Origin: Pelagibacterales bacterium SAG-MED28
Lineage (GTDB): Bacteria; Pseudomonadota; Alphaproteobacteria; Pelagibacterales; Pelagibacteraceae
Direction of reading: 5' to 3'
DNA: 64,000 bases
Assembly (NCBI GenBank): GCA_014653835.1
Contig: JACWDY010000001.1
Location: forward strand, 186,001-250,000
Under the pieces are notes generated by a model. That model was given only the letters and a program-made list of their open reading frames with translations, had not been told where the DNA came from and did not search any database. Each line of letters opens with the position of its first letter. Positions within the stretch are counted from its first letter, which is position 1. A program made the translations under genes and the position numbers. Positions 1 to 64,000 of this stretch are shown in pieces.

Positions 1-800
1 TTCAGTTAATTTTTTTAATAAAGTCTTTACTTCATTTAATGGCACCATATTTGGACCATCTGATGGCGCATTGTCTGGATCTTCATGAGTTTCCATAAAA
101 ATCGCTCCTACTCCAACTGCTATTGCTGCGCGAGCTAAGTAGGGAACAAATTCTCTTTGTCCTCCACTTTTCTCTCCCATACCACCAGGTTGTTGTACAG
201 AATGAGTAGCATCAAATACTATTGGAAAACCAAACTTAGACATAATTGGTAAAGCTCTCATATCAGATACAAGTGTATTGTAACCAAAGCTAGCTCCTCT
301 TTCTGTTATCAGAATATTTTTATTTCCTGAGTCTGCGATTTTTTTAATTACGTTAGCCATATCCCAAGGAGCTAAGAATTGTCCTTTTTTTACATTAATT
401 ATTTTTCCAGTTTTTGCAGCTGCAATTAATAAATCGGTTTGACGACACAAAAATGCTGGGATTTGTAAAACGTCAACATGATTAGCAACTAAAGAACACT
501 GCTCTGCTGTATGAACATCAGTAAGAACGGGTATGCCAACTTCATTTCTAATTTTATCAAAAATTGGTAGAGATTTTTCTAAGCCCATACCTCTCTTGCC
601 TTTTAGGCTTGTTCTATTAGCTTTATCAAATGAAGTTTTATAAATTAAATTAATTCCTAATTCACTTGTGATTTTTTTAAGCTCTGTAGATATTTTTAAT
701 GCATGTTCTTCATTTTCTAATTGGCAAGGCCCTGCAATTAAAGTGAAAGGCTTGTTGTTAGCTATTTCAAAATTGGAGCATTTAACTTTATGATTTGACA

Positions 801-801
<1 letters not shown>
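1..801 (-). CDS. kdsA: 3-deoxy-8-phosphooctulonate synthase (KdsA), 3' end truncated by window edge
   Basis: Own translation of minus strand from ATG at 801: [36 protein letters not shown]...; IAGPCQLE and [12 protein letters not shown] motifs typical of KdsA; overlaps pyrG stop (TAATG). Confidence 0.93.
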
Positions 802-2432
<1,631 letters not shown>

Positions 2433-2467
2433 TTATACTTTAAAAATTAAAAATTACAAAGTCTTAA

Positions 2468-2773
2468 TTACTTAGACTGAGGTATTTGTGGAAGATTTGA
2501 ATTTTCTTCTTCTTCTTTCTCTTTTTCAAGGACCGACTGTGTTTCACGAAATTCATCTCTTGAAATAGCAACAATCGCTATACTGCAAATAATAAACAAT
2601 GCAGCTACGATAGACGTAAATTTAGTTAAAAAAGTTCCCATTGATCTTGCTGACGTGAAATTGTCTTGTGAAACACCAAGTCCCAAGGCCCCTCCTTCTG
2701 ATCTTTGTAATAAAATTGCTATCACTAAGATTACCGCCAAAGCAATGTTCACAAATATGAGTAAACTTTCCAT
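2468..2773 (-). CDS. secG: Preprotein translocase subunit SecG
   Basis: Two-TM small protein with ILLQRSEGGALGLG motif; position between tpiA and pyrG. Confidence 0.93.
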   Translation of the reverse strand: MESLLIFVNIALAVILVIAILLQRSEGGALGLGVSQDNFTSARSMGTFLTKFTSIVAALFIICSIAIVAISRDEFRETQSVLEKEKEEEENSNLPQIPQSK

Positions 2774-2778
2774 GAAGC

Positions 2779-3522
2779 TTATCTATAGTAATTCTTTATT
2801 ATATCAATAAATTTTTTAGAAGATTTTGAGGCTCCACCAATTAAAAAACCATCGATTTCTCTAATTTCTTTGAACATTTCAACATTGCTTCCATCAACAG
2901 AACCGCCGTAGAGAACTGCTGGACTGTTCTTTTTAAAGATACTCTCAAGAACCTTCTTAATATGGATAGTTGTTTTTTTTAATTCACTCACAGTTGGAAT
3001 TTTTCCAGTACCAATTGACCAAATAGGTTCGTAAGCTACAATAATATTATTTTTATTAAAATTTTTTTCTAAGACTTTAATCAATTGTTTTTTTAAAATA
3101 CTTAATGTTTTTTTATTCTTTTTCTCAGATTTATTTTCACCGATACAAAAAACTACTTTTAAATTATTTTTAAGAGCATGTTTAACTTTATCTTTAAGCA
3201 TTGAGTCAGTGTCACCTTCTCCGCGATTATCTGAATGTCCAACTAGAGTATATTGAGCGCCTACACTTCTTAACATATATGGGCTTACGGCTGCAGTATT
3301 CGATGAGAACTGCTCTTTTTGATAGCAATTTTGTGAACCAATTGAAATTTTCTTATTTTTGAAATATTTGGCGTAACTTTCAATCAGAGTGTATGGTGGT
3401 GTTATAATTACTCTATATTTGTTTCTATTTTTATCTGTCGAGTGAAATGAATTAATTTTATTAAGTATATTGATGGATTTTGGAACACCAAACATTTTCC
3501 AATTTCCAATAAAATATCTCAT
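2779..3522 (-). CDS. tpiA: Triosephosphate isomerase
   Basis: FIGNWKMFG, VGHSDNRGEGD, VAYEPIWSIGTGK, LYGGSVDGSN motifs. Confidence 0.97.
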   Translation of the reverse strand: MRYFIGNWKMFGVPKSINILNKINSFHSTDKNRNKYRVIITPPYTLIESYAKYFKNKKISIGSQNCYQKEQFSSNTAAVSPYMLRSVGAQYTLVGHSDNRGEGDTDSMLKDKVKHALKNNLKVVFCIGENKSEKKNKKTLSILKKQLIKVLEKNFNKNNIIVAYEPIWSIGTGKIPTVSELKKTTIHIKKVLESIFKKNSPAVLYGGSVDGSNVEMFKEIREIDGFLIGGASKSSKKFIDIIKNYYR

Positions 3523-3585
3523 AATTTGCCTTAATTTAGAATTTAATCTATAGGTGTATAATTTTGAACTTATTAAATTAATATA

Positions 3586-5043
3586 ATGGCAACATCAATA
3601 GGTAAATTATCAAAGTCCTTTTTTATTAAACTCCTTGTGGGGATTATCATTCTTCCATTTGTTTTTTGGGGCATGGGTGATGTTTTTAGAGGTGGAAATC
3701 AAAACGTTATAGCAACAATTGACTCCAAAAAAGTTAGTACTCAAGAATTTGTAAATTACGTTAATCGATTAAACCTAAATGAAGAACAAATTAAAAATTT
3801 ATCAAAAACAGATTTAGTTGAGCAAATTTTATCAGAATATATCGGAAGAAAAGTAATGGCATTTGAGATTGAAAAACTCGGAATTGAAGTAAGTGATAAC
3901 GCATTAAGAGATATAATTAAAAAAGATAAATTATTTTTTAAAGATGGTAAATTCTCTAGAACAGAGTACGAAAAATTTTTAATTAAAAGTGGTGTAACTG
4001 CTCCACAATTTGAAGCAAATATAGTTGAGCAAGAAAAAAGAAGACAATTTCTAAGTTCACTAGCTGGAGGTATTGTTGTTCCTGAAATGTTGGTAGAAAA
4101 AGAGTTTAGAAAAGAAAATCAAACAAAAACTATTCAATATATAGATTTAGATAAATATCATTCAAAAAATAAACCGTCACCTGAAAGTTTAAAAGAACTG
4201 TACGAGAGAAATAAAAATATATTTTTTGTTGAGTTAAAATCAATACGTTATGCAGAGATTAAGCCTGAATTAATTATCGGAAATTCGGAGTATAACGAGA
4301 GTTTCTTTAAGCAGTTAGATTTGATAGAAAATAATGCTTTAGATGGTCAAAACTTCGAAGAATTAATTGAGACAAACAACTTAAAAATCATAGAATTCAA
4401 TAAAATTAACGCAAATAAAGAAGATGAGAAGAAAAACAAAATTAAAAATTTGCCCGATAAACTTTTTAAAAAAATTTACAATATAAAAAATGTACAATCT
4501 CCTGAAGTTATAAATATAGACGGTAAATATTATTTGGCTGAAATTAAAAATGAGCGGCGAAAAAATAGAACAATGAATGACCCGCAAGTTTTAGAGGCAT
4601 TAAATGCTCAGCTAAATTTTAAAGCAAAAATAGATAACAACACATCTTTAACAAAAGATATTAGTTTAGGAGCATTTGATAACGATAATTTTAAAAAATT
4701 TGCTGACGATAATGGCCTTATTGTTAAAGATTACAAAATTTCTAGTCTAAAACAAAATGATATTTTTGAAGACGGACTAATAAAGAGAATTTTTTTAACA
4801 AATAATGGTGAGATAAATCTAATAACTAATAATACACTTACAAAAAGTTTTCTAATTTTTACTAAAAAAACTGAATACAAAAATTTAGACAAAAATAGCG
4901 ATGAATTTGAGAAATACGAAGCTAAGGCGCGGTTAAATTTGATTAACAAAATATACCAATCGTATGATGAAAATGTTAATCAAAAATATAAAGTAGAATT
5001 AAATCAAAGAACTATCGACCGTGTTAAAAATTCATTTCAATGA
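3586..5043 (+). CDS. SurA/PpiD-like membrane-anchored peptidyl-prolyl isomerase/chaperone
   Basis: N-terminal TM anchor then SurA_N-like domain; PpiD-like architecture, adjacent to trp genes. Confidence 0.75.
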   Translation: MATSIGKLSKSFFIKLLVGIIILPFVFWGMGDVFRGGNQNVIATIDSKKVSTQEFVNYVNRLNLNEEQIKNLSKTDLVEQILSEYIGRKVMAFEIEKLGIEVSDNALRDIIKKDKLFFKDGKFSRTEYEKFLIKSGVTAPQFEANIVEQEKRRQFLSSLAGGIVVPEMLVEKEFRKENQTKTIQYIDLDKYHSKNKPSPESLKELYERNKNIFFVELKSIRYAEIKPELIIGNSEYNESFFKQLDLIENNALDGQNFEELIETNNLKIIEFNKINANKEDEKKNKIKNLPDKLFKKIYNIKNVQSPEVINIDGKYYLAEIKNERRKNRTMNDPQVLEALNAQLNFKAKIDNNTSLTKDISLGAFDNDNFKKFADDNGLIVKDYKISSLKQNDIFEDGLIKRIFLTNNGEINLITNNTLTKSFLIFTKKTEYKNLDKNSDEFEKYEAKARLNLINKIYQSYDENVNQKYKVELNQRTIDRVKNSFQ

Positions 5044-6497
5044 AAATCAATATCAGTTTTAAAGAATTTAAAAGAAATCATGCTAAAAAAAAACATCAAA
5101 TTTTATTTAGAACGAGATCATGTAAAGAATATTATAAAGTAGAAAATCTTTTTAAGTTTCTCCTGGCAGAAAAAAATAGCTTTATTTTCGAGTCAGTTGA
5201 AAAAGGCACAATTAAAGGTCGATATACTATTATTGGATTAAACCCTGATAAAATTTGGGACATCAATAAAAATATAATTACACTAAATAGTTCTGGCAAA
5301 AAAACTAAGATTAAATCAGAACCACTTAAATATATTAACAAGCTAATTAAGGAATTTAATATTAAAATTCCCAAACAGTTACCTTCTATGGCCTCGATGC
5401 TTGTGGGATATTTTTCTTATGATGTAATTCGTTATATAGAGAAAATTCCAAATAAATGTAAAGAAGATTTAAATATTCCTGATGTAAGATTGTCTCGACC
5501 TAAAAATCTAGTCATTTACGACAATTTAAAAAAGAAAATTTTTTACATAGAAAATACTTATGCAGATTCTAAAATAAGAAATTATAAAGAGGAATATGAT
5601 TTAATAAATAAAAAATTTGATTTATACCAAGACTTTGAAAATATAAAACTACCTGAGCAATTTACTTTTAAACCTAACAAAAATTTGATTAAATCAAATA
5701 CGACTAAAGAGAAATTCAAATCTTTAGTCAAAAAAGCAAAGACATACATTGAAAAAGGAGATATTTTTCAAGTTGTTCTAAGTCAGAGATTTGAAAGAAA
5801 AATAAATAAAAGGCCGATCGAGATTTATAATCATCTTAGAAAATCTAATCCTTCGCCTTTCATGTTTTATTTTAATTATAAAGACTTTAATATTCTAGGA
5901 AGTAGCCCAGAAATATTAGTTAGACTCAGAAAAGGAGAAATAACGATCAGACCTATCGCAGGCACAAGACCAAGAGGAAAAAATAATAAAGAAGATAAAA
6001 AAAACGCATTAGATCTTTTAAAAGATAAGAAAGAATTAGCTGAACACTTGATGTTATTAGATCTAGGAAGAAACGACGTTGGCAAAGTTTCTAAAGTAAA
6101 TACCGTAAAAGTTACTGAAAAATTCAAAGTAGAGAAGTATTCCCACGTTATGCATATCGTATCAAATGTAATAGGTAAGTTTAATAACCATTTTTCTTTA
6201 TTTGAAACCCTTCTATCAGGTTTTCCAGCAGGAACTGTAAGTGGTGCACCTAAAATAAGAGCAATGGAAATTATTGATGAACTTGAGAAAAACAAAAGGA
6301 AATTATATGCAGGAGGTATTGGATATTTTACACCTAATGGTGAATTTGATACCTGTATAGCTTTAAGAACTGCTTTAATTAAAAATAATAAATTCTATGT
6401 GCAAGCTGGAGCTGGTGTTGTTGCTGACAGTAAGCCAGAAAAAGAATATGTAGAGACAGTGAATAAAGCTAAAGCTCTAATGAGCGCAGTAGATTAA
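5040..6497 (+). CDS. trpE: Anthranilate synthase component I
   Basis: GDIFQVVLSQRF, PIAGTRPRG, LLDLGRNDVGKV, FPAGTVSGAPKIRAMEIID motifs. Confidence 0.97.
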   Translation: MKINISFKEFKRNHAKKKHQILFRTRSCKEYYKVENLFKFLLAEKNSFIFESVEKGTIKGRYTIIGLNPDKIWDINKNIITLNSSGKKTKIKSEPLKYINKLIKEFNIKIPKQLPSMASMLVGYFSYDVIRYIEKIPNKCKEDLNIPDVRLSRPKNLVIYDNLKKKIFYIENTYADSKIRNYKEEYDLINKKFDLYQDFENIKLPEQFTFKPNKNLIKSNTTKEKFKSLVKKAKTYIEKGDIFQVVLSQRFERKINKRPIEIYNHLRKSNPSPFMFYFNYKDFNILGSSPEILVRLRKGEITIRPIAGTRPRGKNNKEDKKNALDLLKDKKELAEHLMLLDLGRNDVGKVSKVNTVKVTEKFKVEKYSHVMHIVSNVIGKFNNHFSLFETLLSGFPAGTVSGAPKIRAMEIIDELEKNKRKLYAGGIGYFTPNGEFDTCIALRTALIKNNKFYVQAGAGVVADSKPEKEYVETVNKAKALMSAVD

Positions 6498-7064
6498 ATG
6501 AAAATTTTATTGATAGATAATTACGATAGCTTTACTTATAATTTATTTCATTACATTTCTAATTTTAAAAAGAATGTTGATGTCATTAGAAATGATAAAA
6601 TCGACGGGAAAAAAATTATAAGAAAAAAATATGATAAGATTGTTATCTCACCAGGACCTGGGAACCCTAATCAAGCTGGAAACTGTTTAAAAATTGTAAA
6701 AGAAGTTCATAAAAAAATACCTATTCTTGGAGTTTGTTTGGGTCATCAAATTATTGGCCAAGTATTTGGTGGAAAAATAGTTCAAGCAAAAAATTTAATG
6801 CACGGAAAAACAAGTAAAATTAAACATAAAAAAAAGGGTTTATTTAAAAAAATTAAAAATAATTTTGAAGCCACTAGGTACCATAGTCTGGTTGTAGATA
6901 GGAAAAATTTTCCAAACGATTTAGTAATTACTGCGCAAACTCAAAATGGGACCGTAATGGGATTAATGCATAAAAATTACAATATTCACGGGTTTCAATT
7001 TCATCCTGAGAGTATAAGTACTAAAGTGGGTATGAAATTAATTAAAAATTTTATAGCTAGTTAA
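6498..7064 (+). CDS. trpG: Anthranilate synthase component II (glutamine amidotransferase)
   Basis: LLIDNYDSFTYNL, GVCLGHQ, HGFQFHPESI motifs. Confidence 0.97.
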   Translation: MKILLIDNYDSFTYNLFHYISNFKKNVDVIRNDKIDGKKIIRKKYDKIVISPGPGNPNQAGNCLKIVKEVHKKIPILGVCLGHQIIGQVFGGKIVQAKNLMHGKTSKIKHKKKGLFKKIKNNFEATRYHSLVVDRKNFPNDLVITAQTQNGTVMGLMHKNYNIHGFQFHPESISTKVGMKLIKNFIAS

Positions 7065-7065
7065 C

Positions 7066-8061
7066 ATGACTGAAATCTTAGAAAACTTAAAAAAAGGTCA
7101 AAGCCTCTCATTTGAAGAGAGTAAATCACTTTTTTCAGATTTAATGGAGGGAAAGTATGAGGAAGATAGAATAGTAGAAATACTAGAATCTTTTATTAAA
7201 AAAGGTGAAACAAAAGACGAATTAGCTGGTGGTATATTTGTTTTAAGAGAAAAAGCTAATAAAGTTAAAGCCGGCCCTGAGACCATAGATACCTGCGGAA
7301 CTGGTGGGGATGGACAAAATTCATTAAATATTTCTACAGCAGCAGCAATTGTTTTAGCTAGCATGGGAGTTAAAGTTGCTAAACATGGTAATAAGGCGGT
7401 TTCTTCAAATTGTGGTTCAGCAGATGTTTTAGAGGCGCTTAAAATAAATATTAATTTAAAAGCTAATGAGGCAGAAGAAAATATAAAAAAATTTAATTTT
7501 GCATTTATGTTTGCTCCAAATTACCACTCCGCAATGAAGCACGTCGGTCCGGCCAGAAAAAAAATGGGTAAAAAAACTATTTTTAACCTTATTGGTCCTT
7601 TAAGTAGTCCAGCTCAGGTTAAGAGACAGGTGATAGGTGTATTTGATAAAAAGTGGATGAAGCCTTTTGCAGAGGCGTTAAAAGAAAATAAAGTTGAACA
7701 CGCATACATTGTTCATAGCGATGATGGCATGGATGAAATTTCGCCCTTTGCAAAAACAAATATTGTTGAATTGAAGAACGGTAATATAAGTGAATTTACA
7801 ATCGATCCAAAAGATCTTGGAATTAATTCTAATAACAAAGAAAATTTAAAAGGTAAAAATGCAGAGTTTAACGCTGGGAAAATTGTAGAAATTTACAAAG
7901 GTAAAAATAACGAATTTTCTCAATCTGTTGCGTTAAACGTAGCTGCAGGATTAATCGTAGCAGGCAAAGAGAATGATTTTAAAAATGCTTTCGACAAAGC
8001 TACAAAACATTTAAATTCCGGAAACGTATTTCATCACTTAGAGAAGATACAATCTGCCTAA
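7066..8061 (+). CDS. trpD: Anthranilate phosphoribosyltransferase
   Basis: DTCGTGGDGQNSLNIST and KHGNKAVSSNCGSADVLEALG-like motifs. Confidence 0.97.
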   Translation: MTEILENLKKGQSLSFEESKSLFSDLMEGKYEEDRIVEILESFIKKGETKDELAGGIFVLREKANKVKAGPETIDTCGTGGDGQNSLNISTAAAIVLASMGVKVAKHGNKAVSSNCGSADVLEALKININLKANEAEENIKKFNFAFMFAPNYHSAMKHVGPARKKMGKKTIFNLIGPLSSPAQVKRQVIGVFDKKWMKPFAEALKENKVEHAYIVHSDDGMDEISPFAKTNIVELKNGNISEFTIDPKDLGINSNNKENLKGKNAEFNAGKIVEIYKGKNNEFSQSVALNVAAGLIVAGKENDFKNAFDKATKHLNSGNVFHHLEKIQSA

Positions 8062-8855
8062 TGACAAATATTTTAGAAAAAATCGTTCAAAATAAAAAAG
8101 AGTCTTTAATAGAAATTAAAAAGGCAAATTCTTTAGATGTTCTTGAAAAAAAGATTAAAACCCTAAGTAATTTTTTAGATTTTAAACAATCGATAACTAA
8201 AAATAAAAATGTTTCTCTTATTACCGAAATTAAAAAAGCAAGCCCATCAGCAGGTGTTTTGGTTAAAGACTTTAATCACATAAATATTGCAAAAATGTAC
8301 ATAGATAATGGTGCAACTTGTCTATCTGTTCTCACAGAAGAAAAACATTTTTTAGGTAAACTTGATTATATAAAAGATATAAAAGACAAGTTCAAAATTC
8401 CTGTTCTAGCTAAAGATTTTTTTATTGATCCTTATCAAATTGCATTATCGAAAAGTTATGGTTGTGATTGTGTGCTTCTTATTATTGCAGCACTCGATCA
8501 AAAACAATCCGATGAAATTTATGCAGAGGCTCTAAAACATAATCTCTCTGTTATAGTAGAAGTTCACGATCATAAAGAAGCTGAAAAAGCTTTAAAATAT
8601 GAAGAAGCTTTAATAGGAATAAATAATAGAAATTTAAAAACTTTAGATATTTCAATTAATAATACGATTTCAATTTTTGAAATTTTAAAAGACCACAAAG
8701 GTCCTCTTATCTCAGAAAGTGGAATAAAAGATGAAAACGATGCTAGATATATTTTTGAAAATTCCGGCATTAAAAACTTTCTAATCGGTGAATCACTTTT
8801 AAAGTCTGACAATCCAGCTGCTTTAATGAGAAAATTTTCTCAAATAACACAATAA
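8061..8855 (+). CDS. trpC: Indole-3-glycerol phosphate synthase
   Basis: LITEIKKASPSAG, VLAKDFFIDPYQI, GINNRNLKTL, LISESGI motifs. Confidence 0.97.
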   Translation: MTNILEKIVQNKKESLIEIKKANSLDVLEKKIKTLSNFLDFKQSITKNKNVSLITEIKKASPSAGVLVKDFNHINIAKMYIDNGATCLSVLTEEKHFLGKLDYIKDIKDKFKIPVLAKDFFIDPYQIALSKSYGCDCVLLIIAALDQKQSDEIYAEALKHNLSVIVEVHDHKEAEKALKYEEALIGINNRNLKTLDISINNTISIFEILKDHKGPLISESGIKDENDARYIFENSGIKNFLIGESLLKSDNPAALMRKFSQITQ

Positions 8856-8888
8856 AATAGACCTTTATTTCACATTGTAATTTAAATA

Positions 8889-8903
8889 GAACTTTTATAG
8901 AAC
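8889..8903. promoter_or_regulatory. SOS/LexA box, alphaproteobacterial type (GAAC-N7-GAAC, reverse complement of GTTC-N7-GTTC)
   Basis: GAACTTTTATAGAAC read directly just upstream of lexA; an imperfect second copy GTAC-N7-GTTC at 8910-8924. Confidence 0.85.
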
Positions 8904-8907
8904 ATAG

Positions 8908-9603
8908 ATGTACGAGGTTTGTTCTATGCTTACAAAAAAACAAAAAAACTTATTAGTATTTATCAATAAGAAGATTAGATCTTCTGGAATATCTCCCTCA
9001 TATGAGGAAATGAAGAATTCACTCAACCTTAAGTCGAAATCTGGTATTCATAGATTAATTTCTGCTTTAGAGGAAAGAGGTTTTGTAAAAAGATTAGCCC
9101 ATAAAGCGCGAGCATTAGAAGTTGTAAAACTACCAGAGAATGCAAGCGCGAATGATATTTTTAACTCTTTTACTCCTAGCGTAATTAAGGGTGGTCTTGA
9201 TAAAAACGAAGAGACTAAATCAACAGATGTTTCAGTATTAGGAAGTATTGCAGCAGGAACTCCAATGGAAGCTATACAACAAGAAGTTGATAGAGTTGCT
9301 TTACCTGAGGACTTACAAAATAATGGTGAACACTATGGATTGAAAGTCAAAGGTGACTCGATGATTGAAGCAGGAATTAATGATGGCGATACAGTAATTG
9401 TTAAAAAAACTTCAAATGTTGACAGCGGCCAAATAGCAGTAGTTTTAATTGACGATCAAGAAGCGACGTTAAAAAGAGTAAGAAAAAAAGGTAATACAAT
9501 TGCTTTAGAAGCGGCAAATAGAAACTACGGTACTAAAATTTACGCTGCTAATAGAATAAAAATTCAAGGCAAGCTAGTTTCTTTATATAGAAACTTCCAC
9601 TAA
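8908..9603 (+). CDS. lexA: LexA repressor (likely true start ATG at 8926, MLTKKQKNLL...)
   Basis: LTKKQKNLLVFINKKIRSSGISPSYEEMKNSLNLKSKSGIHRLI wHTH; IAAGTPM cleavage site; VKGDSMIEAGINDGD peptidase motif. Confidence 0.96.
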   Translation: MYEVCSMLTKKQKNLLVFINKKIRSSGISPSYEEMKNSLNLKSKSGIHRLISALEERGFVKRLAHKARALEVVKLPENASANDIFNSFTPSVIKGGLDKNEETKSTDVSVLGSIAAGTPMEAIQQEVDRVALPEDLQNNGEHYGLKVKGDSMIEAGINDGDTVIVKKTSNVDSGQIAVVLIDDQEATLKRVRKKGNTIALEAANRNYGTKIYAANRIKIQGKLVSLYRNFH

Positions 9604-9622
9604 AATAGTCTAATAAATTTAA

Positions 9623-11011
9623 ATGTCTTTTAATTGTAGGTTTGCGCCCTCTCCTACTGGGCCTCTTCACATTGGCGGTGTTAGAACAGCATTATTTAAT
9701 TGGCTTTTAGCTAAGAAAAATAATGGTAAATATTTTTTAAGAATTGAAGATACAGATAAAGAAAGATCAAAAGACGAATTTAAAAAACAAATCATTTCAT
9801 CATTATCATGGTTAGGAATTGAGCATGATGGTGAGGAATATATTCAGTCTAAAAATATTAATAAACATGTTGCAGTAGCTGAAGAATTAATAAAAAAAGG
9901 CTTTGCTTATGAATGTTATTGTTCTGAAGAAGAGATAAAGGAGCAAAAAGATAAGTGTAAAAAACAAGGTATACCGTATGTTTATAATAGAAAGTGGAGA
10001 GATGCTAAAGACTTTAAAATTCCAGAAGGTGTAAAGCCTGTAATTAGATTTAAGAGTAAAATTTCAGGAAATACAATCATAAAAGATTTAGTTCAGGGAG
10101 AAAGAAATATCTCAAATTCTACAATTGAAGATTTTGTAATATTAAGAAAAGATAAATCACCAACATATCAATTATCAGCAACAGTTGATGACCATGAGAT
10201 GAAAATAACTCACGTAATAAGAGGTGATGATCATATGATTAATTCTTTTAAACAAAAGCAGATTTATGATGCCATGGGTTGGGAAGTTCCAAATTTCGCT
10301 CACATTCCATTAATTCATAGTGAACAAGGAAAAAAATTATCTAAAAGAGATAACGCCTCCACCCTTGAAGATTATGATAAAATTGGAATTATTTCAGATG
10401 CTTTAAGAAATTATTTATTAAGATTAGGGTGGTCTTATAAAGATAAAGAGATTTTTACTAAACAAGAAAGCATTGATTTATTTGATTTAAGTGGCGTTGG
10501 TAAATCGCCCTCAAAGCTAGATATGAATAGAATTTATTCAATAAATGAAACTTACATAAAAACAATAGATGAAAAAGATCTTTTCAATTTCTTCAAAGAA
10601 TACATCTCGAAATACAAAAAAACTATAGATCAATCTAAAGAGAATATACTTTTAAAATCAATGGGTTTCTTAAAAAATAAAGCGAAAACTTTAGAAGATA
10701 TTTGGAATAATGCTCAATATATTATTAATGATAAACTTGAAATTAGTGCAGATGATAAAAAACTAATTGATGATTTATCAAAGAAAGTAATTAGTGATTT
10801 TACCTCTGAATATGAAAAACTTTCCTCTTTATCGAGGGAAACATTAGAGCCAATAATTAAGTCTCTAATTGATAAGCATAAGACCAACTTTAAAGGTGTT
10901 GGGCAACCTTTAAGAATAGCCTTAGTAGGCTCAAGATTTGGACCAGGTTTATATGATGTAATTTTATCATTAGATAAAACCGAAGTTGTGAAAAGACTTA
11001 AGCAAATTTAA
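9623..11011 (+). CDS. gltX: Glutamyl-tRNA synthetase
   Basis: RFAPSPTGPLHIGGVRTALFNWL (HIGH) and KLSKRDNA (KMSKS) motifs. Confidence 0.97.
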   Translation: MSFNCRFAPSPTGPLHIGGVRTALFNWLLAKKNNGKYFLRIEDTDKERSKDEFKKQIISSLSWLGIEHDGEEYIQSKNINKHVAVAEELIKKGFAYECYCSEEEIKEQKDKCKKQGIPYVYNRKWRDAKDFKIPEGVKPVIRFKSKISGNTIIKDLVQGERNISNSTIEDFVILRKDKSPTYQLSATVDDHEMKITHVIRGDDHMINSFKQKQIYDAMGWEVPNFAHIPLIHSEQGKKLSKRDNASTLEDYDKIGIISDALRNYLLRLGWSYKDKEIFTKQESIDLFDLSGVGKSPSKLDMNRIYSINETYIKTIDEKDLFNFFKEYISKYKKTIDQSKENILLKSMGFLKNKAKTLEDIWNNAQYIINDKLEISADDKKLIDDLSKKVISDFTSEYEKLSSLSRETLEPIIKSLIDKHKTNFKGVGQPLRIALVGSRFGPGLYDVILSLDKTEVVKRLKQI

Positions 11012-11779
11012 ATGAAAGACGCTGTATCTTTCAGAACAAGAAAAACATCTATTTACGATAAGAAATCAAACACGCCATTTAAAATAAGTAGATCCAAATT
11101 TTTCAATTTTCTAAGTTGCAAAAGATGTTTCTATTTAGATCGAGTTAAAGGACTAAAAGAACCTTCTATGCCAGGTTGGGCTCTAAACGTTGCTGTAGAT
11201 GAACTTTTAAAAAAGGAATTTGATCTTTATAGGAAAGAGCAAAAACCTCATCCAATTATGGTTAAGCATAATTTAAATTTTGTGCCTTATCAGCACAAAG
11301 ATTTAGATACCTGGAGAAATTCTTTAAAAGGTGGAATTTCATATTTAGATGAAAAAACCAATCTTATTATTCACGGAGGTATTGATGATCTCTGGTTTGA
11401 TTTAAATGAGAAAAAAATAGTTGTAGTAGATTATAAAGCTCAATCATCAACTTATCCTGTAACAGTTTCCTCTTACCTCGATGCTGAATGGCATCTTAGT
11501 TATAAATTACAAATGGATATATATGTTCATATTTTAAGAAAAATGAACTTTGATGTATCTGACCGATCATTTTTTTATGTTTGTAATGGTGAAAAAACAA
11601 ATAATAAATTTGATAATAAAATAGACTTCAAAACTACACTAATACCTTACAGAGTGGATACGTCCTGGATTGAAGAAAAATTAATTGAAATGAAAGATGT
11701 TTTAAATTTTGATGAGCCACCTGAAATTGAAAAAACTTGTGAAAAATGTGCTTACTTAGAAGGTGGAAAAAAATTTTAA
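11012..11779 (+). CDS. PD-(D/E)XK superfamily nuclease, RecB/Cas4-like with N- and C-terminal Cys pairs
   Basis: GGIDDLWFD...VVVDYKAQ (D-x(n)-DxK) followed by YKLQMDIYVHIL (QxxxY); CKRC near N-term, CEKC near C-term. Confidence 0.7.
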   Translation: MKDAVSFRTRKTSIYDKKSNTPFKISRSKFFNFLSCKRCFYLDRVKGLKEPSMPGWALNVAVDELLKKEFDLYRKEQKPHPIMVKHNLNFVPYQHKDLDTWRNSLKGGISYLDEKTNLIIHGGIDDLWFDLNEKKIVVVDYKAQSSTYPVTVSSYLDAEWHLSYKLQMDIYVHILRKMNFDVSDRSFFYVCNGEKTNNKFDNKIDFKTTLIPYRVDTSWIEEKLIEMKDVLNFDEPPEIEKTCEKCAYLEGGKKF

Positions 11780-11827
11780 AACAAAGGATTTTAAGTCCTT
11801 TGTGTCTACCAATTTCACCACGAGGGC
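11780..11827 (-). pseudogene. 5'-half tRNA-Leu(UAA) relic (acceptor 5' strand, D-arm and anticodon arm only)
   Basis: Minus strand reads GCCCTCGTGGTGAAATTGGTAGACACAAAGGACTTAAAATCCTTTG then TTTTAAAATTTTTTTCC; no variable arm, T-arm (GTTCRA) or 3' acceptor strand follows. Confidence 0.75.
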
Positions 11828-11904
11828 ATTGTGTTGTTTTTATTGTTATTGTTAATATATTAATACACAAGTGTTTTAAATAAGTAAAAATAATTTATTT
11901 TCCG

Positions 11905-11919
11905 TCTCTATCTTCCAGT
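11905..11919 (+). repeat. Direct repeat copy 1, TCTCTATCTTCCAGT
   Basis: Identical 15-mer at 12966-12980, same orientation; flanks the two small secreted-protein genes. Confidence 0.7.
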
Positions 11920-11975
11920 CTGCTTCGAGTTCTCCAAGATTATCCTATAAAAACGGTAAATGTTTTCTTACACTG

Positions 11976-12563
11976 TTACTTCAATAATTTTTGTTTAGCT
12001 TTTTTGAATTCTTCTTCAGTCAGTAAGCCTTTTTTATGCATATTGGATAATGTCTCTAATCTCTCTGTAATATTGTTTTTATTTTTTTTATCTTCTGATT
12101 TACCATTTGAAGAACTAATACTTCCATCATCATAAAAACCTAGTTGTGTTAATTTACCTTTTATATCTTGAATAGAGTCTTTTGAGTTAAATTTTATTTT
12201 TAAAGCTTTTTTATCAACGCCATTATCCCATTTGATTGATCTTCTTACTGCAAATGTTTTGCATTCCACACCCCCTGCTCTTTTAGAACATTTTTTTGCT
12301 TCTTGAGTATCGCCCATCGGAGTGCATTTTGAGTAAGGGCAATACCACCAATGAGATGTTTTGCCATCTGTTGAGATAAAAAATTTTTCAGGTTTTCCCT
12401 TTTTGCCCTCAATATATTTTTGAAATGCATAAACTGCATTATCTGAAAGTTTGAGTTCCCCTGATCCATAGCCAGCATAAGAATTAAAAGGTGTTAAAAT
12501 TAATATTAATAGCAAAGATAATTTAAAATTTTTAATATTAATCAATTTTTTTATTTTTTGCAT
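11976..12563 (-). CDS. Secreted protein with C-terminal SHOCT-like domain
   Basis: N-terminal signal peptide (LSLLLILILTPFNSYA); C-term ITERLETLSNMHKKGLLTEEEFKKAKQKLL matches SHOCT pattern. Confidence 0.65.
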   Translation of the reverse strand: MQKIKKLINIKNFKLSLLLILILTPFNSYAGYGSGELKLSDNAVYAFQKYIEGKKGKPEKFFISTDGKTSHWWYCPYSKCTPMGDTQEAKKCSKRAGGVECKTFAVRRSIKWDNGVDKKALKIKFNSKDSIQDIKGKLTQLGFYDDGSISSSNGKSEDKKNKNNITERLETLSNMHKKGLLTEEEFKKAKQKLLK

Positions 12564-12952
12564 TTTTCTGTTTGAGTCTGTTTTTTACCATTCCAATAAA
12601 ATTCAGAATTTCTCTTAAATTTCTCAAAATCAGTAACTGAAGTACTTGCTGTCACCACGCCTGATTTTAATACACCTTTAGAAGTTAAACATGTAATTTT
12701 TTTGTCAGCTATAATCATCTCAGCACCCTCAACTGATATTAAAAAATGTTTATTATCATCTCTGACCTCACTTGGACAAAACTTATGATATTTTTTTTTA
12801 TCTCTTTTAATATGTGAAGCATAGATTGATATACCTGAACTATCAGCCACATATTTATAACGATAGTTTTTACATTTCATTATAATTTCTTCAGCTATAA
12901 CATTTGTACAAAATGAAAAAATTGTAAGTATCAAAAAAAATTTTTTAAACAT
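12551..12952 (-). CDS. Small secreted protein of unknown function (start trimmed to MFKKFFLILTIFSFCTNVIA)
   Basis: ORF 12551..13000; signal peptide begins at the internal Met at 12952; overlaps downstream SHOCT gene by 13 bp. Confidence 0.6.
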   Translation of the reverse strand: MFKKFFLILTIFSFCTNVIAEEIIMKCKNYRYKYVADSSGISIYASHIKRDKKKYHKFCPSEVRDDNKHFLISVEGAEMIIADKKITCLTSKGVLKSGVVTASTSVTDFEKFKRNSEFYWNGKKQTQTEKCKK

Positions 12953-12965
12953 ATTCAATTCTACC

Positions 12966-12980
12966 TCTCTATCTTCCAGT
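12966..12980 (+). repeat. Direct repeat copy 2, TCTCTATCTTCCAGT
   Basis: Identical to 11905-11919. Confidence 0.7.
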
Positions 12981-13067
12981 TTGTCTACTAGTTTGCACAA
13001 ATTAATTAGCCTTGATTTCTAATGCTAATTGAAGGGTTAAATAAGAAAGTTAGGATGGATAATGTTT

Positions 13068-13094
13068 TGAGACTACCTGAGACTGTCTGAGACT
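13068..13094 (+). repeat. Three TGAGACT heptamers in exact 10-bp phase
   Basis: TGAGACT at 13068, 13078 and 13088. Confidence 0.8.
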
Positions 13095-13103
13095 CTAAAC
13101 TTT

Positions 13104-13138
13104 CTGAATCCTTGGGGTTTTAAGTCCTTGGTATTCAG
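13104..13138. repeat. Imperfect inverted repeat containing TTTTAAGTCCTT, identical to the tRNA-Leu relic anticodon-loop core
   Basis: CTGAATCCTTGGGGTTTTAAGTCCTTGGTATTCAG; outer arms CTGAAT/ATTCAG; core 13118-13129 equals 11789-11800. Confidence 0.6.
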
Positions 13139-13153
13139 GAGTGTATAAACTAG

Positions 13154-13867
13154 CTATCTATCATTGTTGTTCTCATCATCATTATTAGATGATTGATCAG
13201 TATTATCTGTTTGAGGTTGTTCCTCAGTAGTTTCAGATGGTGTTTCTTCTTGAACTGGTTGCTCTGGTTCAGATGGTGCTTCTTCCTGTACAGGCTCTTC
13301 TTGAGGTTCAGGAGTTGGTTCTTGAGATTGAGATCTAGCTATATCAGCTGCACTTTGCGGCGTAGGTTCTCTTCTCATAAAGAAATATATTCCAGCAGCA
13401 ATAACAGCAATTGCTCCTAATATATAAAGAATGATATTTAATGCGCTAATTCCTTTTTCTTCAGTTGCTTCTTCAGTTTCTTCTACAACTGGCTGAGGTT
13501 CTTCTTCCTCTGGTTTTGCGTCTTGTTCTTGAACTGGCTGAGCGTTAACTTCTTCTTCAGGTTTTGCATCTTGCTCTTGGGCTGGTTGAGCATTTACTTC
13601 TTCTTTGGGCTCTTCCTGTTTAGGTTCAGGTTCTGGCTCTGGTTCTGGCTCTTTTACAGGTTCAGGAGTTGGTTCAGGTTCTTTAGCTGGCTCTGGTTCC
13701 GGTTCAGGTTCTTTTACAGGTTCTGGTTCGGGTTTAGCCTCAACTACTGGTGTTGTAACTTGTGTTTCAGGAGCTTTTGCAACTGTTTCTGGATCTTTAG
13801 GTTCTGGATTAATCACACCTGTGGCAGCAACTATAACACCGATAATTACTACGGTTATTAAATCCAT
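13154..13867 (-). CDS. Pro/Glu-rich repeat protein with N-terminal and central TM segments, unknown function
   Basis: [17 protein letters not shown]-term TM; EPEPEP/KEPEP repeats; tandem EEVNAQP(A/V)QEQDAKPE; second [24 protein letters not shown]; acidic tail. Confidence 0.65.
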
Positions 13868-13983
13868 TTGATTAATTTAAACTTAAAATATTTAAATACA
13901 GCAATTAAGATGAACAAATTGAGTGCTAGCTGTGTACAAAAAAGCGATAATAATATGAGATTTTTAATTTAGATAAATTAATT

Positions 13984-14442
13984 TTACTCAGGTTTGAAGA
14001 TTAAACAAAGTCCATTACTACAAAATCTTTTACCTGATTCCCTAGGGCCATCATTAAAAACGTGTCCATGATGTGCTCCACACTTAGCGCAATGATACTC
14101 AACCCTTTCCATTCCAAAACTATAATCAATTTTAGTTTTAAAAGCCCCTGGCAAGGCCTCTGAAAAAGATGGCCAACCAGTTCCACTATCAAATTTAGCT
14201 GTTGAAGCGAATAATTTATTCCCACAGTTAGCACAGTGGTAAAAACCTTTTCTTTTCTCTTTTAAAAGATCGCTAGTGTAAGGTCTTTCAGTACCCTCTT
14301 TAAACATGATCTCTTTTTGCTTTTTAGATAAATTCGGATTGATAACCTTTTTAGCTGATGCAACTAAAAAGCTAGTAGGAAACATAGAAGAAATTAATGA
14401 AAGTGCTAATAATTTAATGAATTTTCTTTTGAATAAACGCAT
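13984..14442 (-). CDS. msrB: Peptide-methionine (R)-S-oxide reductase with N-terminal signal
   Basis: TERPYTS, CANCGNKLF, KFDSGTGWPSF, HCAKCGAHHGHVF motifs; hydrophobic leader. Confidence 0.94.
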   Translation of the reverse strand: MRLFKRKFIKLLALSLISSMFPTSFLVASAKKVINPNLSKKQKEIMFKEGTERPYTSDLLKEKRKGFYHCANCGNKLFASTAKFDSGTGWPSFSEALPGAFKTKIDYSFGMERVEYHCAKCGAHHGHVFNDGPRESGKRFCSNGLCLIFKPE

Positions 14443-14464
14443 ATTTATTTATTATAGTAATTAA

Positions 14465-14587
14465 ATGAAAACAATTTTTTTATTCTTTTTAACCATTTAT
14501 ATTGCATATTACCTTTTTCGTCCTGTGACAAAAAAAGAGATAAAGAAATTTAACGATCCAGATAACTGGTCAAATATGGGTTTTTAA
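14465..14587 (+). CDS. Small single-TM protein, 40 aa (MKTIFLFFLTIYIAYYLFRPVTKKEIKKFNDPDNWSNMGF)
   Basis: Manual translation; below the track length cutoff; divergent from msrB; TM segment plus charged tail. Confidence 0.4.
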   Translation: MKTIFLFFLTIYIAYYLFRPVTKKEIKKFNDPDNWSNMGF

Positions 14588-15325
14588 TCGTTTAATTTTC
14601 CCACCATCAATTGCAATATTATTAAAATTTAAATTAGAACTTCTTATTAAATTATAAACTAACTTTGCAACTTCTTCTGGTTTAGTGGGTCTTTTAATTT
14701 TATCAGCTTTACATCTTTGTTTTAAAATTTGTTTTTCACTTTTTTTTAAAATTTTAGAGTCTATCTCTAGGAGTTTTTTTAACCTACTTGTTAATGTCAT
14801 ACCTGGGTGAATTATTGATACTGATACTTTATCAATTTTACCTTGCATTGCTAACGCTCTAGAAAAATTGTTAAGTGCAGAGTTTACTGCGCCTCCTATC
14901 ATAAATGTATTTGAAGGATTTCTAGCTGCTCCTCCACCTATATTTATTATTTTTCCTTTATTTCTTCTTAAAGTTTTCCAAAAGTTTCTGCTTAATCTAA
15001 CTGCTGCTTTAAATTTTAGATTAAAACCGTCATCCCAAACATTATCTTTAAGCTTTAAAAAACTACCACCTTTAGTAGCTCCAGCAACATTAATAAGATA
15101 ATTTAATTTTTTAACTTTGTTTCCTAAAGAATTACATGCTGATAACGAGCGTAAGTCTTTTGAAATTATTATTGAATTTTTAGGAAATTTTAAACTAGCT
15201 TGAATTTTTTTTAATTTAGCTTTTGATCTTGAAACTAAAATAACTTTAATCTTTTTTTGATTTAATTCTTGAGCTATAGCTGAACCTATTCCTTGGCTTG
15301 CTCCCGTGATTAAAGCTATCTTCAT
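14570..15325 (-). CDS. Short-chain dehydrogenase/reductase
   Basis: ITGASQGIGSAIA; NVAGATKGG. Substrate unknown. Confidence 0.85.
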   Translation of the reverse strand: MKIALITGASQGIGSAIAQELNQKKIKVILVSRSKAKLKKIQASLKFPKNSIIISKDLRSLSACNSLGNKVKKLNYLINVAGATKGGSFLKLKDNVWDDGFNLKFKAAVRLSRNFWKTLRRNKGKIINIGGGAARNPSNTFMIGGAVNSALNNFSRALAMQGKIDKVSVSIIHPGMTLTSRLKKLLEIDSKILKKSEKQILKQRCKADKIKRPTKPEEVAKLVYNLIRSSNLNFNNIAIDGGKIKRLKTHI

Positions 15326-16086
15326 TGAACTGACCAGCCTCCGTCCATTATCATATTCGATCCAGTAATTTGTTCTGCTTCATTGGTTGTTAAGAAATAA
15401 GCCATACTCGATACATCATTTTTTTTAATAAATTCCATAGAAGGATGTTTTTCTTTTATCAGATCTTTTTTAGCTTTGTTAAAAGATATTTTTCTATCAT
15501 TTGCAATTTTTTTAATTTGTTTAATTACGAGCTCTGTCAGAACAAATCCAGGACCTATTGCATTACAGGTTATATTTTCTTCAGCGGTCTCTAAGGCTAC
15601 AACTTTGGTTAGTCCTACTAGTCCATGTTTGGATGATACATAGCCAGATTTATTCTTTGAAGCTACTTTTCCATGAACAGATGAAATATTAATTATTCTT
15701 CCCCATTTATTTCTTCTCATAATCGGCAAAACCTCTTTAATCATTCTAAATGGAGTTGTTAAATTTAATTCAATTATATATTCCCAAATATTATCAGTAA
15801 ATTTAGTTATTGGTGCAACGTGCTGTCTTCCAGCACAATTAACAAGTACATCAATTTTTTTAAATTTATTAGTGGTGTTTTTTACAAATTTATAAAGATT
15901 TTTTTTATTTAATAGATTGGCATTCATTACGATCAATCGATTAGAGTTAAATAATAACTTAATTTTCTTCATTTCATTCTTATTTATCAATCCAGCAATT
16001 GAAATGTTATAATTCTTTTTATAAAAAAATTTGGCAATATCTAATCCTATACCGCTCGTACCACCTGTTATTATTATCGTTCTCAT
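15322..16086 (-). CDS. SDR family oxidoreductase, 3-hydroxybutyrate dehydrogenase-like
   Basis: ITGGTSGIGLDIA, NCAGRQHVAPI, YVSSKHGLVGLTK, NAIGPGFVLTELV. Confidence 0.82.
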   Translation of the reverse strand: MRTIIITGGTSGIGLDIAKFFYKKNYNISIAGLINKNEMKKIKLLFNSNRLIVMNANLLNKKNLYKFVKNTTNKFKKIDVLVNCAGRQHVAPITKFTDNIWEYIIELNLTTPFRMIKEVLPIMRRNKWGRIINISSVHGKVASKNKSGYVSSKHGLVGLTKVVALETAEENITCNAIGPGFVLTELVIKQIKKIANDRKISFNKAKKDLIKEKHPSMEFIKKNDVSSMAYFLTTNEAEQITGSNMIMDGGWSVQ

Positions 16087-16862
16087 ATAATCTTTATTTC
16101 GAATTTTCCTAAGTTTTCATAATTTATATTAATATGATCTTTTTCTTTTATATTGTAAGGCTGAATTAATGATCCACATAGTAGATAATCTCCTTTTTTA
16201 AATGCTATATCTTTATCTTTAAACTCGTCAACAAAAGCCTTTAATGAAAATCTAGGATCTATTCTTTTTTCTCCTGTAAAAAATGGCTCAATTATCTGAT
16301 TATTAATATTAAGCTTAATTTTAACTTTATTTACGTTAATATTAATCCAATTTTTAATTTCATTACCTATAATTATCTTGCCTCCATTTCCATGGTCAGC
16401 AATACCTAAATACATTTGAGTTAATTTATTAAAACTAGATTTAGAATTTTGTTCGTACCTTGATGAAGTTATATCAATAGCTGTAAATAATTTTATATTT
16501 TCTAAATTATTAACAAGATCATCATTAATTTTATAATCCTGGTCAAACTTAAAAGCGTACTCGCACTCTATATTTGAAAAGGGAATATCCTTGTAATGTA
16601 TTTCACATTTTGAATGTAGAATAGTATTTTCAAATATTTTACCTGGCACAGGTCCATCAAAGCCCTCTTCTATTTGAACCTCCTTTGCTACGGCACCAAT
16701 CTTCCAACCTACTGTTTTTTGTTTAATTTTTTTATAAAATAAATTTAATGCTTCGTATGCTTCCTCTCTTGACGAAGGAATTTCATTCTTATCAAAATTA
16801 TTTAAATCAATTTGGGTTTTAGACACCCATGCATTGGCTAATTCATCACTTAATTTATTCAT
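16083..16862 (-). CDS. 2-keto-4-pentenoate hydratase / MhpD-FAH-type family protein
   Basis: VGWKIGA, GPVPGKIFENT, IECEYAFKF; overlaps SDR start. Confidence 0.75.
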   Translation of the reverse strand: MNKLSDELANAWVSKTQIDLNNFDKNEIPSSREEAYEALNLFYKKIKQKTVGWKIGAVAKEVQIEEGFDGPVPGKIFENTILHSKCEIHYKDIPFSNIECEYAFKFDQDYKINDDLVNNLENIKLFTAIDITSSRYEQNSKSSFNKLTQMYLGIADHGNGGKIIIGNEIKNWININVNKVKIKLNINNQIIEPFFTGEKRIDPRFSLKAFVDEFKDKDIAFKKGDYLLCGSLIQPYNIKEKDHININYENLGKFEIKII

Positions 16863-16924
16863 ATAAAATATATTTAATAACTATATTTAATTTGATTATC
16901 ATTTAATAATGATATTAATACAGC

Positions 16925-17893
16925 ATGGAATTATCAATCGATAAAGCTGAATTTGCTAAGACTTCACTTGAACAAATATCAGAAGCTTTAAAAAAAGGGT
17001 TAGTTCAAAACTATAAGTCAGTTAAAATATCTATCGAAAATTGTCCTGATCTAACAAAATGGGACTGTCCGGCTTCTGGCCTAAGTGGAAATCAAAAAAT
17101 TATTGATGTTGGAGGCGAACCTTATATGCACGATAAAAGATTTATAGGTGCTGAATTTGATTTTGAAGAGATTGCAAAAAGAATTGGATCTGAAAAATCT
17201 TATGCTTTAGGAGCAGGATCTGGTGCTATGTCATGTTTAGATGGACATTGTGGTGAATTAGTTATTAATGAAAATTTAATTAATAATGAGTCTAGATCAA
17301 TAATTGCTCAAGTAGACGAGCAAAATAATTGCAAAGCATCAAAATATTCAGCTCGCAAACATGGTGGTTTAGGAAATATTTACTACTCTGATGGAAAAAT
17401 TGGAAAAGTTATTAAGATTATAATTAAAGGAAGATCTGGTGAACAAGGTTCTCTACCTCAAGCCATGCGTAAAGCTTTGAGTGATAATCTTTCAATTGCA
17501 AATAACAATCATGTGGCCTTAGCAGGTATTTTTAGAATTTTAAAAGGTAAAATTAAATCTCATGTTCAACCAGACTACGATACTATTAAACATGAATATT
17601 ACGACCCAAAACAAATGAAATGTGTGAAAGATTTTTTACAGTTCTATGAACCTATTGGGCCTCATTTTCAATGCTACTCAATTCTTTGGACTGGTGATCC
17701 TACAGGAGGAAAACTGAATTTAAGAGAGTCAGGTGAACACACACATTTTCACTCCTATAAAGGAACCCAGGATGCTGGTCATTATCACTTCGATGTAACA
17801 CCTAATGATATTGAATATGAGTGTTATTTTAATATTGCCCCTGAAGTTCATAGGGTAAATAATATTTATAAAAAATTGAAAAGTACAAAATAG
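16925..17893 (+). CDS. DUF1907 / C11orf54 (PTD012)-like zinc ester hydrolase family protein
   Basis: NCPDLTKWDCPASGLSGNQKIIDVGGEPYM, LGAGSGA, and HTHFHSYKGTQDAGHYHFDVTPNDIEYECYF closely resemble human C11orf54. Confidence 0.82.
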   Translation: MELSIDKAEFAKTSLEQISEALKKGLVQNYKSVKISIENCPDLTKWDCPASGLSGNQKIIDVGGEPYMHDKRFIGAEFDFEEIAKRIGSEKSYALGAGSGAMSCLDGHCGELVINENLINNESRSIIAQVDEQNNCKASKYSARKHGGLGNIYYSDGKIGKVIKIIIKGRSGEQGSLPQAMRKALSDNLSIANNNHVALAGIFRILKGKIKSHVQPDYDTIKHEYYDPKQMKCVKDFLQFYEPIGPHFQCYSILWTGDPTGGKLNLRESGEHTHFHSYKGTQDAGHYHFDVTPNDIEYECYFNIAPEVHRVNNIYKKLKSTK

Positions 17894-17910
17894 TTTGTTT
17901 TAATATAAAT

Positions 17911-18723
17911 GTGAAAAATATTTATACTTGGGCAGCTAATCCTGCAAAAAGAACTGTCACTGTGGGTGATATAATAGAAGCTAAAGGAAAAAAAATTCTT
18001 ACTCAAGTAACTGCTAATAACTCATTAGAGGCAAAAGCAGCTGAAGAAGCTGGTTTTGATATGATAATAGGTAGTGCTTCAAACGTTAAGAAGGTTAGAG
18101 AGGGATCTAAATGTCTTTTTTATACTGCGGCACTTGAACTACATAATTATCCTACAGCCGAGGATGTGCTACGTGGTGCCTTCAAAGCTTTAGAAAACGG
18201 TGCTGATGCAGTTATGACTGCAAGAAGTATGGATATAGTTTCTATGCTCGCAAAAGAAGATGTTCCAGTTATGGGTCATTTAGGTCTGGTTCCTAGAAAA
18301 TCTACTTGGATTGGTGGATTAAGAGCTGTAGGCAAAACTGCTGATGAAGCATACGAACTATTTAAAAAATTTAAACGTTTAGAAGATGCTGGAGCTTTTT
18401 CAGCTGAATGTGAAGTTATTCCTGAAAATGTTATGGGCGAAATATCAAAAAGAACAAGTATTGTTACTGTATCTCTTGGATCTGGAAAAAAAGCTGATGT
18501 TATGTATTTATTCATGAATGATATATGTGGTGAACAAGAAAAGTCCCCTAGACATGCAAAGGCTTATACAAATTTAAAAAAGATGAAAGATGACATTGAA
18601 ATTGAAAGAGTCAAAGCACTAAAAGCATTTATCAAAGATAGTTTAGAGGGAAAATTTCCTGGACCTGAAAACTCAGTTAATGTAAACGAAGAAATTTTAG
18701 AAAATTTTAAAAAAAAACTTTAA
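17911..18723 (+). CDS. PanB-fold (ketopantoate hydroxymethyltransferase-like) protein, probably not canonical PanB; GTG start
   Basis: VMGHLGLVPRKS and AECEVIPE match PanB, but the usual GDS, ADLP and KIEGG metal-site motifs are changed. Confidence 0.75.
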   Translation: MKNIYTWAANPAKRTVTVGDIIEAKGKKILTQVTANNSLEAKAAEEAGFDMIIGSASNVKKVREGSKCLFYTAALELHNYPTAEDVLRGAFKALENGADAVMTARSMDIVSMLAKEDVPVMGHLGLVPRKSTWIGGLRAVGKTADEAYELFKKFKRLEDAGAFSAECEVIPENVMGEISKRTSIVTVSLGSGKKADVMYLFMNDICGEQEKSPRHAKAYTNLKKMKDDIEIERVKALKAFIKDSLEGKFPGPENSVNVNEEILENFKKKL

Positions 18724-19643
18724 TCTTTTTTAATTGGAATAGTTGGATGCCTAGTTGTAGATGTAACAATATTTACACCAAGCTTTGCCTCTCTTAATAT
18801 AATATATAATCCAGCTCCAATTATTAAAAGACTTCCAAAGTAGACATTAAGACCTGGAAGGTCTTGAAACACTAAGTATCCAATAATACCACCAGCAATG
18901 ATTTGGATATATTGGGCAGAGGCAAATATTGATGACGGTAAATGTCTAGCTGAATTTATAACAAAAATTATAGCTACTCCTCTAAATGTACCACCCATCA
19001 AGTTTACAAATAAATCATTAATTGGCATCGGTTTATAAAAATAAACAGCAACAATTCCAGCAAATAAAATCATTAATAATTTTCCATAGATAAGAAAAGA
19101 AAACAAACTTTCCTGTTGTCCGTATTTTCTAACTATTAAATAACTAGCTGCTGGCAGAAACGGCATTATGATAGCAAGTATTCCTATTTTACTAAACTCA
19201 TTACTAAAAGGATCAATAGCTATGATAGCTCCAATAAATCCAATTATAGTTGCCAAATACCTTCTCCAACTAACTTTTTCTTTTAAAAAAATAGCACCCC
19301 CAATTGTTAATAATAAAGGAATAGTAAAAATGATGCTGTAAAGTGTAGTAAGCGGTAAATAATAAGTTGAATAAACGAAACTACTCATAGCCAAAAACAT
19401 TGTTAGGGTTCTAAAAAAATGAACAGTGAAACTTGCCTTTTTTAATTTTTGCCAAGCATGTTTATATTGAGTATAAATTACTACAGTTATTAATGCTGCA
19501 AATGACGAAAACAAAACAATTTGAGTGGAGTGATATCTATTAATTAAATCTTTTGAGATTGTGTCCTGACATACAAATAAAAAGTAGCCTAACAAAGCTA
19601 ACACAAAATTTGTGTAGTTGACCCGCTTAGTTACGGATTGCAT
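18720..19643 (-). CDS. EamA/DMT-family transporter
   Basis: About 10 hydrophobic segments, EamA-like duplicated architecture (IFLKEKVSWRRYLATIIGFIGAIIAI). Confidence 0.85.
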   Translation of the reverse strand: MQSVTKRVNYTNFVLALLGYFLFVCQDTISKDLINRYHSTQIVLFSSFAALITVVIYTQYKHAWQKLKKASFTVHFFRTLTMFLAMSSFVYSTYYLPLTTLYSIIFTIPLLLTIGGAIFLKEKVSWRRYLATIIGFIGAIIAIDPFSNEFSKIGILAIIMPFLPAASYLIVRKYGQQESLFSFLIYGKLLMILFAGIVAVYFYKPMPINDLFVNLMGGTFRGVAIIFVINSARHLPSSIFASAQYIQIIAGGIIGYLVFQDLPGLNVYFGSLLIIGAGLYIILREAKLGVNIVTSTTRHPTIPIKKD

Positions 19644-19651
19644 TTAATAAA

Positions 19652-20632
19652 TTATATGACGTTTGGTAAATCTCTTTTTGAGTTTTTAAAAGTTGGTAAT
19701 GGATACTTATAAGTCCATTTTCTTGGAATACATTTATTTTTAGCCTCTTCCCACATCGCTATCCATTGTTTGTAATTATTAACTTTAATTTTTTTTCTAT
19801 TTTTACTTTTTACTACAAAACTTGGTAATGGATCCCTGCCAGAATGTTGTCCTGTTTTGTTGAATCTTAAATCCATACTTATTCTAAAATTTTTTGATTT
19901 ATTTGGAAGAGAGCAATGAATTAAATACCTGCTTAATAAAATAATATCACCAACATTTGCCTCTAAAGCAATAGTTTTTAAATCATCTATTTTTTCTTTA
20001 CCTTTAATTTCAACTTGACCTTTGCTGCCTGTATCATGATTTACTAAACCTAATTTATGACTTTCTTTAACAGCCATCATACATCCATTTTCTATTCTTG
20101 TTTTTGTAAAAGGTATCCAGCAAGTAACTAATTCAGTGCCCTTTTGACCTTTTTTGTTCATTACACCAGCATCTTGGTGCCATGGGGTTCTGCCAACTAA
20201 ACCATCATGTAAATTTTTTTTAGAAATTGCTTTTTCAGGTTGTTTAATTCTAGAATTTTGACAAGGATTAGAAGAAATTTCCTGTCCAAGTATTTTAGAA
20301 ACTTTTTCTAAAATTTTATTATTTTTAATTAGATTAAAGATGGATTGGCTTGCAAAAAAATCGCTGTCTACATTAACATTTTGTGGAAGTCTTATATTAA
20401 AATATTGATCCAATTCTGGAATATTCAATTTAACTAAATGTGAGTATTTCTTTTTAAAGCTTAGCCCTAATACTCTTTTTTTATCTTTTTTAGGAACGAA
20501 TCTATGAACTAGTCTGTTCATGATGAAAGCCATGTCGTTTAATATTGGTTCTAAGTCTAATTTATAATCCAGAACATTTCGAATTCTTACAAAACCGTTT
20601 TTCTCGAATTCTTTTCTAATATTTTGAGCCAT
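19652..20632 (-). CDS. Phytanoyl-CoA dioxygenase (PhyH) family Fe(II)/2OG oxygenase
   Basis: TPWHQDAG (HxD), distal H in YLIHCSLPNKSKNFRISMDLRF. Confidence 0.85.
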   Translation of the reverse strand: MAQNIRKEFEKNGFVRIRNVLDYKLDLEPILNDMAFIMNRLVHRFVPKKDKKRVLGLSFKKKYSHLVKLNIPELDQYFNIRLPQNVNVDSDFFASQSIFNLIKNNKILEKVSKILGQEISSNPCQNSRIKQPEKAISKKNLHDGLVGRTPWHQDAGVMNKKGQKGTELVTCWIPFTKTRIENGCMMAVKESHKLGLVNHDTGSKGQVEIKGKEKIDDLKTIALEANVGDIILLSRYLIHCSLPNKSKNFRISMDLRFNKTGQHSGRDPLPSFVVKSKNRKKIKVNNYKQWIAMWEEAKNKCIPRKWTYKYPLPTFKNSKRDLPNVI

Positions 20633-20672
20633 GGAATCTTAAGATAATTACCAAAATAATATCAAAACCAAA

Positions 20673-21470
20673 TTATACTGCAAGTGCTTTTCTCATCTCC
20701 TCATCATCCATTTTCTTACCAAGATAAGCCTCGATCACAGCATTGTCGTCTTTAACTTTCGATGGAGTTCCCTCAGCTATTTTTTGACCATGATCAAATA
20801 CTGTTACTGTATTACAAGTATCCATCACTACTTTAAGAATGTGCTCAATAATAATTAAAGTAAGACCGTACTTGTCTTTTAATTGCATAATAATCTTCAT
20901 GAGGTTATCCACGTTGACTGGTGACAATCCTGCTGCTGGTTCATCTAACATCAACAACTTTGGTTTCATAGCGATGGCTCTTGCTAATACTAATAATCTT
21001 CTCTGACCTCCAGAAAGTTCACTTGCATTTAGTTCAGCATAATCTGCTAAACCTACAAATGATAAAAGCTCCATCATTTCTTCTTTAATGGCTCTCTCTT
21101 GATCCCAAATTTTTTTTCTTCCTACCACCGCATCAATAAAACTATATGGAACTTTGGTATGATAACCAGCCATCACATTATCAATTACTGTCATGTCCTG
21201 ATAAAGTCTTAAAAGTTGAAAAGTTCTAGATAAACCATATCCAGCTATTTTATATGGCGGTGTAAAGGTAATATCATGCCCATCAAACTCAATGTAACTT
21301 CCTGGGTCGCTATCATATATTCCTGAGACTAAGTTAAAGAATGTGCTTTTTCCAGAACCATTCGGTCCAATGATGCCTCTTATTTCATTTTTTTTAAGTT
21401 CAAAATCTACTTTGTCCATAGCTTTTAAACCGCCAAAAGATTTTGTTAGTTGTTTAGTTTTTAAAATCAT
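20673..21470 (-). CDS. livG: HAAT-family ABC transporter ATP-binding protein LivG
   Basis: GPNGSGKST, LSGGQRRLLVLARA, LMLDEPAAGLS. Confidence 0.93.
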   Translation of the reverse strand: MILKTKQLTKSFGGLKAMDKVDFELKKNEIRGIIGPNGSGKSTFFNLVSGIYDSDPGSYIEFDGHDITFTPPYKIAGYGLSRTFQLLRLYQDMTVIDNVMAGYHTKVPYSFIDAVVGRKKIWDQERAIKEEMMELLSFVGLADYAELNASELSGGQRRLLVLARAIAMKPKLLMLDEPAAGLSPVNVDNLMKIIMQLKDKYGLTLIIIEHILKVVMDTCNTVTVFDHGQKIAEGTPSKVKDDNAVIEAYLGKKMDDEEMRKALAV

Positions 21471-22459
21471 TATGTTTTTTCTGTTCCTGTTTTCTTTTTA
21501 AATCTTTTTTCTAAAAAATATCTGTCAATAAAACCACCAATACCTTTTGGCATAAATAAAATAGTTAAAACTATAGTTAGACCAAATATTAACAATTGGT
21601 ATTTGTATAAAGGACGAGTTAAATCGTAAACAATTGTAATAATGACTGCTCCAATTATTCCTCCCCAGATATGTCCTAACCCTCCGAGCACAACCATAGC
21701 TAAAAAAGTTACCATCTCAATAACTGTATAGTTATTTGGATGGATATATCCTGGCGGCATATGGGCATATACAGCTCCCGCAGCACCAGCGAACATAGCA
21801 CTTAAAATAAATGCTAATATTTTATACTTCTTTACGTTTATACCGGCAGCAGCAGCACATATTGGATCCTCTCTTATAGACATAAATGCTCGACCAATTC
21901 CTGATCTTAAAATACTAAATGAAAAATAAACGGCAATAATCATTATAGTCATTGAAATAAAATAATATCTATCTGGTGAGTCAAAATTAAATCCCATTAA
22001 AGATGGAGTTGGGATATCTGAAATACCAAAAGTTGATCTAAAGAAATTTCCATTTTCAATAAATAATCTAATTGCCTCTCCTCCACCTAATGTTGCTAAG
22101 GCTAAATAAGGTCCCTCTAATCTAAAAGATGGTATGCCCATTGCTACACCAAAAAATGCAGTAACCACGATTGCTATAGGTAAAGTAACCCAAAAGCCTA
22201 ATCCCAAATAAAGAAATAATGTTCCAGCAGTATACGAACCAACTGCAAAAAGTCCGACGTGGCCTACTGTTACTTGACCGCAATATCCTTTAACAATATT
22301 CAATCCTGCTGCAACCACTATGTTAACAAAAATAAGTGTTGCTAAATGAGATTGATATACATCTGTAAAAATAACAGACGGCACAAGAGCGAGAATACAA
22401 AAAGCTATTATAAATGCGATAAAAGGATAATTTCTAATTAATATTTTAAATTTTCCCAT
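21470..22459 (-). CDS. livM: HAAT-family ABC transporter permease LivM
   Basis: GYCGQVTVGHVGLFAVGSYTAG; GPYLALATLGGGEAIRL. Confidence 0.93.
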   Translation of the reverse strand: MGKFKILIRNYPFIAFIIAFCILALVPSVIFTDVYQSHLATLIFVNIVVAAGLNIVKGYCGQVTVGHVGLFAVGSYTAGTLFLYLGLGFWVTLPIAIVVTAFFGVAMGIPSFRLEGPYLALATLGGGEAIRLFIENGNFFRSTFGISDIPTPSLMGFNFDSPDRYYFISMTIMIIAVYFSFSILRSGIGRAFMSIREDPICAAAAGINVKKYKILAFILSAMFAGAAGAVYAHMPPGYIHPNNYTVIEMVTFLAMVVLGGLGHIWGGIIGAVIITIVYDLTRPLYKYQLLIFGLTIVLTILFMPKGIGGFIDRYFLEKRFKKKTGTEKT

Positions 22460-23325
22460 TAAACAGCTTCTTTCATAAAATAATCTGAGTCATGACTTGA
22501 TGTTAGTAATTTTTTATTGGTTTTTTTAATTTTTGGAAGATAGCTTACATTCTTGTATTTCCAAACAACAGGTTTGCTTAGCGCATAACTTCCATAAATA
22601 AAAAATCTTTTTTTACCTTTTTCCTCTCTAAATAGTGTTACTCCGTGGTAGGAATTAGGAGTAGATTGAAAAAATATAACGCTTCCCCTTGAAGGTGTAA
22701 ATTCTTTAACTTTTGTTAATTCTGAAATACTGGGGAACCTTTTAAAACTTTTTCTTAACTTCATATCTGCTTTTTTTTTAAATATTGTTAATGATCCACC
22801 ATTCTTTTTAGGGATATCATTGAGGTAAATTAAAAAATTATAAAGTCTTGTCACATCATCTCTGTGTGGTCTTAATCTATAGCCTCCTCTGGAGACAGAA
22901 AAATCAATATCTAAATTAACATCTGGATTTTTATATGATTTTCCTAGCATTTTTACTAATTCTTTAGAATTCATTAATTTTTTATTCGTATATTTCTGAG
23001 CTAAGAATTTCTTTGGCAAGAAAGTGTTTGACCATCCATAAGTTTTAAACGTCTTTTTAAAACAATTTTCAACTTTTCTATAAAACGATTTACTATTAAA
23101 TTGATTATATAATTTTTTCGATAATTTTGATTTTTTTAGATAATTTTTGAAATTTTTTGAACCTTTATTAATTCTATTTCTTCCCCCTTGAATAAGATCA
23201 TCAAAAGATTTAGCTTTTTTAATTTCATTAATAAGTATTTCGCAATCTCTTGCTGATATAGCTTTTTTTCCAACCATCACTGGAAAATTGCTTTTAACTT
23301 TTGATAATTTATTAACAATGATCAT
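22459..23325 (-). CDS. 2OG-Fe(II) oxygenase superfamily protein
   Basis: RPHRDDVTRLYNFLIYLNDIPKKNGGSLTIF ... RGSVIFFQSTPNSYHGV...KRFFIYGSY (HxD...H...R). Confidence 0.75.
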   Translation of the reverse strand: MIIVNKLSKVKSNFPVMVGKKAISARDCEILINEIKKAKSFDDLIQGGRNRINKGSKNFKNYLKKSKLSKKLYNQFNSKSFYRKVENCFKKTFKTYGWSNTFLPKKFLAQKYTNKKLMNSKELVKMLGKSYKNPDVNLDIDFSVSRGGYRLRPHRDDVTRLYNFLIYLNDIPKKNGGSLTIFKKKADMKLRKSFKRFPSISELTKVKEFTPSRGSVIFFQSTPNSYHGVTLFREEKGKKRFFIYGSYALSKPVVWKYKNVSYLPKIKKTNKKLLTSSHDSDYFMKEAV

Positions 23326-23346
23326 GTTTGTAATTTCTTAATAAAA

Positions 23347-23376
23347 AATGAGCGGTAATTTTACTTACCGCTCATT
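23347..23376 (-). terminator. Rho-independent terminator/attenuator downstream of livK
   Basis: Perfect 12-bp stem AATGAGCGGTAA/TTACCGCTCATT, loop TTTTAC, followed on the minus strand by a TTTTTTA tract. Confidence 0.85.
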
Positions 23377-23389
23377 AATTTTTTATTTA

Positions 23390-24580
23390 TTATAAACCAG
23401 CGCTAGCGTTGAAAGTAACTGTACCTGCAACGGCTGTTTTAAAGTTCTTGCCACCTCTTGTGTACTCAATCATAACAGGAGTTCTGTTACCATCTCTACA
23501 CTCAGGTGATCCTGATTTACAGAAATTAATTGGACCAGATGCTAAACCTCTAAAGTCAGTTGTAGCAGCAATCGCGTCTCTTAAACTATTTCTATCAGCA
23601 GCTAGATCTCCAGAGAATTTAGTCTTTTTAAGAGCTATCTCTAAAATATCTAACAAGTCCATCATTTGAGAAAAATCATGTCCTGGTACAACACCGTATT
23701 TGTCTTTTACCATTTTCACGAATTTTTTAGCTATAGGTCTTTTGTCAGACGCAGCAAATGCAGCAGCATATGTTACACCTTTAGCAGCAGATCCAGCGTT
23801 TGTAGGGATCTCTACTTTTGAACCAATAGAAGCTGTTACTCTGTAAACAGATTTTGGAATTCCAACTTCATATGATTGAACTAGACCACGTACTGTCTCG
23901 TCCATCAGTGCTGAAATTACAAGCACCTCTGGATTAGTAGCTTTAGCTTTTGTTAAGTAACTTCTAAAGTCAGTCTCTTTCTCACCTGACTGAACCATAT
24001 AAGCAGGCTCAACATTATAGTTTTCTCTCATGTAATCAGCTAATGATAATGCAAAATCTTTACCAGCTGCATCAGGACCATAGATATAAGCTATTTTAGT
24101 ACCTTGGTTTTCTGCAGTGTATTTACCTTGTACGATTTTGTAAAATCTAGATGATACAGGCACTCTGAAAATGTATTCACTACCTTTTTTAGTAATGTCT
24201 GCATTTGTAGAGTGAGGTATGATTTGTGGAACTTTAGCTTTAGCAGATACTGGTACCATTGGTAATGTAACTGAACTACAGCTTGATCCAATTATAACGT
24301 GAACTTTATCTTGGTAAGCAAGTTTTGTTGCATTTGCTACACCTTTCTCAGATTTACATTCGTCATTATAAAGTGTTAAGTCAACTTTTTGACCATTAAT
24401 AGTGCCCTCTTTATTCCATAGAGCAACCGTATCAGTAATTAACTCTCCGTGTTTATATCCAACATCTGAAAGCATTCTGAATGAAACACCAATTTTGATT
24501 GTTTCTGCTTGTGCTAATGTCGTGATTACTAAACCTACGGAAAAGATAATTGTCGAAAAAACAAATTTAAGTTTGTTCAT
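23390..24580 (-). CDS. livK: HAAT-family ABC transporter substrate-binding protein
   Basis: Signal peptide; LYNDECKSEKGVANATKLAYQDKVHVIIGSSCSSVTLPMVPVS typical of Peripla_BP_6. Confidence 0.92.
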   Translation of the reverse strand: MNKLKFVFSTIIFSVGLVITTLAQAETIKIGVSFRMLSDVGYKHGELITDTVALWNKEGTINGQKVDLTLYNDECKSEKGVANATKLAYQDKVHVIIGSSCSSVTLPMVPVSAKAKVPQIIPHSTNADITKKGSEYIFRVPVSSRFYKIVQGKYTAENQGTKIAYIYGPDAAGKDFALSLADYMRENYNVEPAYMVQSGEKETDFRSYLTKAKATNPEVLVISALMDETVRGLVQSYEVGIPKSVYRVTASIGSKVEIPTNAGSAAKGVTYAAAFAASDKRPIAKKFVKMVKDKYGVVPGHDFSQMMDLLDILEIALKKTKFSGDLAADRNSLRDAIAATTDFRGLASGPINFCKSGSPECRDGNRTPVMIEYTRGGKNFKTAVAGTVTFNASAGL

Positions 24581-24683
24581 ATTTCCCCCATTTGTTATTT
24601 AATTGTTGCTTAGGCTATAAAAAAATAGTTATATTGTCAAAACGTTAAACAATTAATTTAATCAAAAATTTTTTGGGGGAAGA

Positions 24684-25403
24684 TTGTTAAAAGTAAATCA
24701 ACTAGTTTCTGGATATGGAACCGTCCAAATTTTAAATGGAGCAAACATGAAAGTTGATAAACAATCTGTAGTTGCATTGCTTGGTGGAAACGGAACAGGT
24801 AAATCAACAATTTTAAAAGCTGCTTCAGGATTAATTAGATCATGGAAAGGAACTATTGAATTCAACAACGAACAAATTCAAAATTTACCTCCACACGAAA
24901 TTGTAGCAAGAGGTTTAGTTCAAGTTACTCAAGGTAAAGATGTTTTTCCAGCAATGTCAGTCACAGAAAATTTAAGATTAGGGGGTTTTATCTTAAAAAC
25001 AAACCAACAATTAAAAGACAATTTAGAAAAGGTTTTTAATTATTTTCCAAGATTAAATGAAAGAAAAGATCAATTAGCCGCCACCCTTTCTGGAGGAGAG
25101 CTACAAATGTTGTGTATCGGCCGAGGCTTAATGTCAAATCCTAAAATGATAATGTTAGATGAACCTAGTGCTGCCTTAGCACCTCAAATTGTTTTAGATA
25201 TATTTAAGAATATAAATAGAATTAGAAAAGATGGACTAACGGTTTTAGTTGTGGAACAGAATGTTAGAATGGCTTTGCTTTTAGCTGATTATGGTTACGT
25301 TATTAAAGATGGCGTAATAAATGTTGAGGGAGAAAGTAAGAAACTTATGTATGACGAAAGCGTGAAAGAATCTTATTTAGGAGGTACTAAAGCAAATGTT
25401 TGA
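24684..25403 (+). CDS. livF: HAAT-family ABC transporter ATP-binding protein LivF (TTG start)
   Basis: GGNGTGKST, LSGGELQMLCIGRGL, VVEQNVRMAL; GGGGGA RBS before TTG. Confidence 0.92.
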   Translation: MLKVNQLVSGYGTVQILNGANMKVDKQSVVALLGGNGTGKSTILKAASGLIRSWKGTIEFNNEQIQNLPPHEIVARGLVQVTQGKDVFPAMSVTENLRLGGFILKTNQQLKDNLEKVFNYFPRLNERKDQLAATLSGGELQMLCIGRGLMSNPKMIMLDEPSAALAPQIVLDIFKNINRIRKDGLTVLVVEQNVRMALLLADYGYVIKDGVINVEGESKKLMYDESVKESYLGGTKANV

Positions 25404-25492
25404 AAAATTTAGGTTAGGAAAAAAGAGGAGAAAATATTATATTTACTATTTTTATATTAATTTATGTTGTTTATTGTCTAAATAGTCCTGAC

Positions 25493-26434
25493 ATGAGTTT
25501 TGAGTCTTTTAAAACAGTGCTTACTATTGGTTTATCTGTAGGAATTATTTATGGATTGGTAGCTCTAGGTATTTCATTAATTTATACAGGTTTAGATGTT
25601 GTTAATTTTTCCCATGGTGAATTTTTTATGATTGGAGCCTTTGCTGGCCTAACCATGTTCAATATTTTGGGAAATCAAGATTGGATTTTTAATTTATTTC
25701 CTGAAGCTTATGGTTGGATTATTTATGTAATTTGTCTTTTTACAGCATTTGTATCGATGGGATTATTCGGTGTTTTTATTGAAAGAATTTTTCTAAGACC
25801 ACTTACAAAAAAAGGTGGTGGTTACACGGTTGCAGGAATGGGAATAATTATTTGTGGTTTTGGTCTTTCAGTTGTTTTAATTAATGTTGCCTATTTAATT
25901 TGGAACCCAGTTGCTAAACCTTTTCCAGCTGAGCTTGGCCTTCCAATGGAAATTGGGGGAATATTTTTACCCATCACTTATGTATGGATGATTATTGTGG
26001 GTTTATTTGTTGCTGGAGGTCTTTGGGTATTTTTAAATAAAACAAAAATGGGTTTAGGTATACGGGCTGTAGCATTTTCAAAAGATGTTTCAAATCTTGT
26101 TGGAATTAATGTTCCTTTGTATATCTCAATAATTTTTGGTATCGCTTGTGCGATAGCTGGTATAGGAGGAACTTTAGTTGGACCTACATATCAAGTTGTT
26201 GTTTTTATGGGTTACATAATTTTAATGAAAGCTTTTGCTGCTGCTGTAGTTGGCGGCTTTGGTAATTTACCTGGGGCAATTGTAGGAGGCTTCACTGTCG
26301 GAATTTTTGAGACAGCTTCCTCTTTTTATGTTTCTGGAAGTCACAAAGATTTATATGCATTCTTATTAATGATTATAGTTCTTATGATCAAACCAACTGG
26401 TTTCTTTGGTGTACAAGTAAAAATGAAAGCTTAA
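25493..26434 (+). CDS. livH: HAAT-family ABC transporter permease LivH
   Basis: GLVALGISLIYTGLDVVNFSHGEFFMIGAF; LPGAIVGGFTVGI. Confidence 0.93.
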   Translation: MSFESFKTVLTIGLSVGIIYGLVALGISLIYTGLDVVNFSHGEFFMIGAFAGLTMFNILGNQDWIFNLFPEAYGWIIYVICLFTAFVSMGLFGVFIERIFLRPLTKKGGGYTVAGMGIIICGFGLSVVLINVAYLIWNPVAKPFPAELGLPMEIGGIFLPITYVWMIIVGLFVAGGLWVFLNKTKMGLGIRAVAFSKDVSNLVGINVPLYISIIFGIACAIAGIGGTLVGPTYQVVVFMGYIILMKAFAAAVVGGFGNLPGAIVGGFTVGIFETASSFYVSGSHKDLYAFLLMIIVLMIKPTGFFGVQVKMKA

Positions 26435-27378
26435 TGATTAAAAAAGATACAAAAGTAGCTGTATTGGGCGCTGGAGCAATGGGTTGTTTGTTCGGAGGCT
26501 TATTAGCAGAAAAAGGTCTTGATGTTGTTCTGATAGATGTTTGGAAAGAACATGTTAAAGAAATTAATTCAAAAGGTTTAAAAATGATGGGTCATGGTGG
26601 TGACCGAATTATAAAAATTAAAGCTACAACTGAACCTCAAAAACTTAGTGAAGTAGATGCAATTATTGTAATGTGTAAAGCTACTGCATTAAAAACAGCA
26701 CTTACAAACGCAAAAAATATTATCGGATACAAGACAATGTTGATGTCTTTTCAAAACGGTATAGGGCACGAAGAAATAATGCAAGAAATTGCAGGAAAAG
26801 AAAAAGTTTTAGGCGGATCTACAACTCAAGCTGCGAGTGTGCAAGGTCCTGGGATAATTCAAAATCATGCAAGTTTACCCTCATGGATTGGTGAATACGA
26901 CGGAGGCGCAAGTGAGAGAGTAAAAGATTTAGCAGAAACCTTTACTGCTTATGGTTTGGAAACATTGACTGAGGAGAATATTAAAAAGAGAAAATGGATG
27001 AAATTATTTGCTCTTACAGCTATTGGACCGCTATCTGCTATCTTTGATTTGCACCACACAGATTTATACATCTCTAATAAAAATCAAGTAATGTCTAGAA
27101 AATTGGGCAAGGACATCATACTTGAGACAAGAAATGTTGCAAAGGCGGATGGAGTTGATGTTACAGAAGATGAGTGTTTAGATATGTTCAATCGAATTGT
27201 AGATTCTAGACAGACAAATAAATCTTCAATGGCATTTGATGTTTTGAAAAAAAGAGCTTCTGAAATTGATTTCATTAGTGGTGCTGTTTCTAGAATAGGT
27301 AAAAGGCACGGAGTGAAAACACCTTTAAATGATCTTATGTATAATATTATTAAAATTAAAGAGGGAATGTATACTTAA
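26434..27378 (+). CDS. ApbA/PanE-family (2-dehydropantoate 2-reductase-like) protein
   Basis: VAVLGAGAMGCLFGGLLAEKG; KRKWMKLFALTAIGPLSAIF. Confidence 0.85.
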   Translation: MIKKDTKVAVLGAGAMGCLFGGLLAEKGLDVVLIDVWKEHVKEINSKGLKMMGHGGDRIIKIKATTEPQKLSEVDAIIVMCKATALKTALTNAKNIIGYKTMLMSFQNGIGHEEIMQEIAGKEKVLGGSTTQAASVQGPGIIQNHASLPSWIGEYDGGASERVKDLAETFTAYGLETLTEENIKKRKWMKLFALTAIGPLSAIFDLHHTDLYISNKNQVMSRKLGKDIILETRNVAKADGVDVTEDECLDMFNRIVDSRQTNKSSMAFDVLKKRASEIDFISGAVSRIGKRHGVKTPLNDLMYNIIKIKEGMYT

Positions 27379-27384
27379 ATATAC

Positions 27385-29301
27385 ATGAGTAATGAAATCG
27401 TCTGGTCTCCTCCAGAAGAAATAGTAAAGAATTCAAAATTAACCAAATTTTTAAAATTTTGTAAGTTAAGCGACTATGATGAACTTGAAAAAAAAAGTTA
27501 TGCTGATCCTGGTTGGCTTTGGGACAATGTTATTAAATTTTCTGATCTAAAATTTTATCAATCCTATGAGAAAATCATGGATGAGAGTAAAGGAGCACCG
27601 TGGACAAAATGGTGTGTGGGTGGAAAAACTAACATTGTTCTTAATTGTATTGATCGGCATAAAGAAAAAAAATTCTTTAGCGAAACTTTTATATTTTCAG
27701 AAAAAGAGGATGGCACTAAAGGTTCAATTACCTATGAGGAATTTAATAAGCAAATCTCTAAAGTAGGTAATGCTCTTAAGATTAATGGTTTTCAAAAAGG
27801 TGATGTGATTGCACTCTATATGCCTCAATTTATAGAAACCTACATTGCTTATTTTGCGATTTTAAAAATCGGTTGTATCGTTCTTCCATTATTTTCTGGT
27901 TACGGTTCTAATGCTGTAGTTGAGAGATTAAATATTGCAAATGCAAAAGGTATTTTTACGGTAGAAAAGACTTTTAGAAAAGGAAAAGAAATAAAGATGT
28001 TTGATCTTATCAAAAATGATTTGGATCAAGTGAATTCTTTAAAAAAAGTTTTTTTATTAGGTGATGAAAAAGGTAAAAAAATTTTTAATTGGGAAAATTT
28101 TAAAAATGTTTCAGATAAATTAAAGACTGAAGAAATGGAGGCTGAAGACCCAGCGATAATTCATTTTACATCTGGGACTACTGGTAAACCTAAAGGGTGT
28201 GTGTATACACATATTGGTTTAGTGACTAAGATGTCTTTCGATGAGGGAGTTTTAGCAGATTTTAAACAAAGTGATGTTCATTTATGTATGGCGGATATGG
28301 GATGGATGGTTGGCTCTAAATCTGCAACTATCGCCTCGTCTCACGGTGCAAAAATGTTAATTGCAGAGGGTGTTCCAGATTTTCCTGACGAAATTAGATT
28401 TTGGAAATTAATAGAAAAATATAAAGTATCTTGGACTGAATTATCTCCAGCATTAATTAGAGCTCAAATGATTAAAGACAAAAATTTATTTAAAGATATA
28501 GATTTAAGTTCGCTTAGGATTATCTGTACTGGTGGTGAACCTTGGACTGAGAAACCTTGGAAATGGTTATTTGATTTTATTGGTAAATCAAAAGTTCCTA
28601 TAATGAATTCAGCAGGTGGGACTGAAGTATCTGGTTCTATACTTCATTGTTGTTTACATAGACCTTTTAAAGTTGGTTCTTTTAATGCGCCTATTCCCGG
28701 AATGAGTCCAGGAATTATTACTAATGATGGAAAAGAGGTAGAAGTAAATCAGATGGGTGAATTAATAATGAAAAAGTCATCCATTGGTTTAACTAAAAGT
28801 TTATGGGATGATGATGATCGTTATATAAATAATTATTGGATGGTAATAAAAAACTTTTGGGTACATGGAGATTTAGCTAGTAGAGATAAAGATGGCCATT
28901 GGTATCTTCATGGTCGGTCTGATGACACAATAAAAGTTTCAGGAAAAAGAATAGGTCCTTCTGAATTAGAGAGTGTTGTTGTTAAAAGTGGACAAGTTAA
29001 AGAAGTAGCTGCGGTAGGTATTCCTGATGAGAGTAAAGGATCTAAAATTATACTGTCCATAGTTCCTTTAGCTGGAAAAGACGGACTAAAAGCTGATTTT
29101 TTTGCTGATTTAATCATTAAAGATTTAGGGAAGTCGTTTAAGCCTGATAAAATAATATTTGTAAAAGATTTACCTAAAACTCGAAATATGAAAATAATGA
29201 GAAGGGTTATAAAATCTTGTTTAACAAATGAGGATCCTGGAGATGTTTCTACTTTACTTAATCCGGAATCCGTTGAGGAGATAAAACAGCATGCAATTTA
29301 A
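27385..29301 (+). CDS. AMP-dependent acyl-CoA synthetase/ligase (acetyl/acetoacetyl-CoA synthetase-like)
   Basis: IHFTSGTTGKPKGCVYTH; WYLHGRSDDTIKVSGKRIGPSELESVV. Confidence 0.88.
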   Translation: MSNEIVWSPPEEIVKNSKLTKFLKFCKLSDYDELEKKSYADPGWLWDNVIKFSDLKFYQSYEKIMDESKGAPWTKWCVGGKTNIVLNCIDRHKEKKFFSETFIFSEKEDGTKGSITYEEFNKQISKVGNALKINGFQKGDVIALYMPQFIETYIAYFAILKIGCIVLPLFSGYGSNAVVERLNIANAKGIFTVEKTFRKGKEIKMFDLIKNDLDQVNSLKKVFLLGDEKGKKIFNWENFKNVSDKLKTEEMEAEDPAIIHFTSGTTGKPKGCVYTHIGLVTKMSFDEGVLADFKQSDVHLCMADMGWMVGSKSATIASSHGAKMLIAEGVPDFPDEIRFWKLIEKYKVSWTELSPALIRAQMIKDKNLFKDIDLSSLRIICTGGEPWTEKPWKWLFDFIGKSKVPIMNSAGGTEVSGSILHCCLHRPFKVGSFNAPIPGMSPGIITNDGKEVEVNQMGELIMKKSSIGLTKSLWDDDDRYINNYWMVIKNFWVHGDLASRDKDGHWYLHGRSDDTIKVSGKRIGPSELESVVVKSGQVKEVAAVGIPDESKGSKIILSIVPLAGKDGLKADFFADLIIKDLGKSFKPDKIIFVKDLPKTRNMKIMRRVIKSCLTNEDPGDVSTLLNPESVEEIKQHAI

Positions 29302-30061
29302 AGATATTCTTTATGAAGTTAAAGATGATTATGCTCATGTAACAATTAATAGACCTAAAGTTCTCAATGCTTTTACTCCCGCCACACTTCAAGAATTGAA
29401 GACCGCTTTAGATACAGCCGAAAAAGACAAAGAAGTTGGTGTGATAATATTATCGGGTTCAGGCGATAGAGCTTTTTGCTCTGGTGGAGATATGAACTGG
29501 GAAAGTTCTAAGGAATTTCAAGATCATGAATACGAATTTCATATTCATCTAACAAAATGTAGTAAACCAATAATTGCTAAAGTCGATGGTTACGCTATTG
29601 GAGGAGGAAATCATATGGCCTATTTTTGTGATCTCACTATCGCTAGTGAAAATTCTATTTTTGGACAGAACGGCCCCAGAGTAGGATCTCCAGCTGGTGG
29701 CGCTATTGTAGCTCACTCAACAAATATTTTAGGTCACAAACGTGCTAGAGAAATGTGGATGACCTGTAAAAGATATTCAGCAAAAGAAATGCTGGATTGG
29801 GGTTTAATAAATTCTGTAGTTAAGAGAGAAAAATTAGACGACGAGGTAAAAAAATATGGTGATGAAATTTTAAAAGCTGCTCCTACATGTTTAAAAATAT
29901 TAAAAGCAAGTTTTAGAAAACAATTTGATGAAATACTAAAGATTACTCAAAAAAGTATGGTAGATGAGGTTTCTCCCAACTATTTCAAAACTGGAGAACA
30001 AGCTGAGGGTGCAAAAGCTTTTTTAGAAAAAAGAAAGCCTAATTTCAAAAAATTTCGTTAA
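29291..30061 (+). CDS. Enoyl-CoA hydratase/isomerase (crotonase) family
   Basis: TINRPKVLNAFTPATL, DRAFCSGGD, KVDGYAIGGGNHMAYFCDLTIAS. Confidence 0.88.
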   Translation: MQFKDILYEVKDDYAHVTINRPKVLNAFTPATLQELKTALDTAEKDKEVGVIILSGSGDRAFCSGGDMNWESSKEFQDHEYEFHIHLTKCSKPIIAKVDGYAIGGGNHMAYFCDLTIASENSIFGQNGPRVGSPAGGAIVAHSTNILGHKRAREMWMTCKRYSAKEMLDWGLINSVVKREKLDDEVKKYGDEILKAAPTCLKILKASFRKQFDEILKITQKSMVDEVSPNYFKTGEQAEGAKAFLEKRKPNFKKFR

Positions 30062-31149
30062 TGAAAATTAAATCAATCAAAGCAATAACTTTGAGCATGC
30101 CTTTCAGTCATGGTGGAAAAAAAGTAATTTTTCATGGCAAAGAGTGGAAAAGTTTAGAGTTTAACATTGTTAAAGTAGAAACTAATAAGGGTGTTACAGG
30201 TTGGGGTGAAGCATTTGGTTACACTAGTTGGAAGTCAGTGAAAATTGCGATTGAAGATATGGTTGCTCCCCTGCTCATTGGTAAAGATATGGCTGACATA
30301 CCAAAATTACTTTTAACTTTACAAAAATCTTTACATTTATTTGGGCGTTACGGAATTACTATGTTTGCAATTTCTGGAGTAGAAATAGCCTTGTGGGATG
30401 CTTTAGGTAAGGAAAAAAATAAACCTATTCATGAATTATTAGGTAAAAAAAATAATGATCTTTTTAAAGCTTATTCAAGTTTATTTAGATATGGAGACCC
30501 AAAGATTATAGAACAAAAATGTAAACAATCATTAGATGATGGCTATCAAGCAATTAAGTTACATGAAATTGAAAATGATTGTATTGAAGCTGGGAGAAAA
30601 GGAACAGGAAATCTTCCTTTAATGCTAGATACAAATTGTCCTTGGACTTACGAGGAAACACTTTCAAAAAAAGAATTTTTAAAAAAAATGAAATTAACTT
30701 GGCTTGAAGAACCAGTTTATCCTCCAGAAGATTACGAAACACTTGCTGAACTAAAGAAAGAACTAGAAATACCAATAGCCTGCGGTGAAAACGCATGCAC
30801 AGAGTTTGAATTTAAATCAATGATTAATCAAGAAGCAGTAAGCTATGTGCAGCCATCCGTTATAAAAGTTGGTGGTATATATGAGATGTTTAAAATTATA
30901 AAATTTGCTGAGACAAATAATATATCAGTGATGCCACATACTGCTTACTTTGGACCAGGTTTCTTAGCTACATTGCAGCTAGCTGCTTTGATGCAAAGAG
31001 ATACTTATATTGAACGATTTTATCTTGATATAGATCAAGAATTCTACCCAAACTTTAAAAAGACAATTAATGGAAAATTCAAACTTCCAACGGGTCCGGG
31101 TCTTGGAATTGATTTTGATCATAAAAAATTAAGTAAATATGAGATATAG
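30061..31149 (+). CDS. Enolase superfamily, mandelate racemase/muconate lactonizing enzyme-like
   Basis: GWGEAFG, YQAIKLHEI, LDTNCPW, WLEEPVYP, CGENA, MPHTAYFGPG. Confidence 0.85.
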   Translation: MKIKSIKAITLSMPFSHGGKKVIFHGKEWKSLEFNIVKVETNKGVTGWGEAFGYTSWKSVKIAIEDMVAPLLIGKDMADIPKLLLTLQKSLHLFGRYGITMFAISGVEIALWDALGKEKNKPIHELLGKKNNDLFKAYSSLFRYGDPKIIEQKCKQSLDDGYQAIKLHEIENDCIEAGRKGTGNLPLMLDTNCPWTYEETLSKKEFLKKMKLTWLEEPVYPPEDYETLAELKKELEIPIACGENACTEFEFKSMINQEAVSYVQPSVIKVGGIYEMFKIIKFAETNNISVMPHTAYFGPGFLATLQLAALMQRDTYIERFYLDIDQEFYPNFKKTINGKFKLPTGPGLGIDFDHKKLSKYEI

Positions 31150-31789
31150 ATCAGTTTTATTTGTTCCTGGTCATGAAGAAAAAAAAATCAGAAAAGCATA
31201 TACTCTAAATCCTGACTTAATTGTTATCGACTTAGAATCAACAGTGCCGGATCAAGAAAAAGATAATGCAAAAAAAATTATTCAAACTTGTAATGTAAAT
31301 AAAAAAAAAACATATATTAGAATAAATTCTAGTAATGATTTATCCTTTGTTTGTGATGAAAAATTTATCGGGATATTTTTACCTTTTACAGAAAGCAAAG
31401 AGCAATTATTGTCAATCGATAGTCAATTGAAAAAAATTGAAAAATTTAAAACAGATATTATCCCTATTATTGAAAGTCAAAAAGGTTTAAACAATCTTCA
31501 AGCAATTTGTAATTTTGATGAGAGAGTTAAAATTATTTCATTTGGTTCTCATGATTTAGCAAAATCAATTAATCTAAAAGTCTCTGAAAATGAAGATGAA
31601 ATTTTAAAATACAGAAAATTGATTACTAAATTTTCTAAAAAACCGATAGATACTTCTTATCTTAATTTTAAAGATATAGATGGTTTCAAGAAGTCTTGTA
31701 AGATAGTTAAAGATTTAGGTTTTGGTGGAAAAGCATGTATTCACCCAAATCAAATTGAAATATCAAACGAAATATTTAATGAAAAATAA
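31139..31789 (+). CDS. HpcH/HpaI aldolase / citrate lyase beta-like protein
   Basis: RSVLFVPGHEEKKIRKAYTLNPDLIVIDLEST; IIPIIES; KACIHPNQI. Confidence 0.82.
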   Translation: MRYRSVLFVPGHEEKKIRKAYTLNPDLIVIDLESTVPDQEKDNAKKIIQTCNVNKKKTYIRINSSNDLSFVCDEKFIGIFLPFTESKEQLLSIDSQLKKIEKFKTDIIPIIESQKGLNNLQAICNFDERVKIISFGSHDLAKSINLKVSENEDEILKYRKLITKFSKKPIDTSYLNFKDIDGFKKSCKIVKDLGFGGKACIHPNQIEISNEIFNEK

Positions 31790-32819
31790 AATTAAAATTG
31801 CTGTAGTTGGTATCGGCCTAATGGGTAATCAGCATTTAAAGGCTATTCACTTAAGTAAAAAGGCAAAACTTCATTCAATTGTTGACATTAATAAGAATTC
31901 GAAACTCCATGCCAAAAAATTTAAAGTACCATTTTATAAAACTTCTACAGACCTACTTAAAAACAAAAAACCTGATGCAGTCATTGTAGCTACCCCTAAT
32001 CAATTTCATGAAAAACATACTATTAGTTTTTTAAATGCTAAAATTCCAGTTCTCTTGGAAAAGCCTATTTCAAATAATATACAAAAAGCAAAAAAGATTA
32101 TAAATAGTGCAAAAAAAAATAAAACACATCTATTAATTGGTTATCACAGAAGACATAATTCAATCGTAACAAACGTAAAAAAGAAAATTGACTCTGGCAA
32201 ATTAGGTAAAATTGTAGCTGGTAATGTGATGTGCTGGTTATATAAAAATAAAGATTGGTATAAAGAAAAATGGAGAATTAGAAAAGGTGGCGGTCCATTA
32301 GGGATAAACTTAGTTCATGATATTGATTTAATTTGTTATTTGCTTGGTCCCATTCAATTTGTTCAAGCCTCTACATCTAATAAAATTAGAAAATACGACA
32401 TTGAAGATACGGCCATAGTAAATTTTACTTTTAAATCCGGTGCATTATGCACTCTAAGTGTTTCAGACACTATTGTGGGTCCTTGGAGCTATGAATTAAC
32501 AGCTGGTGAAAATCCTGCTTACCCAATAACCAATCAATCAGCATACTACATTGGTGGTACAAAGGGCTCTATTCAATTTCCAAATTTAAAACATTGGTTC
32601 AACAAAGGTGAGAGAAGTTGGTGGAAACCTATATTTCATAAAGATATGAATATTAGATTAAGTAGATTCACTTTAATAAATCAAATCAACCATTTATGTG
32701 ATGTCGTACTTAATAAAACTAAGCCAAAAGTAACGGGTGATGACGGCTTGCAATCTTTAAAAATATTTGATGCAATACTTAAAAGCACTAAATCAGGAAA
32801 AAAAATAAAAATTAATTAA
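31779..32819 (+). CDS. Gfo/Idh/MocA family oxidoreductase 1 (start trimmed to MKNKIKIAVVGIGLMG)
   Basis: Rossmann GIGLMG; VIVATPNQFHEKH; LLEKPIS; start overlaps preceding stop (ATGAAAAATAA). Confidence 0.85.
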   Translation: MKNKIKIAVVGIGLMGNQHLKAIHLSKKAKLHSIVDINKNSKLHAKKFKVPFYKTSTDLLKNKKPDAVIVATPNQFHEKHTISFLNAKIPVLLEKPISNNIQKAKKIINSAKKNKTHLLIGYHRRHNSIVTNVKKKIDSGKLGKIVAGNVMCWLYKNKDWYKEKWRIRKGGGPLGINLVHDIDLICYLLGPIQFVQASTSNKIRKYDIEDTAIVNFTFKSGALCTLSVSDTIVGPWSYELTAGENPAYPITNQSAYYIGGTKGSIQFPNLKHWFNKGERSWWKPIFHKDMNIRLSRFTLINQINHLCDVVLNKTKPKVTGDDGLQSLKIFDAILKSTKSGKKIKIN

Positions 32820-33950
32820 ATGAAAAAACTAAGATTGGGTATCGTTGGTGGGGGTCCTGGATCTTGGATAGGTCATGTTCATAGAATTGCATCACGTTTT
32901 GATGACAAATATGAAATAGTTGCAGGTGTATTTTCAAGAAATTTTAAAGTTAATCAATCATTTGGTGTAAGCATAGGTATCAATAAAAATAGATGCTACA
33001 AAGATTTTAAACAACTTTGCGATAAAGAAAAAAAAAGAAAAGATGGCATAGAAGTAATAGCAATTATGACACCTCCGGGAAGTCATCAAGTAATAGCAGA
33101 ACTTTTCATTAAAAATAACATACATGTCATATCAGATAAGCCCTTTGCAGGCACACTTCCGCAGGCTAAAAAACTTTACAAAACTATAATTCAAAATAAG
33201 AAAATAGTTTACGGTTTGACACATAATTATTCTGCTTACCCAATGGTAAGACATGCTAAAAAATTAATAGAAGATAAAAAACTGGGAAATGTCGAGTATA
33301 TAAATGTAGAATATGTTCAAGATTGGTCTAATGGTGTCAAAGTTACTGCTAAAAATGCTAAAAAAGTTTTTAGATGGAAATTAGATAAAAAAATTGCAGG
33401 TGTATCAACAGTATTAAATGAAATAGGTTCTCATGCTTATCATCTTTGCAACTATATAACTGGCCTCGAAGGTAAATCTTTATTTGCAGATATAAAAAAG
33501 TATTCTAAAAAAATTAAATTTGATACTAATGCACAGGTTTTCATAAATTATGAAAATGGTGCCAAAGGATTATTTTGGGCTTCAACTACTGCGAAAGGTG
33601 GAATTTATGGTCTTAGAATTAGAGTGTTTGGATCAAAAGGAAGCCTCGAGTGGGTTCAGAATGATCCGAATTATTTAAAATATAGCAGCGAAACCGGCGC
33701 AACAAAAATTTTAGAAAGAGGTTTTAATGAAAGTAATTTTTCTAAATCTTTTTCAAGGATTAAATATGGTCACCCTGAAGGGTATTTAAGTGCTTTTTCT
33801 AATCTATATAAAGAAATTGCATTAAAGATAAATCTAAAGAAATCTAAGAAAAGATTTTATTTTCCAACTGCCTATGAAGGTCTGCTTACTGCAAAGTTTA
33901 TTGATGGTTGTGTAAAATCCTCTTCAAAAAAAAAATGGGTACAATTTTAA
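32820..33950 (+). CDS. Gfo/Idh/MocA family oxidoreductase 2
   Basis: RLGIVGGGPGSWIGHVHRIA; ISDKPFAGTL; NEIGSHAYHL. Confidence 0.85.
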   Translation: MKKLRLGIVGGGPGSWIGHVHRIASRFDDKYEIVAGVFSRNFKVNQSFGVSIGINKNRCYKDFKQLCDKEKKRKDGIEVIAIMTPPGSHQVIAELFIKNNIHVISDKPFAGTLPQAKKLYKTIIQNKKIVYGLTHNYSAYPMVRHAKKLIEDKKLGNVEYINVEYVQDWSNGVKVTAKNAKKVFRWKLDKKIAGVSTVLNEIGSHAYHLCNYITGLEGKSLFADIKKYSKKIKFDTNAQVFINYENGAKGLFWASTTAKGGIYGLRIRVFGSKGSLEWVQNDPNYLKYSSETGATKILERGFNESNFSKSFSRIKYGHPEGYLSAFSNLYKEIALKINLKKSKKRFYFPTAYEGLLTAKFIDGCVKSSSKKKWVQF

Positions 33951-34862
33951 ATGATTAAATCCTGTGTAATAGGATTATCAAAAATTGGCCAAATTCATTG
34001 TAATAATTTAAAAAAATTAAAAAATACATCTTTAAATTTTGTATACGATAAAAATTTAATCTTAAGAAAAAAAACTGCAAAAAGATTTAAATGTAAGACT
34101 TCAAATAGTTTTGAAGAAATTTTGAGAAATAAAGAAATAAAATTATTTATTATAGCTTCCCCAACTACTACTCATGAATATTATTTAAATAAGCTAATAC
34201 AGTACAAGAAAATGATTTATTGTGAAAAGCCTATATCTCTTAATTCATCAAAACTAAATAGTTTTGTAAAAAAAATTAAAACAAATAAGATTAAAATATG
34301 TATTGGGTTAAATAGAAGATTTTCTGATGCTTATATTAAAATGAAAAAATTAATTAAAAATAAGAAAGTCAAAATTATTCAGATTATATCAAGATCATCA
34401 AATGCTAATGTTCATCAATCCGTTAGAAATGGAGGTCTTTTTATGGATAAAGGATTTCACTTTTTTGACTTGGCTTGTTGGTTTGCTAACTCATTTCCAA
34501 ATAAAATAATCACAATTGCTAATCCCTTGAGTACTAAAGAATTTCTCAAAAATAATGACTATTCAGATGCAGTGATAAATATGAAATTTAAAAATAAAGT
34601 AATAGTAGAATATATATTCAGTAGAAATTGTAGACTTGGTCATGAGGAAAGGATTAAATTATTTGGAAATGGATTTAAGATTGACTCTAATAAGTTTTTT
34701 AAGAAATCAATAATTTATAAGAATTTTGATATAAAACATAAAGAGAGTTATTTTAGATGTTTAAAAAAATTCGTTCATTTAAGTAAAAATTTATTATTGA
34801 ATGAAGGAATTCAAACTCAAAAAATTTGTGATAAAGTATTAAAGTCTGCTAAACTTAATTAG
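33951..34862 (+). CDS. Gfo/Idh/MocA family oxidoreductase 3 (divergent)
   Basis: VIGLSKIGQIHCNNL; IIASPTTTHEYYL; YCEKPISL; DKGFHFFDLACWF. Confidence 0.78.
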   Translation: MIKSCVIGLSKIGQIHCNNLKKLKNTSLNFVYDKNLILRKKTAKRFKCKTSNSFEEILRNKEIKLFIIASPTTTHEYYLNKLIQYKKMIYCEKPISLNSSKLNSFVKKIKTNKIKICIGLNRRFSDAYIKMKKLIKNKKVKIIQIISRSSNANVHQSVRNGGLFMDKGFHFFDLACWFANSFPNKIITIANPLSTKEFLKNNDYSDAVINMKFKNKVIVEYIFSRNCRLGHEERIKLFGNGFKIDSNKFFKKSIIYKNFDIKHKESYFRCLKKFVHLSKNLLLNEGIQTQKICDKVLKSAKLN

Positions 34863-34865
34863 ATT

Positions 34866-36011
34866 TTATAAAAATTTATTTAAAGATGATCCTGCTTGAA
34901 ACGCAGAGGAATTAGTACTTTTTAAATTTTTTAAAATTAATTGAGTTTCCTTAATTTGTTCTTCCATTCTCTCTGGGTTATCTAGAAAATCGATTGTTTT
35001 ATTAGAAATGTTTTTAGGATTACAATCTCCTTGTAATAATTCTGGAATAATTTCTTTTTTTGCAGCAATATTAATAATATTAGCAAATTTTGTCTTCACT
35101 AACATTTTTACTATTAGAAAATTAATAAAATTCATTTTGTATAAAATTAAAGAGGGAATTTTAAAATTAGAGATCTCTAGAGAGACTGTTCCAGATTTTG
35201 CTATGGCAAATATTGACTTCCTGAGTATATGGGATTTGATTTTATCATCGCTGATTACCTCGCAATTAATTAATTTACTTTTAGATATATGAGTTTGTAT
35301 GGAAGATGAGTATTCTTTGGTTGAATGAAAAACGTAAGTTATGTCTTTGTTGCTTTTATTCAATAGTTTTATTGATTCTAATAAAATAGGAGTTAAAACT
35401 TCGATTTCAGATTTTCGACTGCCTGGAAAAACAGATATCAAAGCTTTATTTTTTCCTATAACTTGATTGATATCTATCGCCTTATCATCTTTGTCATCTA
35501 ATAATGGGTGTCCTACAAATTCATTGCTCATATCCTCCTTATCGAAGTATGTTTTTTCAAAGTTAAATAATAACAATATATGGTCTATAAATTTTTTGAT
35601 TTTCTTAACTCTTCCCTCCCTCCATACCCATACTTGAGGGGCTACGTAATGAATTGTTTTAATATTGGGATTATTTTTCTTTACCCTTTCAGCAACCCTT
35701 AACGTAAAATCAGGACTATCAACAGTAAATAATATGTCTGGCTGAAAATTCTCTATTGCTTCAACAGTCTCATTAATTTTTTTTTTTATTTTTAAAATGT
35801 TGAAAATAACACTTGTAAATCCTAAATAGGTAATTTCTTTAAGATCGTAGATTGATTTTATTCCCAATTTTTTCAAATTTTCTCCACCTACTGAAAGATA
35901 TTCAATATTTGAATTTAATTTATTTAAGTTACTTATTACTGATGAAGCCAATTTATCACCAGAAGCTTCTCCGGTAACAATAAATATCTTTTTCATTTTT
36001 GAAGCTTCCAT
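34866..36011 (-). CDS. lpxB: Lipid-A-disaccharide synthase
   Basis: IVTGEASGDKLA, VDSPDFTLRVAERVKK, HYVAPQVWVWREGR. Confidence 0.95.
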   Translation of the reverse strand: MEASKMKKIFIVTGEASGDKLASSVISNLNKLNSNIEYLSVGGENLKKLGIKSIYDLKEITYLGFTSVIFNILKIKKKINETVEAIENFQPDILFTVDSPDFTLRVAERVKKNNPNIKTIHYVAPQVWVWREGRVKKIKKFIDHILLLFNFEKTYFDKEDMSNEFVGHPLLDDKDDKAIDINQVIGKNKALISVFPGSRKSEIEVLTPILLESIKLLNKSNKDITYVFHSTKEYSSSIQTHISKSKLINCEVISDDKIKSHILRKSIFAIAKSGTVSLEISNFKIPSLILYKMNFINFLIVKMLVKTKFANIINIAAKKEIIPELLQGDCNPKNISNKTIDFLDNPERMEEQIKETQLILKNLKSTNSSAFQAGSSLNKFL

Positions 36012-37060
36012 ATTGAACCTTGGTCTGTTAACAAAAATATTTTTCCAGTACTCTCTTGAATTTCAATATCTCTAATTCTACCAATAAGACCTTTGAAAAT
36101 AATTTTTTCACTTATAAAGTTATTTTCTTTAAATTTTATTCTTCTTAAAGATTGATCCTTAAGAGAAGTTATTAAAGCATCACCATTCCATTCTTTAAAT
36201 TCTTCACCTTTATAAATAACCATAGAACTTGCGGCAATTGAAGGAACCCAATATTTAATAGCTTTAGTAAAGCCAGGTTTCCATTTTGGTCCTATTTTTG
36301 TGCCAGTGTAATTTGTGCCACCCCATCCTAATATTTTCCATCCGTAATTTTCTCCATATCTTGCTTCACCAAACCAATCGCCCCCTTTAGCGCCGTGATT
36401 AGTTAAATAAATTTTGTTATCAAATGGTGATAAATCCATCCCTTGAGGATTTCTAACTCCAATTTGAAATATTTCTGGTAACCAATTTTTTTTATCTTTA
36501 AATTTTGGATTATCTTTAGGAATTTTACCATCTAAATGAATTCTAATTATACTTCCTGGATGTTTTGTGGGGTCTTGTGCAATCATACCTTCACCTCTTT
36601 CACCCGCCGTTATATAAAGTAAATTATTTTTAATAACTAGCCTTGAGCCAAAATGATAACCTGAATTAATTGGTGGTTCTGCTCTAAAAATATTTTTAAA
36701 TTTTAATTCTTTATTATTAAATGAAGCTCTAGCAACAGAAGTGCTCGACTTACCTTTTCCTCTGTCCTCGGAATATGACACAAATACATTCTTATCAAAA
36801 TATAAGACTTCAAGCAGTCCTCCCTGTCCATCTACAAGAATATCTAGATTGTGATTAATTTCACTTAAATCTTTATTTTTTATGTTTGCTAAAAAAAAAT
36901 TACCTGACTTTTCGGTAATTAATAATCTGCTATCATCAATAAATGATAGACTCCAAGGTCCCTTTAAGCCGCTAAGTATTTCCTCTAATTTTGGTTCTTT
37001 AGTAATTGAAATTGAAAATTGAAAAATAAAAATTATAGAAATTAGAATTATTTTTTTCAT
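35993..37060 (-). CDS. PQQ-dependent aldose sugar dehydrogenase (YliI/sGDH-like), secreted
   Basis: Signal peptide; LKGPWSLSFIDDSRLLITEKSG; GYHFGSRLV; ITAGERGEG; GVRNPQGMD. Confidence 0.82.
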   Translation of the reverse strand: MKKIILISIIFIFQFSISITKEPKLEEILSGLKGPWSLSFIDDSRLLITEKSGNFFLANIKNKDLSEINHNLDILVDGQGGLLEVLYFDKNVFVSYSEDRGKGKSSTSVARASFNNKELKFKNIFRAEPPINSGYHFGSRLVIKNNLLYITAGERGEGMIAQDPTKHPGSIIRIHLDGKIPKDNPKFKDKKNWLPEIFQIGVRNPQGMDLSPFDNKIYLTNHGAKGGDWFGEARYGENYGWKILGWGGTNYTGTKIGPKWKPGFTKAIKYWVPSIAASSMVIYKGEEFKEWNGDALITSLKDQSLRRIKFKENNFISEKIIFKGLIGRIRDIEIQESTGKIFLLTDQGSIWKLQK

Positions 37061-37845
37061 TTTACTAAAATAAACATCTTGTTTTTATTTGCATATTTTA
37101 TAGTTTTTTTTTTATCTAAAAAAATATTTCTTTTGTGCTTAAGAACAATTCCTTTAATACCTGACATCTTACATTGTTTAAAAGTCTTTAGCCCAATAGT
37201 AGGAAGATCGACTCTGTAATCTTGTTTTTTTTTAGGAAATTTTACCAAAACTCCGTTAGTAATATTTTTAATCTTTTTAATTTTTTTAAGCATTTTTTGT
37301 GTACCCTCTCTTTTTTCTAAAATAACAATATTATTTCTACTAACAGCTCCTTGGATATGACTATATTGACTAGATTTATTTAACGCTTTAAGAGCATTTT
37401 TAATATCAATTTTATCTTTAAGATTAGGTTTTAATTTAGAGTAATTGCCTTTTGATAAATTTAACTCTGGGGTAAAGATAGTTGAGCTAATAGTTTGAAT
37501 TCTTTCTTTTTTGAAAATATCTATTATTTCTTTAAGTAAGGCTACATCACCTAGTTTAGCCTTTTTAATTATTCTTGGTATGTAATAAACTCCTTTAAAA
37601 TCTAATCTTAATTTAGAAAAATTTGGCTTTTGAACTTTTCCTGCAAGTAAAACTTTTTTACAATTATGCTGTTTTAAGATTGAAATTATTTTACCAAGTT
37701 GGCCTATTGATACAGAAAATGAGTCTTTGTCTTTTTTAAATAATTTTTTCTTTGTTAGATCGATTATAATATACTTTTTTTTATCTTTAATCTTTTTATA
37801 TATATATTTTGGAAAATCAGTTTCTCCAAAAATTAGCCCGATCAT
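37057..37845 (-). CDS. lpxI: LpxI-family UDP-2,3-diacylglucosamine pyrophosphatase (DUF1009)
   Basis: VGQLGKIISILKQHNCKKVLLAGKVQKP; position between lpxA and lpxB. Confidence 0.85.
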   Translation of the reverse strand: MIGLIFGETDFPKYIYKKIKDKKKYIIIDLTKKKLFKKDKDSFSVSIGQLGKIISILKQHNCKKVLLAGKVQKPNFSKLRLDFKGVYYIPRIIKKAKLGDVALLKEIIDIFKKERIQTISSTIFTPELNLSKGNYSKLKPNLKDKIDIKNALKALNKSSQYSHIQGAVSRNNIVILEKREGTQKMLKKIKKIKNITNGVLVKFPKKKQDYRVDLPTIGLKTFKQCKMSGIKGIVLKHKRNIFLDKKKTIKYANKNKMFILVK

Positions 37846-37848
37846 ATT

Positions 37849-38628
37849 TTAATTTTGCGGCACGCAAATAGGTCTCTTTTTATCTTTTTCAATAAATCTT
37901 ATAACCTCAGATACAAGTTCGTTATCTTTATATTCTCCATTAATTTCACTTAAATTTTCATGTAAATTTTTTGAGGAAAAAATTTCTTTGTAAGCCTTAT
38001 CTAATCCCATGATCTTTTTATTGTCATATTTTTTTCTTCTTAGACCTATTAAATTTAGTCCTTGGAGGTAATTTCTATTTCCAATCGATAAAGCAAATGG
38101 AGTTACATCTTTTAAAACTCCTGTCATTCCCCCTATCATTGCTAATCTACCTATTCTCGTAAACTGCTGGACAGCAGAATTTCCACCGATTACAACATTA
38201 TCTTCGATTGTTACGTGACCACCTAGAGGAACGTTATTAGCTATGATTACCTCATTACCAATCTTACAATCGTGAGCGATATGTGACGAAATCATAAATA
38301 AGCATTTATTCCCTATTATAGTTTGAGATCCGCCACCCTCGGTGCCGGGATTAATCGTTACATACTCTCTTATAATATTTTTTTCACCTATTGATAGGCT
38401 GTTTTCTTCATTTTTAAACTTAAGATCTTGAGGCTGAGTACCGATACTAGCAAATGGGAAAATTTTTGTGTCTTTACCAATTTTAGTATTCCCCTCAATA
38501 TGAACATTTGAAACAAGCACCACTCCATCAGATAGTTCAACATGCGGTCCAACATAGCAAAAAGGACCTATTTTAGTGGAGTGAGAAACTTTAGCATTTT
38601 TATCAATTACGCTTGAGCTGTGTATCAT
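37849..38628 (-). CDS. lpxA: Acyl-ACP--UDP-GlcNAc O-acyltransferase
   Basis: Hexapeptide repeats, SSHIAHDCKIGNEVIIANNVPLGGHV. Confidence 0.95.
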   Translation of the reverse strand: MIHSSSVIDKNAKVSHSTKIGPFCYVGPHVELSDGVVLVSNVHIEGNTKIGKDTKIFPFASIGTQPQDLKFKNEENSLSIGEKNIIREYVTINPGTEGGGSQTIIGNKCLFMISSHIAHDCKIGNEVIIANNVPLGGHVTIEDNVVIGGNSAVQQFTRIGRLAMIGGMTGVLKDVTPFALSIGNRNYLQGLNLIGLRRKKYDNKKIMGLDKAYKEIFSSKNLHENLSEINGEYKDNELVSEVIRFIEKDKKRPICVPQN

Positions 38629-39080
38629 TCTTTTCTATCCACTATTGTTGCGGACCATTCAGCATCAGCCATTCTTTTTCCATCTACTTTTGCGGTACCT
38701 TTATATTTCCAAACTCTCCCGTGTGATCTGACCGCCTCTATTTCTAAGTGTAGTTCGCAATCTGGGAATACAGGGTTTCTAAATCTGGCTTTATCAACTC
38801 CCATCAAATAAACTAATTTATTAGCATATTCTTTGGGATCAATACCATGTGCAGTTAAGGCTGCTGCTGCCTGACCAAAAGCTTCTACAATTAAAACACC
38901 TGGCATTACTGGCTGGCCTGGGAAATGACCTTGGACATAAAATCCATCTTTTTTAACATACATAATTGCTGTAGCTGATTTTAAAGGAACAATATTAATT
39001 AATTTATCAATTAGTAACATTGGTTCTCTATGAGGTAATAAAGACTCTATTATTTTTTTATCTATTTCAGTTACGCTCAT
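38625..39080 (-). CDS. fabZ: 3-hydroxyacyl-[ACP] dehydratase
   Basis: LLPHREPMLLIDK; GHFPGQPVMPGVLIVEAFGQ. Confidence 0.96.
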   Translation of the reverse strand: MSVTEIDKKIIESLLPHREPMLLIDKLINIVPLKSATAIMYVKKDGFYVQGHFPGQPVMPGVLIVEAFGQAAAALTAHGIDPKEYANKLVYLMGVDKARFRNPVFPDCELHLEIEAVRSHGRVWKYKGTAKVDGKRMADAEWSATIVDRKE

Positions 39081-40035
39081 GATCTTTTTTATTTTTTCTA
39101 ATAAATTCTTTTAATGGAATAGCTGGATAACCCATTACAATTTGATTATCTTGAATATTTTTAACGACACCACTTCCTCCACCAATTTTTACATTATTTC
39201 CAATTTTTAAATGACCTGAAATACCTGCTTGACCTCCAATCGAAACATTATTACCAATCTTTGAGCTTCCTGCAAAACCTACCTGTCCTGCAATCATACA
39301 ATTTGAGCCAATTTGAACATTATGGGCAACATGAACTTGATTGTCTAAATAAGTATTTTTTCCAATTATTGTGTCATCTATGGAACCGCGATCTATAGTA
39401 CAGCTAGAAGCTATCTCAACTTCGTCCTCTATCTTTACTTTTCCAATATGAGGAAACTTAATATTTTTTTCTTTATTGGGTATAAATCCAAAACCTTTTT
39501 GACCAATATTACAACTATCTTGTATCACAACATTGTTACCTATTATTGAGTTCTTTATAATCACATTAGAACCAATTATACAATTTTTACCAATTAACAC
39601 GTTACTTTCGATTATACTATTAGATCCAATAGTTGAATTTTTACCTATTTTAACCTTTTTACCAACTAAAACATTATTACCAAATTTTACTTTTTTATGA
39701 TTAGATTTTACTGGTTTTTTTAACGTTAAATCAGGATAGTCGATGTCTGCGAGTGGATATAAAATTTTGGTTACGCGGACTAATTCAATCATGACATTTT
39801 TTACAATTACTTTATGAATTTTTTTAGGTAAATATCTTTCAATATTTTTGGTGGTTATACAGATCGAGGCTTGTGTATTAAATGCTAAGTTTTTATAATT
39901 TATTGATTCAAAAAAAGTAATATCGTTTTTTTTTGCAACTCCTAATGGTTTTATATCGTTAATTCTAAAATTCTGCTTATATTCTTCATTCGGAAATAAA
40001 TCGGAAAATTTAATATTTTTTTTTAAAAAAAACAT
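39067..40035 (-). CDS. lpxD: UDP-3-O-acylglucosamine N-acyltransferase
   Basis: Hexapeptide repeats; GQKGFGFIPN, TIDRGSIDDTIIGKNTYLDNQVHVAHNVQIG. Confidence 0.95.
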   Translation of the reverse strand: MFFLKKNIKFSDLFPNEEYKQNFRINDIKPLGVAKKNDITFFESINYKNLAFNTQASICITTKNIERYLPKKIHKVIVKNVMIELVRVTKILYPLADIDYPDLTLKKPVKSNHKKVKFGNNVLVGKKVKIGKNSTIGSNSIIESNVLIGKNCIIGSNVIIKNSIIGNNVVIQDSCNIGQKGFGFIPNKEKNIKFPHIGKVKIEDEVEIASSCTIDRGSIDDTIIGKNTYLDNQVHVAHNVQIGSNCMIAGQVGFAGSSKIGNNVSIGGQAGISGHLKIGNNVKIGGGSGVVKNIQDNQIVMGYPAIPLKEFIRKNKKDHERN

Positions 40036-40049
40036 CTAAGCCCATTTAA

Positions 40050-40574
40050 TTAATCTAATTTAATCGATTTAAGTTTTTGATTAATAATATTCATTATATC
40101 ATTTGTGATATCCAAGTTTTCATCTCCAAGCAATATACTTTTCTTATCTAAAACAATTCTAATTTTTTTTTCTTTCATATAGTCTTTTAATATTGGATTT
40201 AAATTTTTTAGAAGCTCTCCTTTTGCTTTGTTTCTTTGCTTAGAAATTTGATCTAGCATGCTACTTCTCTCTTTTTGTAAAGAGGAGACTTTACCTCTTA
40301 ATACATTGACCTTTTTTTTATATTCCTCTGCTGAAATCAATTTTTTTTGTTGTATAATTTTTTTTTCCTCTTCTTGTATTTTTTTTTCTTTTTCTTTTAT
40401 ACTTTTAATATTTTTTTCAAGTTTTGATTTTAAAAAATCTTGGGCTTTTTTTCCTGCATTACTTTCATTAAGAATATATTTAAAGTCTATGTAATAAGGT
40501 GAGTCTGCAGACAATGGATTGCTGCTTAAGATGCTTATTAACATTAAAATTATTAGACTATTAAATTTAATCAT
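40050..40574 (-). CDS. skp: OmpH/Skp-family periplasmic chaperone
   Basis: Signal peptide plus coiled coil between bamA and lpxD. Confidence 0.8.
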   Translation of the reverse strand: MIKFNSLIILMLISILSSNPLSADSPYYIDFKYILNESNAGKKAQDFLKSKLEKNIKSIKEKEKKIQEEEKKIIQQKKLISAEEYKKKVNVLRGKVSSLQKERSSMLDQISKQRNKAKGELLKNLNPILKDYMKEKKIRIVLDKKSILLGDENLDITNDIMNIINQKLKSIKLD

Positions 40575-40588
40575 TTTAATTTAATCAT

Positions 40589-42820
40589 TTAAAATGTTGT
40601 ACCCAAATTGAAACTAAATCCCTGTGTTTTATCTGTGCTAGCTTTTGATAAATTTTGGGACAAGACAAAATTCATTGGACCAATTGGTGACATCCAATTT
40701 GCAATAATACCTGTCGATGATCTTATTTTATTACTGTCATCAATTGAACTATCGTAATCTACGCCCCATACATTACCTAGATCAAAAAAAAGATTTACAT
40801 CAGTATTAGTGTCATCAGGTAAAATATTAGGTAAGTTAGCCTCAAAATTTAAAGCTGCAACATAGTTTCCACCTATATAATCTTTATTATCTACTGGTCC
40901 AATTTTATTTTTTTCAAATCCTCTTAATCTCCTTGTGCTTAAATTTTTTCTTTTACTAAGTCTCACATCGTCTGAGCCAATACCGTTGATTGTTGATAAA
41001 TAAATTTTCCCAACACCAACTACATTTTCATTTATTGTTTTATATTTGCTTGCGGATAAAAAATTAGAAATAGAGGCGCTATCTGCGTATAATGGAAGTG
41101 TTTGGCCTAATTTTATAATTGAACCCTTAGTTGGCATAAAAGAACGGTCTCTTGTATCAAAAGAAAATCCATAATTTCCTGAAATATCACTATAAGAACC
41201 CTCTTGTTTTTTTAAAGCTGATGATGCTGTAGAATTCGTTCTCAAATCGTCGTAATCTGCATTTAACCCCAAAGACACAAAAATATCTTTATATTGCTCA
41301 AAAGAAGTAGCCAAACCAAAAGATGTTAACGAGTTTTCATATCCTTGATCAGGTTTGTCATTTGTCTCTGAGGCTAATGAATAACTTAGTGAGTTTCCAA
41401 GAAAATCATAATTAGGATCCATATAATTTAATACTCCAGTAAATGACTCACTATCAATTTCGATATCAAATGCTACAGATTTTCCTGTTCCTAACCAATT
41501 ATTTTCCTTTACACCTAAAGCGAATAGTCCTCCATCAGTTCCTACTCCAGCACCAGCAGTGATTTCTCCTGTTGGCTGTTCCTCAACTTCAATATTTATA
41601 ATTTTTAGATCATTCTTAGATCCATCAATTACCTTATAATCAACATTTTTAAAAATTCTTCTTGATTTTATTTCAGCTATGGATCTATCCAGATTTAATT
41701 TAGAGAAAGGTTCGCCTTCATCCAATAACAGTTCTCCTCTTATTACATTTTCATTAGTGACTGAATTTCCAGAAATATTAATTCTTTCTACAGATATTTT
41801 TTTCCCTTCATAAATATTTAATACAATATTAATTGAATTTTTAGTTATTTCTTCTTGAACATTATGTTCAACAAATTGCAAATTATTTTTATCGATTAAA
41901 TCATCTAAATCCTCTAAAAGTTTTTTAACTTTAAAAGGTGAATAATAATCCCCTATATATTTTTTATAAATTTGGTTTAAAGGAAAAAATATTTCTGCGT
42001 CAAAAACTTTATCGACATTTGTGGAGATCTTATTAATCGTATATCTTGTTCCCTCAGATATAATATATGTCAATTCAGCTTGATCATTATCATTTATCTT
42101 TGCTACTTTTGAATTTATTCTTACATCATAGAATCCAGTTGACTTATAAAAATTTCTCAACAATCTTGTATCTAGTTCAAGTAAATTTTTATTAAAATTG
42201 GTGTTATTTGATATTATTTTCCAAAATTTATCCTCTTCACTAGCAATCACATCTCTTAATTTTCTGCTACTAATCTTTTTATTTCCAATAAATTTAATCG
42301 AGGATATTTTAGTTTTATCTCCCCGTTCAATTTCTATCAATAAATCAAAGCTATTCTCTGAAACTTTTTTAGTTTTCATTTCTACATTCGTAGAATTATA
42401 ACCTCTACTAGAATATAAAGTTTTTATAATTTCAATATCACTTTTAAGATTAGATTTAATAAATGATCTTTTTTCTTTAGATTTTATATTTTTTATTATT
42501 TGTTCTCTAAGATTTTTACTTTTTTCACCTATTATGACAAGCTGATCAATAAAGGGATATTCCTTTACATCGATTAATAATTCGTTACCGGCTATTTTAA
42601 TTTTGACATTTTCGAACAGTTCAGTTTCATATAGTTTTCTTAAAATTTCATTTGTATCGAAATCACTATAATTTTTGTTAACTTCTATATCTCCGTAAAT
42701 TTTGATTGTTTCTGAGGATAATCTTTTATTGCCAGTAATACTAACTTTATCTATATTTTCAGCCTTTGTAGAAGAAATTGAAAAAAATATAAAAAGTAAT
42801 ATAAAAAAATATTTATACAT
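40589..42820 (-). CDS. bamA: Outer membrane protein assembly factor BamA
   Basis: POTRA repeats, terminal beta-barrel ending GFSFNLGTTF; RRLRGFE motif. Confidence 0.95.
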   Translation of the reverse strand: MYKYFFILLFIFFSISSTKAENIDKVSITGNKRLSSETIKIYGDIEVNKNYSDFDTNEILRKLYETELFENVKIKIAGNELLIDVKEYPFIDQLVIIGEKSKNLREQIIKNIKSKEKRSFIKSNLKSDIEIIKTLYSSRGYNSTNVEMKTKKVSENSFDLLIEIERGDKTKISSIKFIGNKKISSRKLRDVIASEEDKFWKIISNNTNFNKNLLELDTRLLRNFYKSTGFYDVRINSKVAKINDNDQAELTYIISEGTRYTINKISTNVDKVFDAEIFFPLNQIYKKYIGDYYSPFKVKKLLEDLDDLIDKNNLQFVEHNVQEEITKNSINIVLNIYEGKKISVERINISGNSVTNENVIRGELLLDEGEPFSKLNLDRSIAEIKSRRIFKNVDYKVIDGSKNDLKIINIEVEEQPTGEITAGAGVGTDGGLFALGVKENNWLGTGKSVAFDIEIDSESFTGVLNYMDPNYDFLGNSLSYSLASETNDKPDQGYENSLTSFGLATSFEQYKDIFVSLGLNADYDDLRTNSTASSALKKQEGSYSDISGNYGFSFDTRDRSFMPTKGSIIKLGQTLPLYADSASISNFLSASKYKTINENVVGVGKIYLSTINGIGSDDVRLSKRKNLSTRRLRGFEKNKIGPVDNKDYIGGNYVAALNFEANLPNILPDDTNTDVNLFFDLGNVWGVDYDSSIDDSNKIRSSTGIIANWMSPIGPMNFVLSQNLSKASTDKTQGFSFNLGTTF

Positions 42821-42826
42821 AATTTT

Positions 42827-43984
42827 CTATTTTAAAACTTTGTAAGTGATACTCCTAGCCCATTTGTCGATTAGATTAATCTGATTTAAATTTCTAGGTC
42901 TTTTTATAGCATATTTTTTATAATTGATATCTTTCAAAATAGCTAGAATAAACCTATTTATATCTAAAAAACCTATCTTTTTCTTGAGAAATTGGTCTAC
43001 TAAAATTTCATTAGCGGCATTGATTATAATTGGTGAAGAATAATATTTAAATATTTTTTCTTTTAATTTTATTAAAGGAAATATTTTACTATCAACCTTT
43101 CTGAAGATTAAGTTACTAATGTTGTATTGTTTTTTATATTTATAAATTTCTTTTATATCAATCTCACCATCATAAATTGCATTTGCTAAAGGTATTTTCA
43201 TTGTTGTATCGTGAGAAATTAAATTTGTAAGACCATTATTTAATTCTAAAATCGCATGAACTAAAGAGTTTGGATGTATTATAATATCAAGTTTGTTTGA
43301 AGGTAAATCAAATAATTTTTGGGCTTCAACTAATTCAAATATTTTATTCATTAATGTCGATGAGTCTATTGATATTTTTTTTCCCATTTTCCATTTTGGA
43401 TGTTTTAGGGCTTTAGAGGGTTTTATCTTTTTTAGTTGTTTTGCGGAATAGTTCAAAAACGGCCCACCAGATGCAGTAAGATATATTTTTTTGATAGATT
43501 TTTTATTTTTATTTTCTAGTAATTTCAAAATTGAGTAATGTTCAGAGTCCACTGGAACTAGTTTAGTCTTATTTTTTTTTGCTGTTTTTTTAATTAGTTC
43601 CCATCCACAAATTATAGACTCTTTATTTGCTATTAATACCTTTTTACTAAATTCAACTGATTTAATAGTTGGTTCTAATCCAGCTATTCCTGGAATAGCA
43701 GTGACTGTAATATCAGATAATGGTTTTTTTTTTATCGATGTAAAATTATTTAATATTAAAATATTTTTTTTTTTATATTTTTGAAAAATTTTTTTAAAGG
43801 TATTTTGATTGCTTATAACAAAAATCTTTGGTTTAAATTTTAAAATTTGTTTTGATATTAATTTATAATTTTTATTCGCAGAAAAAATGTAAGGAATAAA
43901 ATTATTTTTTTTTTTTTCTATAATATTTAAAGTGGATAATCCAATTGAACCTGTTGATCCTAAAATAGATATTTTTTTTTTCAT
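42827..43984 (-). CDS. dxr: 1-deoxy-D-xylulose-5-phosphate reductoisomerase
   Basis: ISILGSTGSIGLSTLNI; VPVDSEHYSI; TASGGPF; HPKWKMGKKISIDSSTLMNK. Confidence 0.96.
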   Translation of the reverse strand: MKKKISILGSTGSIGLSTLNIIEKKKNNFIPYIFSANKNYKLISKQILKFKPKIFVISNQNTFKKIFQKYKKKNILILNNFTSIKKKPLSDITVTAIPGIAGLEPTIKSVEFSKKVLIANKESIICGWELIKKTAKKNKTKLVPVDSEHYSILKLLENKNKKSIKKIYLTASGGPFLNYSAKQLKKIKPSKALKHPKWKMGKKISIDSSTLMNKIFELVEAQKLFDLPSNKLDIIIHPNSLVHAILELNNGLTNLISHDTTMKIPLANAIYDGEIDIKEIYKYKKQYNISNLIFRKVDSKIFPLIKLKEKIFKYYSSPIIINAANEILVDQFLKKKIGFLDINRFILAILKDINYKKYAIKRPRNLNQINLIDKWARSITYKVLK

Positions 43985-44635
43985 TTAATAAATTACAACT
44001 AATGATATTAAACCAAATGGAACTCCTAATAAAATTCCATCAATTCTATCTAATATACCGCCATGTCCTGGAAGTATATTGCCAGTATCTTTAACATTTG
44101 CTTTTCTTTTTAAATAAGAAATAAATAAGTCTCCTAATTGGCATGCAATAGAAATTATTAATGATATAATTACTATCTTGTAATTAAATTGACTTAAACT
44201 TACAAACATAGAGGCAGAGAAAGCAAGACAGGTAAATATTAAGCTCCCTATGGATCCAAAAACGGTTTTATTTGGACTTATGCTGATAAGTTTTGGACCT
44301 TTAAATGTTTTGCCAAAAACAAATCCTCCTATATCGGATGCAATACAACCAACTAATATTGAACAAATGATTAATTTAAATTGATAAAAATTTGAAAGAA
44401 AAATAAAAAAATAGCAGAAAAAAGAAATATATATAATGAAAATAATATTTAAAATGTACCTGTAAAATTTATTGGTAAATATTTTATTAAAAAGATGTAA
44501 AAATTCTAAAATAGAAAGCACACCAAAAATTAACAAGGTGTAGACTAAAATTAAGTTAAATTTGAAAAATAAATAAAATAAAAAAATTAAAAAAAATGAA
44601 GTAAATATTCTAAGTTTTGTGTTTTTATCAATCAT
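43985..44635 (-). CDS. cdsA: Phosphatidate cytidylyltransferase
   Basis: SDIGGFVFGKTFKGPKLISISPNKTVFGSIG; GDLFISYLKRKANVKDTGNILPGHGGILDRIDGIL. Confidence 0.95.
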   Translation of the reverse strand: MIDKNTKLRIFTSFFLIFLFYLFFKFNLILVYTLLIFGVLSILEFLHLFNKIFTNKFYRYILNIIFIIYISFFCYFFIFLSNFYQFKLIICSILVGCIASDIGGFVFGKTFKGPKLISISPNKTVFGSIGSLIFTCLAFSASMFVSLSQFNYKIVIISLIISIACQLGDLFISYLKRKANVKDTGNILPGHGGILDRIDGILLGVPFGLISLVVIY

Positions 44636-45297
44636 ACACTACCATAGTTTCTTTTTATCTTTTGAAATTTTCTTACTATTTTTTTTAAATCCGATGAATT
44701 AAAGTCTGGCCACAATTTTTTCAAAAAAAATAGCTCAGCATATGCTAATTGCCATAACATAAAGTTACTAAGTCTTTGATGGCCACCAGTTCTTATCAAA
44801 ATATCCGGATACTTTATATTTTTTGTATCTAAATTTATCTCAAATTTTTTTTTATTTATTTTTTTTGTTTTTTTGAAAGCATTAATAATTTCATTTTTAG
44901 ATCCATAATTTATAGCCAAATTAACAGTTATACTTTTATTTTTCTTGGTTATTAACATTGATTTTTTTAAAATTTTTCTTAAATCAGGCGAAAGTTTTTT
45001 TATTTCACCAAATATATTTAATTTTATTCCTTGATTTTTTATATTTTCAATTTCTTTTATAAAATAAATTTTAATTAATTTAAGTAAATAATTTATCTCT
45101 TTTTTGGGGCGTCTCCAATTTTCTGATGAGAATACAAAAAAAGTTAAAATTGGTATTTTTAATTTTATTGAAGATTTAACAATTTTTTTTAATGTATCTA
45201 CTCCTTTTAAATGACCATAATTTCTACCTTTACCTCTTTTTTGTCCCCATCTTCCATTCCCATCCATGATAAATGCAACATGGTTAAGGGTGTTCAT
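44632..45297 (-). CDS. uppS: Undecaprenyl diphosphate synthase
   Basis: HVAFIMDGNGRWGQKRGKGRNYGHLKG; SSENWRRP; DILIRTGGHQRLSNFMLWQLAYAELFF. Confidence 0.96.
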   Translation of the reverse strand: MNTLNHVAFIMDGNGRWGQKRGKGRNYGHLKGVDTLKKIVKSSIKLKIPILTFFVFSSENWRRPKKEINYLLKLIKIYFIKEIENIKNQGIKLNIFGEIKKLSPDLRKILKKSMLITKKNKSITVNLAINYGSKNEIINAFKKTKKINKKKFEINLDTKNIKYPDILIRTGGHQRLSNFMLWQLAYAELFFLKKLWPDFNSSDLKKIVRKFQKIKRNYGSV

Positions 45298-45854
45298 AAT
45301 TGTATTATCTCTTTTTCTTTTTCTGATAAAATTTTATCTATATTTTCTATATTTAGATCAGTAAGTTTCTGAATAATTTTTTCAAAATTTTTATTATTAT
45401 CCTCTGATATAATTTTTTCCTTCAGTTTTTTTTTTAAATCTTCGTTTGCTTCTCTTCTAATATTTCTTATAGAAATTTTTCCCTTCTCACCCATATTTTT
45501 TAATATCTTTATTAAATCTTTTCGTCTTTCTTCGGTTAAATCTGGAATTCTCAACCTAATTATTTGTCCATCTATTTGCGGGTTTATTCCGAGTTCAGAT
45601 TTTTGGATTGCACTTTCAACTAAAGCTATGTTTGCTTTGTCCCAAACCTGTACTGAAATTAGTCTTGCCTCTGGCACGCTTATGGTGCCAATTTGGTCGA
45701 TGGGCATTAACTGACCATAAACATCAACTTTAATCGTATCAAGCATGTTAGTATTGGCTCTACCAGTTCTGAGTGTTGAAATATCTTTCTTTAATGAATT
45801 AATACTTTTATTCATCTTTGATGAATAATTTTTCTCATTGAACTCGTCGCTCAC
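45294..45854 (-). CDS. frr: Ribosome recycling factor
   Basis: LRTGRANTNMLDTIKVDVYGQLMPIDQIGTISVPEAR. Confidence 0.97.
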   Translation of the reverse strand: MSDEFNEKNYSSKMNKSINSLKKDISTLRTGRANTNMLDTIKVDVYGQLMPIDQIGTISVPEARLISVQVWDKANIALVESAIQKSELGINPQIDGQIIRLRIPDLTEERRKDLIKILKNMGEKGKISIRNIRREANEDLKKKLKEKIISEDNNKNFEKIIQKLTDLNIENIDKILSEKEKEIIQL

Positions 45855-45856
45855 TT

Positions 45857-46723
45857 TTAAATCCCTTCTCCAACTTTATAACGAATAAAATCTAAGATTT
45901 TAAGCTGTTTTTCGGTAGAGTTTTCTTTAAGTATATCTGAAACCTTTTTTTTAGAATCCATAATCCACAATTGATTTAGTAAAGAATTGTCATTTAAAAA
46001 CTTTGATATTTTGCCTTTGGAAATTTTTTCGGCTATTTCAACTGGCTTTCCGGAGTTTATAATTTCAGCTTTAATGATCTCCAATTCCTTCTCTACTAAG
46101 GCTGTATCAATATCTCTTTGATTTATAGCTAAAGGATTTGAAGCAGCTATGTGCATGGCTACCTTAGTTCCAATTTCTTCGTTTTTTCCTTTAACTATTC
46201 CTTCAATTTTTACAACGGAAATAATTTTACCAATATCCTTTTCAATTGCTGAATGAACATAATAAAAATTTACACCATTTGAATTGTCAAAAAAATTAGC
46301 TCTTCTTATAGTTATCTTTTCACCTATTTTTGCTATTAAATTTACTAAATTATCCTTTACTAAAATCCCATTAGACATTTTAGTACTATTAATTTTATCT
46401 AAATCACTTTTATTATTAAAATTAATTTCTGAAAGTTCTTTACAAAAATCTATGAAATCTTGGTTCTTTGCTACAAAATCAGTCTCACTATTTATTTCTA
46501 TAAATGAAACCTTTCCATCTCTTTCTTTAACTAAAGCTAATCCTTCAGAAGCAGTTCGGCTCATTTTTTTTGAAGCTTTGGCAATACCTTTTTTTCTTAA
46601 GAATTCAATTGATTTTTCAATATTTCCACTGCTTTCATCCAGAGCAATTTTACAATCCTTAAATCCTACTCCTGTCATCTCTCTTAATTTTTTAATATTT
46701 TCTAATAAATCTTTATTTGACAT
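45857..46723 (-). CDS. tsf: Elongation factor Ts
   Basis: IKKLREMTGVGFKDCKIALDESSGNIEKSIEFLRKKGIAKASKK; SETDFVAKNQDF. Confidence 0.97.
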   Translation of the reverse strand: MSNKDLLENIKKLREMTGVGFKDCKIALDESSGNIEKSIEFLRKKGIAKASKKMSRTASEGLALVKERDGKVSFIEINSETDFVAKNQDFIDFCKELSEINFNNKSDLDKINSTKMSNGILVKDNLVNLIAKIGEKITIRRANFFDNSNGVNFYYVHSAIEKDIGKIISVVKIEGIVKGKNEEIGTKVAMHIAASNPLAINQRDIDTALVEKELEIIKAEIINSGKPVEIAEKISKGKISKFLNDNSLLNQLWIMDSKKKVSDILKENSTEKQLKILDFIRYKVGEGI

Positions 46724-46740
46724 GAAATAATAATTTAAAA

Positions 46741-47481
46741 TTATTTATCTTTTGGTGGAGAAGATTTTTCCTCAGTTTTTTCGATGGATCCTTTAATAAA
46801 TTTTTCAGCATCTTTAATTGTACTTTTTAAAAGTTCGCAATATAAATTAATTGATCTTCTGGCATCATCATTTCCTGGAATAGGAAAATCTATTCCGGTT
46901 GGATCAGAATTAGTATCTAATACAGCTATTATTGGTATCCCCAATTTTTTTGCTTCGGCTACTGCTAATGACTCAATATTGGTATCAATTATAAAAATTA
47001 AATCTGGTGTTTTTTTCATATCAGAAATACCACCGAGTGAACGTTGAAGTTTTTCTCTTTCTTTTCCAAATTTAAGTATTTCTTTTTTTGTAAAGCCTAA
47101 GTTTTCTTTTGTTAATTGGTCATCAAGTTTTCTTAATCTTTTGATTGAGTTTTGAATTGTATTCCAATTTGTCAACATTCCTCCAAGCCACCGATGATTA
47201 ACGTAATATTGCCCTGTTTCTTTTGCTAGATCGCTTATTTGTTCAGAGGCTTGTTTTTTTGTTGAAACAACTAGCAGTTTCCCTCCACTAGCTACTACTT
47301 TATGAACTTGAACTAATGCATTTTTAATAAAATCAACAGTTTGTGTTAAGTCTATAATATGTATTGAATTTTTTTCTCCAAAAATATATCTCTTCATTTT
47401 TGGATTCCATCTTAAGGTTTTATGGCCAAGATGCACGCCTGCTTCTAATAACTGTTTTATATCTACTTTTGGTACGTTCAT
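46741..47481 (-). CDS. rpsB: 30S ribosomal protein S2 (start trimmed to [22 protein letters not shown])
   Basis: [39 protein letters not shown]; the 33 track residues before this come from the leader. Confidence 0.96.
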
Positions 47482-47490
47482 AATATTTTT

Positions 47491-47553
47491 CCGGTTAATC
47501 CACCACAGTAATTCCAAATATTGGACCGGTAGGGCAATGCCCTTGAAACTGTG
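47491..47553 (-). ncRNA. Candidate structured 5' leader of rpsB (S2 autoregulatory-type)
   Basis: Minus-strand RNA: closing stem CACAGT/ACTGTG encloses hairpins AGGGC-ATT-GCCCT and CCAA-TAT-TTGG, plus ACCGG near the second hairpin complementary to CCGG downstream. Confidence 0.65.
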
Positions 47554-47601
47554 TGCGAAATTAGACCCAGATATATACAATCAATTTAAAAAATCAACCT
47601 T

Positions 47602-50600
47602 CTAAACTGTTATTTTTTCAACATATTTCTTGGCTTTTAGGGCCTTAAGATGATTTAAATCAAATTTCCTATTTTGTTGCAGGGAATAGCGGGCTTGTTT
47701 ATTTTTATTTTTTACTACAAGATTAATTTCGGTGTCACCCTTGTTTGACAATAGCTTTTTAATTTCATCTAAGTTAAAATTATCCTTTAGTTCTATAGTA
47801 ACTTTAGAATAAGGTTTATTTAAAGCTTCTTCTAAATTAAGAATTTTTTTTACATTAATTCTCTTTTTTGACGTTTCTCCTGTAATTTTCTCTTTTTTTA
47901 AAGTTAAAACAAAAGACTCAGACTCTTTTAATTTATCTCTATTCGAAACTAAGGTTTCAGCAAAAAAAAAGAGTTCAAATTCAGCTTTTTTATCACTAAA
48001 CTTAACAATAGCATAGGGAGTGCCTTTTACACTTTTCCTCTCTTGGATAGACATTATCGTACCTGCTACCAGTCCTTCATTTAAATCGTCTTCATAGAAT
48101 TCATTGTAAGGTTTTATTTTCAGTTGATTGAATATTTCATCAAATTCGTTAAGCGGGTGGTTGGTTAAGTAAAATCCTATAGATTTAAACTCTTCTGATA
48201 AAAGTTCTTTAACCGACCAAGGTATAGAAGATTCGAAATCGAATGCTTCTTTGTTTTTTTCTTGCCCATCAAAAAGATTAGATTGATGATTTTCTTTATC
48301 ATCATTTATATTTTTAATTTTCTGAATAATCTTTGGTATTGAAGTTAAAATTTTATTTCTATCCGTATCAAATTCATCAAATACCCCTGCTTTTACTAAA
48401 CCCTCTAATTGAAGTTTATTTACATCTTTTGCATTTACTCGATTAATAAAGTCAAAAAAAGATTTAAATTGTCCATTATTTTCTCTTTCATTAACAATAT
48501 TTGTTATAGCTTCAAATCCAACATTTTTTATAGCTCCAAGCCCATAAAAAAGTTTTCCATTGATTGATTTAAAATCAGAGAAACATTTGTTTATTGAAGG
48601 TTTTACTATTTCAATATTTAATTTTTTAAGTTCCTCAACAAATTCTCTTAACTTAGAGGTATTAGTAAGTTCTGTTGACATTGTAGCTGCAATAAAATCT
48701 TCTTTATAATAGGTTTTTAAATAAGCAGTTTGATATGCGATTAGGGCATATGCTGCTGCATGACTTTTATTAAAACCATACTGGGCAAATGGTTCTATTT
48801 TAGTAAAAACAAAACTAGCTACATCTTTAGCTATACCATTTTTTAAAGCTCCATTAATAAATCTTTCTTTTTGTCTGTCTAGTTCTGATTTCTTTTTTTT
48901 ACCCATAGCTCTTCTTAAAATGTCTGCCTCTGCTGCTGTAAAGCCTGCTAATGTTTGGGCAATTTGCATTACTTGCTCTTGGTAAATAATAATTCCATAG
49001 GTTGGGGTTAATATTTCTTTTAACGTAGGATGGATATAGTCTGGATCCTTAATTCCATTTTTACAATCATTATAAATAGGAATGTTGCTCATTGGGCCTG
49101 GTCTGTATAAAGCAACTAATGCAATTATATCATCAAATTTATTTGGCTTCATTTGTTTGATGGCTTCCCTCATTCCAGCGCTTTCAAGCTGGAATAATCC
49201 AGTTGTTTCACCTGTTGAAAGCATAGAAAAAACTTTTTTATCATTATGATCAATTTTAGTTATATCTAAATCAATTTTATTCAACTTTAATCTTTTTAAA
49301 GTGTTATCAATTACTGTAAGAGTTTTTAAACCAAGTAAATCAAATTTAACTAGTCCTGCGTTTTCAGAAGAATACATATCGTATTGAGTGGATGGCAAAG
49401 TTAAATTTGAACTGTGATCAATATATAATGGGAATTGTTCTGCCAATTTATCTCCAGCAATTACTACACCTGCAGCATGGGTTGCCATGTTACGATTAAG
49501 TCCCTCCAATTTTAACGATAATTCTATGAGTTTTTTTACTTTAACGTTATTTTTAATTTCCTCTTTAAACCTTGGTTCTCGATCAATAGATTCTTGCAAT
49601 GAAAGAGGTCTTGAAGGATCAAAAGGCACCATTTTACAAATTCTATCTACATGACCATAAGAAAGTCCCAAAACTCGTCCTACATCTCGTAAAACCATTC
49701 TGGCTTTTAATTTACCAAAGGTTATAATATGGGCTACACCATTTTTATATTTTGATTTTAAATACTCAAATACTTGATCTCTTTTTTCCTCACAAAAATC
49801 TATATCGAAATCTGGCATAGAAACTCTATCAGGGTTCAAAAATCTCTCAAATATTAAATCGAATTCAATTGGGTCTAAATCTGTTATATCTAGACAGTAT
49901 GCTACTAGAGATCCAGCACCTGATCCTCTTCCTGGACCGACAGGTATAAAACTTTTTTTTGCCCATTTTATATAATCAGAAACTATTAAAAAATAGCTGG
50001 CGTAATCCATTGAATTTATTATATTTATTTCGTGAGTTAATCTATCTTCATAGATTTCTTTAATTTGTTTTTTAGATTTGATTTTATTTTTTTTTAAAAT
50101 AAAATTTTCAAATCTTTTTTCTAAACCTTCTCTCGCCAATTTTGACAATTCTTCTTCTGGAGAACCACTTTGTTTATTTGCTATAGAAGGTAAGATTGGT
50201 TTTGATTTTTTAGGTTTAAAGTTAAATCTTAAATGAAAATTATAATTATTCACAAGTGCTTCTGGTAAATCTGAGTATAATTTTTCCAGATCTACTTGGG
50301 ATTTAAAATAGTGCTGGTTGCTGTATCTAAATCTATTTTTATCATCTATAAAATTTTTTTCACCGATACAAATCAAGGCATCATGTGCCTCATACATATT
50401 TTCGTTTAAATAAAAAATTTCTTGGGTTGCAATTAATGGAAGTTTAAAAGAATTTGAAATATTAAGTAGATAATTTTCAAAGTTTTTTTCGTGGTTTTCA
50501 TTATGACGTTGAATTTCAATATATAACCTATCTTTAAAACAATTTTTTAAATAATTTAGTATTCGCTCAAAATCTTTAAGTTTATTTTTGTAAAAAAGTT

Positions 50601-51018
50601 GACCAAAAAAATTTCTATAATTACCTGTCAATAATATTAAATCATCACTATTTTCTTTAAGATCTTCTAAATTACAAGAAGGTTCTGTTGCTCCATCATT
50701 TTTTAAATAACTTTTTGAAGATAATTTTGTTAAATTTTTATATCCAGTTTCAGATGTTGCGTATAATGAAATTTTTCCGAATATATTTAAAATATTTAGA
50801 TTAATTTGAGTTCCAATAATTGGATGTGTGCCAACTTTAGATATTTTTTCTGAAAATTCTAAAGCACCGCATAAATTATAACTATCGGACAAGCCTATTG
50901 ATTTAATTTTATTTGATTTGCAATAATCAGCTAATTCATCAATTTTTATAGCACCTTCACATATTGAATATTGAGTATGAACTTTTAAATGATTAAAATT
51001 TTTATTACTCTCTGACAT
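47602..51018 (-). CDS. dnaE: DNA polymerase III subunit alpha
   Basis: LKVHTQYSICEGAIKI PHP; GRGSGAGSLVAYCL; MPDFDIDFCEEKRDQV; RPGPM; YGFNKSHAAAYALIAYQTAYLK. Confidence 0.97.
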   Translation of the reverse strand: MSESNKNFNHLKVHTQYSICEGAIKIDELADYCKSNKIKSIGLSDSYNLCGALEFSEKISKVGTHPIIGTQINLNILNIFGKISLYATSETGYKNLTKLSSKSYLKNDGATEPSCNLEDLKENSDDLILLTGNYRNFFGQLFYKNKLKDFERILNYLKNCFKDRLYIEIQRHNENHEKNFENYLLNISNSFKLPLIATQEIFYLNENMYEAHDALICIGEKNFIDDKNRFRYSNQHYFKSQVDLEKLYSDLPEALVNNYNFHLRFNFKPKKSKPILPSIANKQSGSPEEELSKLAREGLEKRFENFILKKNKIKSKKQIKEIYEDRLTHEINIINSMDYASYFLIVSDYIKWAKKSFIPVGPGRGSGAGSLVAYCLDITDLDPIEFDLIFERFLNPDRVSMPDFDIDFCEEKRDQVFEYLKSKYKNGVAHIITFGKLKARMVLRDVGRVLGLSYGHVDRICKMVPFDPSRPLSLQESIDREPRFKEEIKNNVKVKKLIELSLKLEGLNRNMATHAAGVVIAGDKLAEQFPLYIDHSSNLTLPSTQYDMYSSENAGLVKFDLLGLKTLTVIDNTLKRLKLNKIDLDITKIDHNDKKVFSMLSTGETTGLFQLESAGMREAIKQMKPNKFDDIIALVALYRPGPMSNIPIYNDCKNGIKDPDYIHPTLKEILTPTYGIIIYQEQVMQIAQTLAGFTAAEADILRRAMGKKKKSELDRQKERFINGALKNGIAKDVASFVFTKIEPFAQYGFNKSHAAAYALIAYQTAYLKTYYKEDFIAATMSTELTNTSKLREFVEELKKLNIEIVKPSINKCFSDFKSINGKLFYGLGAIKNVGFEAITNIVNERENNGQFKSFFDFINRVNAKDVNKLQLEGLVKAGVFDEFDTDRNKILTSIPKIIQKIKNINDDKENHQSNLFDGQEKNKEAFDFESSIPWSVKELLSEEFKSIGFYLTNHPLNEFDEIFNQLKIKPYNEFYEDDLNEGLVAGTIMSIQERKSVKGTPYAIVKFSDKKAEFELFFFAETLVSNRDKLKESESFVLTLKKEKITGETSKKRINVKKILNLEEALNKPYSKVTIELKDNFNLDEIKKLLSNKGDTEINLVVKNKNKQARYSLQQNRKFDLNHLKALKAKKYVEKITV

Positions 51019-51694
51019 TAACTCGTTTTATATCACCATTAGAAATTAACAACTTGTAATCAGCCCTGTTAGCAAGTTCTCTATTGTGAGTTGCAAAAAT
51101 TATTGTTTTTTTTAATTTTTTTAATTTTAAAAAATATGAAAATATTTCTTTTGAGGTTTTAAAATCTAAATTACCTGTCGGTTCATCTGCTAAAATTATA
51201 TTTGTCTCAGCTATTATAGCTCTAGCTATAGCTACCCTTTGCTGTTCTCCACCAGAGAGTTCTTTTGGAAAATGTTGAGATCTATCTAGAATTTTTATTG
51301 CTTTGAGAATTGTTTTAGCTTTATTTTTAGCATTTTCAACTTTCTCACCTTTAATAATTGAGGGCATCATTACATTTTCAATTGCAGTAAAGTCATTTAA
51401 TAAATTATTATCCTGAAAAATAATTGAAATATTTTTCCTTCTTATTTCATCTTTGTCTTCATCCGTAAATTTTCTAGTCAAAACATTATTAATCTTAATA
51501 TCCCCTTTAGTAGGTTCGTCCAATAAAGCTAACAAGTGAAGTAGTGATGATTTGCCAGATCCAGATGGACCTACTAAAGCCACAAGATCACCCTGCTTAA
51601 TTTTTAAATTAAGATTGTTAAATAAATTAACATTTCCTTTTACATGTTTGTAAATTTTTCTAAGATTAATTGTCTCTAATAAAATTTTAGTCAT
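51005..51694 (-). CDS. lolD: Lipoprotein-releasing ABC transporter ATP-binding protein
   Basis: GPSGSGKSSLLHLLALLDEP; LSGGEQQRVAIARA; LADEPTGNLD. Confidence 0.92.
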   Translation of the reverse strand: MTKILLETINLRKIYKHVKGNVNLFNNLNLKIKQGDLVALVGPSGSGKSSLLHLLALLDEPTKGDIKINNVLTRKFTDEDKDEIRRKNISIIFQDNNLLNDFTAIENVMMPSIIKGEKVENAKNKAKTILKAIKILDRSQHFPKELSGGEQQRVAIARAIIAETNIILADEPTGNLDFKTSKEIFSYFLKLKKLKKTIIFATHNRELANRADYKLLISNGDIKRVNVRE

Positions 51695-52919
51695 ATTTTA
51701 ATGCTCTAAATGTTTTCATTTTTGAAATATGTCTGGCAGGAATATAAGAGGCTATAGCTGAAACTAATAGTGAAAGAGTAAAAATTACAAATATTGAAAT
51801 TAAATTAATTTCACTCGGTAACTTTTCTAAAAAATATATATCACTTGGAAATATCTCTAAGTTAAAGACTGTTGAAAGAAATATTCTTACTTTTTCAATA
51901 TTCAGTGAGAATAAAACTCCTAAAATAATGCCACTTATTGAAGCAAAAAATCCTATTGTAAAACCAGTTAAAAAAAATGATTTTTTTATTGATGTATTAT
52001 TTAAACCTAATGTTTTTAAGATAGCGATCTCCTTAGTCTTGTTTTTAATTAATATTGTTAGCCCTGAAATAATATTAAATGCAGCCACAATTATTATTAA
52101 AGTAAGTATTACAAACATAACATTTCTCTCAACTTTAAGAGCACTAAAAAAAGATTTATTTAAGTCAGCCCAAGTATAAATAAAATAATTTTGATTTAAT
52201 TTTTCAATTTTTTTTTTATATATGTTGGCTTCCAATGGATTCTTCAAGTAAATTTCTAGGTTTTGATCTTTAGTACCTTTGTCAAAAATCGATAAAGCAT
52301 CTTCAATATTCAAAAAAATAATATTTTGGTCAAATTCAACAAATCCTGTGTTAAATATTCCTGCAATTTTAAAAGTTTCTTGCTTTGGTAGACTTCCTAG
52401 GGGCGTAGCAACAAATGCAGATGACATTAAGCTAATACTATCTCCTTCTTTTAAATCAAGATTGAAAGCAAGCTCTGTTCCTATAAATATATTATTTTTT
52501 TTAAATTGATTAATATTTCCTCTAACAATGTTATTTTCAAAAAACTCTTTTATTTTTTTTTCTTTGTTATTAACTCCTTTAAAAATAATACCCTTTGCTT
52601 TATCATTAATTATTATTATACCTTCTCCTGAATAAGTTTTACTTATAGTGATATCTTTAAAATTTTCTTTTAATTTTGTTACATAGTCATTGTCAATTAT
52701 AAAACTATTTGGCTGAACTACGATATGTGGATTTAAACCTAAAATTTTTTTTGTTAAATCAGTTTTAAAACCGTTCATCACTGACATAACAATTATCAAA
52801 ATTGCTACTCCAAGCATTATTCCTACGAAAGAAAAAATTGATATTATTTTTAAAAAACCCTCTTTTTTTTTGGGTTTTAGATTTCTTGACGAAATTAATC
52901 TTTCTACTTTTGTGAACAA
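51687..52919 (-). CDS. Lipoprotein-releasing system permease LolC/LolE
   Basis: FVGIMLGVAILIIVMSVMNGFKTDL; FIYTWADLNKSFFSALKVERNVMF. Confidence 0.92.
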   Translation of the reverse strand: MFTKVERLISSRNLKPKKKEGFLKIISIFSFVGIMLGVAILIIVMSVMNGFKTDLTKKILGLNPHIVVQPNSFIIDNDYVTKLKENFKDITISKTYSGEGIIIINDKAKGIIFKGVNNKEKKIKEFFENNIVRGNINQFKKNNIFIGTELAFNLDLKEGDSISLMSSAFVATPLGSLPKQETFKIAGIFNTGFVEFDQNIIFLNIEDALSIFDKGTKDQNLEIYLKNPLEANIYKKKIEKLNQNYFIYTWADLNKSFFSALKVERNVMFVILTLIIIVAAFNIISGLTILIKNKTKEIAILKTLGLNNTSIKKSFFLTGFTIGFFASISGIILGVLFSLNIEKVRIFLSTVFNLEIFPSDIYFLEKLPSEINLISIFVIFTLSLLVSAIASYIPARHISKMKTFRALKYD

Positions 52920-52923
52920 TTTT

Positions 52924-54237
52924 TTATTCTTTAAGTTTAGATTTAATATTTTCTAAACTTAATAGTTCACTTCTTGAATTTAATTCTTTAAACTCAAATT
53001 TATTTTCCTCGGATTTTGATCCAATAATTATTTGAAAAGGAATACCTATTAAGTCGTGTTTTTTAAATTTATTTGACATATTCTCTTCAACATCATCTAA
53101 CAATACGTCAATATTTTGTTTTTTTAGTTCTTTATATATTTTGTCAGCTTTTTGTAAGTTATCTTTATTATTTTTATTTATACTGGGTATAATAACTACA
53201 TCAAATGGAGATATGGACTTCGGCCACTTCATTATGTCGTTATTATAATTTGCCTCTATTGTTGCCCCAACTAGTCTTGAAACACCTATCCCGTAAGATC
53301 CCATTTTTACAGATATTTTTTTTCCACTTTTATCATCAATTAAACAATTCATAGGTTTAGAGTATTTATCACCAAAATAAAATATATGCCCCACTTCAAT
53401 ACCTTTTGTTTTAATTTGATTTTTTTTATCCACTGTACCATTAAATTCTTTTTCATTGAATTTTTCATCAGTTGCAGAATAAAAATCAGAAAAATCTTTT
53501 CTCATTTGTACAAGAGAAGTATCTGTGTTTTTATATTTATTTAAATCTATTTGAAATATTCTTTTATCAGCATAAATTTGGCTCTCCCCTGTTTCAGCTA
53601 AAATAATAAATTCATGTGAAAGATCTCCTCCAATTGGGCCAGTATCTGCTGCCATTGGTATTGCTTTTAAACCAAGTCTTTCAAAAGTCTTTAAATAAGA
53701 AAAAAACATTTTGTTATAAGATTTCTTTGCTTCATCCTCAGTAACATCAAATGAATAGGCATCTTTCATATAAAATTCTTTACAACGCATTACTCCAAAT
53801 CTCGGTCTAATTTCATCTCTAAATTTCCACTGTATGTGGTACAGAATTTGGGGGAGAGATTTATATGATTTAACACTGGATCTAAAGACATCTGTTATTA
53901 ATTCCTCATTAGTCGGCCCATATAACATTTCTCTACCTTGGCGATCTTTAATTCTTAACATTTCTTCACCATAATCATCATATCGACCACTTTCTTTCCA
54001 AATTTCAGATGATTGAATAGTGGGCATCAACATCTCTTGAGCATTAATTGCATTCTGCTCTTCTCTAACAATTTGTTCTATTTTTTTCATAACTTTAAAT
54101 CCTAATGGAAGCCATGAATAAATACCTGCGGATGATTGCTTGATCATGCCAGTTCTTAGCATCAATTGGTGAGATTTTATTTTTGCTTCTGAGGGTAAAT
54201 CTTTAGTAATAGGAATGAATAATTTTGAAAGATGCAT
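52924..54237 (-). CDS. proS: Prolyl-tRNA synthetase (short form)
   Basis: MLRTGMIKQSSAGIYSWLPLGFKVMKKIEQIVREE; PRFGVMRCKEFYMKDAYSFD; no large editing insertion in 437 aa. Confidence 0.95.
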   Translation of the reverse strand: MHLSKLFIPITKDLPSEAKIKSHQLMLRTGMIKQSSAGIYSWLPLGFKVMKKIEQIVREEQNAINAQEMLMPTIQSSEIWKESGRYDDYGEEMLRIKDRQGREMLYGPTNEELITDVFRSSVKSYKSLPQILYHIQWKFRDEIRPRFGVMRCKEFYMKDAYSFDVTEDEAKKSYNKMFFSYLKTFERLGLKAIPMAADTGPIGGDLSHEFIILAETGESQIYADKRIFQIDLNKYKNTDTSLVQMRKDFSDFYSATDEKFNEKEFNGTVDKKNQIKTKGIEVGHIFYFGDKYSKPMNCLIDDKSGKKISVKMGSYGIGVSRLVGATIEANYNNDIMKWPKSISPFDVVIIPSINKNNKDNLQKADKIYKELKKQNIDVLLDDVEENMSNKFKKHDLIGIPFQIIIGSKSEENKFEFKELNSRSELLSLENIKSKLKE

Positions 54238-54238
54238 T

Positions 54239-54493
54239 TTATTGTAAGTATTCTCTTAAATTTAATAAATCAAATTTAACAAGATAATATATTACAATAA
54301 AAATTAATGAAGTAATTATCGTTGTAATTAAAAATTTTCTGGCTATTTTAGGATTTTTTGGTGCTCCAGGATCAATACCCTCTATTTTTTCTCTAAATTT
54401 TTCTTTATTTGATTGTATTCCAACTGGAAGTACAGAAAAGAAAATTATCCACCAAATTAATACATAGACGATGATCGAACCAGTTATACCCAC
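54239..54493 (-). CDS. DUF1467 family membrane protein
   Basis: YVLIWWIIFFSVLPVG...GIDPGAPKNPKIARKFLITTIITS. Confidence 0.8.
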   Translation of the reverse strand: MGITGSIIVYVLIWWIIFFSVLPVGIQSNKEKFREKIEGIDPGAPKNPKIARKFLITTIITSLIFIVIYYLVKFDLLNLREYLQ

Positions 54494-56154
54494 TAGACTC
54501 TCGCAATATTAATATTTGTAAAAGGTTTTTTTCCAGTTTTTTCTCTAACAATTCTTCTGCAGTTTTGCTTGATAGTTTCTATTAAATTATTTTGTTGGTT
54601 TTTAGAATCTAAGGAAAAAGTTCTACAAATATTTAAAATCTCATCTTCTATGTCGAAGATAAAAGGTTCATGTTCATTATTCTCTGGAATGCCTTTGAAT
54701 GAAATAATGGGTTTTTTAATTTTTCCATTATTTGAAACGATTAAAGTAATTTCTAAATAGCCGTTCAATGATAGATTTTTTCTCTCTTTAATTGATTGTG
54801 AGTCACTTTCAACATTAACACTTCCATCTAAATAAACACGTCCAGATGGTGCTTTATCTATAATTGCTGGATGTTCATTTGGAAGAATTTTAATGATATC
54901 ACCATTTTCTATTAATAAGGCTTTTGGAACTTGCATCTCTTTGGCAAAAGATACATGTTCTACCATATGCCTATGCTCTCCATGTACAGGAATAACACAT
55001 TTTGGTTTCACCCATTTGTACATATCTTTTAAATCGTCTCTATTAGGATGACCTGACACATGAACAAATGCGTTCTCCTCCGTAATAATTTCTATTTTGT
55101 TTTTTACTATCAAATTCTGAAGTTGATATAATTTTTTCTCATTTCCGGGAATAATTTTTGATGAGAAAATAACACAATCGCCAGACTCTAAAAAAACTTC
55201 TGGATGTACTCCGTTAATTATTCTAGTCATTGCTCCCATTGGTTCTCCTTGGCTTCCAGTTGCTAAATATAGAATTTTATTTTTTTCAATTTTTTTGGCT
55301 TCTCTTGGATCAACAGGATCAATCATTCCTTTAAGATAACCGCACTTTTTTGCTGCTTTATAAATTCGTTGCATTGATCTTCCAACTAAACAAATATTTC
55401 TTCCAGTTTTTTTTGCGCAATAAAAAATAGACTCCATTCTTGCGACGTTAGAGGCAAAAGATGTTACTAGTAGTCTACTGGTTTTTAATTCCATAATCCT
55501 TAAAAGACTATCTCTTACTTCTGACTCAGAACCTGCTCTTCCTGGGCTAAATATATTTGTTGAATCACAAATCATAGCTGAGACGCCATTATCACCAATT
55601 TTTTTTAGTTTTGCTTCATCAATTGTTCCACCTATTAATGGATTAGGATCAATTTTCCAATCTCCGGTATGCAATATGGTCCCTAGTGGAGTTTTAATGC
55701 AAAGACCATTAGGTTCTAGAATAGAATGTGTTAAAGTTACAAAATCAATTTCAAAGTGTCCAAGTTTAATTTTACTATTTAGTGCTACAATTTTTAAATA
55801 TGAAAGTATGTCTATTTTTTTTTCTTTAAATTTCTCTATTAGTAATGTCGCTGTAAAAGGAGTTGCATAAATTTTACATTTTAGTTTGGGCCAAATATGA
55901 GCTACAGCTCCAATATGATCTTCATGAGCATGCGTTAAAACTATACCAAGTAAATCGTTTTTTTTATCAATTATAAAACCTGGGTCAGGCATAATTAAAT
56001 CTACTCCAGGAATAGAGTCATCAGCAAAAGAAACACCCATGTCTACAATAATCCATTTATGATCATTTTCTTTACCATAAGCATAAAGATTCATATTTGC
56101 TCCTATTTCACCAGAGCCACCTAAAGGACAAAAAAGTAGTTCTTCTTTACTCAT
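54493..56154 (-). CDS. rnj: Ribonuclease J
   Basis: LTHAHEDHIGAV; GDWKID; VHVSGHPNRDDL; VIPVHGEHRHM. Confidence 0.94.
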   Translation of the reverse strand: MSKEELLFCPLGGSGEIGANMNLYAYGKENDHKWIIVDMGVSFADDSIPGVDLIMPDPGFIIDKKNDLLGIVLTHAHEDHIGAVAHIWPKLKCKIYATPFTATLLIEKFKEKKIDILSYLKIVALNSKIKLGHFEIDFVTLTHSILEPNGLCIKTPLGTILHTGDWKIDPNPLIGGTIDEAKLKKIGDNGVSAMICDSTNIFSPGRAGSESEVRDSLLRIMELKTSRLLVTSFASNVARMESIFYCAKKTGRNICLVGRSMQRIYKAAKKCGYLKGMIDPVDPREAKKIEKNKILYLATGSQGEPMGAMTRIINGVHPEVFLESGDCVIFSSKIIPGNEKKLYQLQNLIVKNKIEIITEENAFVHVSGHPNRDDLKDMYKWVKPKCVIPVHGEHRHMVEHVSFAKEMQVPKALLIENGDIIKILPNEHPAIIDKAPSGRVYLDGSVNVESDSQSIKERKNLSLNGYLEITLIVSNNGKIKKPIISFKGIPENNEHEPFIFDIEDEILNICRTFSLDSKNQQNNLIETIKQNCRRIVREKTGKKPFTNINIARV

Positions 56155-56897
56155 ATAAATTCTTTATAAACTTTTGAAATGCCTTTAACAGTAATATTTT
56201 GATCAACAAATATTTTTCTTTTTATCACTTTCTTAAAAAAATTTGCATAACCTCCCGTAAGTATGATTTTATACTTAAGTTTTTCCTTGGAGATAATTTT
56301 GTTGATAATATTGTTTATTAAACCCTCGTAACCCCATACAAAGCCGGCGTTAAGTGCTTCTTTTGTATTCTTTCCATAAGTTCTTTGATGATTTTTTAAA
56401 TTTATTTTTGGAAGTAAGGCGGTTGATTTAATTAAATTTTTCATGGAAAGCTTTATCCCAGGAGCAATTACGCCTCCCTCATATTTGCCATTTTTAATCA
56501 CATCAAATGTAGTAGCTGTACCAAAATCTAAAACTAAACAATTTTTATACTTTTGTACGCCTATTGCATTTGCAATTCTGTCTGAGCCTAATCGATGTTT
56601 ATTCTTAATATTTATTCTTATAATTTTTTTTAAATCAAAATCTTTTATTTCTAAAAATTTATATTGAGATTTTTTAAATTTTTTCTTTATTTCTTTAAAT
56701 GCTTTTGGAACTACACTTGAAAACAAAAAAACTTTATTTAAATCTTTTGTCAATTTATTAGAGAGAAATTTCTTTAAAAAAATACCTTTATAAATTTTAT
56801 CTGTTTGAAATTCATAAGATCTTAAAATTTTAAACTCTTTGTTTAAAATACATAATTTTGTTGAAGTATTTCCTATATCGCCAATTAAATATTTCAT
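56151..56897 (-). CDS. coaX: Type III pantothenate kinase
   Basis: LIGDIGNTSTKLCI; HRLGSDRIANAIG; VLDFGTATTFDVI; GGVIAPGI. Confidence 0.93.
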   Translation of the reverse strand: MKYLIGDIGNTSTKLCILNKEFKILRSYEFQTDKIYKGIFLKKFLSNKLTKDLNKVFLFSSVVPKAFKEIKKKFKKSQYKFLEIKDFDLKKIIRINIKNKHRLGSDRIANAIGVQKYKNCLVLDFGTATTFDVIKNGKYEGGVIAPGIKLSMKNLIKSTALLPKINLKNHQRTYGKNTKEALNAGFVWGYEGLINNIINKIISKEKLKYKIILTGGYANFFKKVIKRKIFVDQNITVKGISKVYKEFI

Positions 56898-57538
56898 GCT
56901 TTATTAGTATATTTTATTAAATCTAAATAAGAGTATTTTTGTGTTTTTATTAGAAATTTTTCATATTTTTTTTTTATTATGTAAAGCAGCTTATTATTAT
57001 CAATATTTCTATTAATTATATATTTTAAACAAGTTGATGAAAAACTTTTGATATTTGGGTCGAAATTAGTATTTATGCCCATTCCAACTATTAAGAATTT
57101 CTTTTTTCCGTAAATAATTGTTTCCTGTAAAATTCCGCAAATTTTTTTTTTACTAAACAATAAGTCATTCGGCCATTTAATCTTAATTTTTTTTTTAAAT
57201 TCTTTAGAAATTATATGTCTTATCAAATAAGCATTTAAAATAGCAAAATGTTTGAAATTAATTTTTCTTTGGTTTAATTCAAAAAAAATAGTAAAAAATA
57301 GATTGCCTTTTTTTGAAATCCATTTCTTTCCCATTGTTCCTCTGCCTCTTGTTTGCTTCAAAGAAGTAATTATAGTTGGTTTTGAATACTTGCTCTTAAT
57401 AAGTCTTAAAGCTGTATCATTTGTACTTTTTACACTTTTAAATTTTAATAATTTTATTTTCATTAATAAATAAATAACGACTCTGCAATATTGTTTAATG
57501 CTGAGGGATATAAAAAGAAGGTTAATAAGGTGATACAA
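56894..57538 (-). CDS. birA: Biotin--[acetyl-CoA-carboxylase] ligase (likely starts at internal MKIKLLKFKSVKSTNDTAL)
   Basis: SVKSTNDTAL; TRGRGTMGKKWISKKGNLFFTI; KWPNDLLFSKKKICGIL; VGMGINTN. Confidence 0.9.
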   Translation of the reverse strand: MYHLINLLFISLSIKQYCRVVIYLLMKIKLLKFKSVKSTNDTALRLIKSKYSKPTIITSLKQTRGRGTMGKKWISKKGNLFFTIFFELNQRKINFKHFAILNAYLIRHIISKEFKKKIKIKWPNDLLFSKKKICGILQETIIYGKKKFLIVGMGINTNFDPNIKSFSSTCLKYIINRNIDNNKLLYIIKKKYEKFLIKTQKYSYLDLIKYTNKA

Positions 57539-58878
57539 CTTATTAAAATTGATAATTGAGCGAATTTATTTTTAGGGGCATCAAATGTTATTACGCTATC
57601 ATCAAAATATATCGTTTTGATTATTTTAAGATAATAAAAAGCTGATATTACTGTGGTAAGTAAACCAATTATTGCTAGCGCATACATCTTTTGTTCAAGT
57701 ACTGCCGTAAATACATAAAATTTTGCAAAAAAACCTCCAAGTGGCGGTATACCAGCTAAAGAAAATAATATTACTAAAAATGAAATAGCTATAATGGGAT
57801 GCTTTCTTGAAATTCCAGAAAGATCTGAAATTTTTTCTTTATATTCACCATCTTTTTTTAATAGGTATAGACATGAGAAAGCTCCAATATTCATTATTAC
57901 GTAAATAGCTATATAAACTATTGCACTTTCATATCCTGAAATAACGCCGGTAGCCACACCCGCTAAAGCGTATCCTATGTGACCAATAGAGCTGTAAGCT
58001 AAAAGTCTTTTTATATTTGTTTGACCAATTGCGGCTACTGCACCTAAAATCATAGATGCCAAAGATATAAAAATAATAATTGTTTGCCATTCTAATAATA
58101 TATTTGAAAAAGGAATATGCATAAACTTAATCAAAATTGCGAGACCTGCAACTTTTGGAACTACAGCGAAATAACTTGTAATTGATGTTGGTGCACCTTC
58201 ATATACGTCTGGTGTCCACATGTGAAAAGGAACTGCAGAAACTTTAAAAGCTAAACCAACTAAAATAAATACCATAGCGAAAACTGCTCCAATATTTTCT
58301 TTATTTAATTCGTTTGCTATTAAGTCAAAATTCGTTGACCCAGTAAAACCATATAATAACGAACATCCATAAAGAAGTAAGCCTGAGGATAAAGCACTTA
58401 GCACAAAATATTTAATGCCTGACTCTGAAGACCTTAAATTGTCTCTGTCAATTGATGCGAGTATATAAAGCGATAAAGATTGAAGTTCTAAGCCAAGATA
58501 AAATAATATAATGTCGTTAGAACTTACCATGAAAAACATTCCTAAAATTGAAAGTAAAATAATAATTGGGTATTCAAATTTTCCTAATTTACTATCAATT
58601 ATAAAAGCTTTAGATGAATTAAGGACGAATAAACTTGAGATCAGTATTAAAATTTTAAAAAAATTTGAGTAAGCATCTCTTGAAAAACTATCTAAGAATA
58701 TTTTTTCAGAACTATTATAATTGTTAAATATTATAGCTATAGTCACTAGAATTATTATTGAACTTAAATTAAAGATCAGATTAAAACTATTCTTAATAAA
58801 AACTCCAATCATTAAAGCAGAAAAAATTGATATAGTTAAAAATATTTCTGGGAGTAATACATTTAAATTGTTTATCAT
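57463..58878 (-). CDS. nuoN: NADH-quinone oxidoreductase subunit N
   Basis: Polytopic; PFHMWTPDVYEGAPTSITSYFAVVPK. Confidence 0.95.
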   Translation of the reverse strand: MINNLNVLLPEIFLTISIFSALMIGVFIKNSFNLIFNLSSIIILVTIAIIFNNYNSSEKIFLDSFSRDAYSNFFKILILISSLFVLNSSKAFIIDSKLGKFEYPIIILLSILGMFFMVSSNDIILFYLGLELQSLSLYILASIDRDNLRSSESGIKYFVLSALSSGLLLYGCSLLYGFTGSTNFDLIANELNKENIGAVFAMVFILVGLAFKVSAVPFHMWTPDVYEGAPTSITSYFAVVPKVAGLAILIKFMHIPFSNILLEWQTIIIFISLASMILGAVAAIGQTNIKRLLAYSSIGHIGYALAGVATGVISGYESAIVYIAIYVIMNIGAFSCLYLLKKDGEYKEKISDLSGISRKHPIIAISFLVILFSLAGIPPLGGFFAKFYVFTAVLEQKMYALAIIGLLTTVISAFYYLKIIKTIYFDDSVITFDAPKNKFAQLSILISCITLLTFFLYPSALNNIAESLFIY

Positions 58879-60365
58879 TAATTTAATCCTTTTGATTTAA
58901 TTGCTATCTCATAATTATTTATCAAATTATCTACAGAGAAATTTACAGTATCTATTAATGGAACAGGATAAAAACCAAAATAAATTACTAGTAAGCCTAA
59001 AGGAACTAACATCAATGTCTCTAGTTTATTAACATCTTTCAAAATTTTAATTTCACTATTATTCGTGTTTCCAAAAATAACTCTTTTGCTAAGCCAGAGC
59101 ATATAGGCTGCTCCAAGAACAACTCCAAAAGTAGCAATCATTGCAATCAAATAATTTTTTTGAAAAGCTCCAGTCAAAACCAAAAACTCACCTAAAAATC
59201 CTGAAGTTCCTGGAAGGCCTAAACCTGCTAAAGCAAAGATTATAAATAAAAAAGAATATTTTGGTAGATAATTTACTAATCCTCCGTATGTACTTATCAT
59301 TCTCGAGTGCAGTCTGTCATATACAACTCCCACACATAAAAAAAGCGCCGCAGAAATTAATCCATGACTTATCATTTGAAAAATACTTCCCTCAATACCT
59401 TGTTTTGTAAAAGTAAAAATACCCAAAGTAACATATCCCATATGAGCAACAGAGGAATAGGCGATTAGTTTTTTCATGTCCTCCTGCATTAAAGCTACTA
59501 ATGATGTATAAATAATTGCAATTATACTTAAGGTAAAAATTAATGGGGTAAAGTATTCAGATGCTAAAGGAAACATAGGTAGCGAAAATCTTAAAAAACC
59601 GTAACCCGCCATTTTAAGAAGTATTGCAGCTAATATCACTGAACCCGCAGTCGGTGCTTCAACATGGGCGTCTGGTAACCAAGTATGAACAGGCCACATT
59701 GGCGTCTTAACTGCGAAAGAACTAAAAAAAGCTAGCCATAATATATTTTGATATTCTTTAGGTATTTTTATCTCGTATATTTGTGTGATGTCTGTTGTGC
59801 CCGTTAACCAATAAATAAATATTATAGCCGCTAACATTAAAACTGAACCTAAAAGGGTAAAAAGAAAGAATTTAAAAGCTGAATAAACTCTTTTAGGTCC
59901 GCCCCAAACTCCTATGATTAAAAACATTGGAATTAATCCTGCTTCAAAAAAAAGATAGAATACTACTAAATCTAAAGAGCAGAAAACACCTAACATAAAT
60001 GTTTCGAGTATTAAAATTGCAATCAGAAACTCTTTAATTCTTGTTTTAACACTGTTGACACAAGATATAATGCAAATTGGAGTTATAAAAGTTGTAAGCA
60101 CTATAAAAAGTATCGAAATACCATCAACACCTAATTTAAATTTTATAAAATCATTTATCCAAGATTTTTCCTCTAAAAATTGAAAATCTGAAGATGATAA
60201 ATCTAGTGAGAACCAAACAAATAAAGATAATATAAACGTAGCTAAACTACTAAAAAGAGAAATATAAATTGCGCTATTATCATTTTTTTGCCCTTTTGAT
60301 AAAAAAATAAAAATAGAACTAATTAATGGTAAAAATATTAGAGTCGTTAAAATTGGAAAATTCAT
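58878..60365 (-). CDS. nuoM: NADH-quinone oxidoreductase subunit M
   Basis: PMWPVHTWLPDAHVEAPTAGSVILAAILLKMAGYG. Confidence 0.96.
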   Translation of the reverse strand: MNFPILTTLIFLPLISSIFIFLSKGQKNDNSAIYISLFSSLATFILSLFVWFSLDLSSSDFQFLEEKSWINDFIKFKLGVDGISILFIVLTTFITPICIISCVNSVKTRIKEFLIAILILETFMLGVFCSLDLVVFYLFFEAGLIPMFLIIGVWGGPKRVYSAFKFFLFTLLGSVLMLAAIIFIYWLTGTTDITQIYEIKIPKEYQNILWLAFFSSFAVKTPMWPVHTWLPDAHVEAPTAGSVILAAILLKMAGYGFLRFSLPMFPLASEYFTPLIFTLSIIAIIYTSLVALMQEDMKKLIAYSSVAHMGYVTLGIFTFTKQGIEGSIFQMISHGLISAALFLCVGVVYDRLHSRMISTYGGLVNYLPKYSFLFIIFALAGLGLPGTSGFLGEFLVLTGAFQKNYLIAMIATFGVVLGAAYMLWLSKRVIFGNTNNSEIKILKDVNKLETLMLVPLGLLVIYFGFYPVPLIDTVNFSVDNLINNYEIAIKSKGLN

Positions 60366-60366
60366 T

Positions 60367-62274
60367 TTAATTTAAAATTAAGTAAGTTAATAAAACAGAT
60401 AAACCTATAAGCATTGCAAAAGCATAATCATAAATAAAACCCGTTTGAAAAAGACCTGCTTTGTTAGAAAGTTTCTTAATCAGTTTTGAGATGCCATCAG
60501 GTCCAAATCTATCTATGAAGCCTAGGTCACCTTGTTTCCAGAGAAAAGATCCGATCTTTTTTGCAGGAAATACAAAAAGCTTTTCATATAAATCATCTAT
60601 ATACCATTTATTAAGTAAAAAATTATAGAGGGGTAGGTTTGTTTTTTTGAAGTCATCTAAAATTTTAGTATTATAAATAAAATAATAGTAGGCAATTGGA
60701 ATAGATATAACTACCAATGTTGGTGTTAAAAATAAAAACCAAATAGGAATCGGGACATGTTTAATCTCATCCAAAAAAAATACTGATGCTTGCCAAAAAT
60801 CATTACTATGATGCCCTATAAATGTTTCTTTAAATAAATATCCAGAAAATACTGCTCCTATAGCTAAAAGCAATAATGGAGCTAACATAACAAAAGGAGA
60901 TTCGTGAGTTTCATTAATTGGTATGTTCTTATTATTGTAGGGGCCGTGAAAAGTTTTAAAAAATAGTCTCCAAGAGTATATCGAGGTCAAAAACGCGGTA
61001 AATATTCCAATTGAGGCAGCATAATTTCCTAATGATGAGCCTCTTAAATAAGCAAATTCAATTATTGCATCTTTCGAATAAAATCCTGATAAAAAGGGAA
61101 AGCCAGTTAATGCTAAAGTTCCTATTAACATTAAAGCATAAGTATATGGAAGTTTTTTTCTAATTCCGCCCATATTTCTAATATCTTGCTCATCTTTGAA
61201 AGCATGTATTACTGAACCAGATCCTAAAAATAACAATGCCTTAAAAAAAGCATGAGTGAAAAGATGAAACATTGCTACATGATAAGCACCAACGCCAGCA
61301 GCAAAAAACATATATCCTAATTGACTACAGGTAGAATATGCTACTATTTTTTTAATATCATTTTGAACTAAGGCGACGGAAGCTGCAAAAATTGCTGTTA
61401 TCATTCCAACAATAGTCACTAAATTTAGAGCAGTTTCGGAATATTCAAAAAGCGGTGAACATCTCACCACTAAGAATACTCCTGCAGTTACCATTGTAGC
61501 AGCATGAATTAATGCTGAAACAGGGGTCGGTCCCTCCATTGCATCTGGTAACCAAGTATGTAAGAGAAATTGAGCAGATTTACCCATAGCCCCAATAAAT
61601 AAAAATATACAAATTAAGGTAATTAAAGATGACTCAAAGCCAAAAAATACTAATTTATTTTCTATAAATTGTGGAGCTGTATCAAAAACTTCTTGAAAAT
61701 TTATAGTTCCAAAATAAAAAAAAATAAGGAAAATTCCTATTGCTAAACCAAAATCACCCACTCTATTGACTATAAAAGCTTTAATTGCTGCATTGTTTGC
61801 GCTTTCTTTTTTATACCAAAATCCGATTAATAAATAAGAACATAAACCAACTCCCTCCCAGCCAAAAAATAATTGTAAAAAATTATCTGAGACAACAAGT
61901 ACAAGCATTGAAAAGGTGAATAGAGACAAGTAAGACATAAATCTTGGTTTATAAGGATCATGGCTCATATAACCAATTGAATAAATATGAACTAATGCTG
62001 AAACAAAAGTTACTACCAAAAGCATCACTGAACTCAATGGATCAATATTAATTGACCAGTTCGCTACAAAATTTCCTGAGCTAATCCATTCAAATATTTT
62101 GTAGTTACCGTACTCTCCGGTTTGCAAGCCTTTCCAAAATAGTATTATTGAAAAAATAGCAGACAAGCTTACAAATAAACTCGTAGTTATCTCTGCAAAG
62201 TATTTTACTAATTTTCTACCTAGGTAACCAAAAATTGAACCTAACAGAGGAAGAAAAATGATAGCGTATTCCAT
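60367..62274 (-). CDS. nuoL: NADH-quinone oxidoreductase subunit L
   Basis: GWEGVGLCSYLLIGFW; FLLHTWLPDAMEGPTPVSALIHAATMVTAGVFL. Confidence 0.97.
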   Translation of the reverse strand: MEYAIIFLPLLGSIFGYLGRKLVKYFAEITTSLFVSLSAIFSIILFWKGLQTGEYGNYKIFEWISSGNFVANWSINIDPLSSVMLLVVTFVSALVHIYSIGYMSHDPYKPRFMSYLSLFTFSMLVLVVSDNFLQLFFGWEGVGLCSYLLIGFWYKKESANNAAIKAFIVNRVGDFGLAIGIFLIFFYFGTINFQEVFDTAPQFIENKLVFFGFESSLITLICIFLFIGAMGKSAQFLLHTWLPDAMEGPTPVSALIHAATMVTAGVFLVVRCSPLFEYSETALNLVTIVGMITAIFAASVALVQNDIKKIVAYSTCSQLGYMFFAAGVGAYHVAMFHLFTHAFFKALLFLGSGSVIHAFKDEQDIRNMGGIRKKLPYTYALMLIGTLALTGFPFLSGFYSKDAIIEFAYLRGSSLGNYAASIGIFTAFLTSIYSWRLFFKTFHGPYNNKNIPINETHESPFVMLAPLLLLAIGAVFSGYLFKETFIGHHSNDFWQASVFFLDEIKHVPIPIWFLFLTPTLVVISIPIAYYYFIYNTKILDDFKKTNLPLYNFLLNKWYIDDLYEKLFVFPAKKIGSFLWKQGDLGFIDRFGPDGISKLIKKLSNKAGLFQTGFIYDYAFAMLIGLSVLLTYLILN

Positions 62275-62589
62275 CTATCCTTTCATACCGTGAATATCTT
62301 CAACTCGAATTGACCCTTTGTTTCTATAATAAATTACAATTATTGCTAAACCAATGGCTGCTTCAGCTGCTGCAACAGTTAAAATTAACATTGTAAATAT
62401 TTGACCAACTATATCACCAGAAAAAATTGAAAAAGATATAAGATTTATATTTACAGCAAGCAAAATCAGCTCAATTGACATTAAAATTACAATCACATTT
62501 TTTCTATTTAAAAAAATACCTATTACTCCTAAAAAAAATACAATAGCTCCTAAGGATAAATAATGACCAAGTCCAATTTCAATCATCAA
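62275..62589 (-). CDS. nuoK: NADH-quinone oxidoreductase subunit K
   Basis: [40 protein letters not shown]. Confidence 0.96.
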
Positions 62590-63205
62590 TTTTTACTCCC
62601 TCGTTTGATTTAACTTCTCTGAGTTCAATTGATGACGAAGGATTTCTAGAAATTTGATTAAAATAACTTTGTTTTTTTACTCCTTTTCTTTGTCTAAAAG
62701 TTAATAGAATAGCTCCAATCATGGAAAGTAAAAGTATTACCCCAGACAATTGAAAGTATAAAATGTAGTCAGTGTACATGACTAGACCTAATTGGTGGGT
62801 GTTAGAGATATCAGATATATATAATGTATTACTGGACATAAGATCGTCTTTATATTTCCAACCACCAACAACTACTAATAATTCTAAAAGAATTAATACA
62901 CTTACAATCAATCCTATAGGAATATGAGTTGATTTTTTCCCGATAAACCAAGACTGTTTTTGCTCAGCTACATTAAGCATCATTACTACAAATAAAAATA
63001 GTACTGCTACTGCTCCAACATAGACGATTAATATTATCATGCCTAAAAATTCAGCTCCAACCATGATAAAAAGACATCCAACAGAAATAAAATCTAAGAT
63101 TAAAAAGAAAACCGAGTTAACGGTATTTCTTGAAGTAATAACCATTAAGGAAGAAAAAATAGCTATTATTGAAAAAAAATAAAAAAAGATAGAGTGGGCT
63201 AACAT
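62579..63205 (-). CDS. nuoJ: NADH-quinone oxidoreductase subunit J
   Basis: [23 protein letters not shown]. Confidence 0.95.
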
Positions 63206-63691
63206 TTATCTGTAAGGTTTATCTAACTTAATATTCTTAGCTAAAACTGACTCCCATCTATCCCCATTGTCTAACAATTTTTGTTTATTGTAATAAAGTT
63301 CTTCTCTTGTTTCAGTTGCAAATTCAAAATTAGGACCTTGAACTATTGCGTCTACGGGACAAGACTCTTGGCACAAACCACAGTAAATACATTTTAGCAT
63401 GTCGATATCATATCTAGTAGTCTTTCTGCTACCGTCACTTCTTTCAGCTGACTCAATGGTAATGGCTTGAGCTGGACAAACTGCTTCGCAAAGTTTACAC
63501 GCAATGCATCTTTCTTCTCCATTAGAGTACCTTCTTAAAGCGTGTTCACCTCTCATACGTGGACTAATTGGTCCTTTTTCAAAAGGATAATTTATAGTTT
63601 TTGATTTTTTAAACATCTCTTTAATAGCCATTATTAAACCTTTCACAAACTCTACTAATAAAATAGTTTTTAAAATTCTTACCAAAGTCAT
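63206..63691 (-). CDS. nuoI: NADH-quinone oxidoreductase subunit I
   Basis: Two 4Fe-4S motifs [16 protein letters not shown] and [25 protein letters not shown]. Confidence 0.97.
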
Positions 63692-64000
63692 TAAAAGTTT
63701 CCTTTCGGAAGTTTATCAAAATAAAATAAAAAACTTGCAGTTAGCACCAGATATATCAAGGAAAAAGGCAATAAAATTTTCCAACCTAATCTCATTAATT
63801 GGTCGTATCTATATCTTGGTACAATTGCTTTAACTAGTGCAAATAAAAAAAATAAAAATAAAATTTTCAATATCATCCAAATTGGTGCTGGAACTAAATT
63901 AAATGGGTAGATATCAATAATTGGTAACCAACCGCCTAAAAATAATATAGCCCCCATAGCACACATTAGAAGTATATTTGCATATTCTCCAAGCCAAAAC
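63691..64000 (-). CDS. nuoH: NADH-quinone oxidoreductase subunit H, 5' part outside window
   Basis: [37 protein letters not shown] open to window edge. Confidence 0.93.

Follow-up and report, generated by a model that had tools for sequence, protein, structure and literature searches.

Several described systems resemble, each in part, the gene cluster considered here. In the animal glucuronate-xylulose pathway, C11orf54 (family DUF1907) serves as 3-dehydro-L-gulonate decarboxylase with an NAD-dependent hydroxyacid dehydrogenase as partner, and a commentary on work reported in 2025 describes both the decarboxylation of beta-keto-L-gulonate by C11orf54 and the fusion of DUF1907 to a 3-hydroxyacid dehydrogenase domain in rotifers (PMC12435205). 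Myo-inositol is degraded by the canonical iol pathway. In rhizobia, the genes for rhizopine catabolism (mocDEF, mocCABR) and the FixV-linked mocDEF clusters combine MocA/IolG-type oxidoreductases with an oxygenase, and clusters of the MocDEF type have been tied to the catabolism of inositol derivatives (PMC3538637). Further parallels are offered by PanB, the ketopantoate hydroxymethyltransferase, and by RipABC of itaconate degradation.

The cluster lies in a window, the whole stretch of DNA that was analysed, of 64,000 nucleotides from the SAR11 genome Pelagibacterales bacterium SAG-MED28. A first-pass annotation had proposed an undescribed uptake-and-degradation pathway here, beginning at 16925. 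All genes that it listed are present where it had placed them, their families are verified by HMM profile search, and the intergenic distances in the plus-strand run 25493-34862, which it had described as overlapping or near zero, measure -11 to +6 bp. Since SDR1 and the FAH gene are conserved with the cluster, the unit extends further to the left and includes SDR1, SDR2 and the FAH/MhpD-like gene (14570-16862). Its true extent is therefore 14570-34862, with about 20 genes organised as tight operons:

14570..15325, minus: SDR1, short-chain dehydrogenase (adh_short), conserved adjoining FAH/DUF1907 in type A and some type C loci (types given below)
15322..16086, minus: SDR2, 3-hydroxybutyrate-dehydrogenase-like SDR, accessory and variable (NF009093, 282.8 bits > 258)
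16083..16862, minus: FAH/MhpD-like hydratase or decarboxylase (weak, sub-cutoff HpaH/MhpD matches)
16925..17893, plus: DUF1907, predicted beta-keto-acid decarboxylase of the C11orf54 family, core (PF08925, 199 bits; Zn ligands kept)
17911..18723, plus: PanB-like TIM-barrel protein, not canonical PanB (PF02548, 127 bits; GDSLG metal loop missing)
18720..19643, minus: DMT/EamA transporter (PF00892)
19652..20632, minus: PhyH-family Fe(II)/2OG oxygenase (PF05721, 71.7 bits; HxD and distal His present)
20673..21470, minus: LivG-like ATPase of the HAAT importer (HMM match)
21470..22459, minus: LivM-like permease (PF02653)
22459..23325, minus: 2OG-Fe(II) oxygenase between LivM and the binding protein (PF13640, 2OG-FeII_Oxy_3; HRD and distal His conserved)
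23390..24580, minus: HAAT substrate-binding protein (Peripla_BP_6, 122.7 bits)
24684..25403, plus: LivF-like ATPase (HMM match)
25493..26434, plus: LivH-like permease, opening the plus-strand operon (HMM match)
26434..27378, plus: PanE-like NAD(P) dehydrogenase, core partner of DUF1907 (ApbA/PanE; TIGR00745, 242.5 > 141 bits)
27385..29301, plus: acetyl-CoA-synthetase-like acyl-CoA ligase (PF00501, AMP-binding; NCBIfam equivalogs among the matches listed all sub-cutoff)
29291..30061, plus: crotonase (ECH_1) of the MenB/BadI-like branch (MenB 257 bits, BadI 245 bits, both sub-cutoff)
30061..31149, plus: enolase-superfamily enzyme, sugar-acid dehydratase-like (MR_MLE; nearest solved structures 5olc, 3bjs, 5xd7)
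31139..31789, plus: CitE/RipC-like C-C lyase, HpcH_HpaI (PF03328; RipC 103 bits, sub-cutoff)
31779..32819, plus: Gfo1, IolG/MocA-like oxidoreductase (IolG 146.6 bits, below the cutoff of 355)
32820..33950, plus: Gfo2, Gfo/Idh/MocA oxidoreductase (GFO_IDH_MocA)
33951..34862, plus: Gfo3, IolG-like oxidoreductase (IolG 166.5 bits, sub-cutoff; Pfam GFO_IDH_MocA)

For Gfo1 the ATG at 31779, and not the TTG at 31722, is the most likely start, since its relatives are 346 aa long.

Three genomes of the same genus (G130, G041 and G121) share the genes of the window cluster and their order, and in G130 (locus L026) the whole set is intact at another chromosomal site than in the window's genome. Sibling genomes without the cluster have msrB-(one gene)-lpxB or gltX-(one ORF)-lpxB at the site, with no further insert. 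By the shared order, the second site and the empty sites, the grouping goes beyond chance and the cluster is a mobile unit. Its genes are not independent of each other in relatives and travel together, so that this part of the first-pass proposal stands, while the boundaries are wider than it had assumed and the unit is modular rather than indivisible, with at least three exchangeable modules.

The modules appear when about 45 well-flanked DUF1907 loci are compared, taken from the 80 of 265 loci that were listed. These fall into three architectures, A, B and C. The ligase block is missing from type B, and type C has neither oxygenase and in many cases no PanB-like gene; each of the two blocks, HAAT/ligase/crotonase/enolase/CitE and oxygenase/PanB-like, is found without the other. 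The FAH/MhpD-like gene adjoins DUF1907 in types A and C, and SDR2 is missing in several relatives. A query with the acyl-CoA ligase outside the genus returned only paralogues of about 35% identity. This separability, together with genome G037, where only SDR2 and Gfo2 occupy the site, would be expected if two or more unrelated accessory modules (HAAT-ligase-crotonase-enolase-CitE; oxygenase-PanB-DUF1907) were stacked in one variable region and did not form one pathway. We regard such stacking as rather improbable, since all three architectures link PanE to DUF1907 although the window has them in separate blocks, since PanE lies within the ligase operon and the 2OG oxygenase within the importer operon, and since G130 keeps the entire set at another site.

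The constant element is a PanE-like dehydrogenase next to DUF1907, found in 43 of the 45 well-flanked loci listed and in two genomes outside SAR11; the pairing occurs in Hyphomicrobiales and Rhodobacteraceae, with copies 40-44% identical. The window DUF1907 matches PF08925 over profile positions 1-285 of 285 (199 bits, cutoff 25), SAR11 members are 36-40% identical to human C11orf54 (PTD012, 1xcr), and the three Zn-ligand histidines (EHTHF, GHYH) are invariant across the window protein, 1xcr and loci L075 and L123. It belongs, by these sequence features, to the C11orf54 family, and beta-keto-acid decarboxylase activity is predicted. Among 288 class-level and 299 phylum-level genomes the single match was the window's own genome, which suggests that DUF1907 is rare outside SAR11, and tblastn against plasmids gave no match. 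The PanE-like protein scores 242.5 bits against 141.35 for TIGR00745 and keeps the catalytic Lys, Ser and Glu motifs (WxKL, SSM, EID), which places it, as judged by score and motifs, in the ketopantoate reductase subfamily. The pairing is paralleled by the rotifer fusion described in PMC12435205. The SAR11 partner is, however, PanE-like and not CRYL1 or 3HCDH, and the genes lie in a bacterial catabolic operon with an importer.

The enolase-superfamily enzyme comes closest to galactonate dehydratase and 3,6-anhydro-L-galactonate cycloisomerase. It has the KxH motif, with Ser in place of the dyad Asp, and reaches no sugar-acid dehydratase cutoff (best NCBIfam equivalog 173.7 bits versus 650). 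Consider then a substrate that is an open-chain hexonate or hexuronate and not a cyclitol, such that the PanE-like enzyme and DUF1907 carry out the gulonate-to-pentulose step as in animals, the enolase-like enzyme dehydrates a sugar acid, and the link to iol genes is only shared ecology. To our knowledge, beta-keto-L-gulonate is the sole substrate for which decarboxylation by a DUF1907 protein has been demonstrated, and this favours such a route, as do the affinities of the enolase-like enzyme and the variant loci L077 and L142, in which a TRAP system replaces HAAT and an epimerase-type dehydrogenase is added. Against it, no glucuronate reductase or pentulose kinase is recognisable in the cassette, such a route leaves the PanB-like and oxygenase genes without a role, and the core is embedded in the iol locus of Pelagibacter, with iolD present in 32/34 carriers. 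We take the open-chain substrate to be a serious contender, yet an unlikely one.

Where the first-pass annotation had a PanB-fold protein, the fold (PF02548) holds, as do the GHLGLxP and Glu motifs common to PanB, but the metal site of PanB is lost. The TIGR00222 equivalog is not reached (94.2 bits, cutoff 207.55), and in 12 subfamily members the GDSLG loop is deleted and the Mg ligands and catalytic Lys are replaced, in a comparison with the E. coli sequence; the Pfam and PDB alignments, too, begin only past the loop. Canonical PanB identity is ruled out by the missing metal loop and lysine. An alternative pantothenate (vitamin B5) pathway from the PanB-like and PanE-like enzymes, suggested by the annotated folds only, is rejected as extremely improbable: a separate PanB homologue (about 30% identity) exists in most genomes of the order including the window's, the active-site residues are lost, and panC and panD are not recognised in the cluster. 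AlphaFold predictions for the PanB-like protein and the 2OG protein reached mean pLDDT values of 35.7 and 40.1 and were set aside.

Relatives of the PanB-like protein adjoin hydroxylases, also in legume symbionts, and lie in MocDEF-type clusters; the homologues in the rhizobial moc clusters are 39-57% identical. The window differs from these clusters in having Fe(II)/2OG oxygenases instead of MocDEF (no desaturase-fold oxygenase, Rieske ferredoxin and reductase of the MocDEF demethylase were found among the cluster genes), and the rhizobial clusters viewed lack DUF1907. The gene set of oxygenases, hydroxymethyl-type fold and cyclohexane-ring enzymes would, by chemical logic, also suit degradation of mycosporines or gadusol, methoxylated cyclohexenones with a hydroxymethyl group, where the oxygenases would demethylate, the PanB-like enzyme remove the hydroxymethyl and IolD-type chemistry open the ring. 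That PanB-like relatives occur with hydroxylases in legume symbionts, and that no direct link was found, make this very improbable.

Pelagibacter has the core within an inositol locus that encodes true IolD (802 > 715 bits) and IolE (409 > 290 bits). IolD genes were found in 32/34 DUF1907 genomes tested (19/21 carriers and 13/13 others), and in the two exceptions the clusters are cut at contig ends. Within genus g4, the iolD frequencies are 15/17 versus 24/58 (Fisher p = 7e-4), but iolD is common in the clade, so that part of the co-occurrence reflects shared ancestry. The window's genome has IolD (795 bits versus 715; G000:C1:92036-93856), IolE and IolG-like proteins, and a sibling genome has a Gfo2 homologue within its iol locus (L159). 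The pathway is not the canonical one: IolB had no match among 16 SAR11 genomes, the best SAR11 match to IolC was 108 bits against a cutoff of 300, IolD is adjoined by an ALDH and an HpaI-type aldolase, and PanE, DUF1907, PanB-like and oxygenase genes are added. The first-pass annotation had recognised no matching pathway, and a literature search likewise found none that the gene set fits, nor any paper on SAR11 inositol catabolism or methyl-cyclitol degradation. It had missed the two strongest clues, namely that DUF1907 is a beta-keto-acid decarboxylase family (PMC12435205), and that the core lies among the iol pathway genes or occurs alongside them.

The binding protein keeps the carboxylate contacts of LivJ/LivK, Ser79 and Thr102, while Tyr150, Tyr202 and Glu226, which we take to be the alpha-amine contacts, are replaced by Ala, Leu and Lys. 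With carboxylate contacts retained and amine contacts lost, we favour as predicted ligand a carboxylate other than an alpha-amino acid. The substrate of acid type supposed earlier is thus supported by binding-protein residues as well as enzyme families, and uptake of leucine, isoleucine and valine is disfavoured as far as residues indicate. CoA activation, a hydratase-type step and a CitE-type lyase are shared with RipABC, and RipC is the best match of the lyase; the window has, however, an AMP-forming ligase instead of a CoA-transferase, and the RipC match is far below cutoff.

By way of a so far undescribed route, the cluster probably enables the cell to use a sugar acid or a compound related to inositol. 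Our leading reading, held tentatively, is that the region forms a mobile cassette for the catabolism of an inositol-family compound, with a (methylated) cyclitol or its sugar acid as the likeliest candidate; here we infer the substrate, the order and direction of steps and every catalytic activity. The HAAT importer would take up a carboxylate without alpha-amine, the two Fe(II)/2OG oxygenases and the PanB-like enzyme would oxidise or remove a methyl or hydroxymethyl group, and IolG/MocA-type and SDR dehydrogenases would oxidise hydroxyls. In the core step, the PanE-like dehydrogenase would yield an alpha-hydroxy-beta-keto acid, which the C11orf54-type enzyme would decarboxylate. The ketose or inosose product would enter the cell's non-canonical IolE/IolD pathway, and ligase, crotonase and CitE-like lyase would convert the remaining acid to acetyl-CoA. 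The inositol reading is supported by joint inheritance, C11orf54 identity with its Zn ligands, the PanE-DUF1907 pairing, the iol linkage, the MocDEF-type context of PanB-like relatives (PMC3538637) and the binding-protein residues. Against a cyclitol count that in the window's genome the iol locus does not adjoin the cluster and lies some 92 kb to the left of where the window starts, that some PanB-like relatives adjoin betaine or amino-acid genes and not inositol genes, and that the PanE-like catalytic residues, being of ketopantoate-reductase type, suit a C2 oxidation better than a C3 oxidation. The unit can do without the demethylation part, since the oxygenases, and in many cases the PanB-like gene too, are absent from type C loci. 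A bolder form, which we consider doubtful, is an undescribed SAR11 route that demethylates and decarboxylates marine methyl-cyclitols or cyclitol acids, where 2OG oxygenases and a new PanB-derived family handle the methyl or hydroxymethyl carbon and the C11orf54-type decarboxylase leads the carbon skeleton back into a non-phosphorylating inositol pathway.

SAR11 bacteria rank with the most numerous cells on Earth, and their genomes are small, so that an optional catabolic cassette of 20 kb points to a substrate that repays the expense. Should the inositol reading be true, there would be a bacterial role for a family reported in 2025 to have decarboxylase activity, and genes annotated panB beside hydroxylases would encode a different enzyme family. 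It would also point to a pool of dissolved marine carbon, cyclitols or their acids, and to an unusual inositol route.

All genes that the first-pass annotation had listed for the block at 16925-34862 in this 0.99 Mb SAR11 genome (the window being G000:C1:186001-250000) are found by gene calls and HMM family matches. From LivH to Gfo3 the plus-strand genes are as tightly packed as it had reported, with junctions of -11 to +6 bp that fit a single operon; 31779 is the better placement for the start of Gfo1. The right border stands, while the left edge moves to 14570, as two SDR genes and a FAH/MhpD-like gene are assigned to the cassette because SDR1 and FAH accompany the block in relatives. From their translations, we take the flanking core genes to be gltX, msrB and lpxB.

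9623-11011, gltX, core gene, left flank of the block
13984-14442, msrB, core gene, left flank of the block
14570-16862, two SDR genes and a FAH/MhpD-like gene, part of the cassette
34866-36011, lpxB, core gene, right flank of the block

The block recurs in identical gene order, at 54-98% identity, in three further congeneric genomes (G130, G041 and G121); an SDR2 orthologue was not found in these three, and Gfo3 is absent from the G041 block. The block lies between gltX and lpxB in G041 and G121, like in the window, and at another chromosomal site in G130, adjoining what we take, from our own reading of the translations, to be an aminotransferase-like and a UvrB-like gene. The msrB-lpxB interval of the relatives G002, G097, G109 and G111 contains a single gene only, of the histone-deacetylase family, and one ORF separates gltX from lpxB in G073. 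From the shared order, the other site in G130 and the near-empty sites in relatives follows that the block is a cassette gained or lost whole and not a set of chance neighbours; the independent occurrence in related genomes that the first-pass annotation named as counter-evidence is not what is seen. The histone-deacetylase-family gene (309 aa at the empty sites of loci L060, L062-L064 and L069) is missing at that position in the window.

A GTDB scan with a DUF1907 alignment gave 265 loci, of which 80 were retained, and neighbourhood analysis distinguishes three architectures, type A being that of the window. Type B, in the Pelagibacter-like genus g4, has PhyH, 2OG, PanE, DUF1907, a 138-aa orphan and PanB-like, then HpaI-type aldolase, aldehyde dehydrogenase, IolD and IolG-like genes; the HAAT/ligase block is missing from it. 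The compact type C (SBP, LivF, LivH, PanE, ligase, crotonase, enolase, CitE, Gfo1, FAH, DUF1907) has no oxygenases. Of the 45 loci in which DUF1907 is flanked by over 6.5 kb both left and right, 43 contain PanE-like, and it immediately precedes DUF1907 in two non-SAR11 loci, L075 (Hyphomicrobiales MAG) and L123 (Rhodobacteraceae MAG), whose proteins are 40-44% identical to the window pair. The PanE-DUF1907 pair is therefore the oldest element of the cassette, and consecutive steps are the natural reading.

Several loci show further genes. An orphan of 128-138 aa between DUF1907 and PanB-like (L031:8127-8540, L032:10192-10608, L026:4583-4969), present in Pelagibacter and G130 and missing from the window, has no Pfam match, and its L031 copy no NCBIfam match. 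At L123:6252-10990 the gene ahead of the pair encodes a FAD/GcvT-domain protein of 837 aa, of the type seen in folate-dependent demethylases. In the variant loci L077:341-11772 and L142 a TRAP system replaces the HAAT importer, an epimerase-type dehydrogenase occurs where PanE was not found, and there is an M24 peptidase/creatinase-like gene.

The DUF1907 protein matches PF08925 with 199 bits and aligns over its length with human PTD012/C11orf54 (1xcr), to which four SAR11 copies are 36-40% identical; the histidine cluster EHTHF..GHYH is invariant in the alignment. Galperin's commentary on Malatesta et al. 2025 (PMC12435205) describes C11orf54 as the 3-dehydro-L-gulonate decarboxylase, with a fold resembling acetolactate decarboxylase, and its domain as fused to a 3HCDH dehydrogenase domain in rotifers. 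Both decarboxylases act on a carboxylated carbinol adjoining a ketone. We infer that the PanE-like dehydrogenase would make an alpha-hydroxy-beta-keto acid and that the bacterial DUF1907 enzyme would decarboxylate it; C11orf54-type decarboxylation is the likely key step of the cassette. The PanE-like protein retains the lysine, serine and glutamate motifs of PanE, which are typical of C2 oxidoreduction and call for caution on which carbon it oxidises.

The cassette is linked to inositol metabolism. Type B neighbours include true IolD (802 against a cutoff of 715) and true IolE (409 against 290), and in G712 a Gfo2 homologue (74%) lies within the iol locus. The gene iolD occurs in 48/147 genomes of the order, in 19/21 DUF1907 carriers of that sample (the clusters of the other two run off contig ends within the adjacent aldehyde dehydrogenase gene), in 13/13 further carriers, both non-SAR11 genomes included, and within g4 in 15/17 versus 24/58 (Fisher p = 7e-4, group sizes counted by hand), figures that are inflated by shared ancestry, although the embedding of the core among iol genes is direct. 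The window genome's own iol locus (G000:C1:92036-93856, L048) shares a contig with the window and lies ~92 kb to the left of where the window begins.

SAR11 inositol loci with IolD, IolE and IolG-like genes are seen at L048:3012-14151 (G000:C1 ~85-96 kb), L031-L037, L050, L051 and L058, with an aldehyde dehydrogenase and usually also an HpaI-type aldolase beside IolD. Because, in addition, no IolB is found and no IolC exceeds its cutoff in 16/16 SAR11 genomes tested, the gene content suggests an oxidative, non-phosphorylating lower pathway.

The PanB-like protein is PanB family by Pfam; canonical PanB was rejected, the score lying under the equivalog cutoffs. Aligned with an E. coli PanB sequence entered by hand, 12/12 subfamily members are missing the loop that carries the metal-binding Asp, as well as the second Asp and the catalytic Lys. 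G000, like most genomes of the order, also has a separate PanB homologue (~30% identity). Relatives on rhizobial and roseobacter plasmids (39-57% identity) cluster in 11/11 regions viewed with a desaturase-fold hydroxylase or its ferredoxin/reductase genes; at one, L045, whose gene table is incomplete, only a MocE-type ferredoxin and reductase are annotated. PanB-like adjoins a PhyH oxygenase in two more SAR11 loci (L054, L056). Related mocDEF clusters have been tied to inositol-derivative catabolism (PMC3538637, PMC10107442). Others lie near betaine-type genes, so what the clusters share may instead be oxidative demethylation and its C1 product. The hydroxylase role beside PanB-like would fall in SAR11 to the Fe(II)/2OG oxygenases, a presumed demethylation step that type C lacks.

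One SAR11 genome has a second PanB-like copy (L056:7896-12820) with PhyH oxygenase, GMC-type oxidoreductase and Baeyer-Villiger-type monooxygenase. In rhizobia and roseobacters, the panB-annotated genes that neighbour desaturase-fold hydroxylases (L041-L047, L160-L163) form, as judged from five aligned, a separate family without the PanB metal loop, and their misannotation is likely widespread.

In E. coli LivJ/LivK, Ser79 and Thr102 contact the carboxylate side of the ligand, and Tyr150, Tyr202 and Glu226 the amine side. The cassette SBP keeps the former in alignment and has Ala, Leu and Lys at the latter. The enolase-superfamily enzyme is nearest, with nearly equal scores, to galactonate dehydratase, 3bjs and 3,6-anhydro-L-galactonate cycloisomerase; the cassette versions have the KxH motif, with Ser for the dyad Asp. 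By family, the crotonase leans towards MenB/BadI and the lyase towards CitE/RipC; together with the ligase they suggest acyl-CoA formation and cleavage to acetyl-CoA and a keto acid. No characterised family is reached at its cutoff by ligase, crotonase or lyase. The proposal of an uptake-and-degradation unit that matches no recognised pathway holds: the cassette is real, co-inherited, mobile and of undescribed specificity, and what is new is the combination, the kinds of enzyme themselves being known.
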